A DNA stretch of 64,000 nt from Odiellus spinosus. Its lineage: Eukaryota > Arthropoda > Arachnida > Opiliones > Phalangiidae. A model generated the notes under the pieces. The model was not told the DNA's origin. It saw nothing but the letters and a program-made list of their open reading frames with translations, and searched no databases. How positions within the stretch are numbered: position 1 is the first letter of the stretch; each line of letters begins with the position of its first letter. This document shows, one piece after another, positions 1 to 64,000 of this stretch. Made by a program: the position numbers and the translations under genes. The stretch lies in NCBI GenBank assembly GCA_963920705.1, contig OY987234.1:21781794-21845793 (forward strand), in the 5' to 3' direction.

Positions 1-3000
1 ACGAGTGGGAATACGTATACTATAAGTTATGGGTGGTTAGGGTTTAGGGTATCCCCTCTCGTGTTATTTCGTCTCGGGCCCTTGGGTGACAGAAACGTTT
101 TGGACGAATATTGACCCTATTATATAAAAGGACCTCGACGACGACCTCTCATCCTCCGAGAGAGGAGCCACCGGTGACTGAAAGAAGAACGGAAAGCTAT
201 AAGTGAAGGGAAAAGGCGGGAAACTTATGGCCTCGTTTATACAGACTTCGTACGGACATTATTTTGGCGGGAAAAATATTGGATTTACATTGGAGGTTCA
301 CGCGAGGAAGCTTTTGTTCAGGGGCAATCTTATATAATGCTTTTTGTATCTTGCCCCTGTAGAAGTGTTTTACTAGCAGTGTTTTCACGCGCACTGTGAA
401 GCCTAACTTTAGGGTCAGTTGACAAGAACAAATCTATCTTTACCTAGAATGCAACAGTCAAAAAATAATTAAAAAATAACTACTTTATGTAAAAAACACC
501 TGTCATCTTTTAAAAGACAGACAGCCTCGTAATGAAAATTTTGGTTAAAAATTATATTGTATAACGATATAAGATAAAGCCAACTTATGTATATGTAATC
601 GTAACCAAATCTCTTGGCTTTTAAAGAGATTTAAAAACTGACAAATAACTCAGAGCGATTTTTCTCTCACTGAAACTCGTACCGGCTGAAAACGACGTAA
701 GAATCATTTTTGAAACTCAAGACTTTCCCTGCTAAATACATAAGGCTGCTTTGCTACGTGACTCTTCGTTAAACGGATGGCCTAAAGACTTTTAAAGAAC
801 TCATTTTTTCCCCACACCTAAAAAAAAATTACTTTTAATTCAAGGATAGATTGCAATGTAACTAAAAGCTGAACGTAAAGTGGGGAAAAATTGGTTTTTT
901 GCAACTCTTTTTCAAGAAAATAACTATTCGGGATCAAAAAGAGTTGTAATATACTATTTTCTTCTCTATGATGTTTAGTATGGTGTATTAATCCGCCTCA
1001 GCTTCTACCATTGAATAAAAGTGTTTAACAAGATTGATTTTTCCCTCCGGGCCTCTTATCTTAATTTTAAAGGGTTAGTGAAAGATTAAATCTTTATTTT
1101 TATTGAAATTATTCTCTAATCTTAAATAAATTAATAATTATTATTAATTCGCGTCAGAATCTATGACGTAGTTTATGATACTTTATCCTTAACCCTTGAC
1201 CTTCGACCTGATTAGGATTTAAAAGCATTTCAAAGCAAGAACATTGTTTTATGGGTTTTGTTTCGGTACAATTGAAAGTTGAATATAATCCAATCACCTA
1301 AATCCCTTGGGAAATCGATTTTAGTTAAGCGTTAAAGATTTTCGATTCAACTAACCACTAAGTAGATAGTTTTACTTTCGTGTTTACCCTCCCTTAAACC
1401 AAGAAGAAAAATCGTTCTGATAAAAGAAAAGATTTGAAAGAAAAGGAAAAAAAATTGTAAAAATGGTTAATAGGGATTTTTATACTGGTCTTAGCGCAAT
1501 CTTCAAGAAATTGAAGGGAGGGAGACCAAAATCTTATTACGTAAGGGGGTAGCCTGACGTCGAGTCATTATGATCGTCCTATTATTTTTTTTTTTTTCTT
1601 AAAGAATAAAAATTCTAGAAAAGGCTTGAATATAGTTTTTTTTTGGTTAAATTAGAAAGATTGAAAAATTGGAAAAAACGTGTATTTAACTTCTACTTTG
1701 CATCGGTCACGTGACAATATTAGTTATAATATAGGTATACGCGTTTTTCGTTCAATTTCACAAAAGCTTCGTTCACACTAACGTATCCAAAGCGCTTTTT
1801 TTGTGGAAGCGTAAGATTAGGGTTGAAAATAAGAATTATTTCTTTTTTGTACAATTGTCCAGTAACCTCCCTTCACAAATTAAGTTATTGGACATTAAAA
1901 TTATCAGACATTTTCAGAATTCCCTGTAGCAGTAAATACTTATTGGACAGTAACCCAGATCTCAAAAATGAAAAATTTTGGGACATTTAGAAAATTTATC
2001 TGGACAATGTCCAGTGTCCTGGTCGTCCTATGTTCGTTCTCGAGTTTAACCAATTAGTTCTTGTTAGTAATATCCCCAAGGTCTCGCCTCTGTGCCTTGA
2101 AGTTTACCGGCAGTTTTGAATCTGCCGAGTAAAGTTGAAGTATAGTTATTCTCATTATTTTTACGTGAAAAGCTAGGTTAGGCCCGAGTACTATATCACT
2201 CGGCGTAGAGTCCGTATTAATCAAGGAATTTCCGCTAATTAATGAAACTTCCCGGGAGCGCAACAGATCCAATAAAAAGAGGTTGCTGAGCTTTCTTTTT
2301 GAGGTTCTCATCCGCTTCCTATCCTCCCTTCCTTCCTTACACTCTTCCAAGTACTCGCGTACCCGTACTTCTAGCTTCCGCGATATAAAACGGGAGTTAG
2401 GCTCGTAAAAAGAATAAGGGGTTGGGCTGCGTGGCTAGAAATTGGCACGGATCCGAATTAACCCTGATCTACACCCCTCGTTTATTTCACTCTTCATCAG
2501 TGTTTATGTCCGCCCACTCCTTTGTTTTAACGACGAATAAGAAATTTCTTTCCTTCCCGCCAACAACTTCTTAAAGGACAAGTGACACGTGTCGTGACAG
2601 GCTTTCGATTGCCAACAAAATGTTTTCAGAGGGAGACAGAAGCCGATGAAACCCTCCTTTGAAGTCTATTACTCCCGGGTCTTGTCTATCCCTCTCTGTA
2701 TGGGTTATTCTCAAAAGGCGCGATTCGTACGCCTCCTAACGGTAGATGTTTTCGGAGCGGGAGCTCGTCGAGCGAATATCTCTAGCAGCCTTGGAGTTCG
2801 TCCAAAAGACGTCGTCGTTTGTGGAGAGAGAGAGAATTTCCAATTTTCCGTAGACAGGGGGGATGAAGTAGGACCCCTTCTAACTCGTAAAATTGGGAAT
2901 TTTACCCATACAGAGAGGAGCGCTATATGGAACATTGGAGTAGTAGACTTCAAAGGAGGGTTTCATCGGCTTCTGAGGGAGATCATAACGTAGCCAAGAA

Positions 3001-5389
3001 ATACTAGCAAAATCACTAAATCTTGATGGGTAACCAAGAACGGAGGGTTCATTTAAAAAACTGAAATAATTCGTAAGACGTATCCTTTACCGATCCCATA
3101 TACGACTTAGTCCTTTTTGTTGTAAAAGATAAGCATCTTTAAGCGCGCCCGCGATCTTAAGTCACTCATTGCCTTAATTTAGTCCGTTCATTGTCTCGAA
3201 ACGAACAAAAGAAAGGTGGGGAGAAAGATATGCCCTCGATGACGTCATTACAATCTATCTCTTACTTCCTGGGGTATACGTTTATTGTTTCTATAAAACC
3301 CAGTGTTTTCGGGGAAGAGCTTGAGTTTTGGGTTTGTCTATTCAAGTAGCCGCCTCGGGGGGTGATATCCCAGAGAGCTAACTTAGATACGAGAACCCGG
3401 AACGCGTACGTAAGCGTCTACCTTATACTTTAATCAGCCAGAAAAGTGTCACGTGATGAATGCGTTGTAGAAGTTAGTTTTCGAAAAGGGGTTTCTTTGT
3501 CTGAAAAAGGGGAAAGGCCTTTAGCTAGGTCGTTGATTAATGGGACCCGGGTCTCGGAGAGATTGAGAGCTAGACGTAGCCCTCCTTAAAACAAAACCCC
3601 GCCGTTCTTTCAAGACGGGGCGCTGCTGTTGGGCTCTAATTGAAGCAATCGAAACTGCCACCTTTTGAACGGCGCGCTTTCCCTTCTTTTGTTCGTAGGA
3701 CTTCTTACAACTTTTGAACTTAAGGATATTGGAAATTAAGTCGGGAAAAAGGAGACCCGGGCCAACCTCTTTTAATTGGAGGAGGCCTTTCATCGACACC
3801 TATAAGTGTCCCTCGACTCCTCGCTCGAGAAACCGTGATTTTTAATTCAAATTCGCTCCTATTTTCAGTTAAAATATGTCTCAAGTTCTTAGAAACTAAT
3901 TTACGAACAGTTTAATGCTGTCTCAATTATATTTGAATGCCTACGCAATCATTTTTTAGCGTACAAACTAAAATTATCAACCCTAGGTTTTTCGAATTTT
4001 CAAGAAAATATTTTTTCATATTTTTTTACCCCACTTTATCAAACGATAAAATTTTATCCAATCACCGAGTCGTATATAATTACAACCATGGAGTAATAAA
4101 AAAAGGAGCGTATTATTAATACATCATTAGAGATTGTTAAGAAACCTTAATCTCCTTGAGTTATTGCTCCACATCTGCAAAATTATTTTGCCCACCGGAA
4201 AAGGGGCGTAATATTTGGCAGTCCTGCTTTATAAATAAATCATTTCGTTAAGAGTCACCGCTGGAACCACATAGGTACGATTAACAAAATTGGGAGTTAC
4301 GTTAATTTTGTTCCGACTTACGTTAGGAAATTGGGAAAGAGAATTTGTCGGATTGTCTTGAATAATTTAAGTTTGGTTTTGGAAAATTCCCGAATTTGAA
4401 TCGTCGGACGAAGCGAGGTCTTAATTTAAAATTCAGTGTTTGTTCTTTTATTTTTAGTTTATAAAACTTTTATAATTATTCAATCGATGGTTTTCATTTA
4501 ATGTCGTTTTATTGTAGATTTGATTTTTAGTTTAGGCCCTTTTGAATTGGCTTTACAAATTTTTAATGGCGTATTCGCCGGCCTACTAACTTTGTACGGC
4601 CTGAATTTAATTAATGGAAATATCAAATTAAAGTTTGCCTAATTTTATTATCTACGTAAAAGTTATTAGTAATTTTATCGAAATTTTATTTCAAAATTAT
4701 GCGCTTAATTAACAAACGTTGGCTGAAAATTTGAATATAGTTAAAATCATAAGTAATATAATTAATATAAGTATGACACTTATTTTGTTTCAAAACTAAA
4801 TTTATTAGTCGAGTTGTGTTTCGTTGAGTGACAATGGAATGGGAAACTTGCAATTCTTTAGTCTCTATAATCATTCCCTTTTTATTTCATGGTGATTTTA
4901 AATTAACTAATTATTTTAGGCCTAATTTTCCAAACGCGAAAACCAATTAAAATCGTCAATGTTTCGGATTTGGCGGGAAAGACGTTTCCGAAGCGCGAGC
5001 TCGCCTGGGGGAGGGGGAGGGGGGAGTTTTACCTGTACCCCGTAAAGGTAGAGCAAGACGTAAAATTCATAGCGTCTCTTTTTAGGCCTAAATGGCGGGA
5101 AAACTTTTGTTTTATTACTTCGGTATGTCTTAATCTCACGAAAGCGCGTAGTTTTAGGTCTTTTTTTCGCGGGTAATTGATGACTAATCGAGGCTAGTGT
5201 CGAGGCGTCCGGAATTGGCTGCTCGTAGAGGGTTTTTTATAATGTATTTTCCGCGTAAGAAAGTTAAGTTATTATTCATAACATAATATTTTACCAAGGA
5301 AATGACACGTAGATTAGATTCTAACGTTATAGTTACAATTCTGTTCGTTAAGCCTAATTTTTTTATTTTCTTTTTTGCGTTCGCCACAG
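1..5389. other. Upstream or intronic sequence, no exon recognised
   Basis: No follistatin, NtA or other exon can be read on either strand. The first visible exon (5390) starts inside a codon, so its donor exon lies here unseen or further upstream. The stretch holds one family-A MITE (2637-2975). A fragment at about 1770 (cttcgttcacactaacg) resembles the ends of the 'gttcatactag' foldback family seen at 17865, 32642, 37573 and 51827. 4430-4920 is very AT-rich. The rest shows nothing I can name. Confidence 0.6.
2637..2975 (+). mobile_element. Foldback MITE family A, copy 1
   Basis: Non-autonomous element of 339 bp. Both ends carry the terminal inverted repeat CAGAAGCCGATGAAACCCTC, which extends to about 40 bp, followed after a divergent gap by a second inverted block around CTCTCTGTATGGGT. 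It is flanked by a perfect 7-bp duplication AGGGAGA (2630-2636 and 2976-2982). The 'plus' orientation used for this family is the one whose left end continues TATTACTCCCGGGTCTTG. It encodes nothing; the open frames over it are chance. Confidence 0.9.
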
Positions 5390-5605
5390 ATCCTTGCGAA
5401 GGGGTAGAATGTCCCGCTTCTCAAGTGTGCCAATTGGACGATAGCCGTAACCCAATCTGTCGATGTAACGCCGGCTGTACCGAGGACGTTAAACCAGTCT
5501 GCGGATCAGATGGAAAAACCTACTCCAACGAATGTACTCTTAGGGTCGAAGCCTGCAAATCAAGGAGAAACTTACGTATAGTTTACAACGGAGAATGCAG
5601 TACTG
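5390..5605 (+). CDS. AGRN: Agrin exon: follistatin-like module a (about FS3)
   Basis: Exon of 216 nt, phase 1 at both ends, so the whole module can be added or lost without frame change. Acceptor ttcgccacag precedes it; donor is GTAAGT at 5606. It encodes a complete 10-Cys FS module: the FOLN half starts DPCEGVECP and the Kazal half carries VCGSDGKTYSNEC, the core motif of agrin and follistatin Kazal folds. By counting back from the two laminin-EGF modules it corresponds to vertebrate FS3. Such modules in agrin act as protease-inhibitor-like and growth-factor-binding spacers; activity here is not known. The next exon is 36 kb away. Confidence 0.9.
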
Positions 5606-5973
5606 GTAAGTGTATATATTCTTGACCTTTTAACCCCTATGGTCTCCGTCTCGTTAAACTAATGGAGGGTCAACATTTTTATTTTATTAAGTATACGCTC
5701 TAAGACTAAATATTGTATTATAATTCCCTCGATGATTTTCTACGTGGTTAATTTATTCCACGAAAAAAATTCTCGTTTACGCGGTATATCTTTAAACAAG
5801 GTTATTGTCGTCCTCCAAGGACATGAGGGGTTAAACTTATTCTTATTTTATGTACATACATTAACGAGTGTATGTCTTGTTGACGTAAAATATATACACT
5901 AACCCCTTACGTACATATTAAGAATAATTACATGTTTTTACATCGTCGTAAAAAGTTAGAATATGAATATAAA

Positions 5974-6312
5974 CAGAAGTAGATGAAACCCTCCTTTGAA
6001 GTCTACTACTCTAATGTTCGATATAGCGCTCCTCTCTGTATGGGTAAAATTCACGATTTTACGAGATCGGAGGGGTCCTACTTCATCCCCCCCCTGTCTA
6101 CGGAAAATTGGAAATTCTCTCTCTCCACAAACGACGACGTTTTTTTGACGAACTCCGAGGCTGCTAGAGATATTCGCTCGACGAACTCCCGCTCCGAAAA
6201 TATCTACCGTTAGGAGGCGAACGAATCGCGCCTTTTGAGAATAACCCATACAGAGAGGGGTAGACAAGACCTGGGAGTAATAGACTTCAAAGGAGGGTTT
6301 CATCGGCTTCTG
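5974..6312 (-). mobile_element. Foldback MITE family A, copy 2
   Basis: 339 bp, inverted relative to copy 1. Its left end reads CAGAAGTAGATGAAACCC (TA in place of CC) and its right end is the usual CATCGGCTTCTG. Perfect 7-bp target duplication ATATAAA (5967-5973 and 6313-6319). It lies 370 bp downstream of the first visible agrin exon. Confidence 0.9.
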
Positions 6313-6444
6313 ATATAAACTGAAGTATAAAAAGTATTTTACGATAGATCAATATTCCCCGAAAATACGAATTACATAGGTAATTAGGTAACTGTAGATT
6401 TGAGCACACAGTCGTTTAATTACCCTATAAATGGAGAATTATTT

Positions 6445-6570
6445 TTTATCGATTTCTTAAATTACAAACAAATATTAAACTAGAATTAAATTTAAAATTT
6501 ATTCAGAAAATAGGCTTAGCTGTATTCATGGAGATCAGTCTTCCCATTGAAGGGTCAGCGACCAATATAA
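6445..6570 (+). mobile_element. Fragment of TTAA-type foldback family C
   Basis: The run from 'tcgatttcttaaattac' through 'aaaataggcttagctg' and 'ttcatggagatc' matches the left arm of the complete family-C elements at 16795 and 28806. Only this part of the arm is recognisable and neither terminus is present, so it is an old or truncated copy. Confidence 0.5.
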
Positions 6571-7412
6571 TGCAGCCCCCATACAGCGCCCCTTAATAAT
6601 TGGTTAGTCAAAAAAATTGTCACTGATACCCGAGAATTTCTTGTTCATACTGTACCGAGTGATATGAGCTTTATGTCAGGTCGGTGTTGCGCGGGAAAAT
6701 TTAGCGGGAAATGTTTTTGGCGTTGTCAAATATAAAGGTTTAAAAACATCCACTCGTAATTTACGCTTAAACAAAGCTTGCACATTCTTTAGGGATTCTT
6801 ACGTTGTTAGAAAACAACAGGGACTGAAATTGAGTTTGAAGTCGTTTAGAAACTTAAGATGACGTAAACACTTTTCCAACGACTAGACGCGTGTCATCTT
6901 TAAAAATACCCTATCATAGTCAATTTCAATTTATATTGCTAGCACGCTCAAAGTTAGGCTTATATGTCCACACAGTTTATTTTAAGAAAGTCTATATAGC
7001 TTAAATTCGTAACGACTCTCAATTCAAGATGATAAAGACTAAACACGCGTAAAACCAATATTGCCAAGGCTTAGATTATTTATAATAGACTCCCATTAGC
7101 TCTATATTTTATCCCAGGGACTCTTGAAACTAGATAATTTTCTTATATAAAGAAAGGATTCTGAGTATGACAAGAGAAAAACTTGTAAAAAAATTGCTAA
7201 TTTGTCACTTTTTAATTAGTTTTTTGTTTTTATTACAAAAATAAACAGGCCCTTTTCTACGAAGTTTCCCAAAGGTTAGCTACGATTACACCTTTCACTT
7301 TTCATGTCTAAAATGAAAATATACAGCAAATTTTAGCTTTGAAGAAAAAGATCAATTTTATTTTTATTAAAAGTTTAATGACCCCTGAATAGGGGGCTTA
7401 ATTTCGCGTATA

Positions 7413-7995
7413 TGAAACGAGATTTATTATAAAAGGGGATTTAGTTAAGATTAGTTAATATTTAAAGGTCGGTTATATGTTTAGGGGAAGTTAATAATTA
7501 AAGTTAAATATGTCTCGTCATCATTAGATAATTAATAAAATATAGAAATAATGGTTTTTGTTAGTTAATATATAATTTAATATGGTACTAACAAAATAAT
7601 AATAAAAACACTAATAATAACACTGGCTGGCATATATTAAATAGTTAATAGTTCTTACTATTGTCCGCTGATGAAAGTAAGCGCGATAACGCGCACAACA
7701 CACGCACATATATTAATTTAACCCGGCGTAGAGGATTCTAAGTCCGGTTAGTTACGAGAAAGCGCGGGACCCCGAAGGGCCACGCGGTCGAAGAGACCAA
7801 CTCGGGAAAAACGTGGTCAGCGACCAGCCAGGAACGTAGAGTAAGGGTAAGAGCGGTTTTGCCACACGTGGCACGAGCTATTTAAGCGTGGCCACGTGTG
7901 ACGTCATTCAAAATATTCCGTACCAGCCAGGTGCAAAATAAAGGGTTAGGCCCAATAATATAAAGTAAGGGGAGCGTTCATAAAATACCGTTACA
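7413..7995 (-). repeat. LTR, left copy
   Basis: 583-bp long terminal repeat. On the minus strand it begins TGTAACGG and ends TTTCA. It is the 3' LTR if the minus strand is transcribed, since the purine tract abuts it. It carries a GC-richer block near 7740-7910 with a CACGTGGC/GCCACGTG inverted pair, a plausible regulatory part. Confidence 0.85.
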
Positions 7996-10529
7996 ACTCT
8001 CCCCCACTTAATCTCGAACGTCCTCGTTCGACAATATTAATATTTAAAAAAAAACTCATTAAGAGAAAAATAAGCAAAGCAACACAGCTAAACAAAAACT
8101 ACCACATAGGGCAGAAAAATAAAAGTGGTACAAGAAAATCCAAAAATAAAATATACAAAATACAAGAAATCAAAACAAAAACTACCGCGGAGGGCAGAAA
8201 ATAAAAGTGGTACCAAAAAAAAAAAGAACAAAACCTACAAAATACAAACAATTACAAATTTTACAAATAAAAAAAAAACTATCATAAGTATTGGGCAGAA
8301 AAAAAAAAATTAACAATAGCTTATAAAATAAAACTACCAAGGGGTAGAAAAAAATAAAATGGACAATCAAAACTACCATAATTAAGTATGGGTAGAAAAA
8401 TATACATATAAAAAGCTTAAAAAAACTACCTCGATCACGAAAGGCAGAAAAATTCCAAAAAAAAAAAAAACTTATCATAAACACAAAAAAAAAATTACAA
8501 AACAATATAAAAATAATAGGGCCTACCATAAAAATACAATTATACAAAAATTTAAATAGAACGACAGGTATACACACTGTAACGTTACTGACGGTTCATT
8601 TCATGAGTTTACCTAATACCCAAAGGTTAAAAATTCAGAGTTGACCTAATACTCAAAGGTTAAAAATTCAGAGTTGACCTAATACTCGAAGGTTAAAATT
8701 CAGAGTTCCCTACTCTAAAATCATGGGTTCCCTACCCAAAAACAATGCCATGGAATAAAACCACATATATAACGGCAGATTCAAATATTAACCCTACGAC
8801 TTACGCCAACATTAAAAAGGTGGTCACACAGACTAATGGGCTAATTAAGCACTACAAATAGGGAAAATACGAACAATTAAAACTCACTACTTGCCACATA
8901 AACAAGAGGAAAACAAGATTAAAGGGTGGAATTGGTGTTCTCGTTGAGACTAAAGAATGGCAATACCAACCCTCATTTAAAAAAACTAAAAAATCATATT
9001 AACCCCAAATCTACGATAAATTAATCTATGCCTGCCTCGTGTGCGATGGGCCTTTGCGGATGTATACACGATCCTAAGGTAAAAGCTAAGGTCAGAACAT
9101 TGAGATGAGTGAATTCGCAGAAAGGACTAAATGACACTATTGACATACGAAAATTACGAAGGAATAAAATCCTGACACAAATTAAGAAAAAAAAAAAAAT
9201 CTAATTTACACTAAATATAAAGGACCTACACTGGAAAATAACAAAAGACATAATTAAAAAAAAAAAATCTATATACAAAACTTATCAAAAACAAATTCGC
9301 AGAACGGGTTAAAATATTCTGTCACTAAGGACCTAAACTACTAGGAAATTAAATCCTAATTACCTAATCAAAAAAATAAGCTAACGGCATAATACCTTTA
9401 AAAAAAATCGAAGTACAAAACCTACACTGGGGTAAACTAAAGGCACACTACCTTCAAAAAAAAATTCTAAATACTATCCAAAGGAAAAATAAATAACATA
9501 CAATAGTGGTCAGGGGCTAAATTAGGAATTGCAAATTAAAAAAAAAATGAGGTAATAAAAATTTAAATTTAACAAACTGGCATACTATGAAAAGTATAAA
9601 CGGGGGGGGGGGTAAAAATCTAAGAAATAAAACTAGGGTTAAGCACACGTGGGGAAATTTCAAGAGAGGTGTTTCCAAGAAAATGTTTCCGAACTACCAG
9701 CGTCCGAAAACACCTGCAAGGCCCAGCGGGGAAAATGCGTCCATTTTTAGCGCTAAGAACCAAAACTTGAGAAAATTATCTTTCCACGAGGAGCTAACAA
9801 TAGCCATGAAACTAGTTTTACAGGGGGGAATTTCGAAGAAAAAAAAAAAAGAATTTCAAATTGAATGGAAAATTCATAAAATTCGAAGGGGGACTAGAAA
9901 TTTAAATTTCGCAGTGCTAAATATTTAAAATATCCTAATGAGCTACTCTGCACAAAACAAAAACTAGAACTTAATAATGGGGCCCTAAACTTAACGATTA
10001 ACGTAGAATTTTTATTCTGATATTGCGATACTAGAGATAAAATGGCCATTCAAAATAACCACATCAAGAATCGTAGGAGCACACCAAAAACCCAACGAGA
10101 ACAAAAATTAAAGGGGATTTTTAAACGGGAAGCATGACCAACTAATTAAAACGAAATTTAAGCGCATAACTTTAAAAATACGGAAATCTAAGTTTCCAAA
10201 ATAAAATACGATAACAATTAAAAATCAATAACCTAAAATTACGTTAAAGGTCATTCAAAATTACAAATGATTAAATTATAATGGGGCAAATATCAATTAA
10301 AACTGGTATGAAAATATGCAACTATAGAAAAATACGATAAATATACAAACATAAAGCTAACCTGAATTTTACAAAATGCTAATGCCACAAAAAAAAGTCT
10401 TAAAAGTTCAGTAGTGTTCAATAATATGGCAAGAACAGATTAAAGAAAGTAATTAAAATAAAGGGCAAAAGTAATAGACCCGGTGAACTATATATATATA
10501 GAATTCGGTCACGGAACGGACCCCCAAAA

Positions 10530-11112
10530 TGAAACGAGATTTATTATAAAAGGGGATTTAGTTAAGATTAGTTAATATTTAAAGGTCGGTTATATGTTTA
10601 GGGGAAGTTAATAATTAAAGTTAAATATGTCTCGTCATCATTAGATAATTAATAAAATATAGAAATAATGGTTTTTGTTAGTTAATATATAATTTAATAT
10701 GGTACTAACAAAATAATAATAAAAACACTAATAATAACACTGGCTGGCATATATTAAATAGTTAATAGTTCTTACTATTGTCCGCTGATGAAAGTAAGCG
10801 CGATAACGCGCACAACACACGCACATATATTAATTTAACCCGGCGTAGAGGATTCTAAGTCCGGTTAGTTACGAGAAAGCGCGGGACCCCGAAGGGCCAC
10901 GCGGTCGAAGAGACCAACTCGGGAAAAACGTGGTCAGCGACCAGCCAGGAACGTAGAGTAAGGGTAAGAGCGGTTTTGCCACACGTGGCACGAGCTATTT
11001 AAGCGTGGCCACGTGTGACGTCATTCAAAATATTCCGTACCAGCCAGGTGCAAAATAAAGGGTTAGGCCCAATAATATAAAGTAAGGGGAGCGTTCATAA
11101 AATACCGTTACA
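10530..11112 (-). repeat. LTR, right copy
   Basis: Same length and, as far as read, the same sequence as the left copy. On the minus strand this is the 5' LTR, with the possible primer-binding site just inside it near 10505-10529. Confidence 0.85.
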
Positions 11113-11490
11113 TATAAATAATTAATTTCTAATTTATTATGCCCTTTACTTTCCGCTTCCTTTATAGTTATACATAAATTGAGTTTAAATATGATGCTAT
11201 TTTAATTTCAAGTAAAATTCAGATGGGTTTCAAAGAGGTGCGTGTTAGTTTTGAAATTAGGATATGATCTTAACTGAGATATGTAAAGAGAAGTGGAAGA
11301 TATAAGCAATAATTTTAAACTCTTGGGTACATAATTTAAGCATTCGATATATATTTCAAAGGAAATTATATCTTAATATGATTATATATTCTCAAATATC
11401 AAAGATTTTAATTTCATCGCGTTCAAGGATAGACTTTGGGATTGGGAAGATGAAGCTTCGTTGTCTTCAAATTTCAAGATTATTCTGAAG

Positions 11491-11961
11491 AGTTTAATTG
11501 AAAAAAAAAAAGGTATTTAAAGGGAGAATGCAACAGGAAGAGTCCAAATCACTCAAGCGTAACAGGGGTGGTAGTTATTTTTTTCTTCGTCACGTGGGCT
11601 AGACTTTGTTTAGGTTTGACGGTAACTTTTGCGATCAACTAATGTTCGTACAAACTAAATACGGTATGAAAACTAGTTTAATTGAAAAAACAGGGAGAGT
11701 CCAAATCACTGAAGCGTAACAGGGGTGGTAGCTATTTTTTTTCTTCGTCGCGTGGGCTAGGCTTTGTTTAGGTTTGACGATAACTTTTGCGATCAACTAA
11801 TGTTCGTACAAACTAAATACGGTATGAAAACTAGTTTAATTGAAAAAACAGGGAGAGTCCAAATCACTAAAGCGTAACAGGGGTGGTAGCTATTTTTTTT
11901 CTTCGTCGCGTGAGCTAGACTTCGTTTAGGTTTGACGAAAACTTTTGCGATCAACTAATGT
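11491..11961 (+). repeat. Tandem repeat, about 158 bp x 3
   Basis: Three units marked by 'agagtccaaatcact' at 11539, 11696 and 11854 (spacing 157 and 158 bp). Each unit continues with gtaacaggggtggtag, a T-run, and gatcaactaatgtt. The first unit differs at its left edge: a TTAAAGGGAGAATGCAAC piece (11517), the terminus of family C, replaces the CAGGG spacer, as if a TTAA-type element once sat there. No coding content. Confidence 0.8.
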
Positions 11962-12210
11962 TTAAAATGTCATTAACCTCTTATTATTCTTATTATTATT
12001 ATCTAAGCCTTTGCCGTGTTATTTACATTTTCCTCAAACTTCGCAAGATTCCACGAAGCTAATAAACTAATATTATCCAAGTTCGTTCCCTTGTTAGCTA
12101 TGAAACTCTATAAATTCGACGTATCCTCTCGAAGGCTCGAAGAACCAACAGAATCATCCCCCTTTATAACGTGTATAGATAATATATTTATGTAAGATAA
12201 GTCCTATAGG

Positions 12211-12516
12211 CTAATTGAGACTAACCTGATTAGAGCCACGGACCTTTATACGTAATATACTATAAATATTGGCTGTTTCCCCAACTTTGTATGGTTTTAT
12301 AATAGGTCTTCCTAAATTTTCCAACGCGCTTCTGTGTGTTGAAACCGGACTGGAAAGCGAATAGGGCGAAACTCCCATATCCTTTAAAGTGACCATGCAA
12401 CGCGGATTCGAGAATGAAATAGGGTATTTAGCGTCCAAAAGTGATTTCAAAATAATGGTAAAACTCTTTTTGAAATACAATTTCAATAACCAATCACGAA
12501 ACAGGGTTATAATCAC
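12211..12516 (-). other. Unrecognised 101-codon open frame
   Basis: An open frame of mixed, non-repetitive composition within the 36-kb intron, on the strand opposite to agrin. It has no domain I recognise, no signal peptide and no clear splice context. It may be a remnant of a mobile element or chance; chance is favoured because 100-codon frames occur in 64 kb of such DNA. Confidence 0.12.
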
Positions 12517-13652
12517 GTATCGAGTTATCCAAAGGCCACTTAGACCAGTAAATTTCTAGATTTTTAATTATATATAAACAATAACTACAATAAAATGACT
12601 TACCGTAGCGAAAACGATATTATTTTAGCAATTACCGACAAAATTACAAATTTTTACACTCTGGATAGTTCATTCTTGTTGATTTTACGCTAAGCCTAAT
12701 TTGGGACTATTTTCATTTGAAAGTAAAGTTTGAGGCGCGCGCGCGCCCGCGTTTTTGGCGGAAACGTTGCCATGGTTACTCTAACATATCGGGCACCTAG
12801 AGCGCGTGACAATCTTTAATTGGCTGGAAACTCCGTTTTAATGGTGATTGGGCATTGAATTGTTTCTTATTGATTTTGATAGATAAATATTGATATTTCT
12901 AAGATATATTTGGATGTTTGTTTCTAATGACCTGACCTAACTAAATTAAGAATTTTATAAACAGGTTTCCTAGTCCCTTTAATATTACAATATAAACTAA
13001 ACTTAGTTAATTTATGTCCATGGTTCAAAGTCGAATGTAGATTAAGTGTCGAGATAGCCATTTTGATTAAAGTTTCCTTGACTTTTAAATTAATCCCGAT
13101 TGGAACATTAAATTTTAGATATTTATAGTCATTAATCTCAAGGGAAACGAAAATTACTCCGTAAAATCATAATTCAGGGGTCAAATTTAACAATTTGCAG
13201 AATCTCGTACACTTTGCCTGGCTGAAATATATCGAAATATTTTCAATATATTGAAATATCGCGATATTTATCGGCAGATCGCCACTATCAGGCTTTTTGT
13301 ACTTCCGGTTTCTACGTCACGTTTCCAATCGTGTAGCTAACGTTTCCATAACTAGCAAGATTTTTTATTGGACAACGGAATGATGACGTAATAATGGCGA
13401 GGAGCAGTAATATTTTGATCTTTAGCTATAAATATAATGAACTCTTCTTTAGTTGGATAAATTATAAACATATTTTAATGAACGCGAGATTAGTGATGTT
13501 GAAATGGAAGCGTATTGAAATAAAAGTAAAACTGACGTCACTCGCGTGTAAAAACAGTCGTGAATTGTTTTTATAAATTAAATTCGCGTGGTTAGCGTGA
13601 AAGCCATTTAGCAACGCCCTGAATCGAGTCAAGTTACGTCTCTACTTTAAAT

Positions 13653-13933
13653 CAAGAAGGATCAGATAAGGAGAGGAAATGTGGGGCTGCGTTGAGTTAG
13701 AGAGAGAAGAGCCAACCTCCCACTCGGGTGGAAAGGGGGGATAGGAAATTCTCGAGGTAAACTGTTCTCACGTGGTCGCTAGCTAGCGCGTCTCATAAAG
13801 GATTCGTTTTACCCACGTGACAACATTTTACCACGAAACGTCTCTACCCCCGTTCTCCCAGAGTGGGAGTTTAGGCCGACGCAGTAGGAACCGCGCAGTC
13901 CCCACATTTCCTCTCCTTATCTGATCCTTCTTG
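13653..13933 (+). mobile_element. Foldback MITE family B, copy 1
   Basis: 281 bp. Terminal inverted repeat CAAGAAGGATCAGATAAGGA continues into GAGGAAATGTGGG and is mirrored exactly at the right end. Perfect 7-bp duplication TTTAAAT (13646-13652 and 13934-13940). The interior has a palindromic GCTAGCTAGC and a CACGTG pair, making the element nearly a single long hairpin. The 'plus' orientation is the one whose left arm reads GGGGCTGCGTTGAG. Confidence 0.9.
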
Positions 13934-15248
13934 TTTAAATTAATACTTTTTTTATTAAATTTCAATCCACCAAGGGTTAATGAGTGTTAAAATAGCTCTT
14001 CGTAACGATTCTCGTTATAAAACAATCATTATATCCTTGGCTTTTCAAATACTCGTCTTTGTTTCGTGAACGAAACCATATAATAATAATCGGGATTATA
14101 TTTAGACTGCGTTATATTGATACGCATCATGGGGGACCAATATCAATTTGGGGGAGTTTCTATTATATGATATAAGCTCGCCTCTCCTACCCCTAATTTC
14201 GCTTAAAGCTCCTTGTATCGAAGTAAATACCAATTCGAGTGGACAGCGCGTCCAAAGCCCAATAACTCCATTTATTTCGTAGGCGTTCTGCCAACTCTAA
14301 GCGTAATTGACTAAATACTATACGATTGGGAATGTGTTTCTGGAATCCCTTATAATCCCGACCTTTGAACAACATCGCCTAGAAATTTCCCAGTTCCTAT
14401 TGGCCTTCGACTACAGTATGGTTATTAATCCTTATTGCTGCCCAACTCCTTCGTCCGTCCCTGAGTAAATTTATATGTATATATATACTTATTAGCTAAT
14501 ACATATCTGATAACTGGTATATGGTCGGTCTCCCTTTGATATTTGAAAGGTTTCGGAGACTTATAGCCTCTTCCGTTCACGCTAGACAATTTCAAATAGT
14601 TTTGAATATTCAATTAGGTTTGATTTATGAATGTCGCCCGAGGATAATTCCATTTCAAATCATGAAACTTTTTTCTATGGTTCATCTAAAATGAACTCCT
14701 GAAGTTTTAGCGAAATTAAAAATTAATTTAACGAGAGTTAAGTGGCGAAATTAACTTTGTTGTTAGGCGTTTATTAATAGCACTTTTCATAGCCATGAAG
14801 TAGCAATATCTTTAATTAAATTATTATTCTAATATTAATTAATTTAGCTAATTGTTTGAGGAATTATCGTTTGAAGTCAATAGAACACGTCGAACTTAAT
14901 TCTCCCTTTATGAATCAGATTAATTGATATATAAGCTACTATACTAATTTAAGCTACAGATAGTCGAAAACCGGACCTTACACTCAGTTCCATTTTGAAA
15001 TAGCATCGCCTTACTTAGTACTAAGTATAGATATTTTAGCGATAACTGGTAGTCTCGCTTTGTCTGTGCTGCAAACTGAAGTTGTAATAACTCTTATCTA
15101 AGTCGTTTTAACTGATTTTGGATATAGCCTAGGTCTTATTCAATACAGTTTTGACCCGTGGTTTGTAAGACTTAATTAGTCATATCTAATCTCGACCTAA
15201 GCCACCAGAAAAAAAAAAATAACAAATATTAGAAATAAATCTGGAAGT

Positions 15249-15398
15249 TAGGCTTAACTGAATTCATGGAGAACAGCTGAATTCCTTCGAATATTATTGG
15301 AAGTCTCATGGAGATCTCTTTACCTTAAGCCTTTGCTAATTGGTTGCTTACTCTTCAATACGAATAAATTAAAAATCTCCATGAATTCAGCTAAGCCT
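15249..15398. mobile_element. Short foldback element with AGGCTTA ends
   Basis: About 150 bp. The left arm AGGCTTAACTGAATTCATGG (then AGA) is mirrored by the right arm ending CATGAATTCAGCTAAGCCT. The same arm sequence forms the inner core of family C (near 16930 and 17090), so this looks like a core-only relative. I could not define a target duplication. Confidence 0.65.
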
Positions 15399-16794
15399 TT
15401 TTTCTTTAAAACTGTTTAAAAGGTTTTGTAAAGGTCAAATTGTAAAATTTTGGGGTCAACAGTAAGGTTCTTTCATCAAAAAATTAAAATATTCGTTTTA
15501 AAATTTGATTTTAATTGATTTAAATATTAAACAGGTCGTGTGAAAGTAGCTTAAGTGATCTGGTAATAATATAGATTTCAAACTGCTTCTGAAATTCTAT
15601 GTTCCTGGGTTTGATTCAAATTTATAAATAGATATTGATATAGAAATGTATATGAATAGGGAAATATTTTGGTAGAGGTCTGTCATTGGCAGAAATCCAT
15701 CTATTATTAATATATTATGGTATAGAGGAATAGGAAAACTCGCCTCGCTAATTTAGATAATTGCTGAGTAATGTTTTGTAATAGCTCCTGGACTAAATTG
15801 GAACTAAAATTCCATAAATATCCGTATATATATTACTAAAGATGAATACGTATATTCACTCGAATTTCTCCGTGAAGCCTTTTAGCTGCGTTTAAACGCG
15901 CCATAGAGGGTTTATAGGGATTATCGGGTTTTAATTAACTTAATTGCCAGTTCGCTTCTTTGTATACTATAGTTTGTTAAACTATTTACAAGCAGTGCCA
16001 TTGATACTGAAGAAAAGGATAAGAGGTTTAATAGAATTTCATCTCCATTGATTCGCGCACGTTGCTACAAATAGGTTGAACAACTCTTGTTTTAGAGAAC
16101 CAATGAAGTGAAAGTTAGAGAGAAGTTAAATTAGGTAATGACGTCATCACATGTATCGCTTAATTTGCGCCTTACATTTAATCGCATCAAATACGCTAAA
16201 CACGAAACTTTACAGAGACTAACGTGTTGGCAGCCTTTATCAAGGAGTAGTTGGCCTCATTTACGTTAAGCCTTTGCTTCATTTTTATTTCGCTGTTGCT
16301 TCCACCGTTAATTTATTTTTATATTTTTATCTTGCCCTATAACCTATTATCATTTTCTAGCGTGGTTGGATTGTTTTATGATCAAGGGAAACTATGAAAG
16401 TTGAAGTTCATTTTCAGAATTTGTCTCCAAAATTATGAATAATTTTAGGTGACAATTTTAGTCTCCCGTTTATGAATGCAGCCAAAATTCGTCTGCTTTT
16501 TTTCACACCTTTTAAAGGGATACTTTTAGCTGAAATTAAATATTTTGAACCTCATAATTTTTGAAGTAATTATATCAGGAATTATATTTTAAATCTGAAT
16601 TTAAATAACTTAAAAAAAAACTAGCCAATCATCTGGGTCCTTAATAGGAAACAAAAATTGGTTGGTTCGATTATTATTATGCAATTATAAATTTTAAAAT
16701 AAAAATATACTAAACTTGTTAATAAATTAATTCAAAGTCTGAAAATGAATGAAAGACGTTTGAATTCAATTTTTAGTTCATATTTTCCCTTTAA

Positions 16795-17229
16795 AGGGAG
16801 AATGCAACCTAATTACAAGTGATTTTTTTTGTCGATTCCTTATCGTTTAAATAGGCCTAATCCATCGATAAAAAGTTTACAATACAAATATTAAACTAGA
16901 AATAAATTTAAAACTTACCCTGAAAATAGGCTTAGCGGCATTCGTGGAGATCCTGAATCGCGTCCGTGTAAGGTCTAGCGACCAATGAGCGAAGGCCCGT
17001 CGTTCACGCGAGATCTCCGCGAGACTTACGTCGCGCGCGATTGGTCGCTAGACCTTACACGCGAGGAAAACAGGACCTCCATGAATCCCACTAAGCCTAT
17101 TTTCAGGGTAAGTTTTAAATTTATTTCTAGTTTAATATTTGTTTGTAAATTTTTTAAATAGTGGATTAGGCCTATTTAAACGATAAGGAATCGATAAAAA
17201 ATCACTTGTTGTTAGGTTGCATCCTCCCT
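16795..17229. mobile_element. TTAA-flanked foldback element family C, copy 1
   Basis: 435 bp between TTAA (16791-16794) and TTAA (17230-17233). Termini are AGGGAGAATGCAACCTAA and its inverse. Long arms (about 200 bp each) mirror one another through TTAAACTAGAAATAAATTT, CTGAAAATAGGCTTAG and GGTCTAGCGACCAAT; a short GC-rich centre joins them. TTAA target duplication is typical of piggyBac and Kolobok transposons; which one applies cannot be told without a transposase. Confidence 0.85.
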
Positions 17230-17455
17230 TTAAGGATTAATGTTACCTGGTGCTGAATATTAGAGTTAGTCCCCTCTTATCAGTTTAATGGGCGTTGTGC
17301 CGCTTGTGATTAAATTAGGTTCAGCCTTCAGTTTTATTTTATTTTATTAGCTAAATGAAAGTCTAGTTTGCTGATCATGTATTTTTGTTATCGTAATTAT
17401 AACTTATCTTCTCAGTTTGAAACAAGTTGGAAAAAACGTAACTTATACCTTAATC

Positions 17456-17790
17456 CAGAAGCCGATGAAACCCTCCTTTGAAGTCTATTACTCCCGGGTC
17501 TTGTCTACCCCTCTCTGTATGGGTTATTCTCAAAAGGCGCGATCCCTACGCCTCCTAACGGTAGATGTTTTCGGAGCGGGAGCTCGTCGAGCGAATATCT
17601 CTAGCAGCCTCGGAGTTCGTCCAAAAAACGTCGTCGTTTGTGGAGAGAGAATTTCCAATTTTCCGTAGACAGGGGGTATGAAGTAGGACCCCTCCGATCT
17701 CGTAAAATTGGGAATTTTACCCATGCAGAGAGGAGCGCTATATGGAACATTGGAGTAGTAGACTTCAAAGGAGGGTTTCATCGGCTTCTG
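17456..17790 (+). mobile_element. Foldback MITE family A, copy 3
   Basis: 335 bp with CAGAAGCCGATG / CATCGGCTTCTG ends and a perfect 7-bp duplication CTTAATC (17449-17455 and 17791-17797). Same orientation as copy 1. Confidence 0.9.
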
Positions 17791-17864
17791 CTTAATCTTA
17801 ATTATAATTGACGTTGAGTTGAAGGGTTTTGAGTTGTATTTTAGTATTTTTCCAACTATCTCAA

Positions 17865-18113
17865 TAGCCGCGTTCATACTAGGTCATGGAGTCGATTTAA
17901 ACCGTGTCAAAACGTGTAACTAGAGTCGTGTGAACGGGAAACCGTCTTTTCTCGAATCGATTTAGTCCTTAAAACTGCTTCGGGAACCAGTTTCGTACCG
18001 ATTCGGCTGGTTTCAACAATCGATAGATGAAGAAGCTACGATAACTCGAACGATTCCTGCAGATTTGATTATCGGTTTGATTTTACCGTTTCAAATCGAT
18101 TTATGAAATTCTA
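17865..18113 (-). repeat. Fragment of the 'gttcatactag' foldback family
   Basis: Starts tagccgcgttcatactaggt and continues with a run of ATCGATTT and CGGTTT motifs (cgatttaaacc, tttcgtaccgattcggctgg, tttcaaatcgattta). The reverse complement of this order is read at 51827-52057, so these are copies in opposite orientation of one dispersed element. Its limits are approximate. Confidence 0.55.
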
Positions 18114-18361
18114 TTGTGACCTAAAATAGTAGGATATCCTTCTACTCTTCTTTTTAATTCATAGGAATCATGAGCTAAGCCTTGGTTTCTTACTCCCCTC
18201 TCAATTGAAACTCCATGGAGTGAGGAGCCAGATAATTAAATTTTCCCTGTAGATATACCAATTACCACTTAAAGCTTTTGTACTTAAAATAAAACACTTA
18301 TATGTTAGAATTTTTTAAATCGAGAGCGTAAGTACAGAACATATCGATTCGGCTTAGGTTC

Positions 18362-18460
18362 ATTTGCTCGACTTCCAATTGATCGACAAGGAGTCCGTTT
18401 GATCGACTACCGTTTGATCGACTCCCATTTGATCGACAAGCCATTCCAATTGATCGACAG
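18362..18460 (-). repeat. Degenerate inverted array of the 15-bp satellite unit
   Basis: Six or more GATCGAC motifs (ccgtttgatcgac, cccatttgatcgac, ccaattgatcgac) with uneven spacing. Each is the reverse complement of the unit in the regular array 260 bp downstream. It reads as an older, decayed inverted copy. Confidence 0.7.
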
Positions 18461-18721
18461 CCCAGTTTTTTAGCGAGTAACGAGTATAGGTCAAAGTTTT
18501 TTTGCAAGAAACTATTAAAGGTTAAATTATGGTATATAAATATGAACTAATTCAAATAATAATTATTCCGTGAAAATGGGGTCAGAGTACTCGTTTGTCG
18601 GTTAGGTTAGGTTGTTTAATCTATTTATAATCGTTATTACGAAGTTGACCAATTGGGAAACGATCAAATGCACCCTTTGTTTTCGGTAATTTGGGATTAG
18701 GCATCAATCATTTGATCCCTT

Positions 18722-18960
18722 TGTCGATCGTTTGAGAGTCGATCATTTGGGAGTCGATCATTTGGGAGTCGATCATTTGGGAGTCGATCATTTGGGAGTC
18801 GATCATTTGGGAGTCGATCATTTGGGAGTCGATCATTTGGGAGTCGATCATTTGGGAGTCGATCATTTGGGAGTCGATCATTTGGGAGTCGATCATTTGG
18901 GAGTCGATCAATTGTGAGTCGATCATTTGGGTGTCGATCATTTGGGAGTCGATCAAGTGG
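18722..18960 (+). repeat. 15-bp tandem satellite, about 16 units
   Basis: Units of GAGTCGATCATTTGG in head-to-tail order, almost identical in the centre and with single-base variants at both edges, as expected of unequal exchange. The period is a multiple of three, so several frames on both strands stay open (for example repeats of PNDRL or MIDSQ). These are artefacts of the period, not genes. Confidence 0.95.
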
Positions 18961-19589
18961 ACCCAAATCATTGATTCAATTTTAACTGAGAGAAAATTCT
19001 TTGCAAGTTTTTTTATATAATTTTAACTTAATCTCGTTATTATCAAAATATTTTTTAGAGTACCTTGTACTTACTATAAAATGTACCTTTTGTTTTTTTA
19101 TCTTGTATAAAAACCAGGCTACCTCATAAACCAAACCTAACCCGCGGAAGAATAGGGGGAGACTAAAAGATTAAAGACTCCATCCTCCAGATAAAGCTTT
19201 TTTTTTTTTTCTTTAGAGGGATGAATTTAGCGCAACCTGCTTATATTTTTCGTTTTTTTTTTTTTTTTTTTTTTCATTCTCCTCCTGCTCAATAATCTAA
19301 CATAAACCCCTCCATTTTTTTACACCCATATTAATAAATAAGACGGTGAATATTTACATCAGTACGCGTGATTTATCAATTTAAATAATCAGGTCGAGTT
19401 TTCAGCGCGTAGATTGAGCTAGTCAAACTGCGCTAGACGAATTTGGCGTAGCATTTAAAGACACTATGAAAAGGAATTTCAAAATAAGCCTATAATTATC
19501 TGTTCTTTGATTAAAAATTAGGCCCGAATGCTCGGTGTTAAGCTTAATTTAAATTGAATTGGAATTATATTTTCTTCTACTATTTTATG

Positions 19590-19870
19590 GAAAAGGTTCG
19601 GTTTTCGTTAAAAATTAAGGTTTTATTAGAAAAAAAGGTCTAGTTTTAAACCCTTGATGGTTCAGTTTACAAAAAAAGGTTAAATTAAAAATTAAAGTTA
19701 AGTTAGAAATATGATATTTTAATATTTTGAAGGTTTAGTTCCCAAAAAGGTTTAGTTTTAAACCTTTGAAGGTTCAGGTTCCAAAAAAGGTACAATCAGA
19801 AATTAAGGTTCATTTAGAAAGATGGTTTAGTTTTAAACTTTTGAAGGTTCCGTTTCCCAAAAAGCTTTAA
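19590..19870 (+). repeat. Degenerate tandem repeat with GGTTTAGTTTTAAAC
   Basis: Three to four diverged units of roughly 95-110 bp, each with 'ggtttagttttaaac', a 'ttgaaggttc' block and an A-rich 'ccaaaaaaggt' tail. Old array, no coding content. Confidence 0.55.
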
Positions 19871-20729
19871 ATTATTATTTAAGTGACCCTTCCCAAAAAG
19901 ACAAGTGTACCTATAAGTATTGTATTTCTGGAAGTATTTTTATCTTGCGTGCAGGTCGGAGGTACGAACTCGGACATGCGCAAATTGAAATTTACTAAAA
20001 TAGTATATTATGATTAGTATATTAAAAGAAAATCCTATTTTCTTTTTCATACACACTTTTTTTTTTCGCTCTCTTCCGAGATGTAAGTCCTTTTTATCAG
20101 CTTTTATGCCAGTTAATATAGACGTCGGTTCCAGAGACGCGCTATATGTAAAAGAAGAGAGTTAACTATAATTCTGGTCAAGATAAGTTGACAGAGATGA
20201 ATAAACCCTTGGCGGATTGATACGCGGTGTTAAACAATGTAGGGAAAAAATTTAGTTCCCACCAACTAAACTCTTGTTCGCGAAAATAAAAATAATATAC
20301 ACCCCTCTAGAGTAGCTGCTATAAAAAATGCTTTAATAATATTTATCGTTTACGAAGTCGAGAGATGTGATGGCTAGTGGAGATCTAGCGCTTGCCTGAG
20401 AGTTTTAGTTCATTATAGATAGAGCCCCCATACCCCCAAAAACGGTACTCTACGCGTTCACCCATCTTTATAGCTTATAATCTTTTAGCGTTATTAAATA
20501 GATCTAGTAAATGAACGTTGCTCAAAATGGAGTTTTCAGTCAATCCACTGTAAAGGGATTGTAAAGAGATTGTAAAGGGAAGGTGAAACTAATTTATACC
20601 ATAACACAATACATAGAACCGAGGGGGCAGACACTCGCAAACTCAGGTGTACAGTATACTTCTTTGCAAAGTTTTGTCTACTATTTACACTAACTGTATT
20701 TCAAACACGGTAGCTGAAGTATGTTTTAC

Positions 20730-21147
20730 CAGAGGTATATAATAACCCCCTTCGGGGGGAAGTATGAAAGCCCCTATACTACCAATGCTAAAAATCACGA
20801 ACAACGAGAGCCCGCTGCTGACTATCTAGGCCACTAGCTCGCGCTGGACTTCTCAATGTCGCTACTCTAGTAAATGGTCTTTGTATCAACAAGACGGCTC
20901 GATTTGTGTTTAGAACTTCCTGTCTCGGGAATCAGGCTGTCTGTTAAATTGGAGTCGAAGGTTGACTTCAGCTCGCGAGTTCCGGAAGTGCGCGTAGGGA
21001 AAATTTAGTGAGGTTCAAATGGTGTAACTATTTTTTGGGAGTAAAGCGGCGTGTCGATCCGCCGCGATTTACGCCGGGCACTTGTTGTTCGTCGATTTTG
21101 CCTACCTTTCATACTTCCCCCCCGAAGGGGGTTATTATATACCTCTG
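20730..21147 (+). mobile_element. Foldback MITE family E, copy 1
   Basis: 418 bp. Termini CAGAGGTATATAATAACC and its inverse; the arm continues through CCCTTCGGGGGGAAGTATGAAA and is mirrored at the right. Perfect 7-bp duplication GTTTTAC (20723-20729 and 21148-21154). CAGAGGT termini resemble hAT elements, but hAT normally duplicates 8 bp. Confidence 0.88.
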
Positions 21148-22082
21148 GTTTTACCCTTCAACCTCGATTAAATTCTTAGTTTTCTTAAATTATTTCATCT
21201 TCCCTTTAAGAACTGATGGCTGTGGTTTTAATAGGCCCTTTTTTCATTATTTTGAGGGCGTACGTAGTGTATATATATATAATTTTTTTTCTCTCTCTCG
21301 AAAGGCTTTGTTCGGGCTCTTAACAGGCTTTCTACTAATGAATTTCTTGATTAAGACCCACCTAGTATCCTGAAAAAAACCTTTAACTCACCCCATATAT
21401 CCTTATATCCGTGCTTATTTAATGGTCCCTGAACTACTTTACAACTCGGCTGGCAAAACTGCATGAACAAATTTTTTTAAATTGTAAATTTTATTTTTAT
21501 ACGTTGATTTCTAACCAAATTGCAATGAAAAAGCGTGGGATTAAATGATAAGCTGTTTGCTTAATCCATCGAGAGAAATGTATATGCAATTATTAGTCTA
21601 TTTAAATAATTAAATTATAATTAAATTAATTTAAATAAAATTAATTAAGTCCTAATACTTTTTCCCTCAAATAAATAGAGCGCGTCTTTTAACGTTGGAA
21701 AAAAAAACTAACTACCCTTGAAACAAAAACCTTTAGAAAACAAATTAATGACTTCTTTTTCCCTTGTTATAATCAAATGGGTCGGAAGAAATAAAATAAT
21801 AAGACAAAGAAAAAAGATGTCCAACCTTCCCCTCTTATAGCTATTATACAGTCTTGTAGTATAAAGAAAGCTTAGATCAGACGAGAGGAAAATAAAAAAA
21901 TTTCCTCGGTTCCTTAGTACTCAGAACCAACTCTGTTTTTTTTAAGAACTACACCATTGGTCCATCGCTGTAATCGTTTTATAGGCTTATTGTAGCCGCA
22001 ATCAAAGTGTAATCCTTTAAAAACAAAGCGGTAATCCAATGGGATCAAAACTGATACAAATTTATGATTGACAAGCGAGTGG

Positions 22083-22386
22083 GGCTGGGATGGAGAAATA
22101 TTTATCTGTAAACGTGGTTTGCGTGTCAATTCCAAGCTATTACTGTTCAGGCGAAGAATAGAATGTTTCCACCGAAGATTTGGGGAAATTCCTACCGTGT
22201 AGTGGGAAGTTATCTTGGGTATAAATACACTACCAATCATGGGGGCTGGGATGGAGAAATATTTCCGGAAATATAAATTTATCTCTAAATGTGGTTTGTG
22301 GGTCAATTCCAAGCTATTACGGTTCAGGCGAAGAACAGAATGTTTCCACCTAAGATTTGGGGAAATTCCTACCGTGTAGTGGGAAA
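22083..22386 (+). repeat. Direct duplication of about 150 bp
   Basis: Two imperfect copies (22083-22212 and 22240-22386) of a segment running ggggctgggatggagaaata ... ccaagctattac ... gttcaggcgaagaa ... gaaattcctaccgtgtagtg. The second carries a short insertion after the first block. It ends just before MITE E copy 2. The 132-codon minus frame over it is not recognisable as a protein. Confidence 0.7.
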
Positions 22387-22397
22387 TTGGGTAAAAT

Positions 22398-22815
22398 CAG
22401 AGGTATAAAATAACCCCCTTCGGGGGGAAGTATGAAAGCCCCTATACTACCAATGCTAAAAATCACGAACAACAAGAGCCCGCTGCTGACTATCTAGGCC
22501 ACTAGCTAGCGCTGGACTTCTCAATGTCGCTACTCTAGTAAATGGTCTTTGTATAAACAAGACGGCTCGATTTGTGTTTAGAACTTCCTGTCTCGGGAGT
22601 CAGGCTGTCTGTTAAAATGGAGTCGAAGGTTGACTTCAGCTCGCGAGTTCCGGAAGTGCGCGTAGGGAAAATTTAGTGAGGTTCAAAATGGCGTAACTAT
22701 TTTTTGGGAGTAAAGCGGTGTGTCGATCCGCCGCGATTTACGCCGGGGACTCGTTGTTCGTCGATTTTGCCTACCTTTCATACTTCCCCCCGAAGGGCGT
22801 TATTATATACCTCTG
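22398..22815 (+). mobile_element. Foldback MITE family E, copy 2
   Basis: 418 bp, same length and orientation as copy 1 and only slightly diverged from it. Perfect 7-bp duplication GTAAAAT (22391-22397 and 22816-22822). Confidence 0.88.
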
Positions 22816-24335
22816 GTAAAATACATTGATCTCTAGAATCACGAGCAATCCTCCAAGGTTCTATTTTAACAGATCCTACTCATTTACATACGATTCGGAT
22901 TACATAATCAAGAAAATTAAAAATTAATATATTACATTTAGAATATATATATATACCCCATATTAGGAAGATATGAGAAAAAACAAAAAAATTTATACGA
23001 ATTTTTTTTTCTTTCGGAAAAAATAAAGTTTCATCTTGAAAATTTTCATATCCTTCGGTTGAAACCGAAGAAAAGAGAGAAGTTGAAAAGGAGGGAATGC
23101 AAAGCGGAAAATATTTCAGGAAATACTGTTTCATTTTTGAATAAAATCTCTCTCAAAAAAGAATGAAGAAAAAAAATCTTTGCAAAAGAAATAGGAGAAA
23201 AAAAAAACTTTAAACTTTAGCTTTACTTAGGATCCCAATATCCCCCGGCGTATTATTAGGTATTCTAAAAACGAGAGGCTAAAAAGTATATTCGTTGCGA
23301 GGCTGAAATATAGAACTGATGATTATATCGCGCAAGGATACAATATTAAAGGGAGAGTGAAATGAAAATCTATTTTTTTATTTTGATATCAAAATATGTT
23401 TTACATATCGAAGCAGTAATTAATAATAACCTTGGAAACGGATAAAAGAGCCGTTAAAAAGCACTCGTTTCTGTAGAAGATGGTGCCTTTTTTCAAGGTT
23501 GGTTCAAAGTATAGGATTATCTGTACTTTTGCCAACCTTGAAACTAACAAAAACAACCGTTAAATAGAACCCGTTTCTACGGAAGATGTTGCCCTTTTTC
23601 CAAGGTTACGACGAAATCGGAATTCTATTGAGACTTATCTTAATAGATACAGATGAGTAGCAAAATCTGGTATTCGTAAGCGTCCTCTAATGGCAAATAG
23701 TGCAGGAAAAAGTATTAACTAACAAAATCACACGCGTTTCTGCTACGAATAAAGCTTTCAGCTTTGTGTTTGAGCTATCTATGACTATAATTTGAATTCA
23801 AACCCTACTTTTTCACGTTCCTTTGAAAATATACGTACATAAAGAAGGCGAAATGTAACTTTAAGCCCCATTGAATTTGAAGCTAGGAGGCAAATTTTTG
23901 CGTCGCTTATGATAATCCCGTATACTATAAAATTGACCCTTCTTAAAGCCATCACCGCGAGCCTAAAGGCACGTTTGACACGAACATTTTCCTAACACAT
24001 AATCCCAAATTTTCATCCCTATAAGCTTTGGTGCGAGTAAGACCATTGACTACATTTAAGCCTCGTTCATACTTGAGGGCAAAATCGCTTCCAAAACCAG
24101 TACGAAGCGTTTTCCTTTTTCCTTGGTTCACAAACTGACAAGACGGTTCGCGGCCGTTGCCCCGGTTCGACCTGAGCCAAGGCTTAGCGTCGTTTTAAAA
24201 AATACCCAGAATTAAAATTTTTTAGATAATTATCTCAAACTAATTAGTAAATCGTGTTTGTAACTCGTTGGTTAATAATTTTTGACAGAAACTATAATTT
24301 TAATCGCGTTATTTTAAGATTTATGGTCTTTTGCT

Positions 24336-25197
24336 ATAGTCCTGGTCGATTTGCCGGAAATGGGCCCTTGTCTCATAGCCGCGCCGCCATCTTTTTGTAG
24401 TAACAGGTTGCCAGACTATTTCTAATTTTATTTCCCACAAGCCAAATAGACCCTAAAATAAAATCGTTCGAATTTTCCAACGACATTTTCTCTTGCCCTA
24501 GAGCTTGCTGGGAAGAGCCAATATTTGGCTGAACCCGATTGGCTGAGTTGGTCACGTGAATGCGCCGCGCAGATCACTGAATTTTATCTTAGCGTCTATA
24601 GAGAGAAAACCACCTTGAATTGTCACCACGCTCTATATCTCTAAGGGAAAAAATCACGGAGATAACGCGTCCTAGGTGCAGACAAGTCACGGTGGATTAT
24701 TTTTGAGCTACTAAAGCTAGCCACAAGGTTTTACCCGTGACGCTTAAATATTTAATTGTTTATTACAACGTATTTAATAACGAAAAATTAGAAAATATTT
24801 ACTGCGGTTAAATAGAAACTTTAACACATCAATTACTTAATTTTCCCAAGCCTAATTTATTTTTAAGAATGACCAAAAAAAAAGTCATTAATAGATTTTT
24901 ATCATGATAGATGGCTGTAGTAGCAATTTTAAATTTTTACGCCCCGTTTACATACCGCCTTCTTTAATATTGCTTGTCTGGGGGCGTGGATTTTCAGCCC
25001 ATTTTATTTATTTTAGGGTCTATTCAAGTTGTTAGTCCAACGCTTCCTATATGATAAAGTATAGGAGGCGTTGGTTAGTCTGTAGCTATTTTCACACTAC
25101 AAAAAGATGGCGGACGATCACGTGACAAAAAGTTTTCCCCGCCAAAATTTTCGCGAGGTTCTCTAGACTTCCGGTTTTGGAAATCGACCAGGACTAT
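24336..25197. mobile_element. Foldback element with ATAGTCCTGG ends
   Basis: About 860 bp. The left end ATAGTCCTGGTCGATTT is mirrored by AAATCGACCAGGACTAT at the right, and a second inverted block CGCCATCTTTTTGTAGT lies inside each end (24386 and the inverse near 25100). The interior shows no transposase. Target duplication is unclear. The interior holds a small hairpin at 25037-25074. Confidence 0.65.
25037..25074. other. 15-bp stem hairpin
   Basis: CCAACGCTTCCTATA and TATAGGAGGCGTTGG form a 15-bp stem with one wobble pair and an 8-nt loop. It could be a cruciform or part of the surrounding foldback element; no evidence of a small RNA. Confidence 0.5.
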
Positions 25198-26321
25198 TAT
25201 ATAAATTTAGAAATTCCTCCTTGGTCACGTGTTTTAAAAACCGGATATTACGTTTCAAACCAGCCTGAATCTTAAAGGCAAAAGCTGGACCCGCAGATCA
25301 ATGCACGCTGCCCTCTCGAACAATAAGGAAGAAATAGTTTGTAAAACCAACTTCAATAAGTTCAATTTCGCCTACTTGATCTCATTTCGTTCTGTGGTTA
25401 TTGCATATATGAATATAATCATCAAATGTTCGCGTTGTGACCCTTAATTAAGGGAAGCTGTAGAAAAGGCGATAAACTAGGTTATTAGTTCAACACATAC
25501 TCAAATAAAGAGGGAAACGCGAACGAATTAAGTTAATCCTATTCTTAGTTTGCAGCTAGAATCTATACCTTATCTACATCTACTTCACGCACTTTTTTAA
25601 CCTTTATTACACCTACGTGATACGGTAGAAAATGTTGCATTCTTAAACTGAAATGAACCTCAATTTTGCGGGTGCGTGATGTTCTCATGATGGATCGTTT
25701 TGAATGAGGAAAGCGAATTTTTGGCAAAAGCCGCGGTGCTGGCGAGAATAAAAATTTTCTTTTTTTTTTTACCTCCTCCTATTTCATTGCGTACAAGAAA
25801 CTATCTTGAATGAAATTACGTTATATTCGCGTACAAGGAGAGCTGCTTTTTCTCTATTAGGTATAACATTGAGTATTAATCCGCGCTGGTTTTAGTTTAA
25901 TTGCAAACTGAGTGCGAAAAAGGCAAGGAAATTTAATCCATAATGGTCTGTTCTTTCTAGCTTCCGACACATTCCGTTTTTCTAGGTGATTTAACGTTTC
26001 TTTATACACTGCATCCTTGGAATTCTTATCAAATCTTTTGATTGTATTACATCCATGTTTTTCTACTGCCTCTTTAAAGGGAATATGAAATGTAAAATCT
26101 TATTTTATTAGTTTATTACAAAGTTATTTTGTATCTTGAAGGGGCGTCGGAAGTTATTTTTAAGTGGGTGGGCTAAACAAGTTTGCGATGGTTAAATTTT
26201 ATGGGGGTCAGTTACCCCAGGTACGACGATCGAAGGGGGCTTAAGCCCCCTTGCCCACCTAACTAGTTTATATTAACAAATTGGGACTATTTAAATGTGG
26301 GTAGAAATGTAACTTTTCAGG

Positions 26322-28076
26322 GAATATTTTTCAAATTATTCTAAAATCACTGAAATATTTTTCAAATTATTCTAAAATCACTGAAATATTTTTCAAATTA
26401 TTCTAAAATCACTGAAATATTTTTCAAATTATTCTAAAATCACTGAAATGTTTTTCAAATTATCCTAAAATCACTGAAATATTTTTCAAATTATTCTAAA
26501 ATCACTGAAATATTTTTCAAATTATTCTAAAATCACTGAAATATTTTTCAAATTATTCTAAAATCACTGAAATATTTTTCAAATTATTCTAAAATCACTG
26601 AAATATTTTTCAAATTATTCTAAAATCACTGAAATATTTTTCAAATTATTCTAAAATCACTGAAATATTTTTCAAATTATTCTAAAATCACTGAAATATT
26701 TTTCAAATTATTCTAAAATCACTGAAATATTTTTCAAATTATTCTAAAATCACTGAAATATTTTTCAAATTATTCTAAAATCACTGAAATATTTTTCAAA
26801 TTATTCTAAAATCACTGAAATATTTTTCAAATTATTCTAAAATCACTGAAATATTTTTCAAATTATTCTAAATCACTGAAATATTTTTCAAATTATTCTA
26901 AATCACTGAAATATTTTTCAAATTATTCTAAATCACTGAAATATTTTTCAAATTATTCTAAATCACTGAAATATTTTTCAAATTATTCTAAAATCACTGA
27001 AATATTTTTCAAATTATTCTAAAATCACTGAAATATTTTTCAAATTATTCTAAAATCACTGAAATATTTTTCAAATTATTCTAAAATCACTGAAATATTT
27101 TTCAAATTATTCTAAAATCACTGAAATATTTTTCAAATTATTCTAAAATCACTGAAATGTTTTTCAAATTATTCTAAAATCACTGAAATATTTTTCAAAT
27201 TATTCTAAAATCACTGAAATATTTTTCAAATTATTCTAAAATCACTGAAATATTTTTCAAATTATTCTAAAATCACTGAAATATTTTTCAAATTATTCTA
27301 AAATCACTGAAATATTTTTCAAATTATTCTAAAATCACTGAAATATTTTTCAAATTATTCTAAAATCACTGAAATATTTTTCAAATTATTCTAAAATCAC
27401 TGAAATATTTTTCAAATTATTCTAAAATCACTGAAATATTTTTCAAATTATTCTAAAATCACTGAAATATTTTTCAAATTATTCTAAAATCACTGAAATA
27501 TTTTTCAAATTATTCTAAAATCACTGAAATATTTTTCAAATTATTCTAAAATCACTGAAATATTTTTCAAATTATTCTAAAATCACTGAAATATTTTTCA
27601 AATTATTCTAAAATCACTGAAATATTTTTCAAATTATTCTAAAATCACTGAAATATTTTTCAAATTATTCTAAAATCACTGAAATATTTTTCAAATTATT
27701 CTAAAATCACTGAAATATTTTTCAAATTATTCTAAAATCACTGAAATATTTTTCAAATTATTCTAAAATCACTGAAATATTTTTCAAATTATTCTAAAAT
27801 CACTGAAATATTTTTCAAATTATTCTAAAATCACTGAAATATTTTTCAAATTATTCTAAAATCACTGAAATATTTTTCAAATTATTCTAAAATCACTGAA
27901 ATATTTTTCAAATTATTCTAAAATCACTGAAATATTTTTCAAATTATTCTAAAATCACTGAAATATTTTTCAAATTATTCTAAAATCACTGAAATATTTT
28001 TCAAATTATTCTAAAATCACTGAAATATTTTTCAAATTATTCTAAAATCACTGAAATATTTTTCAAATTATCCTAA
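26322..28076 (+). repeat. 31-bp satellite, about 57 units
   Basis: Head-to-tail units with the consensus AAATATTTTTCAAATTATTC followed by TAAAATCACTG, 31 bp. A block of four consecutive units near 26866-26985 lacks one A (30 bp), and the variant GAAATGTTTTTC occurs at about 26447 and 27157. Homogeneity points to recent expansion. Family-A copy 4 starts 15 bp after the array ends. Confidence 0.97.
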
Positions 28077-28091
28077 CCTATTATATGGTAT

Positions 28092-28410
28092 CAGAAGTAG
28101 ATGAACCCTCCTTTGAAGTCTACTACTCTAATGTTCCATAAGGCGCTCCTCTCTGTATGGGTAAAATTCACGATTTTACGAGATCGGAGGGGTCCTACTT
28201 CAGGAAAATTGGAAATTCTCTCTCTCCACAAACGACGACGTTTTTTTGACGAACTCCGAGGCTGCTAGAGATATTCGCTCGACGAACTCCCGCTCCGAAA
28301 ATATCTACCGTTAGGAGGCGTACGAATCGCGAGTTTTGAAACTAACCCATACAGAGAGGGGTAGACAAGACCCGGGAGTAATAGACTTCAAAGGAGGGTT
28401 TCATCGGCTT
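28092..28410 (-). mobile_element. Foldback MITE family A, copy 4 (right end shortened)
   Basis: 319 bp. The left end CAGAAGTAGATGAA is intact; the right end stops at CATCGGCTT without the last CTG, and no matching 7-bp duplication can be read. An internal deletion also removes the 'catcccccctgtct' section seen in other copies. It sits directly beside the 31-bp satellite, so rearrangement there may have taken the end. Confidence 0.85.
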
Positions 28411-28805
28411 GATATTGCTATATTTTAAAAACAATATCAAAAACCCTTCCATTACCCTTTACATTCTGAAATCTAAAACTTGTTCTAACTATATTTACGC
28501 AGACTACGTGACCTGGTACGTAGGTTTAAAATTTTCGTAATTCAATAGGATTTTTAACGTGGGTGGAAACGCGAGTACCTCATTGTTGTCGTTCATGGAC
28601 GGGTTTAATGGACTCCATTCCACTTCGAGGAACATTGAGAGACCTCTTTTCCTGTTCGTCTTATTTCAGCTAATGTATCGAAGTTAGGGAAGAGAGAAGG
28701 ATGAGATGGATATTTTAAAGGAGGGTGAAATGGAAAAGAAATTTACATTTAAATTCAAAGTTGAAAACATTTTAGGCTTAGAGCTCCTAGGTCTTTCTAG
28801 ATTAA

Positions 28806-29240
28806 AGGGAGAATGCAACCTAATTACAAGTGATTTTTTTTATCGATTCCTTATCGTTTAAATAGACCTAATCCACCGATAAAAAGTTTACAATACAAAT
28901 ATTAAACTAGAAATAAATTTAAAACTTACCCTGAAAATAGGCTTAGCGAGATTCGTGGAGATCCTGAATCGCGTCCGTGTAAGGTCTAGCGACCAATGAG
29001 CGAAGGCCCGTCGTTCACGCGAGATCTCCACGAGACTTACGTCGCGCGCGATTGGTCGCTAGACCTTACACGCGAGGAAAACAGGACCTCCATGAATCCC
29101 GCTAAGCCTATTTTCAGGGTAAGTTTTAAATTTATTTCTAGTTTAATATTTGTTTGTAAATTTTTTAAATAGTGGATTAGGCCTATTTAAACAATAAGAA
29201 ATCGATAAAAAATCACTTGTTGTTAGGTTGCATTCTCCCT
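28806..29240. mobile_element. TTAA-flanked foldback element family C, copy 2
   Basis: 435 bp, the same length as copy 1, between TTAA (28802-28805) and TTAA (29241-29244). The two copies differ by a few bases only. The core keeps GGTCTAGCGACCAAT and its inverse. Confidence 0.87.
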
Positions 29241-29241
29241 T

Positions 29242-29512
29242 TAAGTACTTTCACCAAAACGACCGCGCGTGTATGTATAAATAACGCGCGAGAATTAACT
29301 GTAGGCTCTACAATAACCACGCGATCATTATTTAGTGATGACGTAATATTGCGGGTAATTTTATTTTAATTTTTTTTTAGAAAATGGCGATTATAAAAAT
29401 TTATATTTTTACTGCCTTTGTAAATTATTTCTATAACATATGTATATATATTTTAAATCGAATTTTAACGATCTTTCCGAATATGCTACTCAATTTCCAT
29501 TTGGAGTTCATG
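29242..29512 (+). repeat. Dispersed repeat N, copy 1
   Basis: Shares ordered blocks with 38501-38743: agtacttt, gcgcgagaattaa, gtgatgacgtaatatt, aaaatggcgattataaaa, acatatgtatatatatttt, aattttaacgat and ggagttca. A third, short match lies at 41423-41480. Unclassified; it abuts the right TTAA of family-C copy 2. Confidence 0.6.
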
Positions 29513-30444
29513 ACAGCGTCACTTTAAACAAAAAATAAATTTTTAGACTCAAACAAAAATTTGAAATTATAAACTTCGAGGAATAATTTTCCTTTTCACG
29601 AAAACTTCAAATAAGTCAAAAATATAGACTTGAAATATAATATATATACACACTCACACACACGCAACAATGAAATTCAACAATATATATAAATATGTAT
29701 CAATGGTTTTCAAATTTAAAATATAATAGGGAGTAGAGTTGTATATTCGGTATTGTTGTCCGATATTTGGGTCCTCATCATCGACTTTCTATTATATATA
29801 CATCAATTCAAGGCCTATTTGCATTGTTACGAAAGATGCGGCGCTTTAATACCTAACTTTAAACCTCATAGAAATGAAAGTAGTTCCTCGAAACGTCTCT
29901 TGAACTGAAGAATACGGTTCAAGGTTTCAATTCCTACAAATATACGTTGTCAAATAATGATTCAGTTTCTTACGAAAATAGATGTTGGTAAAACTTTGTA
30001 TGGTTTGAAAACTCGCGCGTTTTACTTGTATGTATTGTGCAGTGTACGTGCTTTTTGGTTTGTCCGAGGATAATATATTACTATACAGACTTTGGAAAGG
30101 CAATATGATATATTTATGGTTAAATATATATATCCCCTCCAGGAAAATATTTTTGCTCCTAAATTTTATATCATTTGTTCGCGAAACTTATACTTCAATG
30201 TTCTGAATATGTAATGAGAAGGGCTTCTTCCTGGGAAGATCTGAAGAATCGAGTTTTCAGCGAAATATTACAATTTTTACGCTATTTTGTTTCGTTATGG
30301 GATCTAAAGACCATTTTGGAGAATTTTGAAAATTTAAATTTCAAGTGACGCTATTCACGCGATTCTCGTTTTGAAGGTCGTTAAAATAAAAATTCTCCCC
30401 AATACTACGTCATTCTTATAGTCTTGTGGCTATGGTAGAGCCTA

Positions 30445-31109
30445 TTCTCGCGCCATTTTTTTCTCGCGCCATTTTTTTCTCGCGCCCTTTTTTTTCTCGC
30501 GCTCTTTTTTTTCTCGCGCCCTTTTTTTTCTCGCGGCCTTTTTTTCTCGCGCCCTTTTGTTCTCGCGCCTTTTTTTTTCTCGCGCCCTTTTTTTTTTCTC
30601 GCGCCCTTTTTTTTTTCTCGCGCCCTTTTTTTTTCTCGCGCCCTTTTTTTTTCTCGCGCCCTTTTTTTTTCTCGCGCCCTTTTTTTTTCTCGCGCCCTTT
30701 TTTTTTCTCGCGCCCTTTTTTTTTCTCGCGCCCTTTTTTTTTCTCGCGCTCTTTTTTTTTCTCGCGCCCTTTTTTTTTCTCGCGCCCCTTTTTTTTTCTC
30801 GCGCCCCTTTTTCTCGCGCCCCTTTTTTTTTCTCGCGCCCTTTTTTTTTTTCTCGCGCCCTTTTTTTTTTCTCGCGCCCTTTTTTTTTTTCTCGCGCCCT
30901 TTTTTTTTTCTCGCGCCCTTTTTTTTTTCTCGCGCCCCTTTTTTTTCTCGCGCCCCTTTTTTTTCTCGCGCCCCTTTTTTTTCTCGCGCCCCTTTTTTTT
31001 CTCGCGCCCCTTTTTTTTCTCGCGCCCCTTTTTTTTCTCGCGCCCCTTTTTTTTCTCGCGCCCCTTTTTTTTCTCGCGCCCCTTTTTTTCGCGCCCTTTT
31101 TCTCGCGCA
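30445..31109 (+). repeat. CGCG/T-tract minisatellite, about 35 units
   Basis: Units of TCTCGCGCCC plus 7-11 T, about 19 bp each; T-run length varies and the C-run is CC, CCC or CCCC in blocks. One strand is almost pure pyrimidine apart from the GCG. Frames of 200-230 codons on both strands (FFSRP or REKKG repeats) come only from the repeat. Confidence 0.95.
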
Positions 31110-31963
31110 AGTACTTAAACCAGAGTCCTATGTTTCGTATGAAAATTATCGTTAATTACTCCAAAAAAAGACTACCAATATGATTTTTTGAAATTTTTAT
31201 TTTGAAGTTTCTTTTCTTATCTGCAGAGGTATAAAATTTTGAATATAATGGTTTAATAGTATGATAAAATATCTTCACTTTAAAGGGCAGGCACCAGGAA
31301 AAACCTATGACCATGTTTTGATAGTTTCAAAAAATACTATTTTAAGAAAATATTTTCCCAAACTCTTCCTTTGAAGCCAGTTTCTCTTCAATCTCGTTTG
31401 TACGGCAGTTGAAACATTTCTACAGGCGCCTCGTAAAAATAACGTTATTTAATTTCATCCTAAATGTTAGCTTCTTCCTAGACCGCGAAGGCTGGAATAA
31501 TTTACTGGCTTCTTTCTTGAAGATTTGAATCTTGAAAACGAATGAATTTACAAGAGACAAACGTCTATTTCTTATTGTAAATAGCGTACCTTCCAAAATT
31601 GTAAACATACGCCAATCGATATAGAGAAGGAAAATGATCGTATAGAACAGCTACTGGGCATCGTCTGTCAAAATTCCCTCGCCTTAATGCGATTATGTCT
31701 ATTTTTGTGGGAAGGAAGTAGTGCCTGAAGTGTAAACCAAAAGTAGGCTTAGCTACGTGTAGTTTGACTTACGCGTTCTAAATTTAATGTTACTAAGAAA
31801 TGACTTGATTTAAAACGTTCGCCTTCCACTAACATCGTTAAATTCCACTATTCTTGATGGACAAACTTAAAGAATTAGTCTTAATTAGTTTTAATTCGAG
31901 TTTACACTCAGTTAATCTTCGGTTAAACCGTTTTTATTTAACTTTGATCTGAATTTACGGATT

Positions 31964-32060
31964 TCATTTTGCAGACGCGTCTCTCCCGTTACTTTGGCAA
32001 CGGTAGTAACGTCTCCTAGGTCTGGTTGCCATGGTAACGGTAGAGACGCCCTGCAAAAAT
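31964..32060. repeat. 97-bp imperfect palindrome
   Basis: Arms of about 38 bp: ATTTTGCAG, ACGCGTCTCT, CCGTTAC, TGGCAAC on the left are mirrored by GTTGCC, GTAACGG, TAGAGACGC, CTGCAAAAAT on the right. It could be a very small foldback element; no target duplication is readable. Confidence 0.6.
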
Positions 32061-32641
32061 CGCTGAATGATCACGCCACCTGTCGAAAAAAAAATGACAA
32101 TCAGTCCATTCATGTTTCCGGAGATTTGCTAATCCAATTTCGAATTACATAGTTGTTTGTTAATTTTAAAGGTGCTGTATAACCTGTTCTTCTATCACTT
32201 TATTTTTATATCAAATCAAAATACGAGTCCTTTGGGTGTGATTGAATCGAAAATTGTCGTACAGTTCGATTTTCCCGTTTATTTTTTATTTTGCAACGTG
32301 AATATTAGTAAAACCCTATCATATTTTGACCCTTTTTTACCAAAAATAGAGTTGGGTCAACGAACCTTCCAACGTATTGCTATTTTAGGAGTTTAAATGA
32401 TCTATAGACGCCTAGAAAGTCCATATCGATTTATTTTCGATGGAAACAGTTCGTTTTTCTAAACAATAAAAAAGTGGTTCGAATGCGTATCGATATTTTT
32501 CCGTTACTAGTTTTTTTTTTTCTCTTCAATTCTTATTTTTCTTGGCTGTACATTATATAAGGTCCTTGCTTTAGTTGGGATTTATGACTAGGTACCCCTT
32601 TCATTTTTAAAGATAAGATTTTGGCGTCAGCTGATTCTATA

Positions 32642-32813
32642 GCTACGTTCACACTACAGACTTTGAAACCGTTTTGAACCGTTTTGGAAAGGTCAAATGA
32701 TAAAATTTTGGGGTCACCCTTATAGATCTTTGATCAAGAAACAAAATTAAAATCTTAAAAAGTCGATTTAAACATTCGAAACGGTTCCAAAGTGTCAAGT
32801 GTGAACGTAGCTT
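32642..32813. mobile_element. Foldback element of the 'gttcacacta' family
   Basis: About 172 bp. Left end AGCTACGTTCACACTA is mirrored by AGTGTGAACGTAGCT. Inside, the arms share CCGTTTTGAACCGTTTTGG and CGAAACGGTTCCAAAG. Related fragments lie at 17865, 37573 and 51827. Confidence 0.7.
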
Positions 32814-32872
32814 ATGGTTCGCGATATGTTTTGTTTTTTTTCAAAAGTCACACTTATTGATACTATAGTTAA

Positions 32873-33071
32873 AGGGAAAGTTGGAGCTAAAAATGAAATT
32901 TATTTTCGGCATCACCATGAAAAATAACGTACCTGAGAATTTTTTCAGAATTTTTAGACAAGTTCTTGGTGTTTAAAATAATTTCTGAAGTTTGGTTAAA
33001 ATTTAAAAAAAAAAGTGTAAAATCCGGCCAATCGTATTATTTCATTTTGGAATGATAGTTCCACTTTCCCT
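32873..33071. mobile_element. TTAA-flanked small foldback element
   Basis: 199 bp between TTAA (32869-32872) and TTAA (33072-33075). Ends AGGGAAAGTTGGAGCT and, inverted, AGGGAAAGTGGAACTAT. The first bases resemble family C (AGGGAGAATG) but the body differs, so it is a separate family that may use the same transposase. Confidence 0.75.
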
Positions 33072-33386
33072 TTAAAATAACTTCTGATGCTGAAATACTG
33101 CATTTGGTTTTTTGGTAGGTCTTTCAAGATATCTTTCTCAGTCCCACAACTCTTTCTTTTTTCTTAACTAGAAGGATTTTCTCAGGCTTAGGAACTCTTG
33201 ATCGTTTCTTTCCGGGCTTTCATCCTTCCTCACCCGAAAATCTTTTCAGACCTCAGACGTGGTATATTTCCATTCTATCGACATACCTTTAGACCGAAAA
33301 CCTTATCGGTCCATTCGTCAGAAAGTTCGGAGAATGTTATATCGGTTAGTTCAGGGGGTGATCAAAATCTACAAATTGAGTTTGGT

Positions 33387-33723
33387 CAGAAGGCGATGAA
33401 ACCCTCCTTTGAAGTCTACTACTCTAATGTTCCATATAGCCCTCCTCTCTGTATGGGTAAAATTCCCAATTTTACGAGATCGGAGGGGTCCTACTTCATC
33501 CCCCCTGTCTACGGAAAATTGGAAATTCTCTCTCTCCACAAACGACGACGTTTTTTTGACTAACTCCGAGGCTGCTAGAGATATTCGCTCGACTAACTCC
33601 CACTCCGAAAGTATCTACCGTTAGGAGGCGTACGAATCGCGCTTTTTGAAACTAACCCATACAGAGAGGGGTAGACAAGACCAGGGAGTAATAGACTTCA
33701 AAGGAGGGTTTCATCGGCTTCTG
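33387..33723 (-). mobile_element. Foldback MITE family A, copy 5
   Basis: 337 bp. Ends CAGAAGGCGATG and CATCGGCTTCTG. Perfect 7-bp duplication GTTTGGT (33380-33386 and 33724-33730). Confidence 0.9.
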
Positions 33724-34012
33724 GTTTGGTTAAGTTAAATAAGGACCAGTTCTCACGTATGAAATTGCATTTGTAGCTAGAGCAGTGAATAATTGATACA
33801 TCGTGGTGCAATATATCTTTTGAGACACACCTTTTATCAAGAAAATAGATAAAATGACCAAGTACTTTTTGATTATGGAGTAATTGATGGTTGGAGTCGA
33901 CTTCAGTAGATATGACGTATTTCAGAGCAACATCTTCTTGTTAATTAAGTCTAGTTCCATTTTTAAAAAGGAATATTGATGAAACAACCTGCAAAATTAA
34001 TCAATACGCGAC

Positions 34013-34305
34013 CAAGAAGGATCAGATAAGGAGAGGAAAAGTGGGAACGGCGCGGCTCCTACTGCGTCGGCCTAAACTCCCACTCTGGGAGAACGGGGGA
34101 CAGACGGGGGTAGAGATGCTTCGTGGTAAATTGTTGTCACGTGGGTAAAACGAATCCTTTATCAGACGCGCTAGCTAGCGACCACGTGACAACAGTTTAC
34201 CTCGAGAATTTCCTATCCCCCCCTTTCCACCCGAGTGGGAGGTTGGCTCTTCTCTCTCTAACTCAACGCAGCCCCACTTTTCCTCTCCTTATCTGATCCT
34301 TCTTG
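34013..34305 (-). mobile_element. Foldback MITE family B, copy 2
   Basis: 293 bp, inverted relative to copy 1 (left arm reads GTGGGAACGGCGCGG). Perfect 7-bp duplication ACGCGAC (34006-34012 and 34306-34312). Confidence 0.9.
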
Positions 34306-35188
34306 ACGCGACATAACCTAGTTTTCGACTCCAATGTAGACTAAAAATGGGACGTACTAAAATTATACCAATCTTTCCAAGGCTTATTTAAAACACGATG
34401 TAATTTTTGTAATAACAAATCCATTTTCCAATTTCAGGGAGTATAGCTTATATGTATGTTAAATTAAACATGAAGAGGGTGAAAAAAAAAAAAACCCCCG
34501 AGTAAAACTAGTAGGTATAGGGAGTTGGAAGCGGATAGATTTCGTGTCGAACAGGAACCATCAATATGTAAGAGGTGGGCTGGGCAGGAAACCTTGTAAA
34601 AACGTCGCCAGAATCCACCCTTCCCTTTCACCCTTAGATTTCTCTCTATCGCTGACTTTTTTCCCGCCTTTTATTGCCTTTTCCTATATATATACATCTC
34701 TCTTTGACTGTGATCCAAATCTTTCGAGTATTCAGTAGATATTAATGTAAGCCTTCGCCTTACTTTCATTATGTTTCCTAGGATATTTTGAATTTTTTCA
34801 ACTCGACATTATTTGAATGAACAAAGAGATGTTCGTATGTTCTTTAACTTGAATCGGAGATTATTATATAAATAAAAATTGAACGTAATTGATACGAATT
34901 GATTTACCCTTTACGCGAATTCTTAAATCCCTCGAAATACGAATCTCGATAATCCTCGATAGAGAAAAACGACATTGGAATTTTAGACTAACACGAACGA
35001 TGGAAAAATCCGCGGCTACTAATTTCCCGTTTCGCGATTAATTTTAACGGTTATATTCGTAATAAACATTAAAAAACAATCGTTGGACACTAAAATCGCC
35101 AAATTATAAACATTTTTGGACGAGAAGAACGGGTTTCAGAGGTTACGCTTTGAAAATTGTCAAATAAGGCTTAGCTTTTGGCGCGCGC

Positions 35189-35398
35189 CGCCACCGTCGT
35201 TGATAGATGGCGCCTGGGGCTCCATAAGGGACATAAAAATCGCCAAATGTTTTTCGCTCGAGCTTTCTCGAGAATAAAGTTTGGATTTTTATGAAAATGA
35301 GCCACCGTCGTTGATAGATGGCGCCAGGATCTCCATAAGAAGGATAAAAATCACCAAATTTCTTTCGCGAGTATAAAGTTTGGAATTTTATGAAAAAG
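35189..35398 (+). repeat. Tandem duplication of about 105 bp
   Basis: Two neighbouring copies starting GCCACCGTCGTTGATAGATG (35189 and 35301), each followed by ctccataag, ataaaaatc, ccaaat, cgagtataaag or cgagaataaag, and tttatgaaaa. The copies differ by small gaps. Confidence 0.8.
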
Positions 35399-36777
35399 CG
35401 AGTTGAAATATTGAAAATTAAAATGAATTTAAATAAATTGGTAGTTTTAACGGAATTTAAAGCCGAGATTATAATTTATTTTGAAAGTTATTAATTTTAA
35501 TAGTTGTAAAATATAAATGAAAGATAATTTACTTTTTTTTATTTTTCAAAATTATACAATAGTATAATTTTGAAAAATAAAAAAAATTGCACTTTAAAAC
35601 TGTTCCTCATTGATCCCGTTTATAATTCAAAGTAGATAGCCTGTTGGGCCAAAAATATAAAATTTTCAGAATTTTTGAATGTGACTCTCAAGTCTCAAAT
35701 TTGGCCCCTATGAGACCTCCAAAAATTTAAATTATCTCGTTCTGTAATTATTTCCCAGTGTTTTCGTCATCAAATTCATATTCAGCACCATTTTTTCGTC
35801 TATAATATGAATTTTTATTAATTTAAGGCTATTAATTCTAAAGATATTAGAGACCTATAAAAATCAATAACTTATTAATGAAACTCGAGAAGGAAAAAAT
35901 GTATGTTATACATTTCCATGAAGACTTCATTTTGAATCACTTGTTTTTCAAAACAAATGGTTGATTTCTATGAGAGGTTCTTTAGAGGGATCCCATGCAG
36001 TTGGACATCTCGTCACTACACTTAAATCCACGCTTTACAATGTAATGATAGTGAAAAGAGACAATAAGAAAATAATTTCTCGAGATGTCCATTCTTTCTT
36101 AAAACGAAAAAAAACCAATAGCCTCGTCAGGAACAAACATCAATCATATATTAACATTTAACATGGATATTGTGAATACTTTGTCCATGCTCACGTAAAA
36201 CTCTAGAGCCAACTCTTTCAAGATGGAATGAAAAGATGTAAAATACACAAGGTATATTCCCTTTGTAGCTTCGTACGTGTTCACTGAAGGTCTTCGAACA
36301 CATTTACGATTCTCATAGTATGAAAACCCCCTTTTCTCTATAGGAGAGTATATTTTTATGATCCAATCTTCCCCGTATATACGAGCTACTCATTTTTAGG
36401 ACCCAGTCATAAATGAGCCTCTTCTTTTCTCTCTAGCAGTCTTAATATTTTTATTATGGACGCGTAAAAATAATAAAGTCTTTCCGTGTTCCGTCCTCCA
36501 AAGAGTATGGAATATGTATTACATTTCATCCTGAATTTGCAACACGTACAAAGCTACAGTTTTCCTACATCACAAAAAAAAAGTTAAATCAATGACCATG
36601 TTGTAATTTTTAAGGTATTGTAAACTCATACTGTCTCGCTCTTTATTTTCTATTCCATCTTGAATTTGCAACACGTGGAAAGCAGTGATTATATTGTTTC
36701 GTGAAAATTTTGTAGAGTCGCATTCAGACTGAACGAAAATTACCTTTTCGTTGGTTCCTTTTTTATTAGTTCAAACG

Positions 36778-36843
36778 CGCGGAATAATATTTAAACAAGG
36801 AATCAATAAAAAGGTCATTTGTTAAGTTTCATTCTCCCTTTAA
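36778..36843. mobile_element. Right-end fragment of a TTAA-type element
   Basis: Contains ttaaacaaggaatc, a spaced 'aaggtcatttgtt', and ends CATTCTCCCT followed by TTAA, like the right terminus of family C. The left end is missing. Confidence 0.55.
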
Positions 36844-36867
36844 ATATTTTTGCGCATAATATAAGTC

Positions 36868-36975
36868 CCCGAAAAACTTGGAAATCCCAAAATATTTCCC
36901 GAAGAAAAAACTTGGAAATCCCAAAATATTTCCCGAAGAAATTTAGAAATCCCAAAACCTCTCCCGAAAAAACCC
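36868..36975 (+). repeat. Tandem repeat of about 34-40 bp x 3
   Basis: Three units of GAAATCCCAAAATATTTCCC followed by gaaga and an A-rich link, the last unit diverged (aaaacctctcccg). Confidence 0.8.
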
Positions 36976-37548
36976 CCAAGGAATATTGACAATCAAACAA
37001 ACTACAGAAAAATTAAAAGGGTCATACCCCTCGACGTAATCTAAACGCACCTTCGTAGAAATATGGACTTTAAATTTGAAATCTCAATCTAATTCAAGAT
37101 TAGAGTTAATCCCACCACAAAATTTCAGCGCACCAACTACTGCTCTACTCTGAGATATATCTATTTATGGACTTGTCTCACAGAGAATATACTCTTAACT
37201 AAGCACGTGCTGAAATATAAGATTGATACTAAATAAATCCGCGATCGAAAAAGATGAAGTATATCTACTTTATCTCGAATAGTCGATAGACGCCGCGATT
37301 TTTATAGACTTATATTTTCATCCCTATATTCTTTAATAAAGATGAAGTAGTAAAAATATTGTTCAGGGCCATAAAAATCCGGATTACATTCACTTTTTAA
37401 GCAAGTATTTTTTTGGGAAACTATAGGGATGGGGGTAAAATAATATTTTAAAAAGTTTAAAGATTTAATAATTTTTAGTGAAATTCGCGGAAAAGGTAGT
37501 AACATTTTATGTAGAATATATTTAGTAAAGTTTAAAAGATAATCTTTC

Positions 37549-38010
37549 TTAAAGGGAGAATGCAATCTAATAAAGCCGCGTTCATACTAGGCCTTGGAAT
37601 CGATTTAAACCCGTTTCAAATCGTTTCCTTGGAGTCTTGGGAACGGAAAACCGTCTTTGAAACCATTTTTAACCGTTATGTAAAGGTCAAAATTAAAAAT
37701 TTTAGGGTCAAATTTAGAGAGCTATTGTCCAAAAATGGAATTATTAGCTTGAAAAATCGATTTGAATATCCGAAACGGTTTCAAAACGGTTCCAAAGTGT
37801 CTAGTGTGAACGTAGCTTTTGTTTCGATTTCTCGAAACTGCTTCGGGAACCAGTTTCGTACCGATTCGGCTGGTTTCAACATCCGATAGATGAAGCTACG
37901 ATAAATCGATTTATAAAAATAATGCTTGAACACGTGACGCTTAAAACGATTCCTGGCGATTTGAATATCGGTTTGATTTCACCTTTTCAAATCGATTCCA
38001 TATCGTTTAA
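37549..38010 (+). repeat. Composite: family-C terminus joined to 'gttcatactag' repeat
   Basis: TTAAAGGGAGAATGCAATCTAA (a family-C left end, 37549-37570) runs directly into AGCCGCGTTCATACTAGG, the start of the ATCGATTT/CGGTTT family. That family closes once at GTGTGAACGTAGCT (37817) and then continues with further CGATTT-rich sequence to about 38010. It reads as one element inserted near the end of another. The 109-codon frame over it is chance. Confidence 0.6.
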
Positions 38011-38500
38011 ATAGGCCTAATCAATTAATTAGGCTTGGCTGGATTCACGAAGATCCTGAAGGGTCTTTCTTAACCCAATTTACTTCAGACAACTTAACAG
38101 AAACATGTATGAAAACAAGCGTAGAATGAACCGTAACTTTTTAGAGGCCATTTCACAAATTAGGGGTGTACAAGTAATCTGCCTAAAAACCTAGTCTTGT
38201 TAGATCCGAAATCTGAAGCAGTCTTATGTGTAGGTTCGGGAATTGTTTTTTGCAATTTGCGAAATTGTTTTCTCTTCTCGTGCATGGAAGTTTCTAGAAC
38301 ATATTCGTATGGTCTATTTTACCAGATCTATCTACTGTGTAAGGTTATCTCGAGGGGTCTGTTTCGTCTTAAAGACGGTCTACTCAGGTGCAATTCTCCT
38401 TTGAAAATAAAGAACGCGATTTTGGCGGGAACATTTTATTCAATTGCAAATGGCTCATATTTTTATATTTATTATACTATTATAATGACATATTTCTGGC

Positions 38501-38743
38501 AATAAGTACTTTTACGAGGAAGACGGCGCGAAAGCTACCTTATCACGTGCCAGAACGCGCGAGAATTAATAGCGAAATCAATCAAGTGATGACGTAATAT
38601 TGGCGGGAATTTTTAAAATAAAATGGCGATTATAAAATGTATTTTTACTGTCGCTGTAATTTTGTTCTATGACATATGTATATATATTTTGAATCGATTT
38701 TTAACGATAAACCCGAAAATGATACTCAATTTCAATTTAGAGT
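38501..38743 (+). repeat. Dispersed repeat N, copy 2
   Basis: Same block order as 29242-29512 (agtactttta, cgcgcgagaattaa, gtgatgacgtaatatt, aaaatggcgattataaaa, acatatgtatatatatttt). Divergence is moderate. Nature unknown. Confidence 0.6.
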
Positions 38744-39634
38744 TCACGAAAAACCCTACCTCCTTTGAAATGATAATAAGGCTGGGTTGAATTTTTATCC
38801 CATATACCTATTATGTTTTAAAATCTTAATTCTTATTCTGTTAAGCTTTGTCTGTCGACTGGGAATTTAAAGAGAGCCGTGATGATTATTATAACTCGTA
38901 TCAATATAGGCGTAGCATTTCCGCTCTACTGTTTCTATTATGTTTGTTTTGTTAGACATAAATGAAAATGGTATAATATTAACATAAAGCTTTCCTGGTA
39001 GTTAAATTTACTATTTAAACAACGTAATATTAAGGCACGCTCGTAAATTAGGGTTAACTTTTAAATGAAATGTTCCCATTCGAATTGTAAGCTGGAATTG
39101 CTTACCATTATAAGATTGAATCGTAACAAATTGAAATTTGGATTGAAATTTAACAGAAACTTAAATTTAGATTGAATTAAAATGTAAATTTGGATGAGAA
39201 TTAATTAATATTATTTTTAAGAATTTTTTAAGTAAAGGAATGCGTGTATTTTTTTTTTTTAAATATCATTTTTAATATATAAAGGGAGAATGAAATGTTT
39301 AACATTTTCAAAATATAAAAATATTTTTAATTGTTCATATTTTGTCGTCTGCTGTGAAATATCATGGTACCCTGTGTTTAAAATTACAAGAACTCATCCG
39401 ACCATATATATATATATATATATATTAGTGCTAGTCATCCAAGTACATGGCATCTGTGCCTGACATTTGAAGTAATGGAAAACTAATCAATTTTCCAATT
39501 AATGATCTTTTATAGAACTAATAATCTTTCTTCGTGTCCTCACGTAGCTTCAAAGTTGAGAACGAAACGAGAGACCAATCATGGACATCAATGAAAGCCC
39601 CTCTCGCTTCGCATTGTCGTGATCAGTACGAGAC

Positions 39635-39915
39635 CAAGGAGGATCAGAGAAGGAGAGGAAATGTGGGGCTGCGTTGAGTTAGAGAGAGAAGAGCCAACCT
39701 CCCACTCGGGTGGAAAGGGGGGATAGGAAATTCTCGAGGTAAACTGTTGTCACGTGGTCGCTAGCTAGCGCGTCTCATAAAGGATTCGTTTTACCCACGC
39801 GACAACATTTTACCACGAAACGTCTCTACCCCCGTTCTCCCAGAGTGGGAGTTTAGGCCGACGCAGTAGGAACCGCGCCGTCCCCACATTTCCTCTCCTT
39901 CTCTGATCCTCCTTG
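39635..39915 (+). mobile_element. Foldback MITE family B, copy 3
   Basis: 281 bp. Both ends carry the same paired variant (CAAGGAGGATCAGAGAAGG and its inverse) relative to the other copies, so the two termini have changed together. Perfect 7-bp duplication ACGAGAC (39628-39634 and 39916-39922). Confidence 0.9.
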
Positions 39916-41855
39916 ACGAGACGAAGAAATAAAAGAGGATGGAGAAGTTAAGATTAAGAGGGATGCTGTGAGATGGAGGAAACCTCTATTCTATAGATAG
40001 AACACCAATATGTGCGCCACCTCTCCACCCCCCCCCCTGGGTCCTTTTTTCCCCAAATGCTCGTGGTATAATTTGAAGCAATTTGTTCCGCCTTTTCTTG
40101 GTTTCTCCTTTATATTTCTTTACTCTCTGCGCTCTCGGTGTCATTTCGCGACCAACTCATTCCCTTGATGGATGATATAGCTTTCTCGACCATTTGGACT
40201 GTACAAGACGTATAACCAATAGCTATCAACTATAGTCCAAATCATTTTCAGTTTTGAACACGATTAAATCAATCAATGAAATTCAGCAAAATATTTCACA
40301 AATAGTTTTTTTTTGGTTTAATTAATAAATTTATGTATTAATTTAATTATTTTAATTGTTATCTTATCTAAAATAGAATCCATTGTTATTTTATTTGATA
40401 ACAACACTTGAATTAAAATTAAAAATCATTTACTATCGTAATTATATTAATTTTTAATAATATTAAATTAATTTTCCCAAATTAAATTCAGTTTATAAAA
40501 TCAGATCAATTATATTAAAGAAATATTTATCTATTTATGAAAGTTTTATCTGCAACCGACTTAAAAAAAGCTAATATCTCTCCATTCTTAATTGTAATTA
40601 ACTAATTATATCTGTCCATTCCTAGTTGTAGTTATTTTGCAAGAAAACTCATCCTAGAAGGTGATGAGTTTTAATGTTCCAGCTATTGAGATATTTGTCC
40701 CCAACATCGTAATACTTTTAATAAATAAGTTTACATTACTTTAATTAAGCTAAATATATTTCACGTACAGAGAACATCTCTTGTTTCATCATTGTTAGTA
40801 AAAGTCTAACGTTCAACGAAGCATATGTAGTATGCTCTTTACGAGAGGGTGGGGGGAGGGTATAATAATGGCTATTTTTAAGGTTCAATGACACTATTGG
40901 TTGGTGGATCCGTAATGGTCTTTTGTACCGTATAGCGAGGTCTGCAAATGGATGAAGAGACCCCTACATGATGACCGCGGTGTCTAATGACCATCCTCTT
41001 TGTTTCTCCCTCTATCCTTCTCCGTCTTTTCGTGTTTGAACAAGTTCTCGTTTGTCACTATATCAGTTTCATCATTGGAATCTCAACACAAAGATAGAGA
41101 AACAATAAACCTACCACCCCTCAAAAGCATTAATGGGTATAAACCAAGGGGGGATATTGCACGTCACGTGATACGTCATTACTATATAGTTACTATGTAT
41201 CTTGTAATCAAAGGCAGAAGGGGTTAAATGTCTGGATTTAGGAATGCGAAGAATCATTTTTTTTTTTATGATTTGGTTTTGAACTTTGAATCTCTGCCAT
41301 GGATTGATGCGTTTTTAAAATGAAAAATTATATTTAAATTAATGTTTTTTCCGCTTGATGATGTATAGTGTGTGGGAATGATGTGATTGGCCGATTGGGT
41401 TGACTCGATAATATTTATGAATGAAGTACTTTCACGAAAGAGACAATCTTATGACGTGCTAGGACACTAGAGAATTAAACTCTTTGCTCTATAGCTATAC
41501 TTGAAGATAGTGATAATTTTTTATTAAAAAAAAACTACGTACCTTTAAACCTTTTTGTACTTAATAATATTATTAAATTAATTAGACTGTTATGTAATGT
41601 TTGAGACATTCTACAAAACCTTTGGCCAATTTTGTTTATGTTTTTAGACATATTTTAAGTCTAAATTGATTAAAAATAACTTCTTAGAGTCTAGTTAGTA
41701 TCCCTTTATAATATTAAATAGATAATGGTCCTTAATATCCCCTAAATCTTTGCCGGAGACTCTAAGAGGTTCCTTTATAGTTTAATTTTGAAATTTGAAA
41801 GTGGTCATAATATTAATTAATTTATATTGTTTATTTTGTTTTCTCGTACTTGTAG

Positions 41856-42071
41856 GTGCCAATCCGTGCGAGAGTTTGAAGTGCGGACCGGGTCAAGAAT
41901 GCGATATCGATAAGTACGGAATCGCGACTTGTCAGTGTCCTGCTACTTGCGAACCCATTATGAGACCAGTTTGCGCCTCTGATGGCAAAACTTACGATAA
42001 CGAGTGCGAATTGAGACGACAAGGATGCACTTTCAAGAAAAGCGTTCATCCTTTTCATCCTGGCGTGTGTG
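41856..42071 (+). CDS. AGRN: Agrin exon: follistatin-like module b (about FS4)
   Basis: 216 nt, phase 1-1, exactly the length of the exon at 5390. Acceptor tcgtacttgtag, donor GTGAGT at 42072. Ten cysteines: FOLN half NPCESLKCGPGQECDI, Kazal half with VCASDGKTYDNEC and a C-terminal PGVC. It joins in frame to the exon 36 kb upstream and to the one at 49257. The upstream ATG at 41795 in the same frame lies in the intron and is not taken as a start; the polypyrimidine run just before the acceptor supports splicing. Confidence 0.9.
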
Positions 42072-42647
42072 GTGAGTTCATTTTCCCTTTAAAACTTGTC
42101 CAATCTTCCTGTCTTTTTATTAATTGTTGATTTGACTGAGTAATTGTTTTCGGTGAGAGTTGAAAACTCTTAATCTCGTTAACTATCATTTAAAAGCCAC
42201 CGCTATATCTCAAACCCCCTGGTTGTCCGAGGTCCTAACCAATTTATACTGGTCCTCGAAAGATTTAATAATTACTTCGGACTATTTTTTCGCCTATGAA
42301 CTTTAATATTGCGTATTAATTCGCGTCAAGGTTCCCTTATTTTGTAGTGTTCTCTTGACCGTAATTATAAGTAATATATTTTTGGGTTTTCAACGTGGAC
42401 TTAACAAAGCTTTATAAACTTTTGTTCTATGAGATAGAATTGATATTTTAGGTTTGCGACCTAATGCAAATTATGTATGATATGGATTAAAGTTAAACAT
42501 GTAGCGAGTAGGGAGTGGCATGACCCGAAAATCTATTCGTCGAGTTTGTTTACCGGGTTTTAATCTTTTATTTTTCCAATCGAGGAGGCGGAATCTGCAT
42601 TATGTATCTATTACTTCCTCTAGCTCTATACCTTCTTAAAGTGAGAC

Positions 42648-42985
42648 CAGAATCCGATGAAACCCTCCTTTGAAGTCTACCACTCCAATGTTCCATATAG
42701 CGCTCCTCTCTGTATGGGTAAAATTCCCAATTTTACGAGTTAGAAGGGGTCCTACTTCATCCCCCTGTCTACGGAAAATTGGAAAATCTATCTCTCCACA
42801 AACGACGACGTTTTTTTTGGACGAACTCCGAGGCTGCTAGAGATATTCGCTCGACGAGCTCCCGCTCCGACAATATCTACCGTTAGAAGGCGTACGGATC
42901 GCGCCTTTTGAGAATAACCCATACAGAGAGGGGTAGACAAGACCCGGGAGTAATAGACTTCAAAGGAGGGTTTCATCGGCTTCTG
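42648..42985 (-). mobile_element. Foldback MITE family A, copy 6
   Basis: 338 bp; ends CAGAATCCGATG and CATCGGCTTCTG. The flanking 7-mers are GTGAGAC (42641-42647) and GTGAAAC (42986-42992), one mismatch, so this insertion is older than the perfect ones. Confidence 0.88.
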
Positions 42986-43030
42986 GTGAAACCAAAAGCG
43001 AAAGGTTATTTTTAATATGTCCTTTTAAGA

Positions 43031-43104
43031 TTAAAGGGAGAATGAAAACTAACAACAAGTATTTTTTTATCGACTCCTTATCGTTTAAACAGACATAATC
43101 CACC
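43031..43104 (+). mobile_element. Family-C left arm, interrupted by a MITE
   Basis: TTAA then AGGGAGAATGAAAACTAAC, a T-run, cgactccttatcgtttaaac and cataatccacc, matching the family-C left arm. It is cut by the element at 43105; only the 7-bp duplication (atccacc) is recognisable after it. Confidence 0.65.
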
Positions 43105-43394
43105 CATGGATTAATCAACATCACTGGGATAATTCACTCTGGTACGATTTGCTATACTAGTAGTTTGTTTCAAACATGGCTGCCAGACATTTTATCCGGC
43201 CCCTCAATTTTACCCACTTACCGGAAGTAATCCATGAGAGCATCGTCTGCTTTAGAGTTTTTTCCCCTTCAATATTTCACCCCGTGTATCGGTAGCTAGA
43301 AACTTCCGGTGTAGACAATTTTTGTCACCAGGGTGTGATTCGAACAATCAATTTACCAGAGTGAAATTATCCCTGTGAGGTTGATTAATCCATG
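43105..43394. mobile_element. Foldback MITE family M, nested in family C
   Basis: 290 bp. Ends CATGGATTAATCAAC and GTTGATTAATCCATG; the arms continue about 40 bp through GGGATAATT and CACTCTGGTA and are mirrored near 43355. Perfect 7-bp duplication ATCCACC (43098-43104 and 43395-43401), which falls inside the family-C arm, proving insertion after family C. Confidence 0.87.
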
Positions 43395-44217
43395 ATCCAC
43401 CTCAAAGCTCAAAATCAAGAAGTGTAAGTTTCAAAATTCCTTGACACGTCTAGGTCACGTGGAATGACCCACTTCATTTTGCTTTTCACCTTCCTTTTAA
43501 CTGGTCTTCCCCTCTCCTTCCTTTAACTTTAAAGCAACGAAGTCTTGTTGTATATACTGTAGGGACTAGGCATCTTTCGCGATTTATGAGGCACCGTTTT
43601 CCTTCCAAAGGCCCAAAATGATTTACATTTTCAACCTTTTCCCCGTAACGCTATTAAAATACAGTTCTAACCTCTTCCCCCTCGAGAAATTTCTAAGAGG
43701 ATTCGTTAAGGTATATTCTACTAGATAAAGACCATGGGTTTATAGTTCGTAGTTAAAAGCGAAAGGAAGGCTGCAATGCCCAAAAACAAATTAATTTTAG
43801 ATGACGAGTCTCGTGGGAAATCATGTTTTCATTCGTTTATTGACTTAAGTCAGGAAAGATTGAAGTGTTATGATAACCTCATCACTCTTATCTTTTATCC
43901 AATTTATCTCTTATCGAAGCTATATACTTAGATAAATTATGTAGCCTGAAACTTTATAATACAAATAAGATTTAGAAATTAAAGTCCAAAAATGTTTTCT
44001 AGAAATTTTCATAATTAATTTCTAATTAACCAATCAGGTAAACTCCTTTAACCCAATTGTCCATCAATTTATAACGACCTCGTTCACGCTATCTGGTGAC
44101 GATTTTATGAAACTACATCTCGTTAGCACTCATTTCAGGCTGAAATATGATTGGTCGAAATTGACACTAAATTCAAAGTTAACCCAACTTTACAATTTAA
44201 GTTTAGTCAGAAGCCGA

Positions 44218-44542
44218 TGAAACCCTCCTTTGAAGTCTATTACTCCCGGGTCTTGTCTACCCCTCTCTGTATGGGTTATTCTCAAAAGGCGCGATTCGTA
44301 CGCCTCCTAACGGTAGATGTTTTCGGAGCGGGAGCTCGTCGAGCTAATATCTCTAGCAGCCTTGGAGTTCGTCCAAAAACGTCGTCGTTTGTGGAGAGAG
44401 AATTTCCAATTTTCCGTAGACAGGGGGGGATGAAGTAGGACCCCTTCTAACTCGTAAAATTGTTAATTTTACCCATACAGAGAGGAGCGCTATATGGAAC
44501 ATTGGAGTAGTAGACTTCAAAGGAGGGTTTCATCGGCTTCTG
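44218..44542 (+). mobile_element. Foldback MITE family A, copy 7
   Basis: 325 bp, ends CAGAAGCCGATG / CATCGGCTTCTG. Flanking 7-mers GTTTAGT (44211-44217) and GTTTAGC (44543-44549), one mismatch. Confidence 0.88.
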
Positions 44543-46548
44543 GTTTAGCTCTAACACAAGTGGAGAGCACTGCTTTATATATGTTTTAACGCAAAATAAA
44601 TGGCGCCAAATATTAAAACTTTGTACAGTGGTAGACAGCGCACGCAAATAAGCCTTGGTTATGATTTTGGCTCTAAAATATTTTAAATAATGCTGAATTT
44701 TTTTTACACCATCCCTTTACATTGTTATTTTGAAGAATATCCAGGATATTTATAAAGAGAGAGGTTTTGTTCAATGTTTTAGCGTCATCGCGCTTTTATT
44801 TCACTCCAGGGAACTACCGGTAACTTTAGCTCGCGAGCTTTCCGGAACCACTAATCCCTCATTCTCTAAGATATTGAAATTTTCCCACGCGTCGAATGTC
44901 TTCTAGCCTCTCCTTTAAGCTGCAGGCTCGATTAATATTCTACCCCATTGACTGCGCGTATTCTGATATTGTTTGCGACCCGTAATAAACATTTATAACA
45001 AAGAGGATAGATAAGGCGCGGACTTCTCCATAAATATATAATATAAAGCCATCTTATTGGTCCAGCGATTCTGAAGTGTGTTCTGTTCCCCTTCAGTAAA
45101 TAGAAGGTGAAAGTAAAATTGAGCTGACAGATACAACTGTGATTACGTAACTGAGTAATTAAGCATTACCAACTTACCAAGAGCTGTAATATCAGTTACG
45201 TATAACGTAATCAAGTGTACAAATTTTACGGAAGTGGTAGTACCCATCGACTCGAAGCAAGGTCAAAGGTTGTTTAATCGAACTCCTTAGTTTCCCCTTT
45301 CCATAAAATCTTGCAGAACGTTAATAAATGTGGTTATAGAAGTGGCTTGAGGACTAGCCACCACCCACGCACGTAATTTAAACTTTTAATGAAACACTCT
45401 TGTAAAATAAACTGAAGATGATATCCCTTCGTGGAACACTTCTCTATTTGCATTTTCATTTAACCTTTAATGATGCACTAAATATAGACGTTTCCACCAA
45501 AATGCTTTGTAAAATAATATATATGGTTGAGGTGTTGGGAGGGGGGTAGACTAATCAATCGAACCTGACTTGGGTGATGACTCTTTTGACTATTATCTTT
45601 ACCTGAATTATATACATATACAACTAATCTTAACCATGGAGGTCTTTGGACACCAGCTAACCCATATTTGATTAGTTAAAAAATCATATATATTTTTTAT
45701 TTTTGATGTTAAATTAAATCTTAGAGTTTTAGGCCCACCAGCCTCGATTTTTACCCTTATGTAAATGATATACAGTCCGCGTGACGTCCGCGTCGCGTAA
45801 CTTAGTAACTTTAAATGGAAATATGCCGCGTGTCATTGAAGACAAGACGAAGAGTCTGAAACGCCAACGAACTAGAAAATATATTTATTTTTAAAGTCGC
45901 ATTATTCATCCTGTCACGAAACACTGACACTTTATACGCTACAGAATTTCATTCATTTTATACCAAAAATTTCCACGAGGACTAGACAACCCATCTTCCC
46001 TGTTTAGCAGAAATGTTAAAGGAAAGAGAGATAGCAACCGTATAAACTGAAATCTTTATACTACACTATCTATATAGTCTTTAACATCTAGTATCCATCC
46101 GCCTTAGGGTGGTCAGTTATATCATTTCCGGTTGACGAGATAGAGATACATGGGATACGCGCGCGATGAATTTCAAATTACGCTGTACAGTTTGGCAAAA
46201 TTCAAAGATACGTTACAACGTACTCGGACCGGATATCTGACTTGTTCTTATCTTTCTTGTAGCCGGCTTTGTTTCGTCTTATCCCTTTTCTTTTCTTTCG
46301 TTTTCTTAACTTCATCTCACCCTAGAAAATATAGTTGGAATCGGTTGAAACTTGCTGCCCCTCGCGAACTTACCTTATCACAACCCTTCATATTAAATGA
46401 AATAAGAAGTGGGTCTTGTTATAAACGTGTAGAAATTTCAACTTGATTGGATTGTATTGTATCGTGGAATACAAACTGTAAAATGTTTTTTCTGCCTGTC
46501 TGTTTTGATCATATTTTCAAATCACAAATAGACCTAACTTAGCATAAT

Positions 46549-46884
46549 CAGAAGCCGATGAAACCCTCCTTTGAAGTCTATTACTCCCTGGTCTTGTCTA
46601 CCCCTCTCTGTATGGGTTATTCTCAAAAGGAGCGATTCGTACGCCTCCTAACGGTAGATGTTTTCGGAGCGGGAGTTCGTCGAGGGAATATCTCTAGCAC
46701 CCTTGGAGTTCGTCCAAAAACGTCGTCGTTTGTGGAGAGAGAGAATTTCCAATTTTCCGTAGACAGGGGGGATGAAGTAGGACCCCTTCTAACTCGTAAA
46801 ATTGGGAATTTTACCCACACAGAGAGGAGCGCTATATGGAACATTGGAGTAGTAGACTTCAAAGGAGGGTTTCATCTACTTCTG
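46549..46884 (+). mobile_element. Foldback MITE family A, copy 8
   Basis: 336 bp; left end CAGAAGCCGATG, right end CATCTACTTCTG. Flanking 7-mers GCATAAT (46542-46548) and GTATAAT (46885-46891), one mismatch. Confidence 0.88.
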
Positions 46885-48092
46885 GTATAATTCATATTTA
46901 AAGAATAATATACGGATACTCATAATATCAATTGAAATTATGTTTGGAGATCTTCAGAACTAAGATATATAAAATTCTAAGCTATAAACGAAAGATTTAA
47001 TTTAATTTAATTTTAGAAACTGCACAATTAAATATGATTAAAATTATTTTTTCAGAATATCTAGGCAAGATTTTAATATTTCATTTTTTAAATTAAGTCA
47101 GGTTTGAATATTACGGATATGTCGAAATATATCAGCTTCGTTGAATTTATTTTAAAACAAACCTATTCTTTTTTTTTTTTACTGTATTCAATTTTAACTC
47201 TAATAAGCGAGGGATTCTAGATAATTCTCAAAAAAACTACGGAAAAGAATCGTGATTCGTATTCAAGAGAAGAAATTGTAAAAAAAAATTCTCATATTCT
47301 TCTTTGTCTTATTTCAAAATACTATTTTCTATTTTCAACATCGTGACTGGTTCCTTGAAACTCGCCAATTTCCGTCCACTGACTTATATCGAATATAATA
47401 AAAGGTAGAAAGATACGCCATGAAATAACTTTATTTTTATTTCTCACTTACCTTTAACTCTATTACTTCTAACTCATTGGACGGAATATAACGGTTGCTA
47501 CAACTACTTATAGGTAGCAATATACTCTAACAGCTTTTTTTTTTTTTCGGGCGGCACCAGTATGTTGGAAGATAAAGGGGCTATTTTTCGATTCAAAAGT
47601 CAGCTGTATGGCCCTCATTTTTAATACTGAGTAAGGCGGGGAAAGGAGTGAAGGATAGAAATAGGATATTCTTGTTTCTTTTCGCTACTTTTTCCTATCA
47701 TTTTTTTGCCTCTATCTTTTTTTTACGGTGTTATATGTAAAACGTGCCTCGCCTGTTGGAGAGTAAATTATACGCTTTATATCATAGGATATGTTGTAAG
47801 TTAGACTTCTTTCGTATTAGATTTTTATTTGGTATTCCAGGCTTGAAATGTTTCTACTTTATCTTATTATTGTTATAGAGAGAGTCTGTAGAACTTATCG
47901 TGTCAAGTAGTTGATTTCAATTTGAGTGTGCAATGAGTTTTTATTGGAATATCTTTTAAATATATTTTAATTTTACTAAAAGTCTAAAAGTTAAGACTAT
48001 TTTACAGTCTATTTAATCTTGAATTGGTAACGCAATCTAGGGTCCTATTATCTCAAATATATGTTGCTAATTAAAATTAGAATAGATTATAG

Positions 48093-48429
48093 TAGAAGTA
48101 GATGAAACCCTCCTTTGAAGTCTACTACTCTAATGTTCCATATAGCGCTCCTCTCTGTATGGGTAAAATTCCCAATTTTACGAGATCGGAGGGGTCCTAC
48201 TTCATCCCCCCTGCCTACGGAAAATTGGAAATTCTCCCTCTCCACAAACGACGACGTTTTTTTGACCAACTCCGAGGCTGCTAGAGATATTCGCTCGACG
48301 AACTCTCGCTTCGAAAATATCTACCGTTAGGAGGCGTACGAATCGCGCTTTTTGAAACTAACCCATACAGAGAGGGGTAGACAAGACCCGGGAGTAATAG
48401 ACTTCAAAGGAGGGTTTCATCGGCTTCTG
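48093..48429 (-). mobile_element. Foldback MITE family A, copy 9
   Basis: 337 bp. The left end starts TAGAAGTAGATG (first base changed), the right end is CATCGGCTTCTG. Flanking 7-mers ATTATAG (48086-48092) and ACTATAG (48430-48436), one mismatch. Confidence 0.87.
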
Positions 48430-49256
48430 ACTATAGTTAAATATTTAAATGAGTATTCAAATAAGTATTCAAATAAGGGTTAAAATTTACCAATTTTATA
48501 TTTTTTCTTTAATCAACAATTAATCCAAGTTATTTTAAATTTTGTATTAATCCCTGTCAACTATAATATTTCTGATGACAAAAAATTTAATCAGATTCCA
48601 TGTGGATTAAATGGAATTTTGGGCTTCAATCTTTAAGGTTTTTTTTTTTCGAACATGGGCGTATTTCTGGGGCCCAAAATAAGTTCTATTTGTAACATTT
48701 TCTGGTTAGACTCCATCTAGTATAAAAGTGAGCGTATTTTTCCTCCAGATATATAAACCCCAAAACTATCCCAGTGTGCCCCAGCGGATTATTTTCATCT
48801 TATAGAAGTAAAGTTTTTCTTTTACAATGTTGGGGTATATTTTATTTTTTATCAAGAATTGCCAACGGATAAAATTGGAAAATATATCATAAGACCTGTG
48901 GCGTTTCTCACGAAATATCAGGTTTTTCGGATATAGCCCGCGGAGTTTTGTTCACACTTACAATTCTACCAAATTTAAGTGGTCAGACTTTACTCACCTC
49001 AAGTTGGGAAAGATGAAACATAGAAGTAAAGCTATAAGTCGATTATTTACCTTGGTAATCTATGAAGCTAATTAATGGTAATTTACTGTTTGTTCCGGTA
49101 AAATTATCAATTTTTGAGAATGCAACCTTACCACAATTGATTGAAGAGCAGACGATCCTAACGTGTAATTGTTCCAATGTGCGTCTGGGTACTTGTCATT
49201 AATTTCTGATTGTATTTCAATAAGTTTTAAGCCTTTGTCGTTTCTTATATTTGCAG

Positions 49257-49469
49257 GAGAAGAAGGGCCTTGCCACGGTCACGCGTGTCATTTTGGAGCC
49301 ATTTGTATCTTACGACAAGGCAAGCCAATTTGCGAATGCCCGACTTGCTCCGAGGAATTTCAACCGGTCTGCGGAACGGACGGAATTTCTTACACCAACG
49401 ATTGTAAAATGAGAAAGGAAGCTTGCGAAAAAAAGAAAGAAATTAAAGTTCATCTTCCGGGTCTATGTA
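49257..49469 (+). CDS. AGRN: Agrin exon: follistatin-like module c (about FS5)
   Basis: 213 nt, phase 1-1. Acceptor cttatatttgcag; donor GTAAGT at 49470. Ten cysteines: GPCHGHACHFGAIC in the FOLN half, then VCGTDGISYTNDC in the Kazal half and a closing PGLC. An Asp replaces Glu in the usual NEC of the Kazal loop, a mild change. The open frame runs on into a Lys-rich stretch after the donor, which is intron. It joins in frame (A|AC, Asn) to the 95-nt exon at 51205. Confidence 0.9.
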
Positions 49470-51204
49470 GTAAGTATATAATATCTTTATTAATTTTCTC
49501 GATCGCGTCGAAGAAGAAGAAGAAAAAAAATCACTTCCCGAAAGTTCCTAGAAGAAAAATTGATAAATCTATTATATGGTCGGAAGAACGACGTTCTTCG
49601 AATTTCCCCTAAGATATTATTTCTAAAATATTCGAAAGATCTCTTTGAAGAATACATTATCATTTGATTTGACTAATAAATGAAGGCTAGAAATTTCAAC
49701 TATCCCTTTCGCTCTCTCTCTCTCTCTTCAGTAAAAAATATTATTTTTTAAAGGGCAGGCATCATTTTAAAGAGATCGGTTAAACATTACAAGGCTGATA
49801 TGATTGGCACGATTTTAGCTCGCAAGTTTTTCTTTAAATTTCAAAACTTGACAAAGGAAATGTGATAAAGTGAATGAACATAATTATGTTCAAACCTTTT
49901 TCAACCATCAGAGGTGTAGCTATTCCTATGATCTTGACCAAAATTATTTATTTTTTGTTATAAAGTGGAGTTTTTTTTACTTGAAGTCGAAAAGCCGTAC
50001 TACCTCTCTGAGGTCTGAATGACTAGTTCTAGCTCTGGCATAGGGGGGCGAGTAAAGAGCTAGTCTATTTATAGTTAGAAAAAAAAATTATAAAAGCTTA
50101 AATGATTCCATAGAAATGGTCTTTGAAAAGGTTCATTGCGGCATATTTTCCGCCCAAAATGATTTAAATTGAGTTTCAAATGGGTCCCCGACCCTTCTTT
50201 CGTGATTTTAATCCAACGAAATTTATCGCGGGCTTTGGCTAAATTGATTTTATAATTTATTAGTGGAGCCCATTATACCAAGATTCCGGTAGAATTTTAT
50301 CAGAGATGCTGATTACTCCCTGCACGTAATCGGTATAAAATCGTGTAGCTTTGACTGTACTAAAATGATTACGTAACTTTAGTACGTATTTAGCATTACC
50401 AAAGGCTGTAATCAAATGACAGCGTAATCTGTGTGTAGATTTTTATAGATCCTTTTCATTTTCATTTCTTGAAAATCTTAAAAAATAAATATAAAATATG
50501 TATGCATAGTTTATTTCGACAATAGCCACGTGACCATAGTGATGACGTATCAAGGGGAATTATTTAAAAATTTGTTGTTTTCATAACCGTATGCGTTGGA
50601 ATGAATTCTTTTGAAATTATTTATTAATAAATTAAAATTTACTTTATTTTAACATAAATATCCGAATTCCTATCCAATCTTCTTTCACCATTTGAGCTTA
50701 ATTAATTTATTAGCCCGTATTCTTCTATTTCTAGATTACTTTTAATTGACATAATGAATTCGTAAAGACCAATTTAGTTTTGAATTAAATATGCTCACTT
50801 AAGTCTTTCTTTGAATTTCAGAATTTTAATATTTTATTAACCCAGTTTTTTTTTTTTAAACATTTCGAAGCGGAAGCCATTTAATTTAAGAATTAATGTG
50901 TTTAGGGAATCGTAAACAATGCTGGAAAGCACTCTGCCTAAAAGGAAGAGATTCATTTACTTTAATATCACTTTCTCAGATCAGAATTAAAAATGATGCG
51001 AATTTTAAATATACATTAACTGTTTTTAAATTTTTTTACTCAATAAATTATCAAGGGTCGTATGAGAAACCCCCTAAAAAATGCACTTGAAATAATATAT
51101 TATCACTGCAAAGAAGAATATTTTCAAAATCTTAAAAAAACCTTTGTTTAAGATTAATAAACCGAAATTCTTACGTAATCTTTAATTTTATTTGATATCT
51201 TTAG
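49470..51204 (+). other. Agrin intron, 1.7 kb
   Basis: AT-rich. A TTTAAAGGGCAGGCA motif near 49748 also occurs near 31281, suggesting a shared mobile remnant. 50335-50440 resembles 45120-45235 (gattacgtaact, agcattacca, gctgtaat). Nothing else to name. Confidence 0.6.
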
Positions 51205-51299
51205 ACGGATGTGAAAACAAGAAGTGTGAGTTCTATTCAATCTGCGAGCGAAACAGCGCTGGTGAAGTCAAATGTGCCTGTCCAAAATCATGCGTTAAG
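51205..51299 (+). CDS. AGRN: Agrin exon: FOLN half of follistatin-like module d (about FS6)
   Basis: 95 nt, entering in phase 1 and leaving in phase 0, donor GTAAAT at 51300. It encodes NGCENKKCEFYSICERN and then VKCACPKSCVK, six cysteines that form the N-terminal FOLN half and the first Kazal cysteines. The frame and Cys spacing continue exactly in the exon at 55518, which begins in phase 0. Assigned by reading the sequence, since the exon is too short to give a long open frame alone. Confidence 0.87.
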
Positions 51300-51826
51300 G
51301 TAAATTTCCAATCTTATATCCTTAGTATCTTAGGAGCTCGGCTTTCAAATCTGTTAAACTGATTTCCCATTCCCATTTAGGACTTAGTTTTAACCCATCT
51401 TCTCCATTAACAATTTATAACGTCTCCTATATATTGAATTGTATAATAATTGTCGACTGTTAAATCTCCTTGAATACCTCGAGGGAATTTCCCTTGACTG
51501 CTCTTTAATCGTTATTTTACATCCGAATAGACAAATTCCACTTCGATACATCCACCTACGTGTCTACGTACAGTTACATACTTAGATAAATAATTAACGA
51601 CATAATCCTTTTACCAGGAGTTTATTTGGAACTGTCTTTGGGGTGAAGTATATAAAAGCGCCCATAACGTTAAATTTAGCGAATAGCAATATATTCTCTC
51701 TAACTATAGCTACGTTCGCATTAGCCTATCCAAATCGATTTCAAATCGTAAAATCTATATTCAAATCTCCCTGATTCGTTTTAAGCCCTATCTGACCTCC
51801 ATAAATCGATTTATTACCTTATTATC

Positions 51827-52057
51827 TAGCTACGGTCACGCTTAATCGATTTGAAACGGTAAAATCAAAATGGATATTCAAATCGATTTATCGTAACTTC
51901 ATCTATCGGTTATTGAAACCCGAATCGGTTCCCGAAGCAGTTTCGTGAATTGAAATCAAATCGATTCGAGAAAAGATGGTTTCCCGTTCACACGCCTAAA
52001 TCGAAACGTTTTGAAACCGGTTTAAATCGATTCCAAGGCCTAGTATGAACGCGGCTA
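51827..52057 (+). mobile_element. Foldback element of the 'gttcatactag' family
   Basis: Runs from TAGCTACGGTCACGCTTAAT to CTAGTATGAACGCGGCTA, with inner ATCGATTT and CGGTTT blocks and 'cccgaatcggttcccgaagc'. It is the reverse complement of the fragment at 17865. A second partial start (tagctacgttcgcattagcc) lies just before it at 51717. Confidence 0.6.
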
Positions 52058-52184
52058 TTGACTGATGTTGAAGCCGAATCGGTTTGAAACTAGTTCCAGA
52101 ATTAGTTTCGAGAAACAGATTCAAATCTATTCGAAAAGAAGGCCATTTTCCAGTTTGCTGATAGGTTGACGCTTTGGGTATTAA

Positions 52185-52517
52185 CAGAAGCCGATGAAAC
52201 CCTCCTTTGAAGTCTACTAAGTCTCTAATGTTCCATATAGCGCGCCTCTCTGTATGGGTAAAATTCCCAATTTTACGAGATCGGAGGGGTCCTACTTCAT
52301 ACCCCCCCTGTCTACGGAAAATTGGAAATTCTCTCTCTCCACAAACGACGACGTTTTTTTTGACGAACTCCAAGGCTGCTAGAGATATTCGCTCGACGAA
52401 CTCCCGCTCCGAAAATATCTACCGTTAGGAGGCGTATGAATCGCCCTTTTTGAAACTAACCCATACAGAGAGGGGTAGACAAGACCCGGGAGTAATAGAC
52501 TTCAAAGGAGGGTTCTG
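52185..52517 (-). mobile_element. Foldback MITE family A, copy 10
   Basis: 333 bp. The left end is CAGAAGCCGATG; the right end has lost the TCATCGGCT section and closes GGGTTCTG, yet the 7-bp duplication GTATTAA (52178-52184 and 52518-52524) is perfect. The terminal deletion therefore did not touch the outermost bases. Confidence 0.88.
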
Positions 52518-54086
52518 GTATTAATTACTTTTCTGGAATAAGATATGAACTTCTGATTGTATCCAAAGTATACATCGCTCCCTAGAGAGTCTAGTTTACC
52601 CGACCGTTTCTGAAATCGACTTTTAATTTTTCCAGACCCTTCGAATATTTTTGGAAAAGTGGAAAATTTAAGCTGTTTATCATTTTTCTCTTTCGAAAGA
52701 TACGCGATAAACGACTTCTAGCCGAGTCTCCTGGTGGATAAAAATGATCCCAGAACGTTTTAATATCCATATAGGGTAGTTTTATTTAAGATTAGTCTAT
52801 CGCGCGGGGCTCTGGACAGATAGCCAGCTATTTTTAATATCATTTTTCATCCGATGGAGGCCTAGGAGAGCCCTTATTTTTGTTCGTCCCAAATTCCCTA
52901 AGCAGGTATATGCCTCTTTTGTTCTAAGAGAGAGTGAAACGTAATATTTTCTCAGATTAATTTAAGATTACATGCTCGCGAATTTACACGAAAATCAGCT
53001 GATGTTGCTAAGCCTAATTTTGGTATACTAAAGAAAATAGTAAAAGCAAGAACTCATTTAAACATCCTGGGAATACGAAATTAGCATCTGGTTCCATCCG
53101 GTTCCATCATTGAATTGCGACCAAAATTCGTCTGCTATGTGCTTTCTTAGATCTCTAAAAAACTTTGTAGCTCATTCTAGTGTTTTATTTTTATCCTTAG
53201 ACTATTTCCCTTAGCTAGGACTTGTACTATCACACAAATATTTATGAAATTTACTATTTTCTGTCTCAAATACGCGAGAATGAGTTTTTTTCTCCCATAT
53301 TCTTAGGTTCTTAAATGAGTTCTTGGTAAAACAATATTAAATGGAAATTGTATCTGATTTTTTTATTTTAAAAGAATCTGCGTAAAAATTATGAATATTA
53401 GGTGACATTTTATATTTGAATTTAGGCGAAGATAAAATCTAAACCAATCATTTTAACCCAGCTTGCAAAGGTGCTGTATCACTCGTTACGAGTTCCGTTT
53501 CTCCCTTTTAAAATAAATTAGTTTCATCTTCCCTTTAAAACGATTATAACGGACAAAATAAACGGTAAATGTGGGAGTATTCTAATTACGCCTGCAGGTA
53601 TATATAGTCGATCGAGAGAGTGAGAGGTGTGTGTGGTTGTCTCTTCCGAGTGAGAAACCTTACGGGAACAACGGGCCCTGGTTTTAGTGGCCGTGCTGAT
53701 TCGCTCCCTTTTATATCCAGGTCACTAGCGGCCGAGCCAGAGAAATAATGAGTGAAAATGCTTGATTAAATCGGTCATTGCGTGCCCAAAGGGTACACAA
53801 AAGACAGTAGGGGTTCGGGGGAGTTGCCCATTTCCGTTGGACATCGTTTCATTTAAAGTTTTCAACGCGTTGGAATTATGGATATTATTTAGCGCTTGTT
53901 ATAATAATGCTTTAAAAACAATTATTACTGAGAAGAATTAATTTTGAGTCTGGATTTTCCGTTTGTCCCTTTCTTAGAAAAATAAAGTTTGTAACAAAAG
54001 TCCGTGACTTCATTCCATATAAGTAAACAACGCCCCGTAGCTTAATACTATTCAGCCAAGGGCCAGGTAAAGTGTACGCGCATCAC

Positions 54087-54424
54087 CAGAAGCCGATGAA
54101 ACCCTCCTTTGAAGTCTATTACTCCCGGGTCTTGTCTACCCCTCTCTGTATGGGTTAGTTTCAAAAAAGCGCGATTCGTACGCCTCCTAACGGTATATAT
54201 TTTCGGAGCGGGAGTTCGTCGAGCGAATATCTCTAGCAGCCTTGGAGTTCGTCAAAAAAACGTCGTCGTTTGTGGAGAGAGAGAATTTCCAATTATCCGT
54301 AGACAGGGGGTATGAAGTAGGACCCCTCCGATCTCGCAAAATTATGAATTTTACCCATACAGAGAGGAGCGCTATATGGAACATTAGAGTAGTAGACTTC
54401 AAAGGAGGGTTTCATCTACTTCTG
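54087..54424 (+). mobile_element. Foldback MITE family A, copy 11
   Basis: 338 bp; left end CAGAAGCCGATG, right end CATCTACTTCTG. Perfect 7-bp duplication GCATCAC (54080-54086 and 54425-54431). Confidence 0.9.
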
Positions 54425-55517
54425 GCATCACTTAAATCTAGCCAAAAAAAGTCATCACCCCTGTCTGGCTAGATTGATTTGAACTCTTCCTCGAATTTAG
54501 GCGGGAATGTTTTGGTTCAATCTCCCTCCCTTTAAAGTAAAAATAAGATTTATAAAACCTGTTGGCATTAACCTAGTTGTACAATGATTTTGGGACGAAC
54601 CACAGTATGAAAGCGAGAATTTCCTTGGTCCAGAAGCTAGTTCCAGTTAGCTTACAAGCTCACTCGCTCTCTTACTAAGACACTCGGAGCGAACTAATTT
54701 TTCACATAACTTTCGCGCCACTGAACTGAGCTGACAAATAGGTTTGCGCGACAAAGCCCCTTTCTTCCCAAACTTATTTCGTCCTCGCTCGAGTTGTTTT
54801 CCACTTTTTGAACCCAACCTCTCTCTCTTTCTCTCTACCCATTCTGTCTCTAACAATTTTAGAAAATATCGCTATTCGGTTTCCTAGACTCTTTGTCGTG
54901 GTAAAGAGTTCGTATCAGTTCCATACATCAATACCTATAAACCTAGAGCTTCATCTCCACTAGTAAAACAAAATATTAGAGATAATAGCTAAGCCTAGTT
55001 TCGTTCTTAATGAAATCTAAAATTGATAGTTTATTTCAATTTTAATTGATAGTAGATACTAAGGTAGTCTACACGTTTTCTCTATTTAATTGCTTACTTC
55101 CAGGGTCTTTACCTTCGCGCCTACTACACAATTTAGTTGAAATTTATTGTTAAAATGAGAAACTATATGGTATAGTAGTGGGTCAGCAAAAATGAATAAT
55201 CGTTGAAGGCTCGAACTGCTCTCGACCTTTAAGGTCCCAGTTCCGGTCCACCCTAAAATTTGACTTTTTTAAAAACACGATATAGTTTTCCCTAGCGTTG
55301 CGTTCATTGTTTTGTCGAGTGGGTTTATGGATTTTTAACGGGAAGGTCGGAAGTTATACACGCTTGAAAACTGTCTGAATTAAAAGCCAAGTTTTCAGGA
55401 GGAAATAGCCTCTTTGGAGTAGAAGGAATTTTTAAAAAATGTTTTTAAATTTTCAGAATTAAGTGAATTAAAGTAAATTTTATCATTTGATTGTGTGGTT
55501 TTTCTGTTTTTTGGTAG

Positions 55518-55632
55518 CTGGACCAACCTCTTTGCGGTAGCGACGGTAACACTTACGCTAGTGAGTGCCATTTAAGAGTATCTTCGTGTGAGAATAAGGT
55601 TTCAATCACGGTGACCAGTAGAGGACCATGCG
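55518..55632 (+). CDS. AGRN: Agrin exon: Kazal half of follistatin-like module d
   Basis: 115 nt, entering in phase 0 after ttttttggtag and leaving in phase 1 at donor GTTAGT (55633). It encodes LDQPLCGSDGNTYASEC and a tail ending SRGPC, supplying the four remaining cysteines so that the two exons together make the usual ten. The phase-0 split between the first and second half of the Kazal fold is not shared by modules a, b and c, which are single exons. Confidence 0.87.
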
Positions 55633-55724
55633 GTTAGTATTAATTATTTCTTTTTAATTTAATTATAATTAATTTTTGAGAGGTTTTGTTTTAATTTCGT
55701 TTTTTTTTTTTTTTTACGAAATAG

Positions 55725-55832
55725 ACGTTTGTGAAAAGGTCCATTGCAAATACGGTGCCAGATGCGAAGACGGCGACTGTGTTTGTCCTTCTGATTGTCC
55801 CGAAACCTTCGAACCTGTCTGCGCTAATGACG
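55725..55832 (+). CDS. AGRN: Agrin exon: first half of follistatin-like module e (about FS7)
   Basis: 108 nt, phase 1-1, after a T-rich tract and acceptor tacgaaatag; donor GTAAGT at 55833. It encodes DVCEKVHCKYGARCEDGDC, then the start of the Kazal fold up to PVCANDG. The second half follows at 56789 after an intron of 956 bp. The preceding intron is only 92 bp. Confidence 0.87.
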
Positions 55833-56788
55833 GTAAGTTAATGAAGTTATTCCAATTAACCTGCGTAGAAATTGCTATAATTTTTTGGCATAAAAGATTC
55901 GAATGTTTTTGAGCAAATAATTCCATTTTTGGAAACAAATCTCTACGAATGATCCAACATTTCGACACTTTTTTGGAAATGTTGCGTTGAATATAGAAAA
56001 ATTACAGCCTTATGTATTTCTTAATATTGCCTGTAAAAATGTTTTTCCTGCCGCGCGGTAATGTGTATGGGGAAGCCTGTATTTAGGGGTAAATGTCTTA
56101 AAGTGTTCAACTTTGAACTCAATTATAGTTAAAATTACAAATTATTTTATAATGATTTATATCTACAATCAAGAAGGATCAGATAAGGAGAGGAAAAGTG
56201 GGGCTGCGTTGAGTTAGAGAGAGAAGAGCCAACCTCCCACTCGGGTGGAAAGGGGGGGATAGGAATTTCTCGAGGTAAACTGTTGTCACGTGGTCGCTAG
56301 CTAGCGCGTCTCGTAAAGGATTCGTTTTACCCACGTGACAACAATTTTCCACGAAGCATCTCTACCCCCGTCTGTCCCCCGTTCTCTCAGAGTGGGAGTT
56401 TAGGCCGACGCAGTAGGAGCAGCGCCGTTCCCACTTTTCCTCTCCTTATCTGATCCTTCTTGCTACAATATAATTAAAATTAAAATGACACAAAGTGCTT
56501 CATAAAAAATGAACGAATCTTACAAGTTAGTTATTCCTGCGCAAGACTTTTATTTTAGTAAACGTTTTAGACAAATTAGACCGAACAACGTGGTAAAAAA
56601 TGCCGTCATAAGGTTAGCCTCATTTTTGTAGTATTGGTACCTTTATAATTTTTATTTTAATGTTTGTATTGTGTTACATTATTATTTACTAATCCTTTAT
56701 TTGTATATATTATATAAGTTATATATTTATTTTTCACGAGAACAATTTGATTAATCAAACTTTTCCACGTATATTGGAACGATAACAG
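55833..56788 (+). other. Agrin intron, 956 bp, inside an FS module
   Basis: Phase-1 intron that splits the Kazal loop after ANDG. About a third of it is MITE B copy 4. No exon seen in the rest. Confidence 0.8.
56170..56462 (+). mobile_element. Foldback MITE family B, copy 4
   Basis: 293 bp with CAAGAAGGATCAG ends and a perfect 7-bp duplication CTACAAT (56163-56169 and 56463-56469). The left arm is of the GGGGCTGCG type and the right arm keeps the longer 'gtctgtcccccgttctc' section, like copy 2. Confidence 0.9.
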
Positions 56789-56899
56789 GTACGACGTATA
56801 GTAACGAATGTGAAATGAAGAAGAGTTCTTGCCAACAAAGTCAAGAACTGAACGCCCTTTTCTACGGAGAATGCGAAGACGCTGGAGGATCTGGAATTG
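56789..56899 (+). CDS. AGRN: Agrin exon: second half of FS module e plus first GAG-site residues
   Basis: 111 nt, phase 1-1, acceptor cgataacag, donor GTAAGT at 56900. It encodes GTTYSNECEMKKSSC and closes FYGEC, then adds an acidic and Gly-rich tail EDAGGSGIG. The tail belongs to the spacer before the next FS module, where vertebrate agrin carries a heparan sulfate attachment cluster (Ser-Gly repeats flanked by acidic residues). Confidence 0.88.
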
Positions 56900-57042
56900 G
56901 TAAGTCTTTTTTGCTTTTATTATATAGATCAATATCATTTCCATCTACTTCGTAAACCTTAAATCTCTCTCAGTTGTTTCTATCTCGTTTCTAACCCACT
57001 TTGTTTCTTTTTTTTTTGTATTTTTCTTTGGCGATAATAAAG

Positions 57043-57273
57043 AATCCGGTTCTGGTACTGAGAAATGCGACCAAAAGTCTTGCTTGTTCGGCGGAGTTTG
57101 CGATTACGACACAGAAGGATTAACGACTTGCGTCTGTCACTTCCAGTGCCCCACCATCAAGGAACCCGTTTGCGGTTCAGACGAAAAACTTTACGACAAC
57201 GAATGTCGACTTAGGGAAGAAGCTTGCCGACATCAGAAACAAATCAAAACATGGGCACTCAACAAATGCAAAG
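57043..57273 (+). CDS. AGRN: Agrin exon: GAG-type spacer and follistatin-like module f (about FS8)
   Basis: 231 nt, phase 1-1. Acceptor gcgataataaag is weak in pyrimidines near the AG but preceded by a long T-tract. It starts ESGSGTEKC, completing a spacer with SGIG and SGSG sites, then a ten-Cys FS module whose Kazal loop reads VCGSDEKLYDNEC: Glu replaces the usual Gly of GSDG. The donor is GTCTCT, a poor match to consensus after GT; it is chosen because it alone keeps phase 1 directly after the last cysteine (NKCK). In vertebrates this position is FS8, just before the laminin-EGF modules. Confidence 0.85.
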
Positions 57274-57951
57274 GTCTCTATATTTTTTACGTATTCTTCC
57301 ATTCGCTTTTACCAGCTTTTCTTTCGTGTAGACTCAAATCTTAGGCTTATATTTTCTACGCTAGGTATTAACATTAAAACGGTGAAAAGAGATTATTTTT
57401 TATATATTCTTATTACGCGTAATGAAGATATGATAGTGATTTATATATAGCTTAATTACTAATTTCATAAAACCTTAAATGACTTTAACTAACCGAATTT
57501 CGGGCTGGTTACGACTGATAGTTAAATGTTACAAATGCAACCACACTTGAAAATATCTTGAGTCACGGACTATGGTATTTAAACCCGCAAATTTCGGCTT
57601 TCATGGGGGTGCTGGCCAAAGACCTCCGTGATAAAGACCAGTTGTAGTTTTATTGCCATTAACTAGACGGTAATATTTAAGATAAATTTATCTATATAAA
57701 CAAATTTCCGGGTGGTAGCCTACTTTTGGAAAAGAATCAACACATAAAAATGGTCTCTTTAATAAATTATGCAAGCTAGTTGAGGATTAATATTGTTATT
57801 TTCTAATTTATTCAACCTTCAAATAAATTATCGAAGTTAATCGCAAAAGCCGTTCGTATTTTTTTGTATCTGACCTACAACACATTCTCTTATTATCTAT
57901 GGTTTTTCTTTCTTTGTCATTCCCTTTGCGGTGTTTCTGGTTTGTGTACAG
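57274..57951 (+). other. Agrin intron, 678 bp
   Basis: Non-coding; no repeat recognised. Confidence 0.75.
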
Positions 57952-58104
57952 ACGCGCGAATTCCTTCGACGCCTTGTGACGGCGAAGTTCCTCTGGTGGA
58001 CCCTGTTACGGGTCAAGACTACGATTGTTCCCACGGGAGGAAAAACTGTCCTCCTAATAGTTACTGTCATAAAACTAACTCTTTCGCTAAATGCTGTCGG
58101 GAAG
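57952..58104 (+). CDS. AGRN: Agrin exon: lustrin-like Cys-rich module
   Basis: 153 nt, phase 1-1, acceptor gtttgtgtacag, donor GTATTT at 58105. It encodes about 51 residues: a start DARIPSTPCDGEVP, then DPVTGQDYDC, NCPPNSYC and FAKCC, six cysteines. The layout C-DG-P, C, NCP-SYC and FxKCC is that of the lustrin-type cysteine-rich modules found in many invertebrate extracellular proteins. The corresponding place in vertebrate agrin, between FS8 and the CCxD segment, has only a short Pro-rich link, so this module is extra. Identification of the family is from memory of the motif and not from a search. Confidence 0.8.
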
Positions 58105-58302
58105 GTATTTTTTCCATTTTTTTATACTTTTTTTACTCTGGCCTCTCTCTAGTCTCTTTCCAACTCCTGAACTTTCTTCCATTCCAAGTCATTTATCTTT
58201 TTGTTTTCAACTACCAAATAAAAAAAAAACATTTCCCGCTTCTGAAGTAATTTAATGTTCTTTTTTTACTCCGTTTTTTAATGGTTTATTTCACGGTGGC
58301 AG

Positions 58303-58395
58303 TGGCTTTAATTAAAAGTTGCGTGGATACTGTTCACGGATGTTGTCCCGATGGAAAAACAGCGGCTCAAGGACCCAAACACGCAGGGTGCCCAA
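58303..58395 (+). CDS. AGRN: Agrin exon: CCPDG segment before the laminin-EGF pair
   Basis: 93 nt, phase 1-1, acceptor cacggtggcag, donor GTTAGT at 58396. It encodes VALIKSCVDTVHGCCPDGKT and then AAQGPKHAGCP. Vertebrate agrin has the same short segment (GCCxD...A..G....GCPS) directly before its first laminin-EGF module; papilin-like proteins use similar GCCPDG..A.GP cassettes. Strong evidence that the gene is agrin and that exon order is intact. Confidence 0.88.
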
Positions 58396-58966
58396 GTTAG
58401 TTTCTTTCGAGTATTTTTTATTTTTTTAATATTAGGCCTACCAAATTTTGGTTTTATAAAATTTTATTTAGTTACTGCAATGTCAGACTGAGAGTCAATA
58501 AGATTAAATTACGCGCTAACCTTTTAATAATTTTAGAATTTAATTACGATTAACCCATAATTATCAAATAATAAATGATTAATCGAAATGAAAATAATAT
58601 TTTTCTATAGCTATTAACTTTAAAATTATCTACATTTATACTCTTAAAAGCTAAGCCTAATTCGGGCCTAATTCCGATTGAAAGAAAAGATAGTTGTAGG
58701 CTCTCGTTTTTGGCGCGAGCCGCGAGCGTTGCAATGATTAACGTATTCTATATATTTTTCGGGTTAATTTTACGCTAAGCCTAATTCGGGCCTAATTACG
58801 TTAAAGATGGTTGTAGGCTCTCGTTTTTGGCGCGAGGGTTGCTATAATCAAAGTATTCATTTAGAGATATGACCTGGTCGAACTAAATTAAGAATAATTA
58901 GCCATTTTGAAAAGAGATTTTTTATTTTAAGTTTTATTTTTGCTTCTACTTTTTTCTTCGTCTCAG
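58396..58966 (+). other. Agrin intron, 571 bp, with a direct repeat
   Basis: Holds two copies (58648-58748 and 58772-58852) of gctaagcctaattcgggcc ... gttgtaggctctcg ... tttttggcgcgag, separated by about 120 bp start to start. No coding content. Confidence 0.75.
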
Positions 58967-59128
58967 GTGTTTGTCAATGCAATCGTCTCGGTTCGTACGG
59001 TCAAACGTGCGACCCGGTAACCCTCCAGTGTCCCTGTAAGCCTGGGGTGGGCGGTCTACGTTGCGATAGATGCGAAGCCGGATTTTGGGGTCTTCATAAA
59101 ATTAGCGAAGGCAATATCGGATGTATAC
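58967..59128 (+). CDS. AGRN: Agrin exon: laminin-type EGF module 1
   Basis: 162 nt, phase 1-1, acceptor ttcttcgtctcag, donor GTAAGT at 59129. It encodes [20 protein letters not shown], then [20 protein letters not shown] and a tail ending GCI; the last Cys pair is completed by the next exon (PC). The segment [15 protein letters not shown] is almost the vertebrate agrin sequence ([15 protein letters not shown]), the best single match in the window. Laminin-EGF modules act as rigid spacers. Confidence 0.93.
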
Positions 59129-59216
59129 GTAAGTTTCTTTTGACAAATTGACAATTACTTAACGGAGACAATTAAGCCTAACTAATGGTCTTAATACATT
59201 TTAACCTGTACCGCAG

Positions 59217-59360
59217 CTTGCACTTGCAACGAGCACGGATCGGTCCGAGACGACTGTGAACAAATGACGGGAAGATGCGTCTGTCGACACGGAATTCAGG
59301 GCATGAAATGCGATATCTGTCCACAAGGAATGGAACTCATCGCGGGTGGCTGTACCGATG
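59217..59360 (+). CDS. AGRN: Agrin exon: laminin-type EGF module 2
   Basis: 144 nt, phase 1-1, after a short 88-bp intron (acceptor ctgtaccgcag); donor GTAATT at 59361. It encodes PCTCNEHGSVRDDCEQMTGR, then CVCRHGIQGMKCDICPQGME and a closing GGCTD. VRDDCEQMTG is identical to vertebrate agrin in the same module. Confidence 0.93.
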
Positions 59361-59789
59361 GTAATTACAATCTCTTACGTCACCTTCATTTAAATGTTTA
59401 GCCACTAGTCCAATAACTGCTCTAAATTATAATTTTAAATTTAATGACCATCCTGATTAACTTATAATATTATTAAATTAATTAACGAGACTGCTACTTT
59501 GTAATTAAGAAAAATTGTTCTATCTGGTGTGACGTAGAATATTACTGATGACTTTCGCGAGGTTAAACTTTGACCTCTTTTAGTAATTTGTTCAATTTTA
59601 AATTAAAAATTACCATTTTGGTAATGTTACGAAAGTAATCAGAAAATTACCATTACCAAAGTAATTTAGTTACTCAAAATAAATTACTTAAAATGTTAGT
59701 ATAGGATTTTATCAAAAGTTCATAATTTATTCTAGAAAAGTAATTAACACCCATAGCGAAATTAAAGGTCGTTTTCAATTTCTTGATAG
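59361..59789 (+). other. Agrin intron, 429 bp
   Basis: AT-rich. It contains a short imperfect palindrome near 59600-59680 (ttaccattttggtaatgtta ... attaccattaccaaagtaat). No exon. Confidence 0.75.
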
Positions 59790-60035
59790 AGTCAATCGCT
59801 CGAACGGTACCGGGTACTTGCGTTCATTTAACTTGTCTACATGGCGCCGTGTGCCGCGAGAAAGACGAGAGAGCTCAGTGCATTTGCGATAACGTTTGCA
59901 TGAATGGAGAACACAATCAACAAACCGTCTGCGGGTCGGACGGTACAACCTACGGTTCCGAATGTCAACTGCAACTTTTCAGTTGTAGATATCAGAAAAC
60001 CATTACAGTATGGGCGCAGGGCGCTTGTCAAAAAG
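59790..60035 (+). CDS. AGRN: Agrin exon: follistatin-like module after the laminin-EGF pair (FS9)
   Basis: 246 nt, phase 1-1, acceptor caatttcttgatag, donor GTAAGA at 60036. After a short link (ESIARTVPG) come ten cysteines: TCVHLTCLHGAVC in the FOLN half and TVCGSDGTTYGSECQLQLF in the Kazal half, ending GACQK. An FS module placed after two laminin-EGF modules is diagnostic of agrin. The GSDGTTYGSECQL run closely matches vertebrate FS9 (GSDGVTYGNECQL). The other frames over this exon are shadows. Confidence 0.92.
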
Positions 60036-60441
60036 GTAAGAATAATTCTCCATTTATCTCCGACCACAATTTTCGTCCGCATGCCTTTACTTTTTGTTGT
60101 TTTTGGGTTTACCTTTTGCAAGTTAACTCCCGGGTAAAGGTTGGGAGATTAGTCTAAAAAGTTAAGGTAATCTAAGGGCACTCAATATCTCCTCTTAATA
60201 GTTAAGAGACCCTAATAGTTAAGGACCTTTTTTAAAAAAATTTATTTGAGAATTATCTCGACTAGTCAAATCTACCAAAGAAAATTTGGAAATTAGAAAT
60301 TGGTTACCGGTACCTTATATATACGATATGTAACGTAGATTTTCGAAATCTTTTTAAAGTGGTATTTCTTTTTGATTTGGCAACCCTTGTGGACAATTTA
60401 TACCTTTCAAGGGTTAAATGTAGTCGACACTCTGGTTTTAG
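60036..60441 (+). other. Agrin intron, 406 bp
   Basis: Non-coding; no SEA-like or EGF-like exon visible. Confidence 0.75.
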
Positions 60442-60651
60442 GTTTTAACGTAGCTCAAGCCCAACCGCCGCCGACTGTTGGACCAGTCAGGCGTTCGACA
60501 ATTCAAAAAACGTCCTTAGGAGAAGCTTCTTCAGTCGTCGCTGAAGTTGGAAAATCGACTCGAGAACTACCGGACGACTTAGATAACAAATTACCAGAGA
60601 ATCTCTTCCTCAGTACTGTTCCCACTCTTGTAACACCCATTGAAAAAAGAG
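60442..60651 (+). CDS. AGRN: Agrin exon: Pro/Ser/Thr linker between FS9 and LG1
   Basis: 210 nt, phase 1-1, donor GTAAGA at 60652. It encodes about 70 residues without cysteine: GFNVAQAQPPPTVGPVRRST, then Ser/Thr and acidic residues (GKSTRELPDDLDNKLPEN) and a TVPTLVT stretch ending KRG. It stands where vertebrate agrin has a long mucin-like Ser/Thr region, SEA and EGF. A second acceptor 12 nt downstream (AG at 60452-60453) gives the same phase and would drop four residues, so the left edge is uncertain. No Ser-Gly pair is present, so no second glycosaminoglycan cluster is seen. Confidence 0.75.
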
Positions 60652-61116
60652 GTAAGACTTACTCTTTGATTTACCGTTTATTTTAACTCGTATAAAATAC
60701 TAGGCCTAATAACTTTTTGAAATATTTTCGAAACCAAATATCAAGAAGGATCAGATAAGGAGAGGAAAAGTGGGAACGGCGCGGCTCCTACTGCGTCGGC
60801 CTAAACTCCCACTCTGGGAGAACGGGGGTAGAGATGCTTCGTGGTAAATTGTTGTCACGTGGGTAAAACGAATCATTTATGAGACGCTAGCTAGCGACCA
60901 CGTGACAACAGTTTACCTCGAGAATTTCTTATCCCCCTTTCCACCCGAGTGGGAGGTTGGCTCTTCTCTCTCTAACTCAACGCAGCCCCACTTTTCCTCT
61001 CCTTATCTGATCCTTCTTGCAAATATGAACGGTCTTGACTTTTCCTTTAATTTCAATTTGTTTAAAACTCGGTGTTAGTAATCGACCGGCTTTCTTTTTA
61101 CTATAACTCGAAGTAG
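60652..61116 (+). other. Agrin intron, 465 bp, mostly a MITE
   Basis: About 60% of this intron is MITE B copy 5. The rest (60652-60734 and 61027-61116) has no room for a SEA module. Confidence 0.8.
60742..61019 (-). mobile_element. Foldback MITE family B, copy 5
   Basis: 278 bp, inverted relative to copy 1, with CAAGAAGGATCAG ends and a perfect 7-bp duplication CAAATAT (60735-60741 and 61020-61026). It is the 3'-most member of the family, 98 bp upstream of the LG1 exon. Confidence 0.9.
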
Positions 61117-61333
61117 GACCCCCTGTAATGGAAGAATCTCCGGTGGAAACGCCAGCCTTTTCCGGTCATTCCTTCCTGGAAATGGAGAAACTAAACGCCA
61201 ACTCTCGATTATCTATAGAATTGGAATTTCGGACATTCAGCGAACGCGGAATCCTCCTCTATAATGGTCAAACGCCAGCGGGAAAAGGCGACTTTGTTTC
61301 CTTGGCCATTAACGATGGTCACGTCGAGTTCAG
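61117..61333 (+). CDS. AGRN: Agrin exon: laminin G domain 1, first half
   Basis: 217 nt, entering in phase 1 (acceptor actcgaagtag) and leaving in phase 2 at donor GTCAGT (61334). It encodes a short Pro/Glu link (GPPVMEESPVETP), then AFSGHSFLEMEKLN, LSIELEFRTFSERGILLYNG and DFVSLAINDGHVEF. RGILLYNG and DFVSLAINDG are the beta strands and the Asp-Gly turn typical of LG domains; vertebrate agrin LG1 reads QGLLLYNG and DFLALALLDG. The frame continues past the donor only as poly-Phe from a T-tract. Confidence 0.9.
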
Positions 61334-63630
61334 GTCAGTTTTCTCCCTTCTTTTTTTTTTTTTTTTTTTCGCCCTTTCTCCTTCTGGACGTTATTTATTA
61401 TGCCACGGAATGGGGTCATAATAGCGGATAGAGTTTGCGCGATGTCCATGTACTCTAAGGTTTATAAGACTAACAGATTATTAGACTTTACGACCTCGGG
61501 AATTCGAATTTATTTTTATATATGTGTTTGTTCGATCCGTTCGATTTAAATGAAATAATGAAGAAAGAACGGGGGGAAATAAGGAAACCCGTAAACGATG
61601 ACTTGGTACATTTACCTTATATAATCTGTTGACTCTGATAAGTCGAACGCGACGCGTTTTTCAAACGATTTATCGACTACGCAATCAAAATTGAAATGTT
61701 TTATCGACGTCCCATAGAAACCCGATGTCGATTCTTTACCGAAAGACTTTATAGATTACTCGCGTCAAGTTTGCAATGATTTGGTTAACTTTTAACTGAA
61801 AGGTTTAACTTTAAACGTGTTGCAATTTCCGCTTGAATTAAATATATCGCGCTAAGCCTAACTGAAAGTATACTTTCAAGTTTCGAGGGGTGAGGGGTCA
61901 TAGCGATAGCGGGAAGGGGGAGGAGCTATCGTTTTTATCGGTTTTTAAATCGAATTTCTTTCTAAAAATCTGCTTCGGCACCGAGAGGGTGTATAGGCTT
62001 AGATGGAACTTATTTGTACAAAGATTTCTCTAGTTGATTGATTCCCTAGCAAAGATCAAAAAGGCTCCTAAAGCGCTTTTTGTTTTAAAGCTCTCGGATT
62101 TTAAGTAGTTGCGAGGTTATTGTTTTAAGTTGGGTACGTTTATTAGGGTTGGTACCCGTATTTATTACCACTAATACAGCGCCATCTGGTGATCTTTCCA
62201 CGGTTCTAGCAGCAATCTAGTTTAGAAATTTTACGAAATCGTTTGTTGCCAAATTCGCAACACGAGTAATTGTTTAGAAGCTAATTCTCACGTCACAACC
62301 AGAGTAAATGAACCCTGGTTTTGAGGGACTCTTACGTAGAAAGAATCCGTGGGTTAGTTCGCCTCATTAGAAGCTATTTGATTCGTTACCAATTTTGATT
62401 GGATCTTCTTGTAGAGAAAGGAAAAACACTACGAAATTTAAAGTTATATTTTCAATACTGAAAAAGTTTCAGTCTTAGCTGCGATTTATTTATTATTTAC
62501 CCTTAACCATGAAGCTAAAAATATAAGTATTTGGCAAAGTCATGGATTTGTGAATAAAAATGAATGATACAATTGAAAGATATTGTTAATCCTAATGATC
62601 TAATCTTGTTCCGCTAGTTAGGGTGTTTTAATCTGGTCTGTGGATCTTGTTTAATCATATCTGGAAACTGCTAGGGAAATAATTGCTGCCTTTTTTTCTT
62701 CTTCTCTTCTCCCGGGCGATTCTTTTTTGTCTTTAAAAAGAATTGTAGATGAAAAGAAAAAGATTGGGAGAAGACCCCACCCCCTTCTTTACCATGTTTC
62801 AAATCGATCTTTTGGTTTTTTATTTATTTTTTTTTTTTTTCAAACTTCGGCTTAGGGCGAATTCTGTGGTCAAAATGATAGGTTTTTGATCTTTCATCTT
62901 TGCTCTCGTTTCATGGGAATTTTATTTTATTATTTCAGTCTTTTATTCCTTTTTTCCCCTTAAATTGGCGAGGAACCATTTTTCGGTAAACCAATGGTAA
63001 ATTTATAAGATCGATTTACGAGTCTTAAATTGAAACACTAGCCTCTTTTTTTTTTTTTTCAAATCGATTGTATTTTTCGAATTCTATTTCGTCGTTATTT
63101 GATTTCTAAGAAGTTGAGAAGTTATTCAAGAATATAAGTTAGTTTAATCGCGACAACGTCACTTGACACTAAAATGAAGAACTGAAAATGGTCTCTCATC
63201 CTTTTTTTAGTGGTCTTAAGTGACCGTGAGATTAATTTGGTTATAGGATTTTGTATTTTGGAAACCATAATAATATTTGGAATTTTGTGGTTAAAATATC
63301 TTGTTTCATATTATATTCTGAAGATTTTAAATCCCAATTATCTTAATTGCAATTTAAAATGCTCAAGTTATAGTTACATTAACTTTGAATGTACAATTTA
63401 TTCTGATCAACGTCTGCTAGAAATTAAAAATCGCGGATAGCCCATTTAATAATTGTTTTTTTAAATTATGAAAATTAATAAATTGGATAATTGTACCATA
63501 GCTCCAACATCTTCAGTAATCCCCCTTTGAACCCCTAATTTTTTTATATATTTATAATCGCCCTTTGACCTTAAAAAATATATATAGATTGCATTCTTGT
63601 TTAAATTTTAATTTACGAATTTATTTACAG
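61334..63630 (+). other. Agrin intron, 2.3 kb, inside the LG1 domain
   Basis: Phase-2 intron. AT-rich with several T-tracts; no MITE of the families above and no exon seen. An open frame of 76 codons near 63210 is low-complexity and chance. Confidence 0.75.
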
Positions 63631-63968
63631 GTACAACTTGGGTAGCGGCGCGGTAACATTACGATCTCCTCAGAAATTGCAAGTTGGTAAATACCATCGT
63701 TTGGTGGCAAAGAGATATCTTCGAGACGGTCTTCTAAGTCTAGACGACAAGGAAGACGTGTCCGGTAGAAGTCAAGGCATGTTAAAGTCTTTGAACCTGG
63801 AAGAGAATTTGTACATTGGCGCTGTGCCAACCAATAACAACGGCGTCTTCGAAAACATCGGAGTCAGTAGTGGTTTCATTGGATGCATTCGAAGACTTCG
63901 AATCGGACATAAAGAAATTGACCTTCGTTATCCGATGTCCAAGGATATCATTCAAGGAAATCAAATCG
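63631..63968 (+). CDS. AGRN: Agrin exon: laminin G domain 1, second half
   Basis: 338 nt, entering in phase 2 after acceptor ttatttacag and leaving in phase 1 at donor GTGAGA (63969). It completes the LG fold: RYNLGSGAVTLRSPQKL, VGKYHRLVAKRYLRDG, the NLEENLYIGAVP strand and GVSSGFIGCIRRLRIG with the first cysteine of the terminal LG disulfide. The partner cysteine should be in the next exon, beyond the window. In vertebrates the alpha-dystroglycan and heparin sites lie in LG1-LG2; this cannot be inferred here. Confidence 0.92.
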
Positions 63969-64000
63969 GTGAGAAATGAAAAACATTTACATGTAGTTCT

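What the first reader, a model, noticed from the sequence alone, without database searches (positions are those of the whole stretch)
2637..61019. Four unrelated MITE families share 7-bp target duplications, CA...TG ends and an RYNNNRY target
Families A (11 copies), B (5), E (2) and M (1) have different terminal repeats (CAGAAG, CAAGAAGG, CAGAGGTATA, CATGGATTAA), yet each starts CA, ends TG and is flanked by 7-bp duplications. Readable sites: AGGGAGA, ATATAAA, CTTAATC, GTTTGGT, GTGAGAC, GTTTAGT, GCATAAT, ATTATAG, GTATTAA, GCATCAC (A); TTTAAAT, ACGCGAC, ACGAGAC, CTACAAT, CAAATAT (B); GTTTTAC, GTAAAAT (E); ATCCACC (M). Over these 18, position 1 is a purine in 14, position 2 a pyrimidine in 16, position 6 a purine in 16 and position 7 a pyrimidine in 14: a palindromic RYNNNRY preference. 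A 7-bp stagger is uncommon (hAT and P give mostly 8, Mutator about 9, Dada 6-7). One transposase type, possibly undescribed, may drive all four.
Basis: partly seen in the sequence, partly recalled or inferred. Interest (0 to 1): 0.72.

Follow-up and report, generated by a model that had tools for sequence, protein, structure and literature searches.

The report
P-type MITEs with 7-bp duplications
Four families of short, non-coding jumping-DNA copies in this animal genome share a 7-base insertion scar and one target motif, and both match the behaviour of P-element-type transposons in the same genome, so this is a richly documented new case of a known kind, not a new class of transposon.

Summary
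Of 132 distinct copies of families A, B, E and M held here, 107 have an exact 7-bp duplication, 15 have one mismatch, 10 neither. All four prefer the same palindromic target: T at position 2 in 85 of 107, A at position 6 in 82 of 107. But 7 bp with GTNNNAC-like targets is the published habit of two P-superfamily elements, 1360 (GTTNAAC) and Galileo (GTANTAC), and this 443-Mb genome holds at least 150 P-transposase RNase H matches. Two resident P families could be delimited. One (3.8 kb, CGGTGCC ends) has exact 7-bp TSDs at 4 of 4 sites read. The other (5.67 kb, CA...TG ends) has them at 4 of 4 P-gene-bearing copies and at 4 of 4 shorter elements with the same ends. Their targets fit the MITE motif. 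A, B, E and M are therefore most likely P-superfamily MITEs. No P gene bounded by their ends was found, so the direct link is inferred. Short end-to-end junctions that look like P-type excision scars support this for B; those of E fit less well.

The parts
2637..2975 (.). Family A MITE, TSD AGGGAGA
   Evidence: exact 7-bp TSD
5974..6312 (.). Family A MITE, TSD ATATAAA
   Evidence: exact 7-bp TSD
17456..17790 (.). Family A MITE, TSD CTTAATC
   Evidence: exact 7-bp TSD
28092..28410 (.). Family A copy, right end short of its last bases, no duplication readable
33387..33723 (.). Family A MITE, TSD GTTTGGT
   Evidence: exact 7-bp TSD
42648..42985 (.). Family A MITE, TSD GTGAGAC/GTGAAAC
   Evidence: 6 of 7
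44208..44542 (.). Family A MITE, TSD GTTTAGT/GTTTAGC
   Evidence: 6 of 7
46549..46884 (.). Family A MITE, TSD GCATAAT/GTATAAT
   Evidence: 6 of 7
48093..48429 (.). Family A MITE (begins TAG), TSD ATTATAG/ACTATAG
   Evidence: 6 of 7
52185..52517 (.). Family A MITE with a small deletion inside its right repeat, TSD GTATTAA
   Evidence: exact 7-bp TSD at the corrected right end
54087..54424 (.). Family A MITE, TSD GCATCAC
   Evidence: exact 7-bp TSD
13653..13933 (.). Family B MITE, TSD TTTAAAT
   Evidence: exact 7-bp TSD
34013..34305 (.). Family B MITE, TSD ACGCGAC
   Evidence: exact 7-bp TSD
39635..39915 (.). Family B MITE, TSD ACGAGAC
   Evidence: exact 7-bp TSD
56170..56462 (.). Family B MITE, TSD CTACAAT
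   Evidence: exact 7-bp TSD
60742..61019 (.). Family B MITE, TSD CAAATAT
   Evidence: exact 7-bp TSD
20730..21147 (.). Family E MITE, TSD GTTTTAC
   Evidence: exact 7-bp TSD
22398..22815 (.). Family E MITE, TSD GTAAAAT
   Evidence: exact 7-bp TSD
43105..43394 (.). Family M MITE, TSD ATCCACC
   Evidence: exact 7-bp TSD

Best explanation
A, B, E and M are non-autonomous, non-coding MITEs mobilised in trans by P-superfamily (THAP9/P-element type) transposases of the 1360/Galileo-like kind that cut their target with a 7-bp stagger. Steps: the transposase pairs the two inverted ends, cuts the element out, and joins the 3' ends to a palindromic TnnRTNNNAYnnA-like target on opposite strands 7 bp apart; gap filling makes the 7-bp duplication. 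After excision the donor break is mended by end joining, which leaves both duplications around a short piece of each end. Shown here: the 7-bp duplications, the shared target, and resident P-transposase elements with the same duplication length and target. Inferred: that these or sister P transposases moved A, B, E and M, and that the short end-to-end junctions are excision scars.
For: (1) 107 of 132 distinct copies have exact 7-bp TSDs; none of length 5, 8 or 9. (2) Shared palindromic target: T2 85 of 107, A6 82 of 107; each leave-one-family-out model recognises the left-out family. (3) The genome has at least 150 PF21787 (P RNase H) matches: 150 of 386 candidates were scored and all 150 listed are over Pfam's cut-off. 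(4) P family 'L092': 3777 bp, identical 30-bp ends, 794-aa ORF with THAP, RNase H and GTP-binding-insertion domains, similar to the solved P transposase 6p5a (E=3e-21). Its exact 24-base end occurs as 7 inverted pairs (3777 bp x3, 3768, 2996 x2, 12,993) and all 7 enclose a PF21787 match. The 4 copies whose edges were read have exact 7-bp TSDs TTTGAAG, ATTATAC, GTTTTAC, ATACAGA. (5) P family 'g1': CATAGACTAAG...CTTAGTCTATG ends; 4 copies of 5670 bp, each enclosing a PF21787 match, with exact 7-bp TSDs ATATTAT, GTCTGTC, CTTAGAC, ATACATC; four shorter elements with the same ends and no listed PF21787 match (1219, 654, 50, 39 bp; the two longer interiors not read) also have exact 7-bp TSDs GTAATAG, CTTCATC, ATTTTAC, ATTTTAC. 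So a P-gene-plus-miniature series with CA...TG ends exists here. (6) The 12 P target sites score far above random 13-mers on the model built from the MITEs (mean 3.4 against -3.4; 0 of 100,000 resamples). (7) Published: 1360 TSD 7, GTTNAAC; hobo (hAT) TSD 8, GTNCGNAC; Galileo TSD 7, GTANTAC. (8) B end-to-end junctions: 54 in the genome; the 50 listed are all 21-35 bp although 20-50 was allowed, and 32 are exactly 23 bp, the only join with 3 or more bases of microhomology in that range. P transposase cuts 17 nt inside its ends (PMC7776569, passages), so about 34 bp at most should remain.
Against: No P-transposase gene bounded by A, B, E or M ends was found. Eleven P loci were read (L091-L101); only two families could be delimited and neither has these ends. 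Of 3162 exact B ends only the first 100 were listed, all on C1: 40 of the 41 adjacent inward pairs are spaced as in a MITE (256-269 between starts; the other is 484 kb), the 8 inward pairs at 1-15 kb all span full MITE pairs or clusters, and the nearest of 36 listed C1 P matches is 31 kb from a B end. L092 ends are CGG...CCG, so CA...TG is not universal among P elements here. One of the 12 P sites (CTTCATC) is ordinary (0.23 of random score as high). E junctions (14 sites: one of 28 bp, 13 of 42-50 bp) exceed the 34 bp that a 17-nt cut allows, so the scar reading does not hold simply for E. The duplications around B and E junctions could not be read.
Confidence: 0.86

Rival explanations
1. They are hAT MITEs from a hAT lineage with a 7-bp stagger: hAT targets are nTnnnnAn, and hAT ends are often CA...TG (recalled), so a one-base shorter stagger would look like this.
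For: hAT transposases are present: 150 PF05699 matches listed, of 220 candidates. hobo's target GTNCGNAC (earlier NTNNNNAN) shares the outer GT...AC.
Against: hobo gives 8 bp in 1,196 of 1,198 sites (PMC3276498). The one hAT-like MITE seen here (L093:3283-3953, ends TAGGGGTG; called hAT-like by me from its 8-bp duplication ATTATCAC and from memory) has 8 bp, not 7. Delimited P elements give 7 bp with the same target. Junctions keeping 10 or more bases of both ends are not expected of hAT (recalled). No hAT coding element was read here.
Confidence: 0.08
2. An undescribed transposase superfamily with a 7-bp stagger and CA...TG ends drives the four families.
For: No autonomous partner was found for any of the four.
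Against: A known superfamily, abundant in the same genome, already shows the same stagger, target and, in one family, CA...TG ends.
Confidence: 0.04
3. Different superfamilies converge on 7 bp and the likeness of targets is loose.
For: M's flank position -3 differs (A 0.50, T 0.40, against T 0.59-0.74 in A, B and E).
Against: Leave-one-out models transfer between all families, M included.
Confidence: 0.02

Closest known systems
1360/Hoppel (P superfamily, Drosophila)
   Same: 7-bp duplication (274 of 279 sites); target GTTNAAC (PMC3276498, passages)
   Different: TIR sequences were not compared here; 1360 is a Drosophila element, the host here is an unnamed animal
Galileo (P superfamily, Drosophila)
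   Same: 7-bp duplication, target GTANTAC/GTATTAC, 15-bp palindromic motif (PMC4168063, passages)
   Different: Galileo has very long, internally repeated TIRs (abstracts); these have 33-41 bp
P-MITEs of Anopheles gambiae
   Same: MITEs derived from P elements, several families living beside P masters (PMC1562414, passages)
   Different: 8-bp duplications and 5-310 copies per family; here 7 bp and roughly 1,600 copies' worth of exact B ends (3162); masters of A, B, E and M not found here
Zebrafish Pdre2 / THAP9
   Same: P superfamily, CA...TG ends (CATACCTGTCAAC) (PMC10983969, passages)
   Different: 8-bp duplication, 13-bp TIR

Membership tests
P superfamily | 7- or 8-bp target duplication | tested here: met
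   107 of 132 exact 7 bp
P superfamily | palindromic GTNNNAC-like target extending beyond the duplication | tested here: met
   literature
P superfamily | ends shared with an element that encodes a THAP/RNase H/GTP-insertion transposase | tested here: inconclusive
P superfamily | excision with a long (17-nt) staggered cut inside the ends | tested here: inconclusive
   B junctions 21-35 bp (50 of 54 listed) fit; E junctions 42-50 bp (13 of 14) do not fit simply
P superfamily | GTP-dependent transposition | not testable with these tools
   needs biochemistry
hAT superfamily | 8-bp (some 5-6-bp, recalled) duplication nTnnnnAn | tested here: not met
   no flush exact duplication of 5, 8 or 9 bp among 132 copies; one of 6 bp, L082, a copy with an altered first base
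hAT superfamily | ends shared with a hAT-transposase gene | not tested
   hAT matches listed were not read
Dada superfamily (6-7-bp TSD, recalled) | Dada transposase and insertion into RNA genes | not tested
   no Dada search was made; the window, which holds 19 copies, has no tRNA or Rfam match

The most novel reading that the evidence does not exclude
A P-superfamily lineage far from the Drosophila elements spawned several very high-copy MITE families, and the genome keeps a fossil record of its excisions: dozens of 21-35-bp end-to-end scars of family B, nearly two thirds at one microhomology, within the size limit expected of P's 17-nt staggered cut, so that this cut and its mending could be read from an assembly alone. 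The g1 family even leaves 31-50-bp scars between intact 7-bp duplications.
Probability: 0.5. Interest if true: 0.5.

Novelty: new member of a known kind. Interest (0 to 1): 0.34.

Why it matters
It explains a striking regularity (four unrelated-looking repeat families, one scar, one target) by a known but easily missed rule: P-type transposons can cut with a 7-bp stagger. That gives annotators a simple test (7-bp TSD plus T2/A6 target) for P-derived MITEs, which could otherwise be taken for hAT. The short junctions suggest that excision and break repair by P transposases can be studied from fossil scars.

Tried and rejected
A possible long A-type element, L098:4562-5201, begins like family A, but only its first 95-105 bp recur among the 40 scored candidates (of 706), so I take it for a truncated A copy.

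P loci L093-L101 (9 of the 11 read): no convincing terminal repeats with 7- or 8-bp duplications in the roughly 5 kb read; the relaxed search gave a few weak pairs (at most 13 of 16 in L097) and was not run on L098-L101. L093's P gene region carries a hAT-like MITE just behind the point where its listed match ends. A, B, E and M end 14-mers: none at 12 of 14 or better in L091-L097; in L098-L101 only the A copy reached 12 (several 11-of-14 matches).

Junction search in the DNA held (363,904 bases): besides four g1 junctions, one old A junction (L021:2572-2608, 37 bp, flanks alike at 5 of 7) and one unconvincing M match (L028). A first unsupervised scan timed out; a seeded rerun worked (A 25, B 28, E 23, M 1, L092 1 with 7-bp duplications; a few rows shifted by a chance base).

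The first counts (82 of 104 exact) used a wrong right end for copy 52185 and were replaced. The motif model uses 81 distinct 13-mers from that first set. Mutator, Merlin and Dada were set aside on duplication length from memory only. PMC12910113 and PMC2872659 (passages) did not bear on the question.

Full report
Check of the observation. The 18 listed duplications are real: 14 are exact and 4 match at 6 of 7 bases (copy 52185 ends at 52517 and then shows GTATTAA on both sides). The window lies at C12:21781794-21845793 of a 443-Mb assembly in 286 contigs. Best-match searches, which score only 40 candidates each, gave 40 copies each of A, B and E at 98-100% identity and, besides the window copy, 39 of M at 90-92%. 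The exact 24-base end of B occurs 1595 times forward and 1567 times in reverse, against 0 for the pattern read backwards: ends for roughly 1,600 copies.

Test beyond the window. In all DNA held (window plus fetched loci) there are 132 distinct copies with both ends: A 42, B 37, E 32, M 21. Exact 7-bp duplications flank 107, a further 15 differ at one base, 10 do not match. Exact flush duplications of length 5, 8 or 9 number 0, and of length 6 number 1 (L082, an M copy with an altered first base). The sample is of the closest copies, so it says little about old ones. Among the 107, position 2 is T in 85 and a pyrimidine in 100; position 6 is A in 82 and a purine in 97. Outside the duplication, T at -3 and A at +3 are favoured in A, B and E, not clearly in M. 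A target model trained on three families recognises the fourth in all four cases (0 of 20,000 resamples each). Terminal inverted repeats are 33-41 bp.

What else in this genome does that. hAT (PF05699) and P (PF21787) transposase matches are both abundant, 150 listed for each, of 220 and 386 candidates. I read 11 P loci (L091-L101); no hAT locus was read. Two P families could be delimited. 'L092' is 3777 bp with identical 30-bp ends (CGGTGCCTCC...) and a 794-aa ORF with THAP (PF05485), RNase H (PF21787) and GTP-binding-insertion (PF21788) domains; it matches the solved P transposase 6p5a (E=3e-21). Its exact 24-base end occurs as 7 inverted pairs and all 7 enclose a PF21787 match. The four copies whose edges I read have four different exact 7-bp duplications: TTTGAAG, ATTATAC, GTTTTAC, ATACAGA. 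'g1' has CA...TG ends (CATAGACTAAGAACGGG, 25 exact occurrences: 8 outer pairs, 8 inner forward matches and one single end on C12). Four copies of exactly 5670 bp each enclose a PF21787 match, one of them with a stop codon inside that match. Their duplications are ATATTAT, GTCTGTC, CTTAGAC, ATACATC; elements of 1219 and 654 bp with the same ends, interiors not read, have GTAATAG and CTTCATC. The ORF read in g1 (844 aa, similar to 6p5a at E=8e-20) has no match to the last RNase H domain, so the full protein may be spliced; this was not followed. The other nine P loci gave no convincing ends in the stretch read. The twelve P sites (4 of L092, 4 of 5670-bp g1, 4 of shorter g1 elements) score well above random sequence on the model built from the MITEs (mean 3.4 against -3.4, 0 of 100,000 resamples; one site, CTTCATC, is ordinary at 0.23).

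Comparison with what is known. In D. melanogaster resequencing data hobo (hAT) gives 8 bp with GTNCGNAC, P gives 8 bp with GTCCGGAC, and 1360 (P superfamily) gives 7 bp with GTTNAAC (PMC3276498, passages with its tables 3 and 4). Galileo, also P superfamily, gives 7 bp, rarely 8, with GTANTAC or GTATTAC (PMC4168063, passages). P-derived MITE families beside their masters are described in Anopheles gambiae, with 8-bp duplications (PMC1562414, passages). Zebrafish Pdre2 begins CATACC and has 8 bp (PMC10983969, passages). So length and target together point to the 1360/Galileo type of P element, and the host's own P elements agree. The two delimited P transposases are only 27% identical, so several lineages are likely to be involved, each with its own ends.

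How it most likely works. A P-type transposase recognises the MITE ends, excises them and inserts them at a palindromic site with strand transfers 7 bp apart. P transposase is known to cut 17 nt inside the end on one strand (PMC7776569, passages), so end joining after excision should leave both duplications with up to 17 nt of each end (inference). Junctions of this kind exist. Within and outside g1 there are 31-, 31-, 39- and 50-bp end-to-end remnants, 4 of 4 between exact 7-bp duplications (CTTCTTA, TTCTTAC, ATTTTAC, ATTTTAC); the 39- and 50-bp ones exceed 34 bp. For B there are 54 such places; the 50 listed measure 21-35 bp although 20-50 was allowed, and 32 are exactly 23 bp, the only join with 3 or more bases of microhomology in that range. 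For E there are 14: one of 28 bp and 13 of 42-50 bp, five of them 45 bp long, the length of the 5-base CCCCC/GGGGG microhomology join; the one 45-bp site whose letters were shown differs from that join at one base, and the join needs 29 and 21 nt of the ends, more than 17. E is therefore evidence against a simple 17-nt rule, unless repair copied more of the element or that family's cut differs. Flanks of the B and E junctions could not be read, so 'excision scar' is an inference for them; extreme internal deletion is the alternative.

What is not shown. No coding element with A, B, E or M ends was found. Only the first 100 of 3162 exact B ends were listed, all on C1: of 41 adjacent inward pairs 40 have MITE spacing and one spans 484 kb; the 8 inward pairs at 1-15 kb all span full MITE pairs or clusters; and none of the 36 C1 P matches listed lies closer than 31 kb to a B end. 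Plain end searches were not made for A, E or M. The species is unknown to me. That a 7-bp P-MITE set of this size is not described rests only on the listings of searches in an open-access library.

Verdict. This is a new, large set of P-superfamily MITEs with 7-bp duplications.

Noticed in passing
L091:4035-4065 and 4074-4104 (inside the 5670-bp g1 element): Two 31-bp end-to-end g1 remnants side by side, each between exact 7-bp duplications; one search puts end matches at the same two inner offsets (3399, 3438) in all four 5670-bp copies, so the remnants seem to have been carried along by transposition.
   Followed up: partly
L119, L120 (C12:16352249-16352287, C16:15226951-15227000): 39- and 50-bp palindromic g1 remnants, both with the duplication ATTTTAC: excision scars or extremely small mobile copies.
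   Followed up: partly
L093:3283-3953: A hAT-like MITE (ends TAGGGGTGTGCGAGTACTCG, 8-bp duplication ATTATCAC) lies in a P-transposase gene region, overlapping the end of its 609-aa ORF.
   Followed up: no
L045, L046, L055: Small inverted-repeat elements of 174-206 bp with AAACTTACC ends, each preceded by TAAATTTA; as that word is its own reverse complement it is probably part of the repeat and the true ends lie further out.
   Followed up: no
window 26189-28000, 30426-31118, 18678-19020: Tandem arrays with units of 31, about 16-20 and 15 bp.
   Followed up: no
window 49169-49609, 57864-58247, 59783-60154: Exon-like ORFs with Kazal domains (two) and a weak lustrin-type cysteine-rich match (one, below Pfam's cut-off), perhaps exons of one secreted multidomain protein gene.
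   Followed up: partly
window 7412-7711 and 10529-10828: Direct repeat of at least 300 bp at 100% identity, 3.1 kb apart.
   Followed up: no
G000:C1, 0-20.3 Mb: Of the first 100 listed B ends 15 lie at 3.2-15 Mb, where 32 of the 36 listed C1 P matches lie: MITEs and transposase genes seem to occupy different parts of the chromosome.
   Followed up: partly
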